Assembly (NCBI GenBank): GCA_963920765.1 | Contig: OY987247.1 | Location: forward strand, 3,596,001-3,660,000 | Source: Ulota crispa | Lineage: Eukaryota; Streptophyta; Bryopsida; Orthotrichales; Orthotrichaceae | Direction of reading: 5' to 3' | DNA: 64,000 nt | Part shown: positions 1-64,000 of the stretch, piece after piece | Layout of the letters: every line of letters begins with the position of its first letter | Position numbering within the stretch: the stretch's first letter is position 1 | Program-made: the position numbers and the translations under genes | Notes under the pieces: generated by a model | What the model was told of the DNA's origin: nothing | Databases searched by the model: none | What the model saw: the letters and a program-made list of their open reading frames with translations, nothing else

Positions 1-39
1 CGGCTCTGGTATCAAGTATTCTGTAAGTGCAATTTTTTT

Positions 40-243
40 TTAGGGTTTAGGGCTTGTTGCACTCTTGCTACTTCCGTTATTAATTATGCAGCTAAATCCT
101 GCAGCTCGAGGAATGCTTTTACGGATAGTTATTCAAAGGCTTAGCGGTTCTGGACTGTTTGTCTTTTTGTTATTGTGACTTTTAAGTTCTGTGGCTCACG
201 GAATAATTCTTCGGGTTGTATTTGGCGGCATTAGGGTTTAGGG
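40..243 (+). promoter_or_regulatory. telo-box-like motifs upstream of the first visible NOG1 exon
   Basis: TTAGGGTTTAGGG occurs at 40-52 and again at 231-243, each followed by a similar stretch (GGGCTTGTTGCACT against GGGCTAATTGCACT), so the two look like diverged copies of one unit about 190 bases apart. Telo-boxes (AAACCCTAA) are known plant regulatory motifs of ribosome-biogenesis and translation genes, and the gene here is a ribosome-biogenesis GTPase. Whether they act in this intron is inference. Confidence 0.35.
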
Positions 244-328
244 CTAATTGCACTTTCATCGCTAAGGTTTCAATTTTGCGGCTCACGGAATACATTTTAC
301 GTATTTGTGAGTAACATTTCAAATGCTA

Positions 329-641
329 AGGTGGGCACACTCATAAGCGTCAGTGTCCCCATAACCGTCACTTTTGAAATCTTGGAAAATATGTGGAAAT
401 GAATAGATGTAATTACAAGGATGTACAACATGTGAACATGAAACCTTAGTGTTGGGTACGGGTGCAATGGCAGTTTGCTCTTTAAAAATTCACAACTTAT
501 GCTCACTGTATCCAAATAATACATTCGAAAGTGCAAACTCATTTTTTTTCTGTTCCTAATAGGATCCTATAATTTGCTAGTTATTTACTAAAAGTCATCA
601 TGTTCAAAACCTTTAGTTTGACGTTCATGGGTGCTCCTACC
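329..641. mobile_element. MITE of a ~315-bp TIR family (copy 1) in a NOG1 intron
   Basis: The left end reads GTGGGCACACTCATAAGCG and the right end CATGGGTGCTCCTAC, which are roughly reverse complements (consensus GTAGGAGCACCCATAA). The interior matches the reverse complement of 57324-57637 along its whole length: both hold the same GTCCCCATAACC block, the same TGTGAACATG block and the same GAGTTTGCAC block in mirrored order. No coding capacity is visible, so this is a non-autonomous DNA element. The superfamily was not determined. Confidence 0.75.
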
Positions 642-689
642 ATAGGTGGTTTGAGGATGAGTTTAGCTGATTGGGAGTTGCTTTTGCAG

Positions 690-3210
690 GTGCAAGAATT
701 TGAAGAAAGCAGGATTGGGAAGGATGTGCACGGTGATGAAGCGTGTTGGCCCTAGTCTGGCTTACCTGGAACAAGTCAGACAGCACATGTCAAGATTGCC
801 GTCAATCGATCCCAACACTCGTACTATTTTGATCTGTGGTTATCCAAATGTCGGCAAGAGTAGTTTCATCAACAAAATCACGCGTGCTGATGTAGATGTG
901 CAGCCTTACGCGTTCACCACGAAGTCTCTGTTTGTAGGTCACACCGATTATAAGTATATGCGGTGGCAGGTAGACAAACTCACCACACTTAATTTTGGAG
1001 AGCTTTTATAGTTTCTGTTTGCATTGTCAAAATTGTCTTCATTTATTTGCTAGAAGTGGATTTTGTGCTGAAAATGTGTTTGTTTTGTGTAGGTGATTGA
1101 TACTCCCGGCATTTTGGATCATCCTTTGGAAGAGTGTAACACGATCGAGATGTTGAGTATCACAGCTCTTGCGTATCTTAGAGCTGCAGTTCTTTTCGTG
1201 GTTGATCTCTCTGGCAATTGTGGCTACACCATTGCCCAGCAATCAGCGCTGTTCCATTCGATCAGAGCTCTGTTCGCTAACAAACCAGTGATCATCGCGT
1301 GCAACAAAACTGATCTGCAGCCATTTGAGACGCTTCCAGAGTCTGATAAGAAACTTATTGAGGAAATGAGGAAAGAAGCTGCTAGAGCTGGAGCAGGTCT
1401 TGTCGACGGTCCCCCACCTGATGAGGAGAATTGCATGCTGCCCATGAGTACCATGACAGAGGAGGGCATTATCAATGTCAAGAATGCTGCATGTGAGAAG
1501 CTGCTGCAGATGCGTGTGGAAATGAAGATGAAATCAAAGAAAATCAACGATTGTCTGAATCGGATTCATGTGGCTGTGCCGAAACTCCGAGACCAGAAAG
1601 AGCGCCCTCCTGTTATTCCGCAAGCAATTATCGATGCCAGGGCTATTGAAAGCAAGGCTGCTGAGAACAAGAGGAAATTGGAGAAGGATCTAGAGAACGA
1701 GAATGGTGGTGCAGGTCAGTTGATTCTAAAACTTGTTTCTTGGTTGGTGATTTTTGTCTTGGTTTCCTTCACATTGACATCGTTCAACTGTAGTTGAAAG
1801 CGTGAAACGATTTTTTCTTTAAGGAAAATCTGCATTGAGGTTTTGAGTTATACGGCCTGGATTATTCTATCAAAGACTTATGTGATTGTGTGGATGTGAT
1901 ACAACAGGCGTGTATTCTGCGAATTTGCACAAGCACTACATGTTGTTGGATCCTGATTGGAAGGACGACATAGTTCCTGAGATCATGGATGGGCATAATA
2001 TTGCTGACTTCGTTGATGCCGACATTCTTCAAAGGCTAGATGAGTTGGAGAGAGAGGAGGATGAGCGTGCTGCGGCAGCTGAGGGCATGGATGAGGACGA
2101 GGACATGAGTGATCAGGTCAATTTTTTTACAGCTGTTGAAGGACTTGCTTATTGTAAAAGTCTGTTTTTTCTAATTCTGATGGTAGAAATGGTAGAAACA
2201 ATGAGTCTCACTAAAGTCTATGTCGACTTTCTTTGGAACAGGACCTAACACCCGAAGAAGCAGAGGCTCTTGCTGCAATTCGTCGCAAGAAGAGGCTCAT
2301 GTTGGCTGAGCATAGAGCGAAAAAGAAAACTGCTGATAACAAGCCTGTGATGCCCAGAAGACATGACGTAGAACGACAATTCAATACAAGTAGGATGGGC
2401 AGACATCTTTCAAACTTGGGATTGGACCCGAGTGCTGCAGTGAATAGAGCGAGGAGTAGGTCCGCTGCTGGAACAAGAAGCAGGAAGAGGGACAGATCTG
2501 AAGGGACTGGTGGAGACAACATGGAACTGGATGAGCAAGCGCAGAAGAAAATGCGTTCCAAGACCCGTTCATTATCTCGGCCACATAAAGAAGCACTTCC
2601 AGGTAGAGTTTTCTTTTGCATCTAAAGTCATTATACCAATCCTTATCGGACTCCCACGATTGCTGAAGTTCTTCGTGCTATTATTATATGGCTTCTTGCT
2701 GGTCTTCATTTTCTAAAACCTGGTACCTCTTGATCTCAAAAGTGCCAAGCTGAACATAGGAAATTCACTTTAAAAGCTAATCATTGATCACAGTATCCTT
2801 GAAAAGTTAATTCCATCATTCAATGATCTAGGGTATGGTTTCTTCTTTGTATTGTTACATCTTTGTTAACTTCTCTAAAGCTTCTTGAACGCGGTATTTC
2901 AACTTCTATGGATATGGAAGCAGCCACTTCGGGCATTTAGGGTTAATTTATAATCTTTGCAAACAGCTGGAGAAGAATTATAGGTTGTATCTTTGTACTG
3001 TTTTTAACAAAATAATTTACGGACGTTGATGCAGGTGAAGGATTCAAGGATAGTGCCCAGAAGGTTAAGGCGATGCAGATAGGCAAGAATGCTGTGAAGC
3101 AAAGGAATTTGGATGCTAGGAAGGGAGAGGCAGATCGTGTTCATTACAACAAAAAGCCTAAGCATTTGTTTTCTGGCAAACGAGGAACCGGGAAAACAGA
3201 CCGGAGGTAA
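690..3210 (+). CDS. NOG1: nucleolar GTP-binding protein NOG1, 3' part (5' end outside window)
   Basis: NOG1 is the nucleolar Obg/Era-type GTPase needed for late 60S ribosomal subunit maturation. Five exons are in phase: 690-969, 1093-1714, 1908-2116, 2242-2602 and 3035-3210, with stop TAA at 3208. The first visible exon starts with one base of a split codon and continues with family-typical residues (LGRMCTV), so the N-terminal ~140 residues lie upstream of the window. Visible motifs are the P-loop GYPNVGKSS, the switch region [10 protein letters not shown], the G3 box DTPG (split by an intron before VIDTPG), G4 NKTD, the NOG1 block [10 protein letters not shown] and the conserved C-terminus [16 protein letters not shown]. 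The C-terminal half is highly charged, as in the family. The intron before exon 690 carries a MITE and telo-box-like motifs. Identification is firm; the 5' boundary is simply not present. Confidence 0.95.
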
Positions 3211-3748
3211 CTCGTTTCTTTTGGGTCAGAGTAGGAAATTTTTGCGTAGGCTTAGTAGTTGTATCTTAAAGGTGTGGTGCTTCTTGGTTTCACTCATTTT
3301 CCAAGGACTAAAGGAGCTTCGTTTGCAACCTTGTCAAGTACCTGATCACACATTATTTTGGCAAATCTTCTCAGTCTCGTTTGTCATGTGTGGATGTAAA
3401 TGTGTTCTGTCGACCCAATTTTTGCATTTGATCCGCTTTGAAGAAAGTTGAGTTTGCGCCATCTCGGCTTTTTGTTATGAGCACTTCTCAACCGATTTCG
3501 TTGTGGAGAGATGCAACTTACAGTTTCAGTAGAGAGTTGATAAGTCTGTTATCATCTAGCAAACTTTTACAATTCTGAAGATAAACTAATAAGACATGGT
3601 TATAACTTATTACCAGTGCAATGTAGAGTTTAAAATTTTGTCGTACTATAAATATAAATTATATGGCAGAATTGTCATCTGGTAGTGGGTCTCCTGATTG
3701 GAATTCCTCCAAGTTTACAGTGTCCTGTAGCGGTGGGCCCACACGCCA
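3211..3748. other. 3' flank of NOG1
   Basis: No gene is visible between the NOG1 stop and the tRNA. The first part is presumably NOG1 3' UTR. The apparent open frame that crosses the stop codon (3113-3451) is a shadow of the last exon in another frame. Confidence 0.5.
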
Positions 3749-3820
3749 TCCGTTGTAGTCTAGATGGTTAGGATACTCGGCTCTCACCCGAGCGACCCGG
3801 GTTCGAGTCCCGGCAACGGA
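3749..3820 (+). tRNA. trnE-CUC: tRNA-Glu (anticodon CUC)
   Basis: The 72 bases fold into a complete cloverleaf. The acceptor stem TCCGTTG/CAACGGA pairs over seven bases. The anticodon stem CTCGG/CCGAG encloses the loop CTCTCAC with anticodon CTC. The T arm CCGGG-TTCGAGT-CCCGG is perfect and carries the B box GGTTCGAGTCC. There is no intron and no encoded CCA, as usual for a nuclear tRNA gene. It lies between the 3' ends of NOG1 and the ADD-domain gene and is transcribed in the NOG1 direction. Confidence 0.97.
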
Positions 3821-3847
3821 AGCTCCCGAGTTAACAAAAAGACTACC

Positions 3848-3853
3848 TTTTTT
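3848..3853 (+). terminator. RNA polymerase III T-run terminator of tRNA-Glu
   Basis: A run of six T begins 28 bases past the tRNA 3' end, and a longer T run follows at about 3861-3873. Such runs end Pol III transcription on the non-template strand. The assignment follows from position. Confidence 0.7.
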
Positions 3854-3872
3854 GCCGAACTTTTTTTTTTTT

Positions 3873-3952
3873 TGCAATTGTAGCATTTGAATTGCCCGTC
3901 TACAGCTTTTTTGCTATTGTAGCATTTGAATTGCCTGTTTACAGTTTTTGTG
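3873..3952. repeat. two-copy tandem repeat, ~37-bp unit
   Basis: The block ATTGTAGCATTTGAATTGCC occurs twice about 37 bases apart, each time followed by C or T, GT, C or T, and TACAG. It is a short local duplication behind the tRNA. Nothing else is visible from here to the end of the ADD-domain gene at 5260 apart from that gene's likely 3' UTR. Confidence 0.7.
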
Positions 3953-5259
3953 TGACTCAGTACATGGATCCTGAAAGGACATTTTTGCATACTTAATTGG
4001 TTGATACAGTCAGATCAGGATTGAAATGTCGTAATAGGAGAATGCTTTGGTGAATGAGTCTTACAAAGTTTGATAATAAAGTTTATGATGAAAAAAACGA
4101 TGCCAAATCTTCTCAATCAACAAACGAATACCTCCTTCTAAAAATGGGGTTGCTAAGCATTTGCTACAGTAGTATGAATTGTTCTTCTTGACATCCACAC
4201 ACCCTTATTGACACCCGCTGTTGAATTTATAGCTTCCACTATTTTCAAATCCTAGTAGTCTTGTGAACCCAAGAACCATTGAGGTCTCCAAAATTGAAAT
4301 ATTTAGAAAACACAACCCAGTGCATTACAAAGCTAGTATTCTACTTACATATACATATCCTGTCAGGATGAGAGTATACTACCTACATATATATTCTTTT
4401 AGAATGAGAGTATCTGGCTTAGACGTTCGATCAAGTTGGTTTCAACTTGGAGCAGATAAAACCAATTCAAGTTCTGAAGCTAATGAAGAGATTAGATACT
4501 ACACAAGAGCTAAGTTAACACTGGTGTGAAACTCCAGCTTTCTAAACCATAAATTTATACATATTTTTAGGACTTGTTAGTGTTTTATAGAAGTGAGTTT
4601 ACCATTAAGGTTATTCGAGTTGAAAATGAGGAATATTATCAATGAAAAATGACACTCACACAGCACACATCACATGAAAGAGAGAAATCCCACCACATTC
4701 ATGTCAACCAAACGCACTGAAACATACATAAACTCTCAACACCATACGGAGTACATGATCTTAAGCCATTACACTTCAGGACTTCCATTGCTTGCAACAC
4801 AACAACACAGTTTGTAGGTTAGGGTTTATGGCACTGATGGAATCCGAGAGAACTTCTCTTACAAGTACCTGAAAGAAACATGGACGACACAAAAAATAGG
4901 GCTATTTTTCTACTTTCCTCATCTAAATGTGAATACAGTATTTTCCTTCGAAGTTCAAAGTGCCCACCAAGTTGATGTAAATTGAGCCTACTCAGACGCT
5001 TACTCAGCTTCCTGCTTAGGAACATCTCCACGAAGCGGCCTTTCATGCTTTTGTCCCTGAAAAAGAAGGTTAGGATAAAACATCATTGATCGTAAAGAAT
5101 GTTTTGAAGGCAAAATTCTAGTGATGGGAGTGGAAAGAAAGCAGCAAGGGCGTGATATACCCCTTTTTTTGAAACCTTTTGGCTCCGTTCTAAAGGAGAT
5201 GTACTTTCAGAAATTGGTGAGCTTTGATTAGATGTACCTTGCTCAGTTTTAATTCTGGT

Positions 5260-8200
5260 TCATGCAAACAGAGACTGACGACTTTGTTGCTGGTGTCTTT
5301 GATTCGGCACCTCAAAACCTGTGGAACGTTTCCTGGGATGTTTTCGCTGCAGCTTAGCCTGCCGATTCCAACAAGCCGTCAGGAATCATAATTTGAAGCA
5401 ATATCGATGAATACTAGACAATACCTTAATGATTGTGAACTTAGATTATTTACATAGAGATATGGAAAATAAGTGCTGAAAATTAAAAAAATTGTTCAAT
5501 GTCTTTCGTATGTTACAAGATGGGCTAACTTAGCTACAATGTTTCCAGAAGCCATAATTGTAAATTGACCAGAAAAACTAACAAATATTCAGGCTCCAAA
5601 AAGAGCTAGTTATATCAGAATTATTATGTTGGAGTTAAGCCCTATATCTTTTCATTTATTATGGCTTGGGCCTTTTATCACTGCTATTGGTGCTCAAACT
5701 CCCTTTTTTTTGTAGGGAAAATTTCATAGATACCCCTGAAGTTTGCCATATTTGCACAAATACTCCTGCTTTGACAGAAATTGCACAAATACCCTTAGAC
5801 CATAATTTTTAGGCATTTGTTTGTTGTGCTTGTACTTCCTTAATGACCGATGTTGAAGAAGGGAATGTAATGAAACAAAAAATAATCAGTGTGCGCACAA
5901 AGGACGAAGGGGAAGTGGCATGCACAACAAAAAAACCCCTGAAAATTTTGGTCCAAGGGTATTTGTGCAATTTCTGAAAAATCAGAGGAGTTTCTGCAAA
6001 TATTGCAAACTTATGGGATACCCATGAAATTTTCCCTTTTCTTATATCATAAGAGAAAGAGCCGGAGGAATCACATGCGCTTCTGTGCAGAGTTTTTACC
6101 TTTTCTCGAGCAATTATCGTTGCAATCGTGTCCTCTGGAAACATCGTTTTGTTGCTGGACGGGCCTCTTCGTCTCGGAAAATGATCCCTGCCATGCAAAA
6201 AAATTCAGTTCGACAGCTAAGTCCGAGAGATGGAGAACAACAACGTTTTAAACCCCTGCTATTGTCTTAAACCCTGAAATACTAAAGGATACAAGGTTTT
6301 TAGGGTTGACTTAGAATATTAATCACGAGGCTTAATCCTGGACTTCTTGCTTAGTTTTCTTAGGGTTATATTTAGTCAAAAATAGCAAAGTACCGAAGTT
6401 GTGAGATTATGCAAGTGCAAAAAGCTGTAATTACTACAAGTTTTTAACAGATTTGTGGGTCTTCTTGCTTAGTTTTCTTAGGGCTATAATTTAGTCTAAA
6501 ATAGCAAAGCACCAAAGTTACGAGATTATTCAAGTGCAAAAAAGCTTTAATTACTTTTAACAGATTTGTGGTTACAGGAAAAGTGCCACTGGTTTTGAAA
6601 CGAGGCAATTAATTATGTGACGAATTACCTCGTAGTCTTGCGCTTTGGAGGAGGTGAGCTGTTCTGATTCTTCGTCATCTTCGTCTTCACCAAGGTCTGC
6701 AAGTGTTTGTATTCACGGATCAATGTCTGGAGAAGGTTATCGTCGCAGACAAAGCATCGCCACTGTCGAGTCAGCGTCTCAATAGCATTGAGAACGCCCG
6801 CTCCAAAGTTGCGTTTAATGCATGGCTTGCAAAAGGCCTTGGGACACGTGTCGCAGAGCACGATTTCACCGCCATCGCCACACCAGCGGCACTCGTTCTC
6901 ATGCTCGGATGGATCTTGGGGGTTATCCTGGTGAAACAACACAATTAACATCATACTAGGTAAATTGGGAAAAAGAGTACATTCTGGGACTTTCGCTATT
7001 TCTGTCATTATGTAAAATTCAGCATATTACAATAAAAGAAAAAGCGTGCAATTTCTTGTACAATATTGAAGTCTCAGTGATTGCTTATAAGAATTTCAAA
7101 TAATTTTCAACTTTGAGCTATAGCTATGCTAACATTTACTGTATGTAAGATTAAGGTGGAGTACAAACTGATACCTCAGTTTTTCCCAATTTACCTAACA
7201 TGGTGTTAATTGCGTTTAAAGGTCAAGCATAAAAATCTGGCGTAATCCCAGAAATACACACCATGTATTTCATCATGCATATACATTTTGGAAAAGGAAT
7301 GAAAAAAAATGGATATGACTGAACACAAGATTGTCCCTAAAACTGCTGAAAAAACTTGATGCTCAATAGGGGTTGAGGAGAGTGTTTTGAGAGGACTTTA
7401 TATCTGGCGTAATCCCAGAAATATACACCATATATTTTACAATCTTCATGCATATACATGTTGGAAAAAGAATTAAGAAAATGGATATGACTGAACATAA
7501 GATTGTCCCTAAAACTGCTGAAAAAAATATGATGCTCAGTAAGGGTTGAGTTGAGGAAAGAGTGTTTTCCAAGGACTTGAAATCTGGCTTAATCCCAGAA
7601 ATATACACCATATATTTCATCATGCATATACATGTTGGAAAAAGAATTAAGAAAATGGATATGACCAAACACAGGATTGTCCCTAAAACTGCTGAAAAAG
7701 CTTGATGGCTGCTCAATAGGGTTCAAGAAAAGAGTGTTTTGAGAGGACTTTAAATCTGGCGTAATCCCATAAATACACACCATACATTTCATCATGCATA
7801 AACATGTTGGAAAAATAATTAAGAAGATGGATATGACCAAACACAAGATTGTCTTGTCCTCAAAACTGCTGAAAAAACTTGATGTGCAATAAATAGGGGT
7901 TGAGTTGGGTTGAGGAGAGAGAGAGTGGTTTGAGAGGATTTTTACTTGCCTTGGTGAAAGGGCTGCTGAAGAGGAACTCGTAACAAGGCCCACACACTCC
8001 CACATGTAACACCGGATGCGCTCGCACTTCCGCAATTTTCACGCTAAAACCACATGCTGTACACATGAAGAACTCTTCTGCTCCTTTGCCTTCCTGTTTT
8101 CCAAAGTTCTGAGTCTCCTGTCACAAAAAAAAGCCTCTCAGGGCCAAGAAATATCATTGAAACAGGAGCCAGAGTTGTGTAGATTTTAAGAGAAAGCTGC

Positions 8201-8785
8201 AGATAATATAATATTACCTGTTGCGTTGTCACGCAAGGGTGCTCGACTTCAGGCAAACCTTGTGCAGGGCTTTCCAATTTCACGGAGCTTGCATCACCAC
8301 CGGCTGGTAACGGTTTCGTGTGAAACCTGTCGTCGTCGTTGTGCTCGTCGTCCTCTACTCCACCAGTGCGATCTGTCGTCACCTTCACAGCTTGCGTCGT
8401 TCCCACATCCTTCAGCAACCACCACGTTGCAAACAAACAATGCGAAAAGGATTAGTAACTGCCGCTTTAACGACCACATCCATCGAGATCATGGTCACCA
8501 TCGCGGGCACCATCGTCACCAGTTCAATGCACCCAAAAAAGCGGCAAAAGATGTCGGGCGGGCACTCACTCCGGGGCTTAATGTTCCCGCGAATCCCATA
8601 ACCTGCTGCTGCTGCTCGATCGGGTAATCAGCGCTGTTACCCATCGCTCTGCCTATACTTAACGCCGCTGCAACTGTCATCTTCGGTCTCTGCAGCATTG
8701 CACGCAAATTCAGCACAAGCACAACGCTAAGTATGTGTCTTGCAACCAAAATTCTCATCTCAGAACGAACCGCACCTACCGCCAT
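5260..8785 (-). CDS. stand-alone ADD-domain protein (ATRX/DNMT3-type zinc finger)
   Basis: This is a probable chromatin reader; ADD domains bind the histone H3 tail with unmodified K4. Six exons join in phase: 8785-8570, 8409-8218, 8117-7950, 6927-6629, 6187-6100 and 5358-5260, giving 353 residues. The GATA-like finger begins at residue 155 (CTACGF, then CGPC) and the PHD finger spans 205-253 (CRWC, CDTC, CKPC, CFVC), in the order and spacing of ATRX ADD domains. A basic, Pro-rich tail follows ([10 protein letters not shown], then RKHPRKR). There is no SNF2 helicase, so it is not a full ATRX/CHR20. Intron 3 uses a GC donor (AAG|GCAAGT), required to keep the two fingers in phase. Introns 3, 4 and 5 hold tandem repeats and a MITE. 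The start is uncertain: ATG 8785 gives a hydrophobic N-terminus, and ATG 8644 ([14 protein letters not shown]) is a good alternative. Confidence 0.8.
5715..6036. mobile_element. hairpin MITE of the 'ATACCCCTGAAGTTTGC' family (copy 1), in ADD-gene intron
   Basis: The left end GGGAAAATTTCATAGATACC and the right end (reverse complement GGGAAAATTTCATGGGTATC) are inverted repeats. The complementarity continues through CTTAGACCATAATTTTTAGG on the left and AAAATTTTGGTCCAAGGG on the right, so about 115 bases per arm flank a ~90-base centre. Related copies lie at 29336-29657, 45845-46151 and 56397-57129. No protein is encoded. Confidence 0.85.
6342..6574. repeat. two-copy tandem duplication, ~118-bp period
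   Basis: CTTCTTGCTTAGTTTTCTTA starts at 6343 and again at 6461, and the following ~110 bases match closely (ATAGCAAAG, GAGATTAT, CAAGTGCAAAAA, AACAGATTTGTGG). The duplication lies in intron 4 of the ADD-domain gene. Confidence 0.85.
7236..7949. repeat. four-copy tandem repeat abutting a splice donor
   Basis: Units starting with TCTGGCGTAATCCCAGAAAT or a close variant begin at 7236, 7403, 7583 and 7755, and a fifth truncated match runs into the exon edge near 7944. Periods are about 167, 180, 172 and 189 bases. Each unit contains ACACCATRTATTTC, TGGATATGAC, ATTGTCC and AAAACTGCTGAAAAA. The array fills the 5' end of ADD-gene intron 3, and its last unit ends at the GC splice donor. Several apparent open frames here are translations of the repeat and not genes. 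Confidence 0.9.
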
Positions 8786-9282
8786 GACTGAAATGAAAGA
8801 CTGAGCTCGGATTCTGTGCAGCAGCTGATTAAGCTCGCATGCATTCAGATTGTTCTCTCTCCCAGCCCGATTGAGTCCTGGTTGTAGTAAGTTAGTGGTA
8901 TTACGACTCGCTATGAGAGTGAACTTGACTTGAAGAAGGAAAATTGCGCGCGAGGGTGAGAGGGAGGGGAGCGACGGCAGGAGAGATGAGAGGATGGGTG
9001 TCGCGGCGTGTGAGCATGTGCGAGAGCACTTGGGTGGGGACGCAAGGCTTGACGTGAAGCTTGGCACACCCGCCTCGACGGCGACTGCGACGGCGATGAC
9101 GGCGATGACGGCGATGGCCACGACGGTGATGGGGCCACTGGCCTTGAGCGTGACAGTTTTGACTCGTGGCGACGCCCACCCGTTACTTAACTTATATGGT
9201 TTTCTATTATTTTCATTCAATTTGGACTCTCATCATCTCATCAAGTTGGGATGTGTGATGTGGGTAATCATTGGGTTTTTTT
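8786..9282 (-). promoter_or_regulatory. 5' region of the ADD-domain gene
   Basis: This stretch upstream of the ADD-gene start is markedly GC-richer than its surroundings and carries a short imperfect tandem of GGCGATGAC near 9085-9120. An open frame continues in phase upstream of 8785 to about 9220 on the minus strand, but it is low-complexity (repeated AV/VAI) and probably 5' UTR or promoter. No TATA box was recognised with confidence. Confidence 0.4.
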
Positions 9283-9743
9283 AATTGTCAAATTATGAGT
9301 CTCCTAATAATGACACTACCGTTAATACTTGATTGTTTAGTAGGAAAAGCATGTGACAGGATGGATTTTAGCAAATTGTGTTGTTTTTTTAAATGAATTA
9401 AATAATATTGCAAGCAAGGGTTGTGAGGTGTGTGTTTGTTAGAGAGAATTGTCAATTTTTGATATCAACAACGAATGTTGTTAATATAATTAAGTCCAAT
9501 TTTACTAGTTGTTGTGTTTTGTAATTGTCAAATTATGAGCCTCTTAATAATGACCATACAGTTAATATTTGATTGTTTTTGTAGGAAAAGCATTCGAGAG
9601 GATGGTATTTAGCAAATTGGGTTGTTTTATTTTTTAAGTAAATTAAGTAATATTGCAAGCAAGGGTTGTGAGTTGTGTGTTTGTTAAAGAGAATTGTCAA
9701 TAGATACCAAGTGTTGTTAATAAAATCAAGTCCAATTTTATTG
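9283..9743. repeat. direct duplication, ~235-bp period
   Basis: AATTGTCAAATTATGAG starts at 9283 and again near 9520, and the copies share TAATAATGAC, GTAGGAAAAGCAT, TATTGCAAGCAAGGGTTGTG and AAGTCCAATTTTA in order. No coding potential is visible. Confidence 0.85.
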
Positions 9744-9878
9744 GCATGACTAATATGACATAGTTAATTTCTATAATTGAAACCAAATTTTTTAAGTCTA
9801 AATCCTTAGCAAAGTATTTCATTTTTTTAAACTTTATATATATATTTATATATATATATATTTATTTGTGAATATTAA

Positions 9879-10305
9879 GGGGAAATTACAAACAAGGGCA
9901 TGAAAATATAAAATATTACAAATATGGGCCCAGTTTTAAAATAATTACAAATAGGGGCATGATTTCAAAAAACATTGTAAATTTTTGTAAATTTTTTTTG
10001 GTTTGGACATTGGTTGACTTAAATACATCACATTAAATGTTAGCTTACTTCCAAAAAACTTAAAGGTCTCTTCAAATCAAGCTTAAATGAAGAAATTTTA
10101 TTACAAGAAATGGCAATTTTTGAAGACTTTTAAAAAATTGGAAGTTAGCTAACATCTAATGTGATGTGTCTAAGTCAACCAATGTCCAAACCAAAAATAA
10201 GTTACAAAAAATTACATTTTAAAAAAAATCATGCCCCCTATTTGCAATTATTTTGAAATTGCGCCCCTATTTGTAATATTTTATGCCCCTATTTGTAATT
10301 TCCCC
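9879..10305. mobile_element. foldback element with GGGGAAATTACAAA ends
   Basis: The ends GGGGAAATTACAAAC and GTAATTTCCCC (10295-10305) are inverted repeats, and the arms stay complementary inwards: each holds several ATTACAAATAGGGGC-like blocks, and GTTGACTTAAATACATCACA near 10013 pairs with GTGATGTGTCTAAGTCAACC near 10160. A sequence of ATATTAA type flanks both sides and may be the target duplication. A fragment with the same blocks (CCCATATTTGTAATTATTTT) lies at about 58970-59030. Confidence 0.8.
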
Positions 10306-13300
10306 ATATTTTAAACATCTCATTCAAACGTAGGATTGGATTTGCTTCTTTCTTTCATAATATTCTTTGTAATCTTTGTAAGACTTATTTTTAACAGTTT
10401 GGAAGTTGTTTATGAGGAATTAAGGAGATGTTCAATTGTGTGCATGAAAATAGTATTGATTTAATTTACAAGTCATGAAAAGGTTATTAGTGTCACATAC
10501 CAACCAACAATGTACAATTTTGCATTTTTTTTCATTATTTCATTTTTGGATTAATTTTTTGGATGAAAAAACACCCAATGATTTGAGTTTTACAGGTTCA
10601 TTTCACCTTACAAGATCTTTAGCAAAGGGTAGTCTACTTGCATTAAAACAAATAAACCAACCTCAATAATTTTTGTGGAAATTTGTGAGGAAAGTGCATG
10701 TGTTTGGTAATTTAGTAACTAAAGTCACAACCAATGTTAATGATTTATCCACAATTGGACACCGATGCTTAAATTTCAAAACTCTCAAGATTGAGGATTT
10801 TAGGTTGCTTTGAAGATTCAGATTTCCACTTCTTGAAAACACTAACTAATTCAAGAAAACTAACTTACTAATTTCCCTACATGCACATGTAGGGCAAGAA
10901 GACATGTTTGTCCTGGCATAAACATAATTCCTCAACCACATGCTTTTATGGTAAGGAAATTTTGTAGATTTGTGTTGTGTCTATTATGTAGATTGTGTAT
11001 CATTCACTAATTGTTGAACATGCACAAGTACTTCAAATCCAAATTCTATCATGCAATGCTACATAAAGAGTGCTAGGCAATGAGTAATTTTTGAAGCAAA
11101 GCTTTTACTTATTTTTGTTTTCTTTCTATACTTCATAAACTTTTAAAATTCCCTAATCATTTTAACATTGAGTCAAAATTTTCACTTCCAACTATTAAAC
11201 ACAAAACAATTACTTTGACATGAATGAGCCACAATGATGTTTTACAAAATGACTAATTATAAAATAGAATTTGAAATTGAATGTAATATCTACTTTGTAA
11301 AGTGATCATTTGATGTAAAAAATTATAAAAATTTCATGACTCTATTATTTTGTCATCTTTTAAAAGGAGTATTCATTGAAAATTTAAACAATTTTATTAC
11401 ATTCAACCTAATTCAAGTATTTTTGAAACCATAGACTTTCATTGTATCTAGTCTATCATTGTATTGACTTTCATGAACGTTTTTTTTATTTTTTTTTATT
11501 TTCATTTTTCAAGTTGATAAACTCAAGTTTTTATTTGCACACTATTTGGGTTAGCATCATTTTAGAATAATCACATATTAATTTAATGCACTATAGTCAA
11601 AAATCGCATATTCTAATTCACACAATCAGCGAGTATGTTCTTTTGGTCTCACCTTATATGATTAATGCACTTTCTTTGGATGCATTATTTTATAAACATG
11701 CTCCTCACTTGACACTCTATTCATATATGTAACTTAAATCTTTCTTAACTCATATTGCAATAATCATATGTGATTGTTTTCCTTCAAGTTTAATTGATAG
11801 TTCCCAAACTTATATATTTACATTATCTTACGTATGATAGTATTTTGCTAAACACCCTATGTTAACAACACTTGCGTATAAGTAAATAAAACTACCTATA
11901 TTTGGATAGCTAAAATTATTATTATTTTAATTGATAATTTCTAAATTTTATTTTAGAAATTTTTGGTGACTCAATAGAATCATGGATGGATACAATTCAT
12001 AGTTACTTATCACCAAGTTCAACACAATTTTTTATTTTATTTTATTATAAATACCATGTGATAATAAATCTATATAGTCCATGTACAAGCCTCTCAAATC
12101 ACATGATCTTTCACTCATTCAAATTGACCATTATCAATAAATTTATGGCGGTGCTTATTTTATTATGGACTTCTTTTCTATAACAATTTAGAATCTGAGA
12201 AATCCATTGTTCAAAATCTATTCAAATAAAGTTAATTTAGAAATCAAATAATTTGCATTTGATGATACATCAGATCATTCTCATATTCATGATACATCAA
12301 ATCATCATTGACGGAACAATAATAGATTTGGCATGAGTTTGACAAGGAGTTTGACTTGTGTAAACACTTGCATTTAAATTTAACAAATAGTTTACCTCTC
12401 TCTCGATTCTGTCACAAATTATCAATTCCAATTTTATTTGTAAACAAATTAATTCAAAGCAAAACACGGCTCAGAGCCTATATTAGAAAGAGTTTTATTG
12501 CCATATGGTATCCTATGTACCAAGACTTATATTAATAGTGTAATACAGTCTAATATTTTCATTCTATATAATTTTCTTTTGAGGAAAAAAACTCATATGT
12601 TTTGCTACCCAACTTCCAATATGGTTATCTTTTACGTGAATTAGTTCACTCTGTTCAAAATTTGGAATATGTATTGCTCTGAATTTCCAAAATCCAAATA
12701 ATTGACATAAGTTAATTTTCACAAAAAAAATTGGGTTTTGGAAATTTAACTTCTTATCTTACACATAACAAGAACTATGAGCAAAAGGATTCTCACTACG
12801 AACAAAATTCCTACTTCCTTTTTATGATTTACATTTTTATTTTGCATCTTCAGAAATGAAGTAATGAGTGATATTTGACTTTGAAAGATATATTTGGTTT
12901 GAGTTTGGTAGGTGTGTTAATATTCATGTTCATTCCAAATGAGACAATATTAAAAATGTGGTGTGACAAAAAAAACTGAATATTGCACTAGGCCAAGCGC
13001 ATTTAGAGTCAAAATGGTTTTATATAAAATATATATATTTTCAAAAGATATATTTAAAATTAGGCAATATGTACTATGTATGCACTTGAAACCATTTTAT
13101 TTTTGAAGCCCACTTAAGAACTCACTTAGAGTTGTTTTTTCTTTTCAAAATCTTTTTGTAGAATGGATGCTTTCATACTTGTACGTAAATCTTTCAAATT
13201 ATCAAAATTAGGAATTCAAATAGAGGATTGAAATTAAAATGATTACTAAACTAAATAACAATTTATCTTATGCTAAATAATAAAATCCTACAATAAAATC

Positions 13301-13693
13301 TTGGAAGATATTGGGAAGTCCATGCATGTGCATAAATACAAAAGTAAGTTACTACCACAAATACTACTAAAGTGGCTTTGAAGTCTTGAGAAACTCACAT
13401 TTCAATTTGGAAAAAAATTCTCTGAAAATATAGAAGCTTTCATTTGTCGATACATTAGCCAGCTTCATTCCTTTTAAAATAAAATACATTAGCTTTCTTT
13501 TTTTATGCATCAACTTTTAAAGATCTATTTATTAATTGATAAAGATTGTGTTATCCATACTCGATCTTGCTACCATTTCCCATGGACTTTCGTCCATTGG
13601 AGTTATTCAATTTTGATTTCCTTGTAGATTGATTTTGGTGTAGATTGTGTGTTGTGTCAAAGAAGAAGGAAATAATTATATTAATGTGAGTGG
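10306..13693. other. AT-rich intergenic stretch, no gene seen
   Basis: About 3.4 kb of very AT-rich sequence with frequent stops in all frames. Only short open frames occur and none resembles a known family or is flanked by convincing splice sites. I see no array or long inverted repeat in it. Confidence 0.6.
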
Positions 13694-14612
13694 TTAACTC
13701 CTAAAGGACCAAGCAAAGTTTTCACCAACTTTTTTTCAAAACTGCCATTTTTAGAGCATCAACCAAATTTGAAAACAAGAATGTTTTTATGCATATGTGA
13801 TTGTAGGATCTTGTAAAAGAATGGTTTTAGAAGATGTGGAAAAAACTTCAAAGTTTTTTGCCACATGGATTGGAAGGTAGAATGGTTTGAATATTCAAAA
13901 ACGTCTTGTGAAAAATCAGGCAGCTACCCTTCAGAAGGTGAAATTCCTAAGGAAAAAAGGTCAGGTGGGTAGTGCTTCTCTAAATTCCTCATTTGACCTC
14001 ATTAAAGTACTTGTCAAAAAGTTTCAAATCATTTGGAGATGTATAACATATGGAAAAAAATTAGTAAGTAAAAAGAAGTAGAAAATGATTCAAAACACTA
14101 AATTGTTAAGAATTTAATTATGGAAATGAAAAATGTCATCCCAATGGTCATAATGTTGTCATAAAAAATCTTTATCCTTCGGTTTTGTTTTTTTCCAAAA
14201 TGTTGAAAATTGAATAAAATAAAGGACTTCAAAGTTTATTTTGAAGTAGAGAATCCATAACCGCCAGCAAACAAAAACTCCTCATAACTTTCATCTCATT
14301 GATCAAAATGGAATGATTTGAAGCATCCTACATTCATGTAAATCTCCTAAACCAATTTGATTTTTTTTTTTTTGAAAAAGGTGATTTTTAAAAATCTGCC
14401 CAGGCTGCCCAACAAACATAAAAACAACATACTAGGCCATAACTTTTTACTCATAATTCCAAATTTCATGAAATTTAGTACATATGAAAGATAAACCTTG
14501 TCCCCACATTTTGTTAAAATTTCAACCTAAAACATGAAAAGCTCCAACCACTGGTACCTGCCCAAAATTGCTATGTTTCTAAAAAAAGGGGTTTGGTCCT
14601 TTTAGGGGTTAA
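13694..14612. mobile_element. TTAA-flanked TIR element, copy 1
   Basis: The element runs from CTCCTAAAGGACCAA at 13698 to TTTGGTCCTTTTAGGGG ending at 14608, and TTAA flanks it directly on both sides (13694-13697 and 14609-14612). The interior shares ATTGTAGGATCTTGTA with the copy at 57805-58729 and CTCATAACTTTCAT plus TCATTGAT blocks with the copy at 26647-27670. No transposase frame is present, so it is non-autonomous. Confidence 0.8.
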
Positions 14613-16923
14613 ATTGTAAGAGTAGTTGAATGATTAGGAAAAAGTTGTAGGGAGTAATTTTAGACACATGTCAAGAGATGGGACTCAAAAATAAACAACT
14701 GTGTGCTTTGAAAGTGCCTACATGAAAAGCTTAAGGTTGGAAATGGAAAATTAATTTTTGACTTGGTGCAAGAAGGGAGTATTAACACAATATTTGTTGA
14801 AGTGGGAAAAACTACTAGTTTTGGGACTTTTGAATTTTGGTTTTGTGAGAACATTTTGGTGATTTAGAGTGACTTTTATAATAATTCTTTTAAGTTATTT
14901 TATTGTTAATGTAAGATCTTGAAGGAATTACCATGAAACTTACTGTAAATTACCAAAATACTCTCATAAATCCTAAATTTAGAAATCCTAAATTGGTCAT
15001 TTTTCTCAATCTAACAAATATTAAAATGTATGTTTCTTGTCCAAAGTATATGTTTTAGTTGTCTTTTTCTATCATTAAATATAATCTAAAATTTACCTAG
15101 ATTTATGTGTACTAGAATTGTGTTGTTTTGAGCGGTATATTCATATGTAGAAAGTTGCACTATGAATTAGTCAAAATTAGGTCAGGATATGGTTATATGA
15201 TTAGTTGTTATATGTGCTTGAATATTGAATCAATTTGAAGTTGAGTTGGGTGTAGCATGTGTCATCCAAGATTTGAATGGAAGTTTGTTAAAATCCAATT
15301 GGAAGTTGCCACGCTTAAATTGTGATCAAGTAAACAATTCCAAGTTAGAATTGGAAGGATATTGTTTGTAATATCAATTGTAACAAGTTGGCAAAGAGGT
15401 ATAGTTTAAAATGTCAAAGGCTATTCTAGTCATTGCAACAAGTGGTAAAAAATTTATCACTCCAAATTGAAGTAGATATTAAGACACAATTTTGTTCATG
15501 TTAAGTAATTTTGATGTTTAGCTTGAGATTTGGATTGATGTCAGACAAGTAGGAATACATCAAGTTATTAGTGTGTTGCTGAAGAGAGTAAGTATTTGAA
15601 TGAAATGGGTTGAAATTTGAGTGATATTGAAATGCTAAAACTCTATATTTCAAGTTTGACATTTCAAAGGACAAATAATCATCAAATACAACATGCCTTA
15701 GTTGGCGGAGAGAGATCTTAAACAAAGGTAGAAGAATTTTTCTTGCTTGTAATATACTAGGAGAAAAGTATAATATGATTAAAGTATGATAAGAGCCATA
15801 ATTGGAAGTAAAAAAAGATGAAGTGGAGAGTGTAATAAAAGCAAAGTCGTGCAAAAATGATGTTGGGTATTGCAAGCCAAGTTGTATAATATTGAGCCGA
15901 GGTATAGAAGAGTTAGACCAATTGGCAAGAAGAGTCAAGAATCTAGAATAAAGATGTGGAAAGAAAAATTGTAAGACTTTAGTCCTCAATTGTTTATTTA
16001 AGTTGGAAGAAAGACATAATTCCAATAATTGGTAATGGAGGAATTGAATAGGAATTGAATTATACAAACTTTTGAATGGGAAGATTGTAAACCACTTCAA
16101 ACATAATCTAGCAATTGATAGAAATTAGTAGCGTCAATTTTGGCCTCCCTTGGTTTGTAAGGACTACTATTAAGTAATAAGCTCAAAATTCAATCAACAC
16201 CACCTCTACACCAGTTGCAAACATACACCCCTTCTATTATGCACTCTCTACAAATTTGTATGTACGGTTATGTCTTGACTTGTGGACTTCAAGAATTTTC
16301 TATTAAAAAAATTACAAATACTTTGCATATGTGGAAAATTCTTTGTGTAAATTACTCCTCAATAAATAAACAAAAAGCTTCCTATAGAGTGTTGCAACAA
16401 AGACTACCTCACTTACCTATTTGCAACAATCCAACCAACAACAATGATTAGCAAGATTTGTCATTGTTGTTTATAAATCCAAAAGACATGTTAATTTCAT
16501 TCTAAACAAACCATGTCCAAACATAAATATATTATTAAAGCTATATCAAATCATTACTTATGGTCTCATTAATAAAAAAACTTTGAACTCCCTTCTTTCT
16601 TACTTTCTTACTTGCTATTGGCATGAAGATTTTGAGCCAAGAATTGAGGATGTCCTTATTCACTATAGACAAGCTAGAAAGTAACAAAGCTTAGATTTTT
16701 TATCCACCCACTATCAATCCCAAAAAAATCCTAAAGTCAAATGAACAAAGGTTGTAATCACATGCTTTTACCACGTTGCATCTTGGCATTGCTCTATTTT
16801 GATTTTATCTCCTTTCAAACTTGATATGAAGTAGTTTAATCTTTGTAAATCCTAAGTTCTAATATTCAATTAGTTTATTAACAATACTATATAAAATTAT
16901 ACTATTATAATATAATGATTGTA
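14613..16923. other. AT-rich intergenic stretch, no supported gene
   Basis: No known gene is seen. The longest open frame (minus strand 16100-15501, 199 codons) is rich in Leu, Ser, Phe, Tyr and Asn as expected from AT-rich DNA; it has no recognisable domain or splice context and is not called. Confidence 0.5.
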
Positions 16924-17347
16924 AAAAGGGAATTGATATATGTACCACCTCTTTTCAATTATTCTACCACACCTATTGTATATGGCCAATATTTATAAGA
17001 TTAAAGTAGGTGTGAACCACAAGCAAAACATCACTAATTTGAAAACTTAGCTTGACATGGAAGTTGCATTTTCAATTTTTCTGCAACTCTTGATCCTACT
17101 CATGGTATCAATTAAAATAATTTTAAATTGAAATAAGCATAATTTATATTTTTTAATTGATACTATGAGCAAGATCTAAAGCTAATCAATTTAGTTAAAG
17201 TTGCAACTTTTATGACATGTTATATTTTCAAATTAATGATGTTTTTCTTGTGGTCCACACCTAATTTAATATTGTAAATATTGGCCATATATATTAAGTG
17301 TGGTAGAATAGTAAAAAAGGAGTGGTACATATGTCAATTCCTTTGTA
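16924..17347. mobile_element. foldback MITE with GGAATTGAYATRTGTACCAC ends (copy 1)
   Basis: AAGGGAATTGATATATGTAC at the left pairs with GTACATATGTCAATTCCTTT at the right. The arms pair inwards: ATTCTACCACACCTATTGTA, TATATGGCCAATATTTATAA and TTGATACTATGAGCAAGATC all have mirrored partners. The centre is a hairpin near 17110-17165. The same terminal sequence with an unrelated interior occurs at 34873-35283. Confidence 0.85.
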
Positions 17348-19628
17348 AAAAATATTAATTACAACCAATTTTTAAAACATTGTTGATGTTAAATAAATAG
17401 CATTTTATCAACATGAATGATATCTTAATACATGAATCTTTATTGGTATCAAATTGTATTGTACTTAAAAATGTCATACTAATCATGTTAAATTTAGTCA
17501 CATCTCTACTCAAATGGAACTTCACCCTTAACACATGTCATTTTTAATTGCCCTAGGAATCAAAACACCCCAAAGACAACAATCAGTTTTACCCTATAAA
17601 ATTGCATATTGTTCTTGAGATTCACAATTCTAAACCAACAAGGAAATTTGCCCTTAACAGGGATATATATATAAAGTGTGATAATGAAGAGTTCAAAGTC
17701 TACTAATAACTAAAAATGTGCTAATTGTGTTTTTGTAGTTAATCAACCAAAAGCGTCAAATTACCTAGAATATCTCTTAACCCTTTAAGGACCACGCAAC
17801 CATATTTTGGTCATTGGGTGTGGTTTTTGGCTTGTAGGTTGAAATTGCTTAGTAATTTGGAATTTGGTCTTGAAGTACGCATGTGATCACAAGAATTTTG
17901 CATCCATCTAAAAAAATAACAATGCAATTGAGTATGTGAGTTGACAAATAATGGTGTTTATACGGCATGGCTTCAAAATATGTATCCAATTTTTGTCAAA
18001 GATGGATCAAAGCAACAAGACAATACTTCAAGTATGCAAGAAGAATGTCAAATTCCAATTGCACAATTCTAAAAAATTTCAAATTGCTTAAGAAATATGC
18101 TTGTATTGTTTTCCTATACAGTAGTAGTATAATTGTAGTATTTGAAGACCTACTAAAATGTTGTTGTCATTTTGGCTTTAAAAAAAGACATCCTACATTT
18201 AAGGCCAATTCTTGATTGTTTTCACCAATTGGATTTTTTAGAATAATTATCAAATTTTTTGTAGAACCATTTTAGGGTAGCAAAGAAAGTGGGTTTTTTG
18301 ACGCATTTTGTCCACTTAGCTACACCTTGTGATTGCTATTTTTGTCTATTTAATGTGAAACTAGTCTTATTGTAAAGGTGGGAAACCCTACTTTTTAGAA
18401 ATGTAAGGCTCTTTTCAATCAAAGCCTACATGAAGTGTTAACATTCAAAACCACACAAGCATGAAACACTAGAGATTTTCCGCATACGGCTCACTCAATC
18501 ATTATAATGTTTCACCTCTAATGGTAAATCTAGCTGAAATTTTGGTGTTTTACAATAAACAAGGTGTACTTCCCATTCATACGGTTGGATTATTGAAAAT
18601 GGTTCTATATTTGAGTCAATTCCAAATCTAAGCTTTGAGCCCCTATTTTCAGTGGATTTTGTGAAAATGGGTGTGGTGATTAAAGGTTTAACAAGAATTT
18701 CCTCTAATAGCACTTTAAAGTCCAGATATACGTCAAGAATTGCTTATGTGTATACATGCAAAATTAAAACAAGTCAAATTCAATTGATGGATTTCCCAAA
18801 AACATGTGCCTTAATTTTACCATCCTTATGTTGAACATTACACAATACAAATGTATGTGCTTATTAAGGTACACTTTTAGCAACATACCTGGTAAGAAGT
18901 GATCCCACCTTAAGTCAGCCTCTCTAACATTAGACTTACTAACTAAATAATTGATTGAGCACCAAGAGAATTCATACATATCAAGAGCAATCCTCTTCTG
19001 CAAGAAACTCCACACAATGCAAGAAGAATCATCTTGTGTAGTCGCTCAACTCTCACATCAGCAGCAACCCAACGAAATCCACGAATCACTTACAAAGAGT
19101 CGGATTTAAAAGGACCAAACTGTAAAAATGAGCAAACTAGTTTAAAATATTACATAAATTTTCACACACAAAAAGTATCCACATCAGTGTGAGAAAATAT
19201 GACATTTTACAAGTTGATGTTCCACATAAGCTGCTATTTTAGTTCTATTTACTATGGGTTACCAAGTAATGTAAGGTTAGCTAAGTGGGAATGTATGATG
19301 AAGCTCTTTGCTAAGAAAAAAAAAAGACCAAGCTAGATTTGAATCACAAGTGCTACCATAAACGAATAAATATACATCCCCCTCCCTCCCTCGTGGACCT
19401 TGTCAAATGAGGGTGGTTCAAACCTTTGCATTGAAGTGAATCAATAATAAGAAAATCTAAACAAAAGTTCAGCGTTTCTTCTACAAAAGGAGCAGAAACT
19501 GTAGTCGTGAAAGGCACTTCAATGCAAAGGCCTGAATCTCGCTATTGACAATGTTTGTCCTTCTACTGTCAAATCAAAAATCATACAGCAGAGTGTTACC
19601 TTTGGTAGCTTGACGACCATCCTTGTTT
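17348..19628. other. AT-rich intergenic stretch with one isolated TTAA-element end
   Basis: No gene is seen. At 17777 TTAACCCTTTAAGGACCA matches the end of the TTAA-flanked family, but no partner end was found. Short minus-strand frames at 18495-19015 have no recognisable domain. Confidence 0.5.
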
Positions 19629-19945
19629 AGTAGTTTTGTCAAAATAAGCACCATCGTCTTCATTCAAGACACTGAATTGGTGGATACCCTTGCAATACCC
19701 AAGCAGCTGGTTTTAGGTTTCAGGGTTTAGGGTTTTGGGCTATTCTTGCAATATCCAAGTTTAGAAGCCTTGTCAAAATAAGCGCCATCGTCTTCATTCA
19801 AGCCACTGAATTGGTGGCTACTCTTGCAATATCCAAGCAGCTGGTTTTAGGGTCCAAGCAGCTGGGTTTAGGGTTTAGGATTTATGGTTTAGGGCTACTC
19901 TTACAATATCCAAGCAGCTGATTTTAGGGTTTAGGGTTTAGGGCT
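19629..19945. repeat. diverged tandem repeats with telomere-type TTTAGGG blocks
   Basis: GTCAAAATAAGC(A/G)CCATCG followed by CTTCATTCAAG(A/C)CACTGAATTGG occurs twice about 133 bases apart (near 19636 and 19770). CTTGCAATA(T/C)CCAAGCAGCTG followed by TTTAGG-type runs occurs about four times. It lies just past the 3' end of the permease gene, probably in its 3' UTR or beyond. Confidence 0.8.
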
Positions 19946-19999
19946 ATTTTGCCCTTTTGAGCTTCGCATTGATGAGTGCATTGTCGTTGAATGCATGTC

Positions 20000-22900
20000 T
20001 CAGATATTTGCAAAGAAGTGATAAGTCTTGGCATTAATGATGATGCTCCGAAACGAAGCTATGCAGCCAATCACTCCGACGATAGAAAACACCACAATGA
20101 TGGTCCAGTTCAACCAAAAGACCTTGGTTTGTCTTGAAGGTTTGAACACAAGCTGGTAGAACAGCATGGGTAGAACAAAATCCAGGGGCGTGTACCCAAA
20201 CGCTCCTATCAGCGACACGATGTCTCCAAAGAAAGGAAGCATTGCTGCCAGGAACGTGGCAATTGCCAAATAAAGAGATCGGACCACAAGCCGAGGTGCC
20301 ACGTTTCGGATACTGTATCTGCCTTCTCTGACATCTGCGGTTTTGCTTTCCAGAACCTCATAAATTGGTTGTACATACACCTGCACCCATTGCATAGTTT
20401 GAGTTAACCCCCCAAATTTCACCTTAAACCCTAATTCTCGTGATGTGCATCAAGTACAATTCCTAAGTTGAAAAACTCCAGTGACTCTCAGCTGTTATGA
20501 GTGGTTTCTCTAATTAAAATAAATAAAAGAATATATCCATTTGAGCTGCTCATTCTAATTGGCTGAGAGAGTGTTGTGGTGCAACTTCCAATGACGTGTA
20601 TATTTTTTTAGCACAGTACCAACAAAGGAGATGGGTACATGCATAAAGTGTTTTACATTGAGATCTTTTAGCAGAGGACCAACAAGGAGAGAAGGGTACA
20701 TACATAAAGTGGTTTACACTAAGACTTTACTTTGAATCTTGGTAGGCGTTTGTGAGTTTATCAGTCACTCATGGTTTAAATGTTTGTATTGGCCACATTT
20801 TGTGATAAGATTGCTACCATAGAATTTTCTTATCACAGGTATATTCATGTTGCCTCCGTTGGTACAACGAGTACCTAAACTTGTTAGAATATAAATATTT
20901 ATTCTATCCTTATCCCCAGTTTTTAGAAGATTCCAACACGTGTCGTTTGGATATCAGACGAATCTCATAGGGTGAGTGAAACTATGGGTAGGCTTTAACA
21001 TTTCAGCGAGAGCACATTTTCGCATTTTAACAGATTCTAAGTATGTATAAGCTAGTGACATTTAATCCATTTATGACCTGTTCAAAGCTTACCTAGTATA
21101 AAAAGTTGGTTTCTCGTGTGTTATAACAGAAGGGCTTTTTTGAGACTTACCAAACCAATAGCAAGGAGCTGTGCGACAATAGCGATACTTGCAATGCCCA
21201 CCAGCCATTGTGGCAGCAGGTCTGGACCGTCATCAGGAACTAGGTTATCAAAAATGTTGCCCTGGGCTTGGTTACCGAATGCCCAGTAGCCAGAGATGGC
21301 CACAGGGTAGAAGGTGACAAATACAACTGTGTAGCACAAGGCAATACCCTTCTCCATCTTTCCTGTTACAGGAGGTGCCACAGTTGCCTGTCACAGAAGT
21401 CCAACATGAGAGTCAACTAGGCATAGTACTACAAAGTGCAAGATAGTGAACGCGTACCAACTGCAAAGGACGCAAAATGATACATTGCCTTGAAGATTTT
21501 CTTGAACAGTAACCCTAAATTGCTTAAAATGTATTTTTCATAATACATAGGTGCTTTTAATTACCTACTTTGATGCTTCTGAACTGGTTTATATCAACTC
21601 CTTAAAAATATGGAGATGACCACTTGTGGCCGGAGCATTCAGGACCCCTTAAGGATGTTGCCTACCAAAAGTGTTGGCCGTATTCATACGAGGACAATTT
21701 AGTACTTGAGGAAATGGTTTTATGACAAATGTCAAAATTTCCCAAAAAATTTTAGGTGACCGGTAGTATATTCAAGACTTGGCTTAAATTTTACAGCTCC
21801 AATGCAATTTATGTGCCATCCAAATACCCCATCCGTATACAACACAAGAAAACGTATACAATACAGCAACATCCTTTAGGGGTTAACAAGACAGTATACC
21901 TGTATTTCAGGGACGAGAGCCACACCATATACCCCAGCCATAACTGACAAAGCTGTGAAGACTCCAAAAGTTTTGTGAATGGGGCTGCCTTCAACACTGT
22001 AGTGCTTCGGGGGAGCGTCTGGGTTAAACCCTGTCAAGGAAGAGCATAAGACATTCTCAGTTCAAGACTTAATATTCTACATAGAACACGAAATTGATTA
22101 AACATAAAAACACACTCAAAGGCCAACATTCACTACTTTAGACAAGTTTCAAATGCAGTGGGAGAGCCTTTTGAGAAGTTCTAGAGCCAGACCTGCAATA
22201 ATGGACCCGGCCAAAGCGCAAGCACTGTATGTCAAGCACAAGACGAGAGAAACGAGACTTATATATCGCAGTGAATGAAAGGATGGCAGTTGTGCTAGAA
22301 CCATCATCACAGCACCAAAAGCGGCCACAAATACCCACAGCTGAATTGGGCCATGTGGAACTAGCCCCTGATATATGAGCTGCATTCACACAACATCCAA
22401 AACGGCATTCAAATCTTAGTTTTCCTTTAAAATTGTCTGAAGGCGATGACAGGACATCCATTGGGCAATCCTCCAGTGATCTGAGCACAGTTGCTAAAAA
22501 TTCTAAGATAAGATAAGGGATGCAATTAGGGTTTAAGATTCTCACCTTACAGCCATAACCCCCAGTCAAGACCACTCCAATTAGGGTCACAAAACAGACT
22601 CCGAACTGCACAGGTGTCACGAAATACCGTGTCCACGTTTTTCCTGCCAGTTAAACCCCAACAGTCAATTCTTAGAACCACATTTCAACACTCCAAAAAA
22701 GGACCTAATTTTTATCCATAATGAAAATTGGATAAAAGGTACATGATATAGAAACTGTTGAAGTCCTGGTCTAAGGTAACCTTCCCCATACCAACCGCTC
22801 CCTAATGCCACACTCTACATTTGAGGTGTTCACCACTCATTGTGAACCCAAAGTGGAGCAGTGAATGCCACTTACATAAGCAAATCCTGTCACATGTCAG

Positions 22901-25595
22901 CTTAAGAGCTAATTTGGGAGGGTTGGGATTGGGACCATCAAGTGCCATTATAGGAACACATCCAAGCAATTTCAAGGGTAGTCTAGAGTTGCTTTTAGGG
23001 ACCCTATGAGTTGTAACTTTGCCCTTTAATATAAAATATTCTACAATACTTTTTTCCACAAGAATAACGCTCCATGATACAGCTTGTTGAAAGGTTAACC
23101 CTACAAATTTGCTTCTTGACTTTTCCGAGACCTTGAAGTACCCTAAACCCTAAAATGCTCAGGTATGGAGAAGGTTACCTTAGTCTCCTAAACTGACCCC
23201 AGTAACCAAAAAGCATCTCATATATTCATACACTTGTTTGGCCTTCATACACGCTTGTACCCAAAAATGTCGCCAAATTTCTCAAAACGCAAAGATTATT
23301 CTCTGCCTTACATCTTTGATGCAAGAATTGGGATATTATGTGTAGCTAGTATGACCCGTGTCCTATGAACACAGTAGCCATTGACTTGGGCTCTCGAATT
23401 CAAGACTTGAGTTTTCGATTTCACGACTTAGCTCTTGATCCATGCTTAACCTTCAAAACATGAGCTCTCGATCCATGCTTAACCATGCTTATAACTTAAA
23501 TTGCTTGACGGACAGACACAACTATTGCAGACCAGACACTTAATCTATTATACATATAGAAAGTCTCATACCGATGACGACTTCGGAGAGGTCTCGAAAC
23601 CGGAGGCATCGCTGCCCTTGAGCAGCAAAATGCTCCAACACTTTAGACAACAAGCAGTAAGCGTAACTGGACACAGCTCCACCGATGGTGAGCGCCAGTA
23701 ATCCAGGGCCCCATCCCAAGAAATGAATGGCATATGGCAAGGTGAGCAACGATGGCCCAGCGATGGCTGTCGTCAAATGATATCCCGCGTGCATCCATGT
23801 CCCTGCAACTCAAACAACAACAGCCAAGCCCTCAAAAACGACGCCAAACAGAAAAAAATAGGGTTTATGAGAGCATATCCTTCATGAAAAATCTAGAAGA
23901 GCATGTGCTCTACTCAGATTACTGTCGTACATGTGGATTTCAATGTGAAGAAAAAACCCTTGAGAAAACTTGAATGAGGCTGAGGATACTAAAGCTGTCT
24001 CTTATAATACCCACCCTGGTGACCAAGGGCAACTTATCTGTGACTTATCTGTTACTAGACTTAACTGGACTTGTTAGCTAGCAATATGACTTGGCTATAC
24101 ATACATCAATGGCCTGCAATGGTGGTCTATCTATAACTTCCCATTCGGATGTTACGTAAGGAATTCACATATACTGATAGAGACTTAATCTCAACGGATT
24201 TGGCTGTTGCACCCCAGAATCTCTCTAAGAGTTTGCAACCCTCAAATTACCGAGGTCCTTTCATTTGAAATCTATTTATTTAAGAGGGGATGACCACTTG
24301 TATCCTCAACATTGTAACTCACTAAATATACTGCCAACTAGTCACAAGTCAAGGAACTTCCGAAAGCAATAAGTAAGCTATGACGACTTGCTAATCCCAA
24401 GAGAAAATATAGCTTGTAGAGAGTTTAGTGACCCCTTCAAATATGGCTTATTTGAAGGGGAAAGTAAAGGTAGGAGGCTGATACACACTAGAATTCATTG
24501 CTTATAATCCAAAAAATTAGAGGAGAGGGGACATTTAAGGGTTGCCGGAGATGCTCTTAAGATCTTTAAAACCGTGAGATCTCCAGGAACCACATGAATC
24601 GTAAACATAGTTAAACTCCTTAAAGTGATGACGCCAATGGTATCCTCTGCCTTAACCCTAAAGTTGAATGAACTGAAAGCATCACCTTGTACTGAAACTG
24701 GCAAAAATGCACTAAGAAGTTCCATAGCCATTTCAAGGCCCCAGGAAGAGAGGTTGCTTGCTAACTTGAGCCCAACCACGAACTCCATCACTGAGTTTTC
24801 TCTTGTCTCTACTATGGCAACGCAAAATCTTATATACTCACGACAAGCTCGACCATCTCTTTAAGCGAATCTCTCAAGTGAGTGAATGATGCAAACTATG
24901 CTGGAGTGACAGATATTGAACGGGTGTAGAACTACGTTTGAAAGCCTTGGCAAGTGAATGGTGAGAGACTTAAAGTGACGCCAATAGTATCGTCTGCCTT
25001 AACCCTAAAGCTGAATAAACCGAAAGCATCACCTTGTACTGAAACTGGCACTCTTCAAAACATACATGGCAAAAGTCAACTAAGAAAAATTCCATAGCCA
25101 TTTCAAGGCTCCAGGAAGAGAGGATGCTTGCTAACTTGAATCTAACCACAAACTCCAACACAAAATTTTCTCTTCTCAACGCAAAATCTTACATACACAT
25201 GACAAACTCGAACAGTTTTAGCATCAATTTTTAACAAATTCTCTCAAGTGAATGATGCAAACTCTGCTGGAGTGACAGAGATTGCTGCTACGTAGAACTA
25301 TGTTTGAAAGGCTTGCAAGTGGAATGGTGAGAGAGAAAGTTTTACCTTTAGACTCAAGAACGAAGAGGGCACCGGCATCTTTGCCAGACACGTTGTCGAC
25401 ATCTGAGGCTTCGTCAGCAGCAATGGAGGAGAAGAGCGGCGACGGTTGGTCCATGGCCAAAGTGGTATACCCTCCTCGGCCATTGGCAAAACCACGTCCG
25501 TTTGCTGCTGCTGCCATTTGAGAGAGAAGAGGCTCTTGATCTCCTCCTCCACCTCCTCCTCCACCCTCTTCACCAAACCTTATGTCGCTGTTCAT
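20000..25595 (-). CDS. amino acid/auxin permease, GABA-transporter type (AAAP family)
   Basis: A membrane proton-coupled amino-acid transporter most like plant GABA transporter 1. Seven exons join in phase to 504 residues: 25595-25346, 23802-23572, 22643-22546, 22379-22193, 22030-21900, 21387-21151 and 20380-20000. The cytosolic N-terminus has a Glu/Gly run ([10 protein letters not shown]) and then QEPLL. The Aa_trans domain starts near residue 85 with [19 protein letters not shown] and includes [79 protein letters not shown] and [20 protein letters not shown]. It ends [16 protein letters not shown], the family's typical tail. About ten to eleven hydrophobic segments are visible. Introns carry a tandem duplication, a TIR element and a lone TTAA-element end. 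GABA as substrate is inferred from similarity. Confidence 0.93.
21874..21886. repeat. isolated end of a TTAA-flanked TIR element
   Basis: CCTTTAGGGG directly followed by TTAA matches the right end of the family seen complete at 13694, 26647 and 57805. It sits in the permease intron, within 15 bases of the exon 5 splice donor. No opposite end was found nearby, so it is a remnant or chance match. Confidence 0.4.
22771..23183. mobile_element. TIR element with CTAAGGTAACC ends (copy 1), in permease intron
   Basis: CTAAGGTAACCTTCCCCATA at the left is the reverse complement of TATGGAGAAGGTTACCTTAG at the right, with one mismatch. The interior is a direct match to 44311-44709 (GAGGTGTTCACCACTCATTG, TTTAATATAAAATATTCT and TTTTCCGAGACCT appear in the same order). 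It is non-coding and non-autonomous. Confidence 0.85.
24428..24459. repeat. short palindrome
   Basis: CCCCTTCAAATA and TATTTGAAGGGG are inverted around a TGGCT-like centre, giving a near-perfect 12-bp stem. It lies in the first intron of the permease gene, and no function can be read from it. Confidence 0.6.
24622..25338. repeat. two-copy tandem duplication abutting the permease exon 1 splice donor
   Basis: CTCTGCCTTAACCCTAAAG (distal) and GTCTGCCTTAACCCTAAAG (proximal) start matching copies about 350 bases apart. They share AAAGCATCACCTTGTACTG, TTCCATAGCCATTTCAAGG, GAGTGACAGA and GAATGGTGAGAGA. The proximal copy reaches to within about ten bases of the exon 1 donor at 25345, and the distal copy diverges at the same point. 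Confidence 0.88.
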
Positions 25596-25768
25596 AGTGC
25601 CCACCACTCCCACTCTCTCCGCACCACACCCAGTGATACGCTAGTGGGACCACAGGGATAGTAGTATAGTATAATACGACCTTCGTTGCCAAAATAAGTT
25701 CGAATGAAATTACAGTAAGTTATACCCCAACTTGACAATAGTATTACTCAAAACAAGTTTCGTTGCCG

Positions 25769-26150
25769 TCAACGAGGATTGTTTCTCAGCTTGCTAACAT
25801 AACAAGTTCGCACAGATTCTGGAGTTTCTTCAGTTTCTGGTGCATTTTTCACAACTTGGGTGGTGGGTTTGGAGGTGAACATCTGCAGTTTTGCAATCAA
25901 TGACGTTGGGTGTTGAGGTTTTGGCTTCTCCATGGATTGCTTTGTGATTACTTTGTGATTGCTTTGTGTATTTAACTTACTGGAGCATGTTGAGTTTGTT
26001 ACTGATGGGATTGAGGAAGGCGAAGTTCTGAGATTCACGTCGAAGCTCGACCGCGGCTTTGGAATTGCACATGATTCTCAAAGGCTTGACTTTTACTTCA
26101 CGCAAGCGTGCAGAGTTGTGTACTGCGGGGGTTGCGTGGTAGTCGCACAT
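25769..26150 (-). CDS. possible small unknown gene upstream of the permease
   Basis: A GC-richer patch in AT-rich surroundings. On the minus strand a 57-codon frame starts at ATG 26150 and runs into a strong donor (CCA|GTAAGT near 25980). After about 50-60 bases a second frame begins near 25933 (MEKPKPQHPTSLIAKLQ) and ends at 25769. The predicted peptides are charged and not low-complexity, but I recognise no family, the putative intron would be very short, and the two exons may not belong together. It could equally be the edge of a decayed gene. Confidence 0.25.
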
Positions 26151-26646
26151 GGCCTTTTGCATTCAAAGGGCCATGCTTGGTTTCTGAAGTCAATGCTGAC
26201 TCGCTCACATTCCAAATCCAAAACTACCTGTTTTTTTTCTTTTATCTTTTTTTGAAGGGTTTAATGCAATAGTAAACAAAAACTAGCTAACGAATATGTC
26301 TTAATTAGAAAATTAGGAGTATTGATAATGCAATAAGATTTCCTTAAAATTATTGTGTACAACTTAGGGGCGGTTCACACTATGTCTCACGTCCTAAGCC
26401 CCACTGAAATCTAAGAATCTTATTGGTGTAAAGTCAAAACTTGGGACTTGGCAATTCACACTATGTTTCAAGTCCCTTGTCTTGGATGCTTACATGGCAA
26501 TACTTTTTTGAAGTTTTAGTGCTAAAGAAGGTGGGAATTCACTTAAGGTTTGGGTTGACCATTTTGCTAGGTCCAACTTTCAGTCCAAACACCACTAATG
26601 TATTTGCATATAATACTCATGACTTCCTTTGGAATTGCTTGTTGCT

Positions 26647-27111
26647 TTTAACCCCTAAAGGACCACTTGTCCTTACGGGGGACAAATGGGATTTTAGGCA
26701 TGTACTTATGACTAAACTACTTTGTGTACATTTTTGAAACTTTTATGGAAGATGGAAATTCAAAGATCTATGTGGGCATCTAATTTTTCCCTCATTCTAA
26801 CATTTATTGAAGAAGTTAAAAATGAATTTATGGGAATTTTTGTTCGGCGGGCAGCCCAAAAACTTCTTTAAAATTTTCATTTTTTAAAAATAAAAATTTA
26901 GGGTTAGTTCTTTAGACCAACGTATATGTGGGAAGCTTTGAACGTAATGTTCAGTAGCGCTTGGTGGCAGCGCCTCCCTCCAGATGAAAAGGTGTGGAAT
27001 CTTCCACATCCATCTTTAGCTATGGGGACACTTGGCTGAAATTGTCAGAGAGTTTATGAGAGAGAGGCTCAGTTTAGTGCACAGACGTTGATGTGAGGGC
27101 CTACCATGTCA

Positions 27112-27147
<36 letters not shown>

Positions 27148-27670
27148 CTTTTTTTATATTTTTGGTCAAATGAAGTTTGTGGATGATACCTGAAGAGAGG
27201 GAAAGGCAACCTCTCTTCAGGCTACTGAATGTTATGAATCATTCAATTCTAATTGATGAGATAAAAGTTATGAGAAGTTTTAGTTTGCGGGTAGGCATAG
27301 TTTTGAGATTTTCCACACCTACCATCAAACTAAAACTTCTCATAACTTTCATTTCATTGATTAGAATTGAATGATTCAAAGCTTCCCACATATATGTAAG
27401 TCTAAAGAATTGACCTCAAATTTTTATTTTAAAAAAATGAAATTTTTAAAGAAGTTTTTGGACTGCCTACCAAACAAAAATTCTTGTAAATTCATTTTAA
27501 ACTTCTTTGATAAATGTCGGAATGAGGAAAAAATTAGATGCCCACATAGATCTTTGAATTCCCCATCATCCTATAAAAGTTTCAAAAAATCATACAAAGT
27601 AGTTTAGTTGTAAGCACATGCTTGAAATCCCATTTGTCCCCTGAGGGGAAACTTGGTCTTTAGGGGTTAA
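26647..27670. mobile_element. TTAA-flanked TIR element, copy 2, with long inverted arms
   Basis: CCCCTAAAGGACCACTTGTC begins at 26651 and AACTTGGTCTTTAGGGG ends at 27666, with TTAA directly outside both ends. The arms pair over roughly 300 bases each: CATTTATTGAAGAAGTTAAAA against TTTTAAACTTCTTTGATAAATG, and GATCTATGTGGGCATCTAAT against ATTAGATGCCCACATAGATC. A second stem of about 50 bases lies inside (AAGTTTTAGTTTGCGGGTAG with its partner near 27320). The left side is interrupted at about 26944-27147 by unrelated sequence ending in a 28-A run. Confidence 0.85.
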
Positions 27671-29016
27671 TAATTCAACTAAGTTGGGATCTGGAGTTGC
27701 AATGGGACTTCTAAAGGTGGGACATGGGGTGTGATGTGAACTGCCCCTTAGATTATCTCTAGTTCATTGGGATGGTGAAGTTTGTACCTTGTCTTAGGAA
27801 TAAAGGCAAGAAATTTTGGGGCAAAGGTTCAAGTTTGGTTACTCTAAGTGGTTTGAGGATAAGTCAACACCTAAAAAGAGAGTCACATGATTAATTATGA
27901 CAACGTTGTTCCTAATTGCATCAACTTTTAGTTGGGCAACAATTACAAGAGAAAGAAATAAGTAAGTTGTTGGCCTCCAAACAAGCTTGGCAAATCTTCA
28001 AAACACCTTGCACAACCCACTCAAGGTGTTTTTTTTTTCAAGAATGCCCTTCTAAATGCAACTTGGATTTCAAAATCTTTTCAATACACAATAAAAAGGT
28101 GTATTCTAGTCATTCTAACCACTACTAGTATATAGTGGAGATGCTCTTAGTTTGTGTTTGTTGACATTTGTCAGTAGTAATAGTGAAGTAAGTGCAATTC
28201 ATATGATTATCATTTGATTGTATATGGGATATTAAAGCAATAAATAATATATTTGTATTTTGTTTCTTGGCACAATTGGGATGTTTTCTGTATAAAAAAA
28301 AGTCATTTTGACATTCAAACTAAATTGTTTGACTTTAACCCCTAAATGCTCAATTGACCATTTATCCTATCATGATTAGAGCCCATTACTTCATATATTT
28401 TAGACCTCAACAATTCATGACTTGATTTATTTAGACACTATCCAAATATAATGTGTTGAAGTTCTATCAAACAAAGACAAGAGCTACCAAAAAAGAAATC
28501 AAACTTATTAAAATGAAAACCAATTCAAACAGTTAGAAACCACATGAATGACTCCTGGTACTGTACAAAGCTTCAATCTGAACTTCTCCTTCTAATCAAT
28601 CCACACAAGTGTCATTACATACTTTTCTTTTGGCATCAAATTGGAGCAGATAACAAGAATTCTACAGTCAATTGTCTATATGCCAAGCAGAATCACAACA
28701 ACAAATAAACATATATCTCCATTTAAAAGTAGAGTTTAACTTTCACAAACCCTTTTGCTCTAACCAAGTTTGCTACACCAAATGCACAAGATTTCACAGA
28801 AAATCATGAAACTGAAAATGGCTTTCTTTGTACAAAAATGTACACTTCAGATTACAATGGCCCCCCGGAATTGGTGGCTCGAGTACCTAGTATAAGAACA
28901 TTACCTCATTCTCGATCTAAACAGCACCAGTGTTAGTTAAACGTGTTCTACCATTGGACAAGTAAGCAACCAATGTGCTTGGTCTCATTTAATTACTCCT
29001 CCCATTAAAGGTGCTT
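27671..29016. other. intergenic, no gene seen; one isolated TTAA-element end
   Basis: At 28335 TTAACCCCTAAATG matches the ends of the TTAA-flanked family without a visible partner. The part near 28560-29016 is probably the 3' UTR of the DUF1350 gene. Nothing else was recognised. Confidence 0.5.
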
Positions 29017-32000
29017 TCAGCTCGTATAATCCCCCCTCAGCAGCGCTCGGTCAGTATCCTTGGGTGAAGCAGCAATCCAAGCAGAGATTTCGTCTACAAG
29101 GCTCTCAATGTTAGCTATTGTTTCAGCTCGACGCTTTTGTGCTATAGGATTTATACCAAATCCTTTAGCAAGATCTACCCAAGGAGTACCCGCTGCCATG
29201 CTTGAAAACATCTCAGTGCCTCGATTGAGTGTAGTTGTGAGTTCTTCAGGTAATTCAGGAAAAACCTGCACAAACACAGCCGAGCATGTCACAAACCTTT
29301 GGAACCAAACTCTTAACAAACATACATATATATATGGGAAAATTTCATGGATAACCCTGAAGTTTGCAATATTTTCATAGATACCCCTGCTTTTTCAGAA
29401 ATTGCACAAATAACCTTGGACCATAATTTTTAGGCATTTATTTGTTGTGCTTATACTTTCTTCATGACCAATGTTGAAACAAGGAATGTAATAAAACAAA
29501 AAAGAAACAACGTGCGCACAAAGGACAAAGGGGAGAGGCGTGCACAACAAAAAAAACGCCTAAAATTCTTGGTCCAAGGGTATTTGTGGAATTTCTGAGA
29601 AAGCAGGGGTGTCTATGAAAATAATGCAAACTTCAGGGGTATTCATGAAATTTTCCCTATGTATGTATGTATATATATATAAACATGTATATAAACATGT
29701 ATATAAACATGTGTGTGTGCATATATCTCTCGCCAAAACCTTAGCTTCCAAGTTCTGCATTAGAAATTAAACTAAATAAATAGAATTATGCATTGGAGAT
29801 TAAGCTAGCTAGTACTTGGATTCTCACTCGGACTGGGTTTGTCTTACCTGTAGACAAGGGCGAGCATGGTCTCCAGGTAAAGCTCGCAACGTGAGGTCGA
29901 GAAAGGTGCTCACTGCTGATTTTTGGGCTAAGATCTGTGCTAAGCGAGGCGTCTCGTCAATAGTGTCGTCCTTGAACTTAATCAGTAGATTCCGCTTCAC
30001 ACCATAATATGCTTTAATCTGCAAAGTACGAGCTCATGTTTAAAATCCCAGTTAAATATGGCAACCTACAGAGAAATCATGTAAAACCCCGAAAGCTAAC
30101 TTTTCTTTGAGAGCGGGAAGCTCAAAAAAGTTAATGGACATATAATGTCAAGTTCATTCATAAAATCTCAAACATCCAGACCTGTATTTTTCATGCTTGG
30201 ACGCGGTCTTAGGGACTTACCAGACGGTCTGTCTCCGCAGGAGCAGGGATAAATTTATCTTTCCCATTTGTGAAGTCCTCGTACAATGGGAGTAGCTGTT
30301 CTAAGAACGGCATGACCTGCTTGAACATGGGCGGGCTTATGTTTCCAAAATCCTTCAGTCTTTTCAACGCAACTTCTGCCTGCAAACCCCACCCAAACAA
30401 AACAATGACCATGGAGAAAATTGTATGAATAACAGATAGAGACGTTCTCGTTATCATCTACTTCATGGACTTTCAAGGAACAGAGTCCCAAAGAAGAACT
30501 TTTTGCTTCTTCATTACCATGTCATCTTTCATCTGTAACATCTTTTCAAACATCCCAACTATGCCACAACTTCTCCTTACCCACTTGAATTAAAGAACGA
30601 TAAAAAAAAAACAATACTTTAAAAAATTTACGTACCCCGAGGCGAATTGCTGGTGATGACGTTAACTGTGACAAAAGTGGGCCGATGTTCTGCGTCATAG
30701 GTGCTACCATCGGCGAGAGAAAAGGTATTGCATCGCTTGCTGACTGTTCGGTCAGAAGCACAGGGCCTAATTAGTAGATGATGACCAACTGCACAATGTC
30801 CCTAAACACTAAAGCAGATTAATTTATTTTTTTGAAGTTGCTTACCCTATTGTTGAAAGATATTATTACGTTGCCCTTCCGTTGTACTGCGTACCTTGCT
30901 CCTGCAAAGACAAAGACAGTCCTAGAAATCAAAGTGTATCCTTGAAACCACCATAAACAAGGAAAACACGGTCAATTTTTATACATGCTCTTGTTGACCA
31001 GCAAATCAATACAGCAGCAAACTATCGAAATGAAAAGAAATAACAAGGCTATCAAAATAGTTAGTTTCACTTTTTGGAACAGTTGAAGTCCAGTGCATAA
31101 GTTATGCTCTTTTACATAATAAAACCTTTGTTACACCACAACAGCATGAACGTTACAAAAGTGGAACATAAAAGTGAAGTGACACAGAAAACTTGCATGC
31201 TAAAGGACTTTAGCAGAGACTAGACCGAAAAAAAACACCTCACCTATGAGAAGCTGAGTCAACGCTCCAAGTGAGTGGCCAACTCCATAAACAGGCATGT
31301 CCTCCACCTATCATATGTCAAAAGAACAGTATTGTTTAACTTAAGAGGTAAACTTGCGGGCAGTAGCATAATAAGCATAAGAAAAAACAAGGATCAAATT
31401 GAAGGGGAAGACCGAGGCACTGCACCAGAGGCCGATATTTGTAGTCATCCATTAAAGCTCGTAGACAACGGTCGAACTTGAACTGCGCCTCGTCCGCAAT
31501 CCTTAGGTGATCAAATCCACTAGCGTATGGCGTTGCTATAATAACATAGCCTCTGCAAAAAAAGTACATGATGAGATTGAACATTGGCAGGTTAAACTAG
31601 AAATGAAGAAAATGATAAAAATAAAATAAAATAAAATACCTTTCACTAAGACGCTCCAGGAACAACCGGTATGTCAACTGCGGTGTTGCTCCAACAAAGA
31701 CTCCACCTATGAAGTGCACTACGGCCACAGCTTCTCTCTTACTTGGTGTAAGCACCCATGAGCCCTAAACCAAGCCCCCACATTCTTACCATTTTAGCAA
31801 AAAACAGCATGCACTCAATCCTATGTAATACCTTCCCACCTGCAATCTCAACGTTTTTACACTACGACATAATTTGAACATGTGACGAAAAAATTCTACT
31901 GTCAATGATGGTGTAGTAAGAGTGTAGGATATTTTAGGATGTCAGTTCAGGGAAGGTCATAGTAATGAAGTTTGCGTTTGAAGTGAAAATACAGAGACGT

Positions 32001-33844
32001 ACAATAAAAGTGAATTTCAGTAAAAGAGAGCATACTTAGAGATTTTATGATTAAAGGCTTATTATTGAACCTGAATGTCTTTCCATCTTCCGGGATCCAT
32101 GTCACCACCAGTGGTTCTCTGCGCTGTGTCTGCAATCACCCTAACTCCCCACCAGATCCCATTCAATCACATGCTACCACAACAATAACAACAACAACAA
32201 AGACGAAAGAAGGTAGAATTTTCAGTCAACCAGAAGGTAACATATAAAAACAGCAAAAAAATAGAATTTATCCATGATTATAGATACCGAATTACCAATA
32301 CACTAAATAGTGCATTTAAGTTGCCCCACACACTAATTTCTTGACATTTTGCACTATATAAATACTTACTGATACTACAATAATTTTCATCAAAATTATA
32401 GCAATAAATATTTTGCAACAACAAAAAAGCTGCAGAAAAAACATATTAGTAACGTCTGGATTGTCAACCATGTGAAATCCTAGTATCTAGAGAGAGTTGC
32501 ATGCGCCTCCAAGTGGCCAAGCAATGAGTCATGACGTAAAGGCATGACGTAAAGGCATGTTTCCACTTGCTTGTAGTAAAAAGTTATGATTTTTGTCATG
32601 AATAACAAAGTAGGTGCACAAAGGGTACTTAGAGTTTGTAGATGTTGTCAGCTCCATTTAGCAAGGATGAATAGTACTTTTGGTACTTGTTGTTCACACT
32701 ATTGGCAAGAGTTCAAGCCACTAGTACTAGTTAATCCACCATCCTCACCAATTTTACATAATACCATGGTGAGTACTATCAAATCTTTGTTTTTCCTTGA
32801 TTTTGGACTTTAAGATTTTAACAAGCAAATAATCATTTATGCAAGTCATACTTCACTACAATTTCTACATACAAAAACCAATGCTATCTACTACCACCAA
32901 CCCTCCCAACTAGGTTTAGTTTTTTATTACTAACTCAAGTGGGAATGTCAATTAAAATTGACCATCTCATACTCACCTAAGCCCCGGTTCAAACTAGCAG
33001 CCGGCTTAACCCAAAAATTGCCGCACAGTCTAGTGTTTCATCCGCTAGGACCACTTCCATGTCATCTAGTCATTGGGTGAGCCATTTCAAGAGTGTTCCT
33101 CTACTGAACAAGTTTGGTACCACCCTTGAAGTAAGCCCCAAAATTTCACTATCTTGTCCGCTAACATGGACATTTAGGTTGCTAACATGGCAAGTTAAAA
33201 TACCAAACAAACCTTGAGTGTGAACCTTCCCATGGACAAGACTTATGTTCCAAACAATGACGTTTGGACCTCACACCACTCATAAGAGCAAGTGGAAACA
33301 AGCCTCGATGTTCCAAGATAAAATGTTCCAAGGTAAGGCAAACCTAATTGTGAAGGCAACCTAAATGCACTACTTACTGTAGCGCCTAATCTCAAAATAG
33401 AATAACCACTTTGGAAGGCTAATGGCCAATTCCACCCTTTCAAAACATAATTTCAAACACTATAAACATCTAGGATTCTTGCCTTAAACCCTAAAAAGAC
33501 TAAGTAGAACTTACAAAATGTTCTGTGAAGAAGAAGAGCACTGACCTCTCAATTTGGCTGTAGAGCTGCAAACTCTCCCTCTGATTATCATTAAGCTCAG
33601 CCCGCGTTTGCAGCATTGCTTGACGCCTCTTCCTCGGAATCCTCGCCATCCTCGCCATCCCAGGACTCAGATGAATCGCCCTACGCACCGAATTTGCACT
33701 CGTTCGCAACCCTCGCTGCGCGCCATAGCCGACTGCTACTCCACAATTCACATGCCCTGGAATGCGTCCCGAGCTTGACACCGAGATTGCGGTGACCACG
33801 GCTATGGCGACCCCCACCGATGCGTGTGCCGCCACCACCACCAT
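29017..33844 (-). CDS. DUF1350 alpha/beta-hydrolase, predicted plastid protein
   Basis: A serine-hydrolase-like protein of the plant/cyanobacterial DUF1350 family; its substrate is unknown. Ten exons: 33844-33515 (or 33546), 32118-32071, 31764-31640, 31552-31426, 31307-31244, 30901-30846, 30743-30636, 30379-30221, 30018-29848 and 29265-29017, about 478 residues. The N-terminus is basic and Ser/Ala-rich like a transit peptide, then RESLQLYSQIER. The hydrolase core shows VVHFIGGVFVGATPQLTYRL, YVIIATPYASGFDHL, the nucleophile elbow YGVGHSLGAL (GxSxG) and SASDAIPFLSPM, then the helical region LSQLTSSPAIRLG to the C-terminus DTDRALLRGDYTS. Exons 3 to 10 join without doubt. The exon 1/2 junction is uncertain: GTAAGT at 33514 keeps phase with exon 2, while the nearer GTCAGT would need a missing mini-exon. 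The last intron holds a MITE. Confidence 0.9.
29336..29657. mobile_element. hairpin MITE of the 'ATACCCCTGAAGTTTGC' family (copy 2), in DUF1350 intron
   Basis: GGGAAAATTTCATGGATAAC at the left is mirrored by ATTCATGAAATTTTCCC at the right, and pairing extends inwards through CTTGGACCATAATTTTTAGG against AAAATTCTTGGTCCAAGGG. The length (~322 bases) equals that of copy 1 at 5715-6036. Confidence 0.88.
29655..29716. repeat. simple repeat (TATG/TA)n and ATAAACATGT x3
   Basis: TATGTATG and TATATATA runs are followed by three copies of ATAAACATGT (10-bp unit). They directly adjoin the right end of the MITE. Confidence 0.85.
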
Positions 33845-34474
33845 AATGGCTATCACTGCACACACACACAAACCTCTCCGAATTCAGCTCTCACAGAAAA
33901 GACAGCAAATCTCCCACGCACCAAATCTGGGACCACCCGATCCTCACAACAACTCAATTGCGCAGAATTTCAACTAAAATTCGGAAGAGGAAACCCGGCG
34001 GGTGTGGAATTTGGGAACTGAGGTGTTTGAATTGAGGTACTTGGAAAAACGGGAGGAGAGAATGGCGTACCTGATGATGAGGGAGCCCACGTGTGGAATG
34101 GGTTGATGGGTTTTCGGAATACCGAAGAGGATTTATTGAGTTTGTTTGTGATGGTTTGTTTGATTGTGTAGTAGAACTAAGTTAGAATGAGGAATTTGGG
34201 AGAGGAGTAAGCTTAGTTGTTGTGAGAGGAGTGTGTGGCAAGCGAGAGCTCGTCGCGCTTCAATCGTGAGAGAGTCGAGTGGCGAAGCAGAAGAACCGAT
34301 TCTCTGGAAGCGGCGTCGGGTTGGCGTCGGGTTGCGTTCACACGTCGGCACCGGCAAAGAGCTATTTCGTATATAGGGTGGTGGGCCACTGGGCCCCGCT
34401 CCTTATTCATTTCCCGGTGTCTCGGTGTCCCGGGTTTCCCGGTGACCAGTTATCTTATTTTGAGAGATTGTTTA
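33845..34474 (-). promoter_or_regulatory. 5' region of the DUF1350 gene
   Basis: Upstream of the chosen ATG the minus strand has in-frame codons back to 33871 and then a stop-rich region. GC content is raised up to about 34440. A 5' UTR exon is possible but not demonstrated. No clear TATA box was found. Confidence 0.35.
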
Positions 34475-34831
34475 CTCCCTCTGTCCCAAAACGATCTTCA
34501 TGTTGACCTTTATTTAGTGTCCCAAAATGATCATCTTGTTGTAGGAGGAAAGGAGCTAGCAACACTTGCACATAGTCCAAAAGTATGGGCATACTAACCA
34601 ATCCCATGCCATCAAATGAGTGGCCACCGGTACTTTTCAAAAATGCCTCAAAATTTCAGTTTTCAAGCATTTTGAAATCACATTTTGAAAACTAATTTGA
34701 AACTCAAAATTTCAAAACAATAGGAGGACATCAAATTCTATTCATAGGTCCAAAAAAATTGAAAAATCTTCTTTTTGAGCTTGATTTATAACATTTTGTA
34801 TAACATGAAGATCATTTTGGGACGGAGGGAG
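34475..34831. mobile_element. Stowaway-like MITE
   Basis: The ends CTCCCTCTGTCCCAAAACGA and GATCATTTTGGGACGGAGGGAG are inverted repeats with the CTCCCTCYGTCCC signature of Stowaway (Tc1/mariner-derived) elements. TA precedes the left end, but the right flank is TT, so the TA duplication is imperfect. The interior shows ATGATCATCTTGTTGTAGGA and no coding sequence. Confidence 0.8.
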
Positions 34832-34872
34832 TTTTTTTTTGTCATTCCCAAAAGTTTGAATATTGGATAGTG

Positions 34873-35283
34873 AAAAGGAAATTGATATGTGTACCACACC
34901 TTCTTGACTATCCCATCGAACCCCAAGGTAAATTTTAGATTTCTACCATCAAAAATCTGAATTTGAGAATTTGAAATTCAGATTTGAACTCATAGACCGT
35001 GATTTTGTCTAAAACCACAAAAAATGTTTTAATTGAACAACACCCAATGAAAAAGCTTATCTTTTTTATAAACAAAAGTAAAAGTTGTACTTTTCCCCCA
35101 AGCTAAGCTTTTTCATTAGGTGTTGTTCTATTATAACATTTTTTTATGGTTCTAGACAAAATCTAGGTCTCTCAGTCCAAATTTGAATTCCAAATTCTCA
35201 AATTCAGCTTTTTGAAGGGTAGAAATCTAAAATTTACCCTAGGGTGTGGTGGGATAGTCAAGAAGGTGTGGTATGCATATTAA
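34873..35283. mobile_element. foldback MITE with GGAAATTGATATGTGTACCAC ends (copy 2)
   Basis: The left arm GTACCACACCTTCTTGACTA pairs with TAGTCAAGAAGGTGTGGTA on the right. Further inward pairs are AGGTAAATTTTAGATTTCTA with TAGAAATCTAAAATTTACC, and AACAACACCCAATGAAAAAG with CTTTTTCATTAGGTGTTG. The termini match the element at 16924 but the interior does not. An isolated TTAACCCCTAAAGGACCA end follows at 35280. Confidence 0.85.
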
Positions 35284-36408
35284 CCCCTAAAGGACCAAAG
35301 AGCCCAATATGGCCAAATGGGGTTCTTGGAGGTGTAAAAGTAGACCAAATAAGGCATTGCATGCTCAAGTTTTGGTTTGCCACTCAAGTCCACATGGAGC
35401 TAAAAGTCCTACAAAATTTTTGGATCGGCTTGTTGTTCCTTGAAGCCTCTAGATTTTGCACCCAAACATTGGAATTTACTATTTTTAATACTAAAACTAT
35501 TAGTGGAAGTGTATATAAGCATTGTACATTGCATTGTGGATGGAGAAATTTTGAATGGGATGGGTTTGAAGCCCACACTTTCATGTATAAGGGAGAAGGT
35601 TGGTGATGTATCACTTTTTTTCTCTCGATTGGACAAGGTTTTATAGCTCTAAAGTAGTGAGCCAGCTAGATCCACTTACTTTGAATGACCATAAGTTTTG
35701 GAGTTTTTTCCCATTTGAGGAGTTTTTTTTTTTGATCAAGTATAGCTAGACACGGTCTCATGGGATCAACCATTAGGTAATTTTTTTTTTGAGAAAAAAT
35801 CAAATCAAAATCCAAAATCCATATTGTGAATTGCTACCAAAATCAACAAATATGAGATTCTCAACAGTAGGGATTTTGCAAATTTGCTTGGATTTGGAAG
35901 CAGAGTAGCCTTAAACTTTTGATTTATAGTTGGGTATAGAATGTCTGGTTTGGATTGTGTGAGTACTTGTTCAACTTTCTAAAAATTAAGAGAATGTGGT
36001 GAAGGTTCCATACTGGAGGTATGCTAAATTTTCTTAGCAAGACGCTTAGGGATTAATTCCCTTGTGAAAATTGTGAAACTTAAATATGTGTGTACAAGCC
36101 TTTTTTGAAAATACTTTGCATACACAAAATGGAGTTACGGTCTATTCGCACTTGGACTTAACGTTTACGTAATACCCTTGTTTTAAGTGGTTTAAGGCGC
36201 ATGTGTTAAGACCAGGCCAGGGTATTAGACCCCGAGCCTAGGTGGATGCAAAGCTAGTTTAATTATAAGACCAGCACTATCGGAAAGCATGAGATAATTT
36301 CCCAAAAAGCTAGAGTTAACATGCAAACTTTAAGAAGCTAAAAATCTAGTCAAAAATGGACATTTGAAGGCAAGGCGGGATCTGCGAGGTGCTCATTTGT
36401 AGTGTCAC
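35284..36408. other. AT-rich intergenic stretch
   Basis: It begins with the TTAA-element end at 35280, for which no clear partner end was found (CTTAGGGATTAA near 36048 is a weak candidate). Open frames at 35244-35646 are short, overlap on both strands, and match nothing I know. Confidence 0.45.
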
Positions 36409-36621
36409 ATGTGGAAGTCCATTACGGAAGAGCAATCTTATGAAAATCCCGTAACTTCCGGTTTTACTTCATTGGCGTTGGTAGGGCTAGCTCAACAGCG
36501 CATATACAAGGCGGATGGCACCTCGTGTATATGTCCACAAGAACGGGCCTCCTCTGCGGTGTGCTTGGCTGCTACCGTTGACAGAGAATTAAGCACTGCA
36601 TTCAGGAGTTTTGGTAGGCAG
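36409..36621 (+). other. possible exon of unknown gene or element
   Basis: A 71-codon frame, GC-richer than its neighbours, runs into a good splice donor (GGCAG|GTATGT at 36622). The peptide contains SGFTSLALVGLAQQRIYKAD and CICPQER. It precedes the decayed trihelix-like gene by about 700 bases and could be a 5' exon of it or of its host transposon. No family is recognised. Confidence 0.25.
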
Positions 36622-37344
36622 GTATGTTACTAGAACTTTTTCTTCTCTTTCAATTTTTGCATTGCATTGCTAGAGTGGCATACATAAGAGGAATGCATTG
36701 TAGTATTGTTGTTCTCTGAATTTCATTCAGTGCAGTTGGCATTACAGTAGATCAAACACTTCAGCAGCAGGCAAAATTAGGCCAAAGATCAAAAAAAATC
36801 TATCTAGATTTTTGTTTTTTGTTGCGCTCCGCAGCCTAGCCCTTGGCCATGGCCCAATTTCGGTTAAAGGACTCGTTGCTTCTTATAAACTTGTATAATC
36901 AATGCGTAAAAAAAGTTTGAAAGGTCAAGTACTAAAACTGAGAAAGAATGTAGGTTCATCATGAACTACAATTGGATTTCCCAGTTTTGAAACGTTTATG
37001 CTAGATCAGCATAGCTCATTGTCCTGCCTTGCATAGATCAAGTTACATTGCTTGGTATCTCCAAGGAGTAAGTAGTAACAAACTACCAAAGGATGATGTT
37101 ACATTGTAATCTTGAATACCCAATGGTACAGCACTAGAGATACAAGGAACTCCATGCAGTCATCAAGCTGCCTTTCTATGCAGGAAAACTCTCACAATCG
37201 CACAACTTTTTTGACCGTACTGCTGCTTCAAGATGTCTGATTTGCGTGTGGTCCATTCTCAATGTGAGCAGGACTTTGAATGCTTCTTGACATGGAGAAT
37301 CACTTGAACTCCAAGCATATAACACTCCGGCGCGGCCAACCGCC

Positions 37345-39256
37345 ATGGCTCCTCACTTTGTCGGACTGCCACTAAAAGGTAAGTTCATTGTTTCAAAACT
37401 TGTTTTTGGATTATGCATAATTGGAGATGATGGTCATAAGGACGTCATGAATAGAAGCACTTGCAAAAATTCAGAACTCTCATATGGTTTAGTCATATTT
37501 TTCATAGCCAGATGTGGTCACTCATCCTTTAGCAAATACTACATACATTCATGATCGTCAAAATTCCTTCTTCTTTGAGGTCCTTTCGCAGTAGAAGTAG
37601 TATGACTAAGAAGATGTTGTAAAAATTTGGGCTCAATTGCTATGGTTAAACCGCACCTGCAAAACACCCAACCCCCTTCGATGATGCAATAAGTAATATG
37701 CATCAAGAGCGCTGCGACTATGGAATCTCATAATATGCTGTTCTCTTCCTTTTGCAGCAGGCATCCCGCTAGCTAGTTTTCCATTCAGACGGCCACCTGC
37801 ACTTGTGCGTGGCCATGCCAGCAGCGTACGGCCTGCACACCAGGGGCCTCGACCACTGCATATGGCCACATTCAGTAGCGATACTCTTCCCCCTATGACG
37901 CCCTCTAGCAGCAGCCCAACGGCTATGCATGTACCACCTTCTAGCAGCCTTGCACCTGCAAATACGCCTACATCACAAAATGTGAACAACAGCAATAAGA
38001 GAGCTCGAAGAGACAGAGAGGCCCAAATTGGGTGCATTTGGAAGTATTGGCCCTCATATCTGCCAAGCAAGACTTATTTTTGGAGGAGCTTGACGTGGTG
38101 GATGGCAGAGACTTCATGACATTGGACAGCACCAAATGGATGCACATATCATAAGAACTGATGAGGGCAAATTACTCACTGATGTTGCAGGACGTTCAGG
38201 TAAAAAAATAGGTCCACAATGACTAAGTAACAATGACTAAACCATGACTATACAGTCATTTTACAGTCATTTTGTAGTCGTTGTTTAGTCATTGCAGTCA
38301 TTGTCACTTAGTCATTGTGGACCCATTTTTTAACTTGTGACGGAACAGCTTGCAAGGGAAAGTGGAACCTGATACTACCTGAGTACATGCAAATCTCAAA
38401 CTACCTGCACCAAACCAAGAGGATTGTGCTAGAATAATGGGATATGACATCTACGCAATGCAGAGACAACGGACTACCTAAACAATTCTCCATTGAGTTT
38501 TACCAAGCCATTGACAAATGGTACGAGTCTTGGCCATAGATCTGACCCATGTACCTTAGGGATGTCTCGCTGTCACCAATCAATACAAACTTAGAAGGAA
38601 CTAACCAGCAGGTCAAGGTAGGAGAGGAAGGTAGCACCTATGCAGAGTCTGATGATCCTAGTGACCCGACTACTAGGACAGAACATGTTGATGGAATCCT
38701 TGTTAATACTCCCCCACGCTCTCCTCCTGTATTGACCTTTCTCCCATGAAGTGTTGGCTCCACGCCTAGCCTTGCATCTTGTCCCTTCGTGTCAGCGGCC
38801 ACACCACCGTTGAGGCCAAATTATATGGTTTCCCCTGGAGTCACACCTCAAATAATCAGTTCTTCAAGTACGTCATTATTTGCCATGGAAGGCAATAAGG
38901 TAACACACCAATGCAAATCTCAATAAAAAGAGACCTTGCTGGCGGATGCAACAAAGGCAAATGGAGAGGCCATTGCCAAGCAAATGGAAGAGATTGCTCA
39001 ATCACACCGCAAGATAGAACGTACAAAGATTGAAGTTCAATTCAAGTTGTTCGAACAGAACATGACATTTCTGAGGGAAAAAGACCAGCATCTGTATGCA
39101 AATGCAATCGAAGTAAACGCAATTGCAAAAGCCGTTGTATCTAAGCAAGGTGAGATTGCTAGCTGCCTTTTCCAAATTGCGGATGTGCTGAATATAGGAT
39201 TCAACAAGTTGACGAACCATGATAGCGGTGTCCTGATGAAGATATCTCCATCATGA
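37345..39256 (+). pseudogene. decayed trihelix/MYB-like DNA-binding gene, possibly the second gene of a PIF/Harbinger element
   Basis: A short first exon (37345-37378) ends in AAAAG|GTAAGT and joins in phase to 37761 (GIPLASFPFRRPP). A Pro/Ser-rich region and a basic NKRARRDRE follow. A frameshift near 38018 is needed to read the helix segment NWVHLEVLALISAKQDL. Later segments are trihelix-like (WNLILPEYMQISNYL, LPKQFSIEFYQAIDKWYESW). In-frame stops interrupt at about 38152, 38437 and 38537. The C-terminal part (from about 38936) predicts a coiled coil: AKQMEEIAQSHRKIERTK, then the heptad-rich FEQNMTFLREKDQHLYANAI. Harbinger elements carry a transposase plus a MYB/trihelix-like protein, and a Harbinger transposase lies 3 kb away in opposite orientation. 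The link is inference. Confidence 0.55.
38200..38334. mobile_element. hairpin element that makes up almost a whole intron
   Basis: The left arm GTAAAAAAATAGGTCCACAA starting at 38200 and the right arm, whose reverse complement is GTTAAAAAATGGGTCCACAA, are inverted repeats. The arms continue through TGACTAAGTAACAATGACTA and its mirror TAGTCATTGCAGTCATTGTC. The left end coincides with the splice donor GT of the trihelix-like gene, and the acceptor AG lies about 14 bases past the right end (38347-38348). Confidence 0.75.
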
Positions 39257-39305
39257 AGATACTCGTTATATATTTATGTTTGTGTTGATTTCAATAAATC
39301 AACAG

Positions 39306-39558
39306 TTGAGGCAAAAGGGGTGGTCGTGGTGAGGACCACGGTTTGGTGACAGCGCAGCGGTCATAGATTTCAGTGCGCTGCGCCGTCTTGTCACAGCACA
39401 GCTCAGGAGGGTAGGTAGCGGGTTGGCTGGGCCAATTTCCTGCCTCACTAGCTGCCAAGCCGTGAGCCGTCATCACCGCTCAACGAGTCCGATGAGATTC
39501 GAACCCGGACCGGCGGGCGACCAGAGACGACCGCTTCTCCAACCAACCAAGTCCACGA
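39306..39558 (-). mobile_element. candidate tRNA-derived SINE
   Basis: Read on the minus strand, the head has an A-box-like TGGTTGGTTGGAGAAGCGG (39549-39531) and a B box in GTCCGGGTTCGAATCTCATC (39510-39491), spaced as in a tRNA promoter. The acceptor stems do not pair, so it is not a tRNA gene. The body is GC-rich (about 39310-39480) and quite unlike the surrounding AT-rich DNA. No clear tail or target duplication was found. Confidence 0.5.
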
Positions 39559-39901
39559 TTTGGCAACTGAAGACAAGCGTTTGACGCTATTATATGCTTG
39601 CAAGAGCACGTGGCCACTTTACGATGGCTATAATTTAATCATTTTCATATGTTTATCTAGATGTTTTGGAAGGCTCATATATTTTGCCTTTGTTTGAATA
39701 AAAATACTAAGGGTTTAGAAGTCAATAGGAAAGGTATGAAAGGAAAAAGAGTTTGGCATTTATGGTGGAGTTAGGATAGAGAGGGCATGGGCTGATGTGC
39801 CCCACTTTCCTACCTTAGATAGGGTCGAAATTATGGAGAAAAGATCCCTTAGTTATTAGATGAGTGTTGGTGGGAAGAAGGGAAAAAATCCCAAAACTTT
39901 G

Positions 39902-40740
39902 ATGTGAGATTTTTTTTTGTGTATACATGATTTTGAATTGAAATTTGAGGAGGTTGTCTCTTGTGTGATTACCTTTCCAAAATGAGTTTGCAAATTTGAT
40001 TTGGAGTTGATATGCAAAAGTTATGAGTGTTTGAATTTTGGAGTCAAAAAGCCAAACTATGAAGAAAGGCTAAGACTTTGACAAGCCATAACTTATGATC
40101 TGTATATCATTTTGCAACAAAATTTGAAGGGAGTGATTATCTTAGTATTGGCTTTTTAGAAAGTCTTTAAACTTGAGGTTTGAAGCTTGGACAAGAAAGT
40201 TATGGAAGTGTAAAGGTTTGGAGGTGGCTACCCTTTTGTTAGGAGAAAGCCGAGACTTTGAAGAGCTACAACTTTTGGACAGTATGAGATTTTTTTCTCA
40301 AATTTTTAAAAGTAATAGTTTGTTGTCATAGCTTTTCAAATTGTCTTTAATCATTTCATTTGAAATTTTATTGAAGAAGTTATAGTGGGTAGAAGTTGCG
40401 GGTTTGGGTGCTCTCTAAAAAATTGAGACCCACACTTTGATTGACTAGAGCTTTTGGACAGAGTTTTGTTTTGAAGTGAAAATTTTATGGGTTGTAGCCA
40501 GTAATATCATCTTTTTAAATTAATATCACGTTTCTATGGATGATGTATAGAACAAAAGTTATAGAGTTTTATAGAGGCAGTGTTTAGTTTGTAAGGAGGA
40601 AGAAGAGCCTCTACTTTGAACCCATATAACTTTTGGACAATATGTTAAATTGAGTTGAAATTTGAAGGAATATTAGAAAGTTAGAAGAGCTTTTCAAATT
40701 GCTATTATACTTAGCATTTGAATCTTTGAGCCATCTGTGG
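39902..40740. repeat. degenerate tandem array, period 179-180 bp
   Basis: The anchor ACTTTGA ends at 39902, 40081, 40261, 40440 and 40620. Each unit then carries a variant of CATAACTTTTGGACAGTATG, a TTTGAA/TTTCAAATTG block and GAAGTTATGGAAGTG. The units are well diverged. Comparable tandem spacers occur in the non-coding 3' part of some plant LTR retrotransposons; that comparison is from memory. Confidence 0.7.
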
Positions 40741-40804
40741 CACTAGATAGAAGGTCGCTGCTTTTCTAGGACTTGTTATTTGTGATTTTCTTCATTATTT
40801 TTAT

Positions 40805-40872
40805 TAAAACATGAAGACTTGAAAACTTGAAGACATGAAAACTTGAAGATCTGAAGATATGAAGATTTCAAG
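40805..40872. repeat. short tandem repeat of GAAGACTTGAAAACTT-like units
   Basis: GAAGACTTGAAAACTT, GAAGACATGAAAACTT, GAAGATCTGAAGAT and ATGAAGATTT follow one another. Similar GAAGATTGAAGAC pieces recur at about 41250-41292. It lies just past the ~180-bp array. Confidence 0.75.
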
Positions 40873-42091
40873 AGGAATGTTTTGGGTTTATTTTTTATGT
40901 ATGTGTGGGATGTGGCTTTGTTATTCCTAGCCGGTTTTGGAGGCTCGTTTGTCAATTCATTTCCATTCTGTTTTGTAAACCTTGTTGCGGGCAGTTTGGG
41001 TTAAACCAAACTTAACCCCATTTATTGTCGTGGTGACAAAGTGGGATTGACCACCCACATGGTCGAGACTTGCTCTGTTCTCACGATCTGGAGTTTTGGC
41101 CAGTAAATCGTGAATTTGAGTTTAGGATCCCGTCGTACGGACAGCAGCTCGTGTCTGCTGTCCTGATCTACCCATCCCGTATCCAGTGGGCTTTTATCCC
41201 TACCTTGACCCTTATACCCTTAGAGCCAGCCACAGGATAGGCCAACGGAAGATTGAAGACTAAAGATTTGAAGAGAAGATCAAGATTGAAGACGATTTAG
41301 TCGACAACGCACGATCGCAGCAAAACACCCTGCGTATTCCCAAGGCGCGTTCCTCTCAACCCGACAGCGGCACTTCAACGCTTCATCGACAACAACATCA
41401 GACACCCAGATTCATCACTAACACAACAGAAAAACAGAATTCTACCTACAACTATAGCACCCTCGAGAAAGGAGAGCACCCCCCCCCCCCAATAATTCAG
41501 AACTAAGAAGCAACCCCCTCAAGGACCCGGGCCAAATTCCCCTTTGAAAATTTCCTATTGCAATTAGAGGTGTGCCCAAGATCGCTACTGCAACATTGCC
41601 GATGGCTGCACGTGCTGCCGACATGGATTAGCAGCCGTATCCTTGAGCACAAGGACGTAGCGATAGTCAAGTGTTTTTCAGCACCTCCACTGCCGTAGTG
41701 GCACCAGTCAAATCTGCTTCAGCATCCGATGTTGATTTCCTTGGCATGCACAGTAGGATAGGCAGCAGTTAGGGTACAAATTCCGGAGAGTTTGAAGCAA
41801 TTGACGCTCTCAAATTGGACACTATATTTTCCATCAATGCAATTTTCACTTCATCTCAATGCAGACGCAGTAGCTACTGCTATGGTTCATTGTCTTTCAT
41901 ATGCTTGCACATTGCAATAACTTATGAGCACTATTCATTGCATTTGATGTTTTATAATTGATTTCACATGATTCTGCAAAGTGTGTCAATGACACTATGT
42001 GCACTCCCAATACCCGTTCCATATGCAAAGTATAACAAGCATCACTAGAAAAACAAAAATTTGAATTAAGTAGAGCTGGCTTTTCTCACCT
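40873..42091. other. repeat-rich spacer, possibly LTR-retrotransposon remnant
   Basis: No gene is seen. The stretch 40910-41300 is GC-richer than the flanks and resembles LTR/leader sequence only in character. A ten-C run lies at about 41470-41480. Short frames around 41630-41900 are broken by stops. Confidence 0.35.
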
Positions 42092-43459
42092 TCACCCCTC
42101 AGGAAGGTTCAGCCTTTGTATAGACAAATGCATGCCCAGGTGTTGACGCTTCTGAATGGCCGCTTCAATTCCAGTTGTGACAAACACTGGCTCAAAGGCT
42201 TCATGCAGCGCATCACCTTCAATTCCAACGTCCCTCATGTGCTGCCCATCTAAACCTTCTAAACGTAGCACTTCCAACCAGTTTTCAACTTTATCTTGCA
42301 ACTAGTCTAGAAGGGTGTTGTGCAGTATTGCACAACACAGTATTACATTCGGTAAAAAAGCCACATTCAACTCAAATTTTGTTAGCAACTCACGGAAAGT
42401 TTGTTTGAGAATGCCAAAAGCATTCTCAACTACACAATGACCTTTTTTAAGTTTTCGATTGTAAAGGGACTTAGCAAAAGATAATTGGCCAGTGCTATGG
42501 TGAGGTACCATCAGCCACGATAATAAGGAATAACCTTAGTCTCCAAGAAGGTAAGGACTAAAACCTTCCGCTGCAGGTTGGTTGTTGAAGATGTTGTGTT
42601 GGATGGACATCTCGTATTGTGAGGATCTTTTTAAAACTCTAGAGTCATTTGTAGATTGTGGCATCCCAAGGAAGACATCCAAGAATTGCTTGTTGGTATC
42701 CACGACCGCCTGGCAGTTGAGACTGTAGCCACCCGACTTGAAGTAATAGTAATTGGCAGGGAAAAACCACGGCTTTGCAATAGAGATATGTGTCCCGTCA
42801 ATTGCACCAACTACAGCACGCAATCCACACAAGTCAGCAAACTTTTGTTGTGTCAAACGCAGTCTCTCACCTGTAGACCAGCAAATCTTGTGCTTCAAAG
42901 CCACATTAATTGCATGGACAACGTCTCATAATAATGCACAAATGGTGCTCTTCCCTATTGCGAAGACCTCTGAGCATACAAGAAGTGATTTGCCACAAGT
43001 CAATTTGAACAAGGTGCACGCCGTGCGTACAATGATCAAAATGGCAAGACAATATTTTGTGTCTTTTCTACTGACTTGAGGAGCCAGCAAATCAACCAAG
43101 GCAAACACATTCCGTTTTGGCATTCGGAAAATTTCAATCCACCTTGTGTCATCGTATTTTGTCATGACAAACCTTGAAAACCAAGTGGTGGATCTTGGTT
43201 TAACCCAAAATCGTAGTTCTGAACTCATAAGGACCAATGGAGTGCAGGAACAAAAGCCTTGCAATCCTAAACGCACCAAAGCTAGCAGATCCTAGATTGG
43301 CTCTCCAAGACTGTCTAATATTTCCTCCACACCAGTGCACAAATCCTCCTCCTCAACGTCCAGAGATGGCAACATGAAACTTCCATGTGCGATGAACGCT
43401 TGCACAAGCAACCAGATTCCCAATACCAAAGCCAACTTAGAATCTCGGCTAGAATCCAT
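42092..43459 (-). pseudogene. PIF/Harbinger transposase, broken by in-frame stops
   Basis: A DDE nuclease of the DDE_Tnp_4 (HARBI1-like) family. The whole 1.37 kb stays in one reading frame from ATG 43459 to 42092, but stops interrupt it at 43292-43294 (TAG), 42926-42928 (TGA), 42536-42538 (TAA) and 42302-42304 (TAG). Visible motifs are the helix-turn-helix-like segment RWIEIFRMPKRNVFALVDLL, then the first catalytic Asp in VVGAIDGTHISI (codon at 42799-42797). GYSLNCQAVVDTNKQFLDVF and FLGMPQSTNDSRVL follow. The second Asp is in PYLLGD (42541-42539), directly before a stop, and the Glu is in VVENAFGILKQTF (codon at 42427-42425). Termini of the element were not located. It cannot encode a full transposase as it stands. 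Confidence 0.9.
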
Positions 43460-44310
43460 TAACGCTAAATGCCCGCCTTGCACCAATTTGCATGAGGAAC
43501 GTCACTCAAAACACAGCATGATTTCTTCAGTCAAACACAAAACAAATACTCTCCCATACGGTTCCAAAACCTTACATTTTTTCATTGATTTCCCACAATT
43601 CAAACCCTGCAATACAAAGTTTGCAAGGCACCGGATTCAAGAAAAATTCACAATAGCCCCCCTCTCAACTCCATCCTCTCTCCAAAGAATGGCATATTCA
43701 TACAAATGAAGTCACGGATTGTGAACACATAATGAAAGATAGAATCATGGGAAGAAGAAAGCGTACCTTACGCAAGGTATGCGCTGGCTCGGTTCTCAAT
43801 TTGGAACAAGAACTACAGGAAATGGCCGCCAATCGTCCAAATTACAGCTCATCTAGACCTCAAATTCAGCAGCGAAATTGCAACCACGGATCACTAAAAC
43901 CCGAGTGAAGGTTTTTCAATGACCTTCCGCGACAACACCTAGGATGCACTCATGAGTACGCGACAACGAGGATACCGGGAGCAGAATGCACGATCGCGAG
44001 CAAAGACGGAGAGCATAGAGCAGCGCACACAAAGAGGAGACAATACAAATAAACCACATGAGAGAAGAAATTTCAACATACACAACTGAAGTTAAGTTTT
44101 ACAAAAGAGCAAGGGGAGGTGGGAACCCCTCGCTTTGCAATGATAAATCTAAAACTGACATGTCATATGGGACCTTGTAACCTCCCCACCTAATACTGCA
44201 GGTGGGAACATCCCAACCCCTACAATCGTGCAAACTTTTAAAATTTAAAACAACTTTTATCAAGAGCTAGGTGCAAATGGGGCTTTACTTTAGTAGAAGC
44301 ATCTTTACAA
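43460..44310. other. upstream flank of the Harbinger transposase
   Basis: Part of the element or its insertion site. An imperfect palindrome, GGGGAGGTGGGAACCCC near 44115 against CTCCCCACCTAATACTGCAG near 44193, may mark an element edge. No gene is supported. Confidence 0.35.
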
Positions 44311-44709
44311 TAAGGTAGACACACCTTTCTCCAATTGGTCTCCAAAGTCAACCCCTACGATTGAGGTGTTCACCACTCATTGTGAATCCAAAGTGGAACA
44401 GTGAACACTCCTTGCATAAGCAAATCTTGCCACATGTCGCTAGTTTGGGAGGGTTGGGACTCAGACCATCAAGTGCCATTGTAGGAGCACATCCAAACAA
44501 TTTCAGGTTACTCTAGAGTTGCTTTTATGGGCCCTATGAATTGTAATTTTTCCCTTTAATATAAAATATTCTAAAATATTTTTTTCTTAAAAATGATGTT
44601 CCATGATAGCTAGTTGAAAGGCTACTCCTATGGATTTTTTCCCTAAATTTTCCGAGACCTCAAGGTACCCTAAACCCTTAAATGGTTAGGTATGGGTGTG
44701 TCTACCTTA
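44311..44709. mobile_element. TIR element with TAAGGTAGACACACC ends (copy 2)
   Basis: TAAGGTAGACACACC at 44311 is mirrored by GGTGTGTCTACCTTA ending at 44709. The interior matches the element in the permease intron (22771-23183) in direct orientation over its full length, although the outermost ~15 bases differ between the two copies. Confidence 0.85.
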
Positions 44710-45844
44710 CAAGATTTTGTCCAAGTTTGTTTCTTGGTCAGGACTAGTGACCAATAGCCAATTACCTCATTTATTGGTAATTTTCAAGAGTGCCAAGTGA
44801 ACTTAGAGATGTCCCTTGGGGACTAAAAATATTAGGTTCAATCATTTATACTATTTTTTTTGTTCATTTTTTGTTTGCATTCTCATAAGCACTTTTTTAG
44901 TTTGAGCCACTGTAAATCACAAGCAAAAGCGCCTAGCATTAGCATGCATTTAGTTGCTTTAGAATAAACTTGTTATTGAACAATAATTTTAAATTTACAA
45001 TTAAAAATTAGCATAATTATTCAACATCATAATAAAACAAGTATACAGACTCAATTTTGTACCATGTGAACATGTGTACTCAAAAGGTAGTGACAATTTT
45101 TTGTTAATATTGGTAACCTCAATGATGAAAATCACATTACAATTTGCATGTGACTAATTGACCTTGCTCACCTTGTGTTTCTTTTTATTTTTGGTGACTT
45201 TTTGTCCTTCTTTTCCCTAATTTTTCTTCTCCCTCCTCTCCTTGAATTTCCTATGATTTTTCACCCTCCATTTAACTATCTTTTCTTCTTCTCCCTCTTT
45301 TTTGAACTTCAGATTTTCATTTTTTAAGTTGGAATTTTGGTGATAAAGAAACAATTCATGATTGATGTTATAGCTTATTATTAGAGAATGTCGAATTTAT
45401 TGTGTTAATAGAGAACTATCATTGCTTGACATACATGTACTTGAGGATTTATTATATAAGTACCGATTAAATGAAACATCATTTCAATTGTTGTTTTGCA
45501 AGATTAATCATAGTTGCCCACCAAAGGAAAAATGGAATATCATAGCAAATAGAAAATTGATTGGATTACAACACATTTTGTAACAAATATCATTTTGAGC
45601 CAAATGTGCTAGTGTCTATAGCCATTTTAATGTGGAAAAAAATTAAATTGTGTAATGTATACATGCATGTATAAAACCAATCAGAAATATGTTTCTCAGT
45701 CTTTTGTGACTTAACATATCTAATTAATAATTTTAATTTCTTCAATAAATTTTCAGGCCTTTCATGTTAGTTGGACATATTAGTCTCTTTGGAGACATCT
45801 GATAAAATTGGAACGATATTGTTGGACATCTTAAACATATGATT
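44710..45844. other. AT-rich intergenic stretch
   Basis: No gene is seen. A pyrimidine-rich tract lies at about 45178-45310 (runs such as CTTCTTCTCCCTC). Confidence 0.5.
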
Positions 45845-46151
45845 GTAAATTTCATGGATACCCCTGAAGTTTGAATTTTCATAAATACCCCTGCTTTTTC
45901 AGAAATTTCACAAGTACACTTGGACCAAAATTTTCAAGCATTTGTTTTGTTGTGCATGTCACTTTCTTTGCTCTTTGTGCACATACTAATTCTTTCTTGT
46001 TATGCATGCGTACAAAGGAAGAAGGGAAATAGCATGCACAACAAAACAAACACCTATATTTTTTGGTCCAAGGGTGCTTGTGATATTTCTGAAAAAGCAA
46101 GGGTATCTATTAAAATATGGCAAACTTCAAGGGTATCCCTGAAATTTACCC
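45845..46151. mobile_element. hairpin MITE of the 'ATACCCCTGAAGTTTGC' family (copy 3)
   Basis: TTTCATGGATACCCCTGAAG at the left mirrors CTTCAAGGGTATCCCTGAAA at the right. Inward, CACTTGGACCAAAATTTTCA pairs with TTTTTTGGTCCAAGGGTGCT. The terminal GGGAAAA has decayed on the left. Confidence 0.82.
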
Positions 46152-47534
46152 TTGTATAAACCTAACCTTCCACTGCCACTCAATTCCGTCTTGGTTGGAG
46201 TAAGGTTTATGAACCAAGTAGCTTGGAAAATCTCCCTTCAATTACTCTTGCTAACTCAACACTAAACTTGGATGCTTCAATGACCTTATTTGATAAAATT
46301 GTGATCCACCTCTTATTGCTATAATTAATCAACAATATATGTGAAGGTCAATGACCCAATTTAGAGTTGCACTTCCGGTGCTTTACACCTAATGGATTGC
46401 AATAAAATTGCATGGCAAAATGCAAGTACTCAACAATAAAAATCCAATTTGGTGATTCTTGGTCATGACTTCAAAGTTTGTCAAACTGAAATATCCTGGG
46501 TACAGAGTCTAGGACGCTCAATCCTCTGAAGTTGTCCAGGGTAGAGTCAAAACCATGGGACTGTCAGTTCCTTGTATAGCAGAGGATCTTGCCTCAGTAG
46601 CAAAAGCAATATCAACATGAACCACATTAACATGAAACACCTCTACATGCTTTGGTCCCATGTCTTTAAATTCTGTCATAAATTCTGTACAGGATTGGGA
46701 CAAGGACTGTGACTGTCGACTAAACAGCTAGCCTCAAGAAAATGAAACCTATTGTGCAAAATTGCTACCACGAGTTCATGCCAAGTGCATTAGGCTAAGA
46801 ATATTATCCATTTTACTACCATGCAATAGAGTAGAAGGATAATCTGTGGAAGGGCTAAATTTCACCAAAAAAACAAAAGAACAAATAAAAAACCACCCTG
46901 CTTCACATATAGTAGGAAGGCCAGCACAACAAGCTTGATTCAGAACCTGGCTCCAACCAGCCTGCCAGATTTGGAATTTGAATCAGGGAAACAAACGGAA
47001 CAAAGGCAAAGAAGTTGAAGAGGCAAAACGGAAGTCAAATCATGGAAATTGCTCAAGGTTCAGCCAAAGGGAGAGATTATAACCTAACTTAGCAGCAGGT
47101 AAGGATCAAAACAGAGCCACTCCTCAAACCATGTTAGTTTTTGTCTACATACAGAAATTAATCCAGATGTTAAACATACGCCTAAATGCAAGTGAACACA
47201 TGATTAATCTCCACCCAGCAACAAGGGTTACCATAAGTCTCTCTTCACTTCGTATAATAGAAAACAGTTTGGTTACATAAAACATGTGTTCTGAACAGAG
47301 CAGTTTTGACCAACAGACTCCAACTCCAAAGTCTTTGAAGTCTGAAAGCATAAAAATTAGAGGATGATAAAAATTCCGAAATTCTAGGCATATACAAGTG
47401 TTTTACTGTGATTGGGTTAAGAACCCCGTGAACTGATTTACATTCGACTACTAGCAGAGCACACAAACTACATTTTTTCATTACAGGTTTCTTTATATTA
47501 TGCCGGTTGTCCCATTCCACGGGGTACTCGAAGT
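46152..47534. other. intergenic; 3' flank of the CPSF_A-like gene
   Basis: No gene is supported. A 61-codon minus-strand frame at 46518-46703 has mildly coding-like composition but no recognised domain or start context. The part from about 47100 to 47534 is probably the 3' UTR of the CPSF_A-like gene. Confidence 0.45.
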
Positions 47535-50500
47535 TCAGGCTAGTGAGTTGTGCACACGCTCTAGCAAGCGCAACACACGGTCAACAGGCAGGCTTCGTTC
47601 AAGGAAAGACGATCCGGGGTTTGGAACGGTAAGAGAAACGACACCCTGAGGTTCAGTTAATACGTTCTCCTGTTGAGTGCTTGTTAGTTCAAGGAACTGG
47701 CATAGCATATCACCATCTAGCACTTTGCAAACTCCGGCCTGCATTACACGTCACCATGTCAGGCACTTCAATAGATCACAATGTTAGGAAATAATACTCA
47801 GGTGAAGCAATTAGTCAAGTGCGGCAAACGAGACGGTTTCTCAAACCTATACAGAATTAAATGTATCATAAACTAAATGGAAGCAATGTTTAAATTTTAG
47901 ATACAAAAGAATGCTTCAATTTGAACAAAATGCATGCCAACTTCTATACATGACAACCAGAAACCAGGAAGTTGTTTCCAAGACAGGCATTGATCTCATC
48001 AACAACAAAATTGAAGGTTGAATGGTCAGAGGGAAATTACAGGACAGCCTTGGCTGCGGTAATCATCGTGATTGTTTCCCAAAAGTGGAGAAGTCAGAGG
48101 ATAAAATGCAAGCCGTGATTGCACAGCTTTCAATAGATCGTACTCCTCCCTGTGCAAACAACATTTGAAGGATGAATACGGTGAACAAATGTTTCACATT
48201 CTGTTTTGAGCTTCAAGGTGTTGGAACTTGAACAACTCAAATTAGCTGAACAAATGAAAGACCTTCACAACGGAGAATTATTTCGAAAGTGATGTTCCAT
48301 GAATTAGTTTTTACCTTGTGACTTTGATGAATATGAATACACTACCCAGAAGGGAACTGGCAACCACAGACGAATGGGTAGAGTGAGTAACAGCATCATT
48401 GCTACCACAATTCTTCATACTCTCGTCTGTGGGGCTTTCATACGCAAAGGAGGCCTGCCATATCAAATGTGATTAATCTAAAACCCTCTGCAAATACCAA
48501 AACTGTACTTCGAACGAGTCGCCAGCATATAGGAGCAAAGACAATGTCATAGAACGGTGCTCTAAGGGCAAAAAAAAGGCAAATATAGAATATGACCACT
48601 AGCAGATTGAGTTGCATCAATCCACCTGCAAAGAGAACTAAGACATATACAGCAATGTGAGCTATTCTATAGACTCTTGAGCAATGTGCATGAATTTTGT
48701 TTTGGCATCACATATCAACTGGAAGTTCGACTGGTCTCACCTTGTGAATCCTCATCAACGTTTCGCCAACATGGTACCAGCAGCTCAAAGATAGATTACG
48801 TTCTGGACTCACGCTTTCTACAAACACAGCGGCGCAACAGAGGCACATGTGACCGACTCAGCATAACGCTTTGATTGCAGAAGTTGAAACCTCCAACCAG
48901 TAATGGGCCATAGTACAAAATTTGGAATCACAACACATATCACCAAAGCAGAGATTAAAAAGCACCTTCAGGAGTAATGAGGCTAGTCAAGGTGCAAAAG
49001 TTCCCACGGCGGTCTGTGACTGCAGCGGTGTCCATATCCATGAGCACACAATCTCCGATGAGCTGTTGAATGGGATCACAGTACAACTGCTCCAGCTGCT
49101 GAGAGACCTGTGTGCAGTAAATACAATAGAAGAATCAAACTCATGATACAGAATCAGAGCTCGGCCAGAACAACAATGACCAAAAAAAACAGTTGTATGC
49201 GTAACCCAGTTGTAGAAGTCATATCCTTCCTCTTCCTGAAGTTTTCTAGATATATCCATGCCTTTTTAAATAATTGCAGGACTAAACTTGTGTAATTGCA
49301 CTCAATTCTGTAGAAGCTTTGAAGTACCTCTTGGTATGAATAAAATAAAATCCCATCGCGGCAATCACCAACGGCAATCCTTGAGAGATGAACTGCAATA
49401 CTGGTTATCGTAAAGCGTGTTTTCACCATGGCAAACTTCCGGGGTCGCTGAGGTGAGTCAGATGAAAATCCTAAGCAAAACAGCTGATGGCCCACCAAAC
49501 AAAAATTCAGAATAACATACAGTACAGTCTGAATCAGCTACAGAAAACCTATATAAATCAAACTACAAAACAAGCATTTCCAACTACTTCCTCCTCTCTA
49601 TTCACAGTGCAAAATCTCCAAAGCATAAGCAAGACGCCCAGAGAATCAAATTGATGTCACCCAATTTAAATCTAACTTTGACTGAGGTTGTATAGGATCG
49701 TGTTACTTACACAGTTGCCAGCAGATGCAAGTATATACTGTCCTAAGTAGGAGCTCACAGCCAGGACAGCACCGGGAAGAAGAACATGAGTTTTGAGTCG
49801 CAGCTCCCACACTTCGCCATCGCTCTCATCGGTTGATACGGAAGAATCCGAAAGCATCGTAGGATCAGCTGCCGAAAAACCTGGAGGTGATTGGTTGGAT
49901 AAGGTAGGAGTACTTGTAGAGCTGGTAACGACCTGGGAAAGTGTCCTTGCGTTCTTTGATTCCAATTGAAATACCAGCAGCCGACCCTTTGAACTGCATG
50001 CCAGCATAGAAGATGATTAGACTCTGGTCTGAATTGAACAAATATATATATATATTCAAAAACAGGCTCCACTAACAAGCTGCACCTGAAAACAGAGGTG
50101 AATCAAACAAGACCAAAAGAAGCGAGATTGTGCGTCAGGGCAAATACCTCTCTGATTCACCACTGGACATAACCCCACCTTTGATGAGACTAGTTCCAAC
50201 CAGCAAAAGTAGTTCCTGTCTATATTTCCATAACTGGATTGAACGAGCCACTTCTCCAGCATCAAGAGAGTAGCAAGAGTGACTGGCACCACTGAGAGGG
50301 TCCACACAACATAAATCAGAAACCAAGTTACCATCAGGATCTGGGTCTGTTCGCATTACAATCAACGTCTTTGAAACTGAGTGATAGAGAACCCGCCGAG
50401 GAGTTCGACCCAAGGGCAACTTCTGGACATTCAGCCGTTTCAAGTGCTCCATTTCCACCTGAAAAAAAAACGACCAAATATCAGTACAGCCTTATTAATG

Positions 50501-53500
50501 ACCACAATATACAAGCCACAGCGAGCACGTGCAACCTGGAATAGGACGGTGAAGAAGATTAAATGCACAAAGCTGGACCCGGAAAAAACATGTACATCTC
50601 ACCGAAATTAACTCGTAAGTCCACCCAGAAGAACCAAGAGGCCAGATACAGGAGCATCACACCAAAAACAACAGGGAAGTGAAAAACTTCTTGAAGAGTT
50701 GGATTACCAACCAAAGAGGATTTCAAATACAAAACAAAACTATATATATGTACATACTCCACACCAGCTTGAACTATTAGACATCAAAACATAGTTCATA
50801 AGATGCAAAAAAGGTAGAGGACTAACCAAGTGTAAACTGCAGTCCGCCACAAAAAGTATACCATTAGGACAGTCAACGGTATTCACAGGAGTGGCATGGG
50901 TAGACGGTGGAAAAGAGATGGATGTATATGCGATGCGCTGGCTATGCCTTGCCGTTTGTAGTAACCAAGGCCGATCACTGAGAGCTACGATATCAGAACT
51001 CAATGAACCCTGCAAAGAGATTAAAGAAACAGGAGAAACACCTATTCTCCGTACAGCAACCAGATGTAGTGAGACGGGTGGAGAACCCTCCCCCACATCT
51101 TTGTTTCTTCTCAGACTTGGCTGTGTGAGCTCTATACTTTCCGAATCTAAAGTCGGGAGCAGATGCTTGGAAGCAGAGAACACAGCACCAGAGCTAGGTG
51201 GCCACTCATAACGCAAAAGCATTCCATTCCTCAACCCAGCAAGTATATAAAGCCCATCAAACTGCGCAAGTCTCACGCTCTCAGGAACACACCCGCTTAG
51301 TGTTGTCCCTACACAGCTTACAAGAGAAATGTGACCCACAGCCAGAGGAGCCAAGCTTTCACCAGGAACTATAGAGAGAACTTCCACTGATGGCTCATGA
51401 GTCCCTACAACACAGATCTGGCCCACTTCAACTCCTCCCGGGTTCCTGCTTTTGGGAGAGCCTTCCACTAGCCCAACAATAGACGGCGGCAATGGCGAGG
51501 ATGTCCAGTCTTCTTCGTCAGGGATTGATATGCAAGATAATTCGGCCTTTAATTCACATTGCTGCAGTACACAGAGTTCCAGAGCTCCATTGGTACCTTG
51601 CCGAGAGCCCAACATCACGATAAGCCCGGGTTTGGATAAGGCTAGAATGATGCTCTTATTTGCTACTGCTCCCAAACTTACAACAAGACCCTGTGGAGGT
51701 TTCCATGATGAACAAAGAGGGAGAAGTGAATCTATGCCAACTGGGTGAGCAGCTCTAGTCGGAACACAAACAGTAACCTCTTTACTGCAGACCTGAACCA
51801 CATGGTAATCCTCAATTGTCCCACAAGCAAGTGTAGGTGCACACGGCTGAAACCCTACAGCCTCAGTGATATCCACAAAGTTGAGCCCAACTGAAAGTAC
51901 TCGAGTTTCCTCAACAAAGGACATCACAAAGAAAGCGTGGTATGGGTCCCTGCGGCACATCCGCATTGTATATGTTCCTGTCACACCCTGGGAGCTCACA
52001 ATGTCATTAAAGTGCATTCAAAAACTTGAGATCAAATCATAGGCTTATGCATTATCTTATCTGGAGACGGAAAGCTCTTTCTAGGAGTGAACAATTTTAA
52101 GAATACAGTTGATCACAATTTCATATCAAAATGACCTAAGTCACTATCTGGGTCACGGTGGTGTCAGATGCAGACTTGATCTAAAAAAAAGTAGACATTT
52201 TTGAAGGAGACAATCACCTGGTATATTGGAGATGTTGTGTGCAACTTCTCAACACTAATCCCGTTTCGTATCACACGTAATGAGCCCTCAATACCAGCCC
52301 CTGAGCACGCAAACATCTGATCTTGTTTCTCGTTGTGGTAGTTGGCTAATGCAAAATCAAGAATAGGAGCCAAATTTTGTATAAGGCTTTTGCAACTCAC
52401 TTTCCCACTTTCGGTACACTGAAGAACCTGCCCGTCTCCCATCTCAACAAACACTGCAAGAAAATCTCCCTTCGTCCACAAGACTAAATTGCAAGGAGAG
52501 CATTTATACTGCTGCTGTTGAACTTCGATCCGAGGTACACCGTCAGAATCTCTGAAGCTCAAACGTGCCAAAAGTATCTCCCCTGTATCCATCGCAATTG
52601 CAAGCCTCGATTGACCTTCAGCATAAGGTTCCCAGTTCCACGCCGTGATAGTTGGTAAGGATAAAGGATCAAAAAACAAATCCACGACTTCTACAGGTTC
52701 AACGTTGGGATCTACAGGTTTCTTGTAATTGCCGTCCTTACCACTTGATAAAAGCTCAAGAAGTGCAGATGCTGCTACACTATTTAAGCTGCCTTCTTCT
52801 TCATCCAAAATTTTCTGAAAACTACAGACGCCAGCTAATGAAGGACTACTGGGACAGGTCAGGTCAAGTAGAAGTAGTTCCCCTGGTCGAGAAAGTAGCA
52901 GAAAACCAGGAGCTCCAGGAACATCCAAAATACTGATCCCCAAGGGTGATGTGAAGGGCCTTACTATAGAAGGGTCAAACCGAGCCTTGACCTCAATGAT
53001 ACGCTCTTTGGTATCGCACGTCAGGACAAAGATTTCATTGCTTGCGGCACCTTTCCTGTGGACAAGCACTACGAGAAGAAGAAGCGCCTCTGAATTAGCT
53101 GTTATTGTTGAGCTCTCGTCTGGCATGTTAACAAACGTCATACTCCAGATCGTTCCCCAACCTGTAAATTTCTCTTCCATTTCACTAGAGCTTGCTTCCG
53201 ATAATCCTGTCGAACTCAGCAATTCTTTTGGATATATCATTCTCTGTGAACCGCAGCGATAATATGTAAGAAGCCAGGTGTAAAACCATATCATTCAAGG
53301 AAGCACTTTAGCCTAACAGTAGAAAATTTCATTTCTGCACAATGAAGCTATAAATAAGCAATTCTATCTATTCTCAAAGAAAGAGAAAAAGGAAGGAAGG
53401 CAAAGAAACCTTATCGACAATGTTATTTCCAGCAGCTATGGAGGTGGGGAAAATTGCAATTCTGTCTTCGAAAGCTGCCACAGCGACTGCACGACCCCTG

Positions 53501-55284
53501 CACCAAATCATCATTCAATGTAGCCTACTTTTAAAAGTTGAAGGTATACCATGCTAATAGGGAATAATTGTAAGTTGGAAATTTGAGCATTATCTTGATT
53601 CTTGAGCAGTATTTACATGATAAACATAACTTCCGGCAAATTAATCACCTGGCCTCAATTGCAAGTAGTCTTCCCAATTCTCGTCGCAAGTTTCCATAAT
53701 CTGCAATATGGACTTGTGTAACAGCCCAAAATCTGACAAAACCACAGCGACATATTTGTTCATTAGTCTTCTAAGAAATGATAGCATTCCTCTAATTCGA
53801 ATCCAACAACTACACCTACGTAACAAAGAGTGTACTTCACCGTAAGAAACACCAAGTTAAGACGTAAGTATGATAAATGTGCTGTGTAATCCAAGGTTGT
53901 TTAGTCACACATTAATTACGCTGCATATCAGAAAAAATTAGAACACTCAAAACTATTTTAAAGTGCATATCTCTAAGGCACCTTAACTGCCTCTTGTTCG
54001 GCCAAAAAAAAAGAAAATTCAAGAAAGAAATACCTATGAAGCTCAATGTTGAAGGTCAAAAAAGACAACTTCCCCGAATCTGAAAGAAGCACCAGCAAGT
54101 CCTTCTCATGTGTCTGCATGGATCCATTTGCAAATGCTTAACTTCGGCTTTCAAAATGAATTTCCCAAATCAGAAGAGTTAGATTAAATTCAAAGGAAAT
54201 AAAGAGTGCTTGTAGAGATCTAGAAAAACTTGGCATAAAATTGCTTCTATTCTGGGTAAGCAAAATGGGCGATCTATACAAGAAATACTTCGGAGGTTAC
54301 ATGTACGGACTGATAATATCAACAATGTACAGTACGACCAATTGCGCCCTTGCTTACTATTTGAATTGAGTTCTGTCTAGAGACAGTAGTTCACAATGTT
54401 GACAAGGGCAAACACTTGTGTAAATAAGCAGACATTCAGAGTTACAATACCTACCTGTGGATCTGGACTTCGACGAGATTCATTCCATGGCAAAACCCGA
54501 AGATCTTTGATTGTCCCAAACACAGGCTGCTCGCAAACTGACTGAACAACACCATCCTCGCTCACGACCACAAGCTCCAACGATGTCTCCTGCCAATAAC
54601 AAACACAAGCGACAAAAATTCAAAGAATGAGACGGCAAAATATCCTCCCTCTTCAACTCAGAAGCCTCATTGAATTGCTCTGAACAAAACACGTCCTTCA
54701 AACGTATTACTTTCTAATATGAGCTGTTTAGTTGCATGAGGCAGGCTTACTCAATTAGGAGATTGCCAAAAAATACAATTAAGGAACTCAAAATATTTGT
54801 AGAGCTGCTCCCAGTCGTTTCTCTCCATCGAGAAAAAGTCATTCAATTAGAATACGAAGAATATTCTAACATAAAAAGAGTGAGACCTACAGAATCTCTA
54901 TGAGAAAATCGGATTCCTAATGAACCATGCACGGCATCAAATGTAGCTCCAAAAAGCATCTAACCTTAACGAGGTTGACATTCAGCCACTGGATTATGTG
55001 CTTTACAAAGTTCCTCTCACACTAAATTACAAATGCAAGTATGTAGGGAGTGGAATATCAAAAGAACCGAAAAGATAGAGTAAGGAAGATATCGAAAAAA
55101 TTTAAAAAAAGAGAGTTAAGCATTTTGTCTTTACCTTGCCAAGTACAACGTCGTATGTAGAAGCGCATCGAATGTGACCATAAACCGCGTGCAACACCAC
55201 GCTGCTCCGCTGCACACATTTCGCTAAGTAGCGCGCTTTAATTGACTCTCCAGGGTCTTCTCCTCCTCCATCCTGAACCGCCAT
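47535..55284 (-). CDS. CPSF_A / MMS1-N beta-propeller protein (DDB1/SF3B3-like, At3g11960-type)
   Basis: A large WD40-type multi-propeller protein of the DDB1/CPSF160/SF3b130 superfamily, matching the plant orphan clade annotated as 'CPSF A subunit protein'. Fifteen exons join in phase to 1381 codons: 55284-55135, 54589-54455, 54113-54034, 53732-53649, 53497-53410, 53243-52218, 51987-50827, 50458-50148, 49993-49711, 49483-49328, 49107-48966, 48817-48741, 48454-48315, 48149-48041 and 47738-47535. The N-terminus has VVLHAVYGHIRC and IADYGNLRRELGRLLAIEAR (MMS1_N). The two long exons hold blade-like repeats, e.g. LAQFDGLYILAGLRNGMLL. The CPSF_A part has HLSRIAVGDCRDGILFYSYQ, VLMDMDTAAVTDRRGNF and LSLSCWYHVGETLMRIHKA; the C-terminus ends VDRVLRLLERVHNSLA. 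Role inferred: scaffold in ubiquitin ligase or RNA-processing complexes. Confidence 0.92.
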
Positions 55285-56396
55285 TGCTGCTTCACTATTG
55301 TTCTCCCCTATTGATAACGAAACGCTTAAAATTCACCACTTCTCACGCGCTGCACTTGTACTCAATCGAACCATGCCACTAATTGACACAAACTTTGCTA
55401 CAATCCCTAACATTCCAATCCAATCAGCCAAACGCTTCCAACTCCACAAAACTAAATACTACTCTTGCGATGTCCAATTCCACAGCACGATTGTCGCGAT
55501 ACATCGCCCCTTTCACGTCGCTGTAGCTGCTCATTTCTCTCTTTCTCAACCAATTGCTCTCATCCAAAATAATCAGTCTTCTCGAACTTCCAAGTTGGCT
55601 CCATTCAATAACTCGAACGAAAAAACTCTTCAAAACCAGAGGCGACGATAGGTTTCCGGGAAACGCCAGTAAGACTAATTTACATTGTTGCCTGCCGTCT
55701 AACAAAAAATGTTAAACAATAAAACAATCTTCGAGTAAAGCTCGCTGCTGCAACGTCGGTCCACTTCTTCTTCACACACTTCGATTCCTTGGTTGCATTC
55801 GGAAAACATCGTGTCTCAATCAATTATCCACTGCAAAACTAGAATTTCAAATCCAAATTCACCACGAAGAAGACACACGAATCCGAGTATCTTTAGAATC
55901 CGAGAAGCCACGGTATCCGCTCGTTTCGCATCCTCGCTCGATTTTGCTTACCAATGGTGATAAGTTACTCAATTTTCACAGACACTCCGGAGAATCGAGC
56001 AAGGAAAGAACTGTTGAAAACGCCAATTTTGGACCAGTTTAGTTCATAAGTACTACTGCACCTGGCTCATCATGACGCCATTCAACCAGTATCGCAAGGG
56101 CTCCATCGTCGAAGCTCTTGAATTTCGATTCCTTTTGCCAAACCAAAGCAAGGACAGCGTCTGCGGGGATGTGAGTAGGTCCCGAAACCCTAACCCTAAC
56201 TCGGGGCTTCTCTGTTCTGGTTTGGTCTGGTCTGCAGTCTTGGCTGACAGTCTGCCATCAGGCAGCTCACTATTGGTTTGAAATTTCAATTCTGAATGGT
56301 TCCTCCTTTTCACGCAGTGATTTCCTGACTTTAATTTTGGGAAGGGGGGACCAAAAGTATTTAGAATGTATGGGCAAAATTTTGAAGTAATTTTAA
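55285..56396 (-). promoter_or_regulatory. 5' region of the CPSF_A-like gene with a telo-box
   Basis: GC-richer than the surrounding DNA. AAACCCTAACCCTAA lies at 56185-56199, a double telo-box, about 0.9 kb upstream of the ATG. Open frames on either strand (for example 56072-56281) match nothing known. Confidence 0.4.
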
Positions 56397-57129
56397 GGGA
56401 GAATTTAGTGGATACCCCTCAAGTTTGCAACATTTTCATAAATGCTCCTGCTTTTTCAGAAATTACACAAACACTCTTGGACCATGCTTTTTGGGAATTC
56501 CAATACACTCTTTGTTAAATTTCCCACATTGCACCATGTTTAGGAGCTCTATAAAGAAAAGAAAGGCAAAATTCATATATTAGATGATCATTTATTGATT
56601 AATGGCAAGTATACTTGTTCCAAGTTTATATATACTCAAAGTCATGATAATGAAGCAAAGTTTAAAAGAAAGAAAGAAAGGAAGTGTGGACAAAAGTATG
56701 GAAGGAAGAAAGGAAGAGCAGAGAAAGAAAAGTAAGAAGAAAGGAGAGACTAGAGTACGTTTGTCATTATCATTAAATGGTCACTCAATAAATATGAAAT
56801 TTTCCCTACTTTTCATTATATAACTCCTAAATATGGTGCAATGTGGTGGTTACAACAACAAAAAGATGGTGGATTTAGCAAAAATTGTGATACATTTAGC
56901 AATTCCCTATTTTTTAGGCATTTGTGTTTTGTGCATGTACTTTCTTAAAGAAGGGAATGTAATGAAACAAAAAAGAAGCAACATGTGCTCAAAGGCAGTT
57001 AGGAAGTGGCATGCACAATAAAACAAACACTTGAAAATTGTGGTCCAAATGTATTCGAGTAATTTTTGAAAAAGCAAGGGTACCAATGTAAACATAATCA
57101 AACTTCAAGTTTATCCATGAAATTTTCCC
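56397..57129. mobile_element. hairpin MITE of the 'ATACCCCTGAAGTTTGC' family (copy 4), split by a nested element
   Basis: The left arm (GTGGATACCCCTCAAGTTTG through CTTGGACCATGCTTTTT) ends near 56492. The right arm resumes near 56908 with TATTTTTTAGGCATTTGTGT and ends CATGAAATTTTCCC at 57129. Removing 56493-56907 leaves about 320 bases, the normal length of this family. Confidence 0.8.
56493..56907. mobile_element. nested foldback element inside MITE copy 4
   Basis: GGGAATTC at the left and GCAATTCCC at the right are inverted. The arms pair inwards: TTCCCACATTGCACCATGTT against AATATGGTGCAATGTGGTGG, and TAGGAGCTCTATAAAG against CATTATATAACTCCTA. The centre is purine-rich (GAAAGAAAGAAAGGAAG), which explains a spurious Lys/Arg-rich open frame. 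Confidence 0.75.
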
Positions 57130-57323
57130 TAATTTTCAATTGGGCCACAAATTGGGGCAATTATAAAGAAGGGCAAAATTTGAAATAATTACGTGGATAT
57201 AATTTGCAGTAATTAGAAATAAGGACACACCTACAATATTGTTGCTCTCCTTGCTCATGCATCAAATTGTCAACCATTTCACTCATAGCCAACCATTTGC
57301 AGCCCACTGCCCAACCTTTAGTA

Positions 57324-57637
57324 AGGTAGGAGCACCCATAAATGTCAAACTAAGGGTTTTGAACATGATGACTATTAATAAACAACTAGCAAATTATAAG
57401 ATCTTATTAGGAACAAGAAAAAGATGAGTTTGCACTTTCAAATGTATTATTTGGATACTGTGAGATTAAGTTATGAATTTTTAAAGAGCAAACTGCCATT
57501 GCACCCATAACCACTTTTAAGAATTCATGTTCACATGCTGTACATTCTTGTCATTACATCTATTCATTTCCACAGATTTTTCAAGATTTCAAAAGTGATG
57601 GTTATGGGGACACTCACGCTTATGGGTGCTCCTATCT
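57324..57637. mobile_element. MITE of the ~315-bp TIR family (copy 2)
   Basis: GGTAGGAGCACCCATAAATG at the left is mirrored by CTTATGGGTGCTCCTATC at the right. The whole element is the reverse complement of 329-641 (for example CACATGCTGTACATTCTTGT mirrors ACAAGGATGTACAACATGTG). Confidence 0.85.
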
Positions 57638-57804
57638 TACTCCCTAAGATCCCTTAACAAAAACAATTGCTCATAATGTGTAGGCTGGCTTTGTCTCTTC
57701 TTGCCACATTTTCTACATTGGATGTGGTCACAATTGTATACTACAATTCTCTAGGTATTAGAGGCAAACTTTTTATGAGAACACTCTTTTTGTTTGGACA
57801 ATTG

Positions 57805-58729
57805 TTAACCCCTAAATCCCTCGGGCCTTTATTTTATCAAAAGACACCAAAAACTACAATTTCTATTGCAAAGAGTAAAAAAGTTTGAAAATCGGTCTTT
57901 TTGTATATCTAATTGTAGGATCTTGTACTCAACTTGTATAAGAATGTGCACACAAAAATCCATAAACTTTGGCCGCACAAATTACAAGATATTTGCAATT
58001 GAATTGTAAAAAACAAGCTTCTTTGCACCTTGCATGACTAGATTATTTGACTTTGAGCTTTTTTAACTTAAAATTTTTGCATTGCAAAGTTTTGAGGTTT
58101 ATTTTTTTAAGGTGGAAAATTGAGTTAAGAATCTTTGAAAAAAAACGAAACCAAAAATACATAATTTTCATTCTTAAAAAAATCATTAGGTGGATGAAGG
58201 TTTGAGATTGAACAAAAACTTAAATTGTTAATAACCCTGTGATGGAATTGAAATGCAATAATCCCAATGGTGAGATTGTTCTAGAAAGCAAACTCCACCC
58301 TCTCCAACAATTTTTTATGAAAAAATGTTAAACTTACATTCAAAAATGAAGTTTATAATTATTTTTTCAAGAAGATGCTTGAATTGCCCGACAAACAAGA
58401 TTGTCCATGACTTTCTCATTACTAGTCCAAATGAAATGAATCAAAGCTTCAGATGTATCAAAACTATGACCTATAAGAAGAAAAAAAATTTAAAAAAATG
58501 AAGATTTTTGTAATTTTTTTTGCTGCTCGATCTCCATAAATTTTTGCTTATTTAGGCATAACTTTTGCTTTTGGGCATGGATTGGTATAAAATTTATATT
58601 TCCCAAAAGCTAATATGGTTTCCTATCTTCAAAAAAAAATTCAAAAATTAAGACAAAAATTGAGGCTGTAAATACCTACCCAAAATATCCTTTGTACCCC
58701 AAAGGGATACTCAAGGATTTAGGGGTTAA
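57805..58729. mobile_element. TTAA-flanked TIR element, copy 3
   Basis: CCCCTAAATCCCTCGGGCC starts at 57809 and CTCAAGGATTTAGGGG ends at 58725, with TTAA immediately outside each end (57805-57808 and 58726-58729). Its interior shares AATTGTAGGATCTTGTA and a late ACCTACCCAAAAT block with copy 1. No transposase frame is present. Confidence 0.82.
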
Positions 58730-58770
58730 ATAACAAAAAAATACACATTTTAAAAACTTGCTTACATCAG

Positions 58771-58957
58771 CACTACAAGAAAAGGGCCTTTTTTTACTAA
58801 GGCAAATGACTACCAAAACAATTAGTCCTAGATGACTAGTCAAATGTTTAATTTATGATTACATGTAGTCATAAATTAAACACACTTGACTAGTCATCTA
58901 GGACTAGTTGTTTAGGTAATCATTTGTCTTAGTAAAAAAAGCCCTTTTCTTGTAGTG
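58771..58957. mobile_element. CACTA-type foldback MITE
   Basis: It starts CACTACAAGAAAAGGGCC and ends GGC-free mirror GCCCTTTTCTTGTAGTG, the typical terminus of plant CACTA (En/Spm) elements. Nearly the whole 187 bases is palindromic (CTAGATGACTAGTCAA against TTGACTAGTCATCTAG), with ATTACATGTAGTCA at the centre. A clear 3-bp target duplication was not seen (CAG against TTG). Confidence 0.88.
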
Positions 58958-60120
58958 TTGTAATTACTTTCATAATATGCCCATATTTGTAATTATTTTG
59001 TAATTCTGTGCTCCCGTTTGTAAATTTGTTTTGACTTTTTATATTCATAATCAGAAGTGGAGTGTTGTGTTTGAAGGCGAATCCAATTCAACACATGTTC
59101 TCCGTATAATTATTCTAACAGAACATTTTCTTTTCAACACAAAAACACTGCTCTATATACTAAAATTTCATATCCCCAAACCAGGATCTTTATATATTTT
59201 TGGAATTTCAATAATAACGTGAGTTGTTGGACTTGTCATGGAACTACAATAAACTTGTATATTTGCAAAGTATCTCAATATTTCAAACTCCTAAGCCTTA
59301 CCAACTAATTGTTTGGGGTGAGCACCCATGAGTGCATAAGAAGTGGCTTGGCATAAAAACAAGATAAATTCCTTTCTTGTTTTGCATATTAACAAGGAGA
59401 ATAAGAATTGAAGAGGATTTAACTATGCACCACTTTGGTAAAGTTTCATTAAAATAATTGTAATTTTAAGATGATATTAATTAATAGTTGACAAAAAAAA
59501 TTTAAAGCAAATCCAAAATTCTTCATGCACAAGTATACAAAAATATCCAAAGTTTCTAGCATGTAAAAGAATGTAAGTTGAGAATAAAGAAACAAATATT
59601 AAAGAACGTGGAACCAAGGTGTAGGAGACATTGTTTTTTAACTCCTTATAGATAATGATATACTTTAGGTTTTCAAAAATATGAGGATGGGTTATAGAGT
59701 GCAATCCAACAGAATAATTACACAATGACTTGGAACAAGAATTGCAAATTACAATCCATAAATTGTATTCATATGGTTGGATGTACCATTGTAATAATTA
59801 ATATTTCTTAATTGAAATAGATAAATAATAAACTTTCCTAAAATCTAATACAAAATAAAAAATGAAGGTCTCCTTCCAAGTTTTTTCTTGTCTGCATGTA
59901 AATTTTTGAGCACTTTACATTTATAGAAGTACATTCTAATTTTGTAAATATCAAATATACTTTGTCATGATTTGTATTTCAAGGTTAATTTTGAAGGGCC
60001 ACCTTAATTATTGTGAATCACTTTATTAATGCACATTGAAAATACACATGTTTCTTGAATTAGTGCAAATTAGAATTACTAATGTGAGGCACAACAACTG
60101 AAGTAACTTGTGTAAAGTAG
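58958..60120. other. AT-rich intergenic stretch
   Basis: It begins with a fragment of ATTTGTAATTATTTT blocks related to the foldback at 9879-10305. No gene is recognised; open frames are short and AT-driven. Confidence 0.5.
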
Positions 60121-60246
60121 ATATACCCATTCCCGACCATCTATCCAATTCTGTCACTATGTACCTAGGGTGGTTTTTTCAATTCTAAAATGACCACCCT
60201 AGGTACATAGTGACATAATTGGGTAGATAGTCGGGAATGGGTATAC
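60121..60246. mobile_element. compact hairpin element, ~125 bp
   Basis: TATACCCATTCCCGACCATC at the left pairs with GATAGTCGGGAATGGGTATA at the right. GTCACTATGTACCTAGGGTG pairs with CACCCTAGGTACATAGTGAC around a loop of about 25 bases. Stem length is about 50 bp with few mismatches. It lies about 0.7 kb past the stop of the BTB-TAZ gene. Confidence 0.85.
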
Positions 60247-60922
60247 TTACCTTAGCATAAAATGCACGCTCATGCTATGGAAGTAGTCCTCAAAGCACGT
60301 CACAGTAATTGCAATATATTGAACAAATAGCCTCTTCGTTCTCATTGGTCCCAAAAAGAGACCAGAGCTCTTCGTTGCAATCACAATCCTCAGGCTTGAA
60401 TAAAACGTCAGATCTAACGTTAAACTCAGAGAAAAATATTTGTCATGCTTCCGAGTTACAACAGCAAAAACACTACGGCTCCTTCCTGCTCACGAGTAGA
60501 CACAGCTCACATTTGCAAACCTGAAGCATCTTAAACTGAAAACTGCCAAGCATTACTAATAGTAACTATAACAAACCATGCTCAGACTCATTTTCCCCCA
60601 GTTAGTGAGATATATATGTTTATACCAACATAATAGAAAGTAATGTTCAGCAGTTATCTTTGTATTACTTAACAAGCAACCACAGTCCATCTCTATTGCG
60701 TGTCAGCTGCCACCTGATGCTGTTGCTGTTGCGATTAAATGTATCCTTATAACTTTAGCGATGAATTCAGCCCTTCCATCGACGGAGATGACACCTCTTC
60801 TGATCAAAGCTATGAGACTTCCAACTCTATAAAAACTTGGGGGTACTCTATGTATACAAATACATAATGCAAATTTGGGTTTGACTATGCTATATAATAC
60901 AAAAGGATGACATTCACAAGTC

Positions 60923-63729
60923 TCAAATAGTACTACCCTCGAGTTGCTTTTTAATACCTGCCACTGAAAACTCATCCAGGGCGCGTTTTGCCACTTTAAC
61001 TCTTTGTACTAACATCTTCCACCTAAGGCCTACCTTCAGGCTCGATTGCTGCTCCACACCGTCTTTGAAGTGCCTACAAAACAACTCAACAAGGGTTTAC
61101 CATTGCAACAGATGCACTAATGTCATTAGAAAACCCTGCACATTTCTGTTGGTACAGGGTAGCTCAAATCTAGACCCTGGCTGTAGAAAACAGTATGTGT
61201 TGAGCTGTGCAAGCAGTGAAGCATGTACTTTTCCCACAGCAACTCTAGAACTTGAGCTGCCTTGCTTAGATGATCCAACGGTGGAGTTAAAAAAAAATCT
61301 TCGAAAAACCCGGGAAGCTAAGTGTTGGAATCAACAGGTAGTAGTCAGTACAAAAGGGGCTGCGTTATAAACCATTCCCACTCAGCTCATTGCAGTTCCT
61401 ACTCTAAGTCTTCATTCAAAAGTGTCCCTAATAGATGACCTAGATGCGGCTCAAGAAACTTTGGCTAGATACTTTAGTGCGTCTATGGAAGTGCGAAAGG
61501 CTGTAGTCAGGATTCTATAGAGAGAAGTACAGACGGACGCTTACAATAGGGTACAAAGTGATTTAATAATCAATTATTCAATCACACTCACAAAGGAAAT
61601 ATTTGATGTAGTCGAGGGAAATGCAAATCCAAATCCTGCCGGGGGTGTGATACAATAGGTGTCAAAGTGAATTTATGTCTGTAGGCTTACCGACAGAGGG
61701 GCACTTTGCAAGAAGCACCGGTTGGACACATGCGAGAATGGAGCTCGAGAAGCTGCCACATGCGCTTACAGTGCACACACCCACCCGCGAGTTTCAGTTT
61801 GCAATCAGCAAAATGGTGGACAAGAGACTCCATTCTGTTACAGGCTGGGTAGGAGCAGACTGGTGGCCTTCTGTTCCCGGTCATGTCTGCAGAGCCAATC
61901 GACCTACACTCATCTCTGCAAATGTGCGTTAGTGCTTCCATAGCATCATACAATTGTGCAAATACTTGGTCATCCTCCAGCTTTGTTAGTTTATCCTGCT
62001 TTTCCTGCAAATACCACAAAACGAGGCAATATCAGCAGATGTACCATTCATGAGCTAAGGACGAAGCTTGTATTTCTCCGCCACGCAAATTCAAACATCC
62101 ATTGAGGGTTGAGCGTTGAAGTGTTTTAATTAGGCACGTACCATGCTTGCTCGAATAACTGCCTCGATCAACTCCTGCTCAAGAGCTGGATCAGAAAGCT
62201 TCATAGCTCTCCAGCCATCTGAGCGAACTACCATCCTGAAGTCTGAAATGATTCTTCTTGTGCACAGCAGATACAGACGAGGTGCATCACAGAGCCTGAT
62301 AGTGAAGATAGTCTGAATGTCAACATGGGCTTCGCGTCAACATTGACATGTGACTCTAACTTCACAGAAAAAGCTATGGTTAAGAGCAGCTGCACTAATT
62401 AAACTCAACTACTGTGATCACCACAGTTCCGAATGTAAACTTCAAATAACTATAACGCAATTTAGGTTTGTTAGGATACCTCCGGGGGTGCGTTTCCTAC
62501 TCGGTGGTCGTTTTCTATACAAACCTTACGGAATCATAGGTTTCCCATACCGTGATTGCTGACTCTCTGAAACATCTATCCACACCTAATTTCATATCCA
62601 GATTTTTCACCCCAAAACCGGTTCAAAACAATATAAAAAATGAACGCATACACAATCTAGTTCCTCAGATCTACCGCTTATCAAGCTTGAAGAGTAAATG
62701 AGAAAGCTTAGAGAAGAGAAAAAGCACCTTGCAATAAGAAGGATATCCACAACATTTTCAATGCTCAGGTGTCCTTGCTCAAAGTGAGTTGTACAAAGAC
62801 GTTTAAGAGCTGGGATTGCATAAGTATGGGCCAGCACTATCAAGTGTAGGGCATACTCTTCCATGTCAGATCGCTCACATCTGGTCAAGCATAGAGCTAT
62901 TTGTGAGGAACAGGGATTACACTCAGGCAACTCTAGTTCTTCTTCCTGGCATAGCATAAACGATCATAATATCTTACAAAATGAACAGTTGCAAACCACA
63001 TGCACATCATCTCCGGAATAATTTCAAGGCAAAGAGGACACACCGAGAGGAGTACAAATATCGAAGAAAACATCGAACTGCATGGAAAGGGACGCCAGAT
63101 ATACAAAGTAGAGGTCGCCTTGGTTTTCTGAGTTCAAAGTTGAGTACGAGAGAGCTTGCCATCTGCACATTACCAGAGATCAGATAATGCGAATCCTTAA
63201 AGCTTTCAGAAAATTGAGTGGAAGCATCAACTGGAGGAATTGAACGTAGCAACAAGACAGTGGATCATCTCGGATGTGTAACCCTTACCAGAATTGATGA
63301 ATGCACGTAGATCCGTTTCCCGTCATCGGTGCACACAGCGAGGTCGGCATTGGCAGCGTCGAAGAAAACCTGGTCCCACGCGTTGACGGTGTGGTCGTAA
63401 ACAAAGCTCCCACGGCTGGTGCATGGATTTTGTAACGAGGACGAAGTAGATCGCCATGGCTGCCGCTTCAAGGAAGGAAATGGAGGAGGCACAGGCGGAA
63501 GTGAAGATACAGGAAACTTTGTCTCTAATATCGCACTGCAATTTACGACGTCACTTTTGGATCTTCGCACTCTGGATGGCGATGAATCGAGCAAGCTGAC
63601 TGAATCATGATGAGCTCGTCGAAGACCCCCACGGCTTTTAGATGGCGTCGCCAAAGATGAGGTTCTCCGTGGACGTCCACGAGTTTGTGACGCGAACAAC
63701 GCGTGTCCTGGAGTGGAGGCATTTGCCAT
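60923..63729 (-). CDS. BTB/POZ and TAZ zinc-finger protein (BT family)
   Basis: A land-plant BT protein: a putative CUL3 adaptor and nuclear scaffold with a TAZ finger and calmodulin-binding tail. Six exons join in phase to 466 residues: 63729-63289, 63162-63040, 62945-62728, 62295-62142, 62004-61691 and 61073-60923. The first ~115 residues are Ser/Pro/Arg-rich and longer than in typical members. The BTB domain starts near residue 118 (FFDAANADLAVCTDDGKRIYVHSSIL), with VPFHAVRCFLRYLYSS and MEEYALHLIVLAHTYAIPAL. The TAZ finger in exon 5 shows CSYPACNRMESLVHHFADC, GGCVHCKRMWQLLELHSRMC and CKVPLCRHFK. The C-terminal WKMLVQRVKVAKRALDEF fits the calmodulin-binding helix. Exon 2 is closed at CGGTGT|GTCCTC because only that keeps phase; the nearer GTGTGT does not. 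The first intron in the TAZ tail uses TTTGTAG. Confidence 0.92.
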
Positions 63730-64000
63730 ACCTGATGGTAGGTCAGTGGTCGATCATGAGCAGGTGGAGTACTCGATCAACGCCGGCCTATCTCTTCTTT
63801 CATCACCATCATGCCTTCCAAGAATGCCGAACAATCGTCACTAAAGGATAGCTGACACGCGATACAAAGATCGAATTTCTAACAAAAGGCCGTTCCATTG
63901 CATATTCTACAAGAAAACCTACTACATTCTACTATAGCACGCATCTAACGAACACGAAATTTGCCGCACGAAACCCGCTAAACGACGCGATCACGGACTA
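63730..64000 (-). promoter_or_regulatory. 5' flank of the BTB-TAZ gene, cut by the window end
   Basis: Sequence upstream of ATG 63729. In-frame stops precede the start on the minus strand. No TATA box or other site could be assigned with confidence, and the 5' UTR and promoter continue outside the window. Confidence 0.35.

Follow-up and report, generated by a model that had tools for sequence, protein, structure and literature searches.

The piggyBac superfamily is an already known group of transposons, best known from animals, whose members target TTAA and have ends starting with CCC. The piggyBac of PDB 6x67 comes from Trichoplusia ni. A typical piggyBac is ~2.5 kb (PMC10813416), piggyBat (PDB 9c0f) is from Myotis lucifugus, and Pokey and mPok of Daphnia place autonomous elements and groups of short MITEs in one piggyBac family. 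For plants, PiggyBac is listed as one of seven MITE superfamilies of angiosperms (PMC10004981), and 1,230 PiggyBac matches, spanning 122 kb, are given for a partial assembly of the fern Ceratopteris (PMC6890710). In the literature searched, by titles and abstract openings, we found neither a native piggyBac in mosses nor piggyBac abundance on the scale described here.

We analyzed a 64,000-nt stretch of a moss genome (the window) together with the 275 Mb host assembly, whose plastid genes, telomeres and nuclear rpoA domain likewise indicate a moss. The short repeats of the window are almost certainly non-autonomous members of the piggyBac superfamily that move by cut and paste; most likely they derived by deletion from longer relatives, whose transposase would bind their ends and multiply them in trans. 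The assignment to piggyBac, proposed in an earlier note, is supported by directly observed ends in a TTAA context and by transposase homology within two long elements with matching ends.

Three full elements had been described in the window, each with TTAA on both sides, and all three are indeed so bounded, the start of the second being corrected from 26647 to 26648. The first (13694..14612; 919 bp including both TTAA), a whole non-autonomous piggyBac-type copy with no strand assigned (as for every copy below), is 81–89% identical over its full length to five genomic copies (two in L010; L020, L024 and L029) and 70% identical over its full length to L001. The second (26648..27670; 1023 bp), also whole, has inverted ends of ~170–180 bp that both resemble the 5' end of a transposase-bearing long element at L028 (element positions 1–180 at 83% over 180 bp, and 170–1 at 78%). 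It probably contains a ~290-bp insert at about 26943–27235; a 727-bp copy (L018:455–1181) aligns on either side of this stretch and lacks it, and most of its length matches a separate repeat in L024. The third whole copy (57805..58729; 925 bp) has diverged, weaker ends (CCCCTAAATCC..., 4 and 5 mismatches), aligns over its full length with other copies at 80–85% (L010, 79.6%; L015, 81.2%; L023, 84.8%), and has at least 39 further genomic copies at 87–90% among 40 candidates scored.

Four further sites had been taken for isolated ends, a description that fails for two of them. The site at 17777 opens a whole 915-bp copy (17777..18691) from a related subfamily whose ends are of the TTAACCCTTTAAGGACC type; the copy is 80% identical to one full-length relative (L058:1922–2837) and 78–94% identical to partial relatives. 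The site placed at 21883 is actually at 21886, where TTAACCCCTAAAGGATG on the minus strand forms the right end of a short copy of ~247 bp (21638..21886) that has lost its left TTAA; this copy is 80% identical to L019:3012–3256, itself flanked by TTAA on both sides, and to L057:1384–1632. On the plus strand, 35280..35296 is an exact end, TTAACCCCTAAAGGACC, with a candidate partner (5 mismatches) ending at 36056, and 28335..28351 is a candidate end-like sequence with 3 mismatches, for which no homologue was found among the fetched genomic loci. With up to 3 mismatches allowed, the window holds 8 TTAACCCCTAAAGGACC sites, against an average of 0.3 over 10 windows shuffled by a Markov model; with up to 5 allowed, the excess is modest (28 versus 12.5). 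The bases outside TTAA vary, with no fixed motif there, and no transposase was found in the window copies, both in line with the earlier note: tblastn with seven transposase pieces gave no match in the window, which is also absent among the listed matches to the transposase domain PF13843 (scored candidates only).

The same ends occur at very high copy number across the assembly. Exact TTAACCCCTAAAGGACC was found 8,154 times versus 0 for the reversed control, and 59,908 versus 702 times at up to 3 mismatches. TTAA precedes 4,495 of the 5,336 exact 15-mer CCCCTAAAGGACCAA ends genome-wide (84%), so the claimed flanks withstand a check against the whole genome; intact TTAA is absent before about 16%. 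Among 42 sampled copies, TTAA flanks both sides in 38 and one side in 4, a count biased by the TTAA-containing pattern used for picking and to which the genome-wide 15-mer count is the less biased counterpart. The copies have short inverted repeats starting CC(C/T), as expected for piggyBac, and each CCCCTAAAGGACC position is conserved in 87–100% of the 84 sampled ends, a range that is overstated because the ends were chosen at up to 3 mismatches.

The 4-bp TTAA is most probably a target duplication of the piggyBac kind. Adjacent copies have a single TTAA in common at three places (L012 1414/1419, L018 209/214 and L029 8477/8482), and some empty sites hold one TTAA (only 7 of 35 related empty-site alignments read exactly TTAA). 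The simplest reading is therefore that TTAA is target sequence duplicated on insertion and that the inverted repeats do not extend into it, in agreement with its earlier placement outside the terminal repeats. A reading in which longer inverted repeats include TTAA and the true duplication is smaller (e.g. TA) or absent is very unlikely. Because TTAA is a palindrome, a TA duplication beside an end starting with A would look alike, including at the shared and empty sites; against it, the opposite flank is intact TTAA in all four sampled copies with one altered flank (a sample biased by its TTAA-containing pattern), and the transposase described below belongs to a TTAA-specific superfamily. We give almost no credence to the short copies being ordinary plant MITEs of the PIF/Harbinger Tourist type: their size and copy number are MITE-like, but in place of a 3-bp TTA/TAA duplication the flanks are mirror-symmetric TTAA on both sides, with no TTA direct repeat, and piggyBac-type coding sequence lies within the long partners.

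The existence of a longer element sharing these ends had been predicted, and two elements with piggyBac transposase homology were found, both decayed and neither intact. One (contig C1, L028:1174–8352; 7,179 bp) has exact ends on both sides, and the other (C7:11814404–11822436; 8,033 bp) has closely similar ends, agreeing at 16 and at 18 of 19 positions, which we infer to be paired across a nested copy. Judged by homology, a piggyBac DDE domain lies between the ends of both elements and is degenerate in each. PF13843 (Pfam DDE_Tnp_1_7) matches C7:11819342–11820496, inside the C7 element, with E 1.0e-69 and 2 TGA stops in the matched domain, and the L028 element matches the C7 transposase protein by tblastn in broken pieces (E 9.5e-78). 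The L028 element is absent from the 120 listed PF13843 matches (116 of 527 candidates scored), and its ORF at 2363–2938 has no Pfam match, the transposase homology lying further along. Both-sided ends were found at two of the seven transposase loci examined (L028, and L032 with L057); L030, L033, L034 and L035 yielded at most a possible 3' end, and no bounding end was found at L031. One of the ORFs within a 5.1 kb pair of ends at L027 has no Pfam match.

Kolobok and Sola3 are also TTAA-targeting superfamilies, and, TTAA duplication not being exclusive to piggyBac, either could in principle have made the short copies, with piggyBac genes nearby by chance. We set this aside as extremely unlikely, since two separate elements enclose piggyBac-type coding sequence within matching ends, and the short copies have about 50–240 bp (5') and 360–600 bp (3') in common with those elements. 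The identity of the partner's transposase had been named as a point on which the piggyBac assignment could fall; the transposase found is of piggyBac type, not that of another superfamily.

Some of the ~0.9 kb copies look like internal-deletion derivatives, matching both ends of the long elements. L005 corresponds to positions 1–207 (83%) and 6819–7179 (78%) of the L028 element, and its middle (about 208–584) matches neither long element. L019:8135–9037 corresponds to positions 1–244 (67%) and 7448–8033 (72%) of the C7 element, and L011:8093–8985 to its positions 1–54 (84%) and 7442–8033 (74%). In the piggyBac reading, transposase made by the longer relatives would bind ends composed of a 17-bp inverted repeat, TTAA-CCCCTAAAGGACC, and differing 5' and 3' subterminal sequence, and would excise the element and join it into TTAA, producing the 4-bp duplication. 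Internal deletion of 7–8 kb transposase elements would have given rise to the ~0.9 kb copies, which past activity in trans may then have multiplied.

The host genome yields at least 120 PF13843 matches, the best with E 1.3e-73, and the domain's absence from the control genomes (0 of 14) carries no weight because the 9 that are named are all bacteria. Local protein identities among the transposases are about 24 to 64%. The closest PDB entry to the L031 frame is piggyBat 9c0f (2.6e-24), followed by piggyBac 6x67 (7.6e-20), and L030 has the same two. By alignment with piggyBat, all three putative catalytic aspartates are present in one frame, that of L031, a locus without detected ends (TVDE/SLDE, VTDN/YMDN and GVDIVDQ/GVDRADQ); by eye, the third catalytic position of L030 is N. 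A sequence matching the known cysteine-rich motif pattern lies downstream of the DDE domain at two of the seven transposase loci, L031 and L035, and the pattern occurs at 5 other places in the sequence retrieved; in L031 this tail is in the same frame as the DDE domain, after one stop. Degenerate versions were seen by eye in L030 and L033. PF13842 (the Pfam piggyBac zinc-finger) had no match in the search, the controls included.

Like the piggyBac of 6x67, the moss elements have a transposase core homologous by sequence, a TTAA target and CCC-starting ends; unlike it, they have a land-plant host, many short derivatives and only distant sequence similarity. Their long members are 7–8 kb, versus the ~2.5 kb given as typical in PMC10813416, and the host of piggyBat, the best PDB match of the L031 frame, is an animal. 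Pokey and mPok are alike in being a piggyBac family with MITEs, and differ in being animal and known for ribosomal DNA insertion. The cited passages on angiosperm and Ceratopteris PiggyBac contain no sign of a transposase; in the moss, transposase homology lies within same-ended elements and abundance is far higher.

Extrapolated very roughly from counts of ends, the piggyBac-derived share of the genome is ~10%. We propose tentatively, at a little under an even chance, that native piggyBac is a leading DNA transposon system of this moss genome, with on the order of 30,000 copies making up about a tenth of the genome, several deeply diverged, long-resident transposase lineages, and short copies that are possibly still mobile. 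The derived ends, numbering in the tens of thousands, together with at least 120 transposase matches indicate that the piggyBac superfamily can thrive in a land plant. They also offer a native plant system for the study of TTAA targeting, and make it a testable question whether bryophyte piggyBac was inherited or gained horizontally.

Window sequence contains the three elements of about 0.9–1.0 kb described in the earlier note (at 13694, 26647 and 57805), each with TTAA on either side as claimed. Sites within three mismatches of TTAACCCCTAAAGGACC number 8 in the window, compared with an average of 0.3 across 10 shuffled windows. Comparison with loci fetched from the same genome (designated L) revealed two more whole copies, one at 17777–18691, 80% identical over its full length to L058, and one at 21638–21886, 80% identical to a copy of 247 bp in L019, itself flanked by TTAA on both sides. 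Two of the four ends previously taken to be isolated (17777 and 21883) are parts of these copies; the end at 35280 matches the end pattern exactly and stands without a proven partner, and the end at 28335 had no homologue among the fetched loci. Together the five whole copies occupy ~4.0 kb of the 64-kb window (6%). From its alignments, the copy at 26648–27670 looks like a 0.73-kb type carrying an insert of ~290 bp. A repeat of ~410 bp (34873–35283) stops at the TTAA belonging to the exact end at 35280. Two of its alignments overlap and hit the same parts of L014 and L009, suggesting a fold-back.

The association with TTAA extends across the host assembly (274.8 Mb, 157 contigs). A 17-mer comprising the end pattern and TTAA occurs exactly at 8,154 sites (4,072 + 4,082; none for the reversed control) and with up to three mismatches at 59,908 sites, compared with 702 for the control. 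A pattern without TTAA, CCCCTAAAGGACCAA, occurs at 5,336 sites, and 4,495 of these (84%) directly follow TTAA, bearing out genome-wide the flanks noted in the window. A looser count, likewise with a pattern lacking TTAA, covered the window together with the fetched loci except L001–L008, most of them again picked at TTAA ends; 93 of 107 ends lay directly after TTAA.

Inward-facing end pairs in the fetched loci (up to three mismatches to the 17-mer, 200–1600 bp apart) yielded a sample of 42 copies, including two identical copies within a duplication in L015, each counted; L003 and L006 were excluded because they overlap L002 and L005. TTAA flanks both sides in 38 of the 42 and is altered on one side in four (ATAA, TCAA, TCAA and CTTA), in a sample biased because most loci were picked at exact matches to a pattern that includes TTAA. 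Copy length, less one TTAA, has a median of 923 bp (range 238–1499). The consensus over the 84 ends is TTAACCCCTAAAGGACCA, variable further in, and by a rough motif rule that leaves many ends ambiguous, many copies carry one end each of two types. In L012, L018 and L029, adjacent copies have one TTAA in common.

Empty sites were sought with joined flanks: those of all 41 copies identified by then, minus copies with short flanks, were linked by one TTAA and matched against the fetched loci. Ten junctions gave 35 alignments across the joint, seven with exactly TTAA (L012_2822, 4 of 5; L022_4380, 1 of 1; L024_7155, 1 of 1; L025_3932, 1 of 12). The remaining 28 of the 35 (CTAG 4, TTGC 2, CTAA 2, others), mostly in relatives 70–84% identical, may represent targets mutated to TTAA before insertion, or decay. 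The match of L018_455 lies within its own locus and carries little weight.

A search for long elements with the same ends and a transposase, proposed in the earlier note, gave two. The first (L028:1174–8352, 7,179 bp, on contig C1) has exact ends on both sides, but its transposase homology (~5333–7022) is broken, and it is absent from the 120 listed matches to PF13843, the Pfam piggyBac DDE domain. The second (C7:11814404–11822436, 8,033 bp, spanning L032 and L057) contains a nested 926-bp copy and a PF13843 match at 11819342–11820496; its 5' end is homologous to window 26646–26700 and its 3' end to many short copies. Between its transposase and 3' end lies ~600 bp of TACA-type simple repeat (L032 from ~4003).

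Alignment relates the short copies to these elements by their ends. L005 corresponds to positions 1–207 (83%) and 6819–7179 (78%) of the L028 element, with its middle unmatched; L019:8135–9037 corresponds to 1–244 (67%) and 7448–8033 (72%) of the C7 element, and L011:8093–8985 to 1–54 (84%) and 7442–8033 (74%). The window copy at 26648 has the L028-type 5' end at both termini (83%, 78%). Matches of the copies at 13694 and 57805 to the long elements span just 28–115 bp, and these two are assigned to the family because other short copies match them at full length. The piggyBac assignment was right: the elements are non-autonomous and piggyBac-type, sharing ends with transposase-bearing long elements, of which, judging from the alignments, the short copies are most likely internal-deletion derivatives.

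Ends of a second, TTAACCCTTTAGCGACC-like group occur at L030:4535 and L034:4740, ~1.0–1.7 kb downstream of other piggyBac transposases. They resemble an end of the window copy at 17777 and probably mark a distinct lineage that has short copies of its own. Window 40301–41366 is a 1.07-kb repeat, 85% identical to L034:1–1050, upstream of the L034 transposase.

The host genome has at least 120 PF13843 matches (best E 1.3e-73; 116 of 527 first-look candidates scored), of which 10 of the 120 listed are stop-free within the match, by count, several being partial. A control set of 14 genomes was uninformative, the nine that are named all being bacteria. Matches by sequence in the PDB were piggyBac (6x67) and piggyBat (9c0f). 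The domain in the L031 frame is stop-free, with all three aspartates aligned with piggyBat. Cysteine-rich tails follow the domain in L031 (same frame, past one stop) and L035, with degenerate ones seen by eye in L030 and L033; a search with PF13842, the Pfam piggyBac zinc finger, gave no matches. Identity is 62–64% between the L030 and L034 transposases, 42–58% in pieces between those of L032 and L028, and mostly about 24–45% for the remaining pairs; on these comparisons the examined transposases are strongly diverged from one another. Two piggyBac-type frames in the host assembly (C1:1180709–1181995 and C8:19570986–19572215; 563 and 472 open codons, matched parts stop-free) are candidates for young copies or for domesticated genes.

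Other window features include a frame that matches NOG1 (nucleolar GTP-binding protein 1; 1093–1797, plus strand), a stretch whose translation has a PHD/ADD-like pattern of cysteines (6802–6891, minus strand) and which may be an exon of a chromatin gene, and two frames matching RSE1/DDB1/CPSF1 beta-propeller families (50740–53294, minus strand), weakly similar in the PDB to SF3B3 and DDB1. Elsewhere in the assembly, 13 fetched ends of eleven large contigs carry TTTAGGG arrays (4), N runs (6) or neither (3). The inverted repeat of all ends includes CCCCTAAA, which resembles the host's telomere repeat (CCCTAAA); the likeness is probably coincidence, but binding by a protein that recognises telomere repeats is conceivable. 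Contig C157 (112.5 kb) is a plastid genome, with atpA-, chlB-, rps4-, ndhK- and atpB-type genes in the two stretches read; chlB is not known from flowering plants. Plastids of mosses characteristically lack rpoA, and the RNA polymerase alpha C-terminal domain has one match, on chromosome-size C2, and none on C157. These features suggest that the host is a moss. The first 400 bases of C20 (L047) are G+C-rich and bacterial-looking by eye, and C20 is possibly a contaminant.

After subtraction of the control count ~59,200 ends remain, which suggests about 30,000 copies; at ~0.9 kb each these would by rough extrapolation make up around 27 Mb, about 10% of the assembly, with copy length taken from the biased sample, a single end counted as half a copy and more diverged ends missed. 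Of the 40 best candidates scored in each case, 38 match the L015 copy over all or nearly all of its length at 92–93%, in addition to the identical copy nearby, and 39 others match the window copy at 57805 at 87–90%. This flat spread of identity suggests past bursts rather than very recent movement.

In published accounts, piggyBac is described as occasional in plants, with red algae named (PMC12732532); plants are listed as hosts without detail (PMC8086355, PMC10813416); PiggyBac is counted among angiosperm MITE superfamilies (PMC10004981) and plant superfamilies (PMC10794571); and 1,230 PiggyBac matches are tabulated for a fern (PMC6890710). Among the titles and abstract openings listed by searches of non-subscription literature, none described piggyBac elements native to mosses. 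The piggyBac-type kind of element is already known; what is new is the host and the scale.
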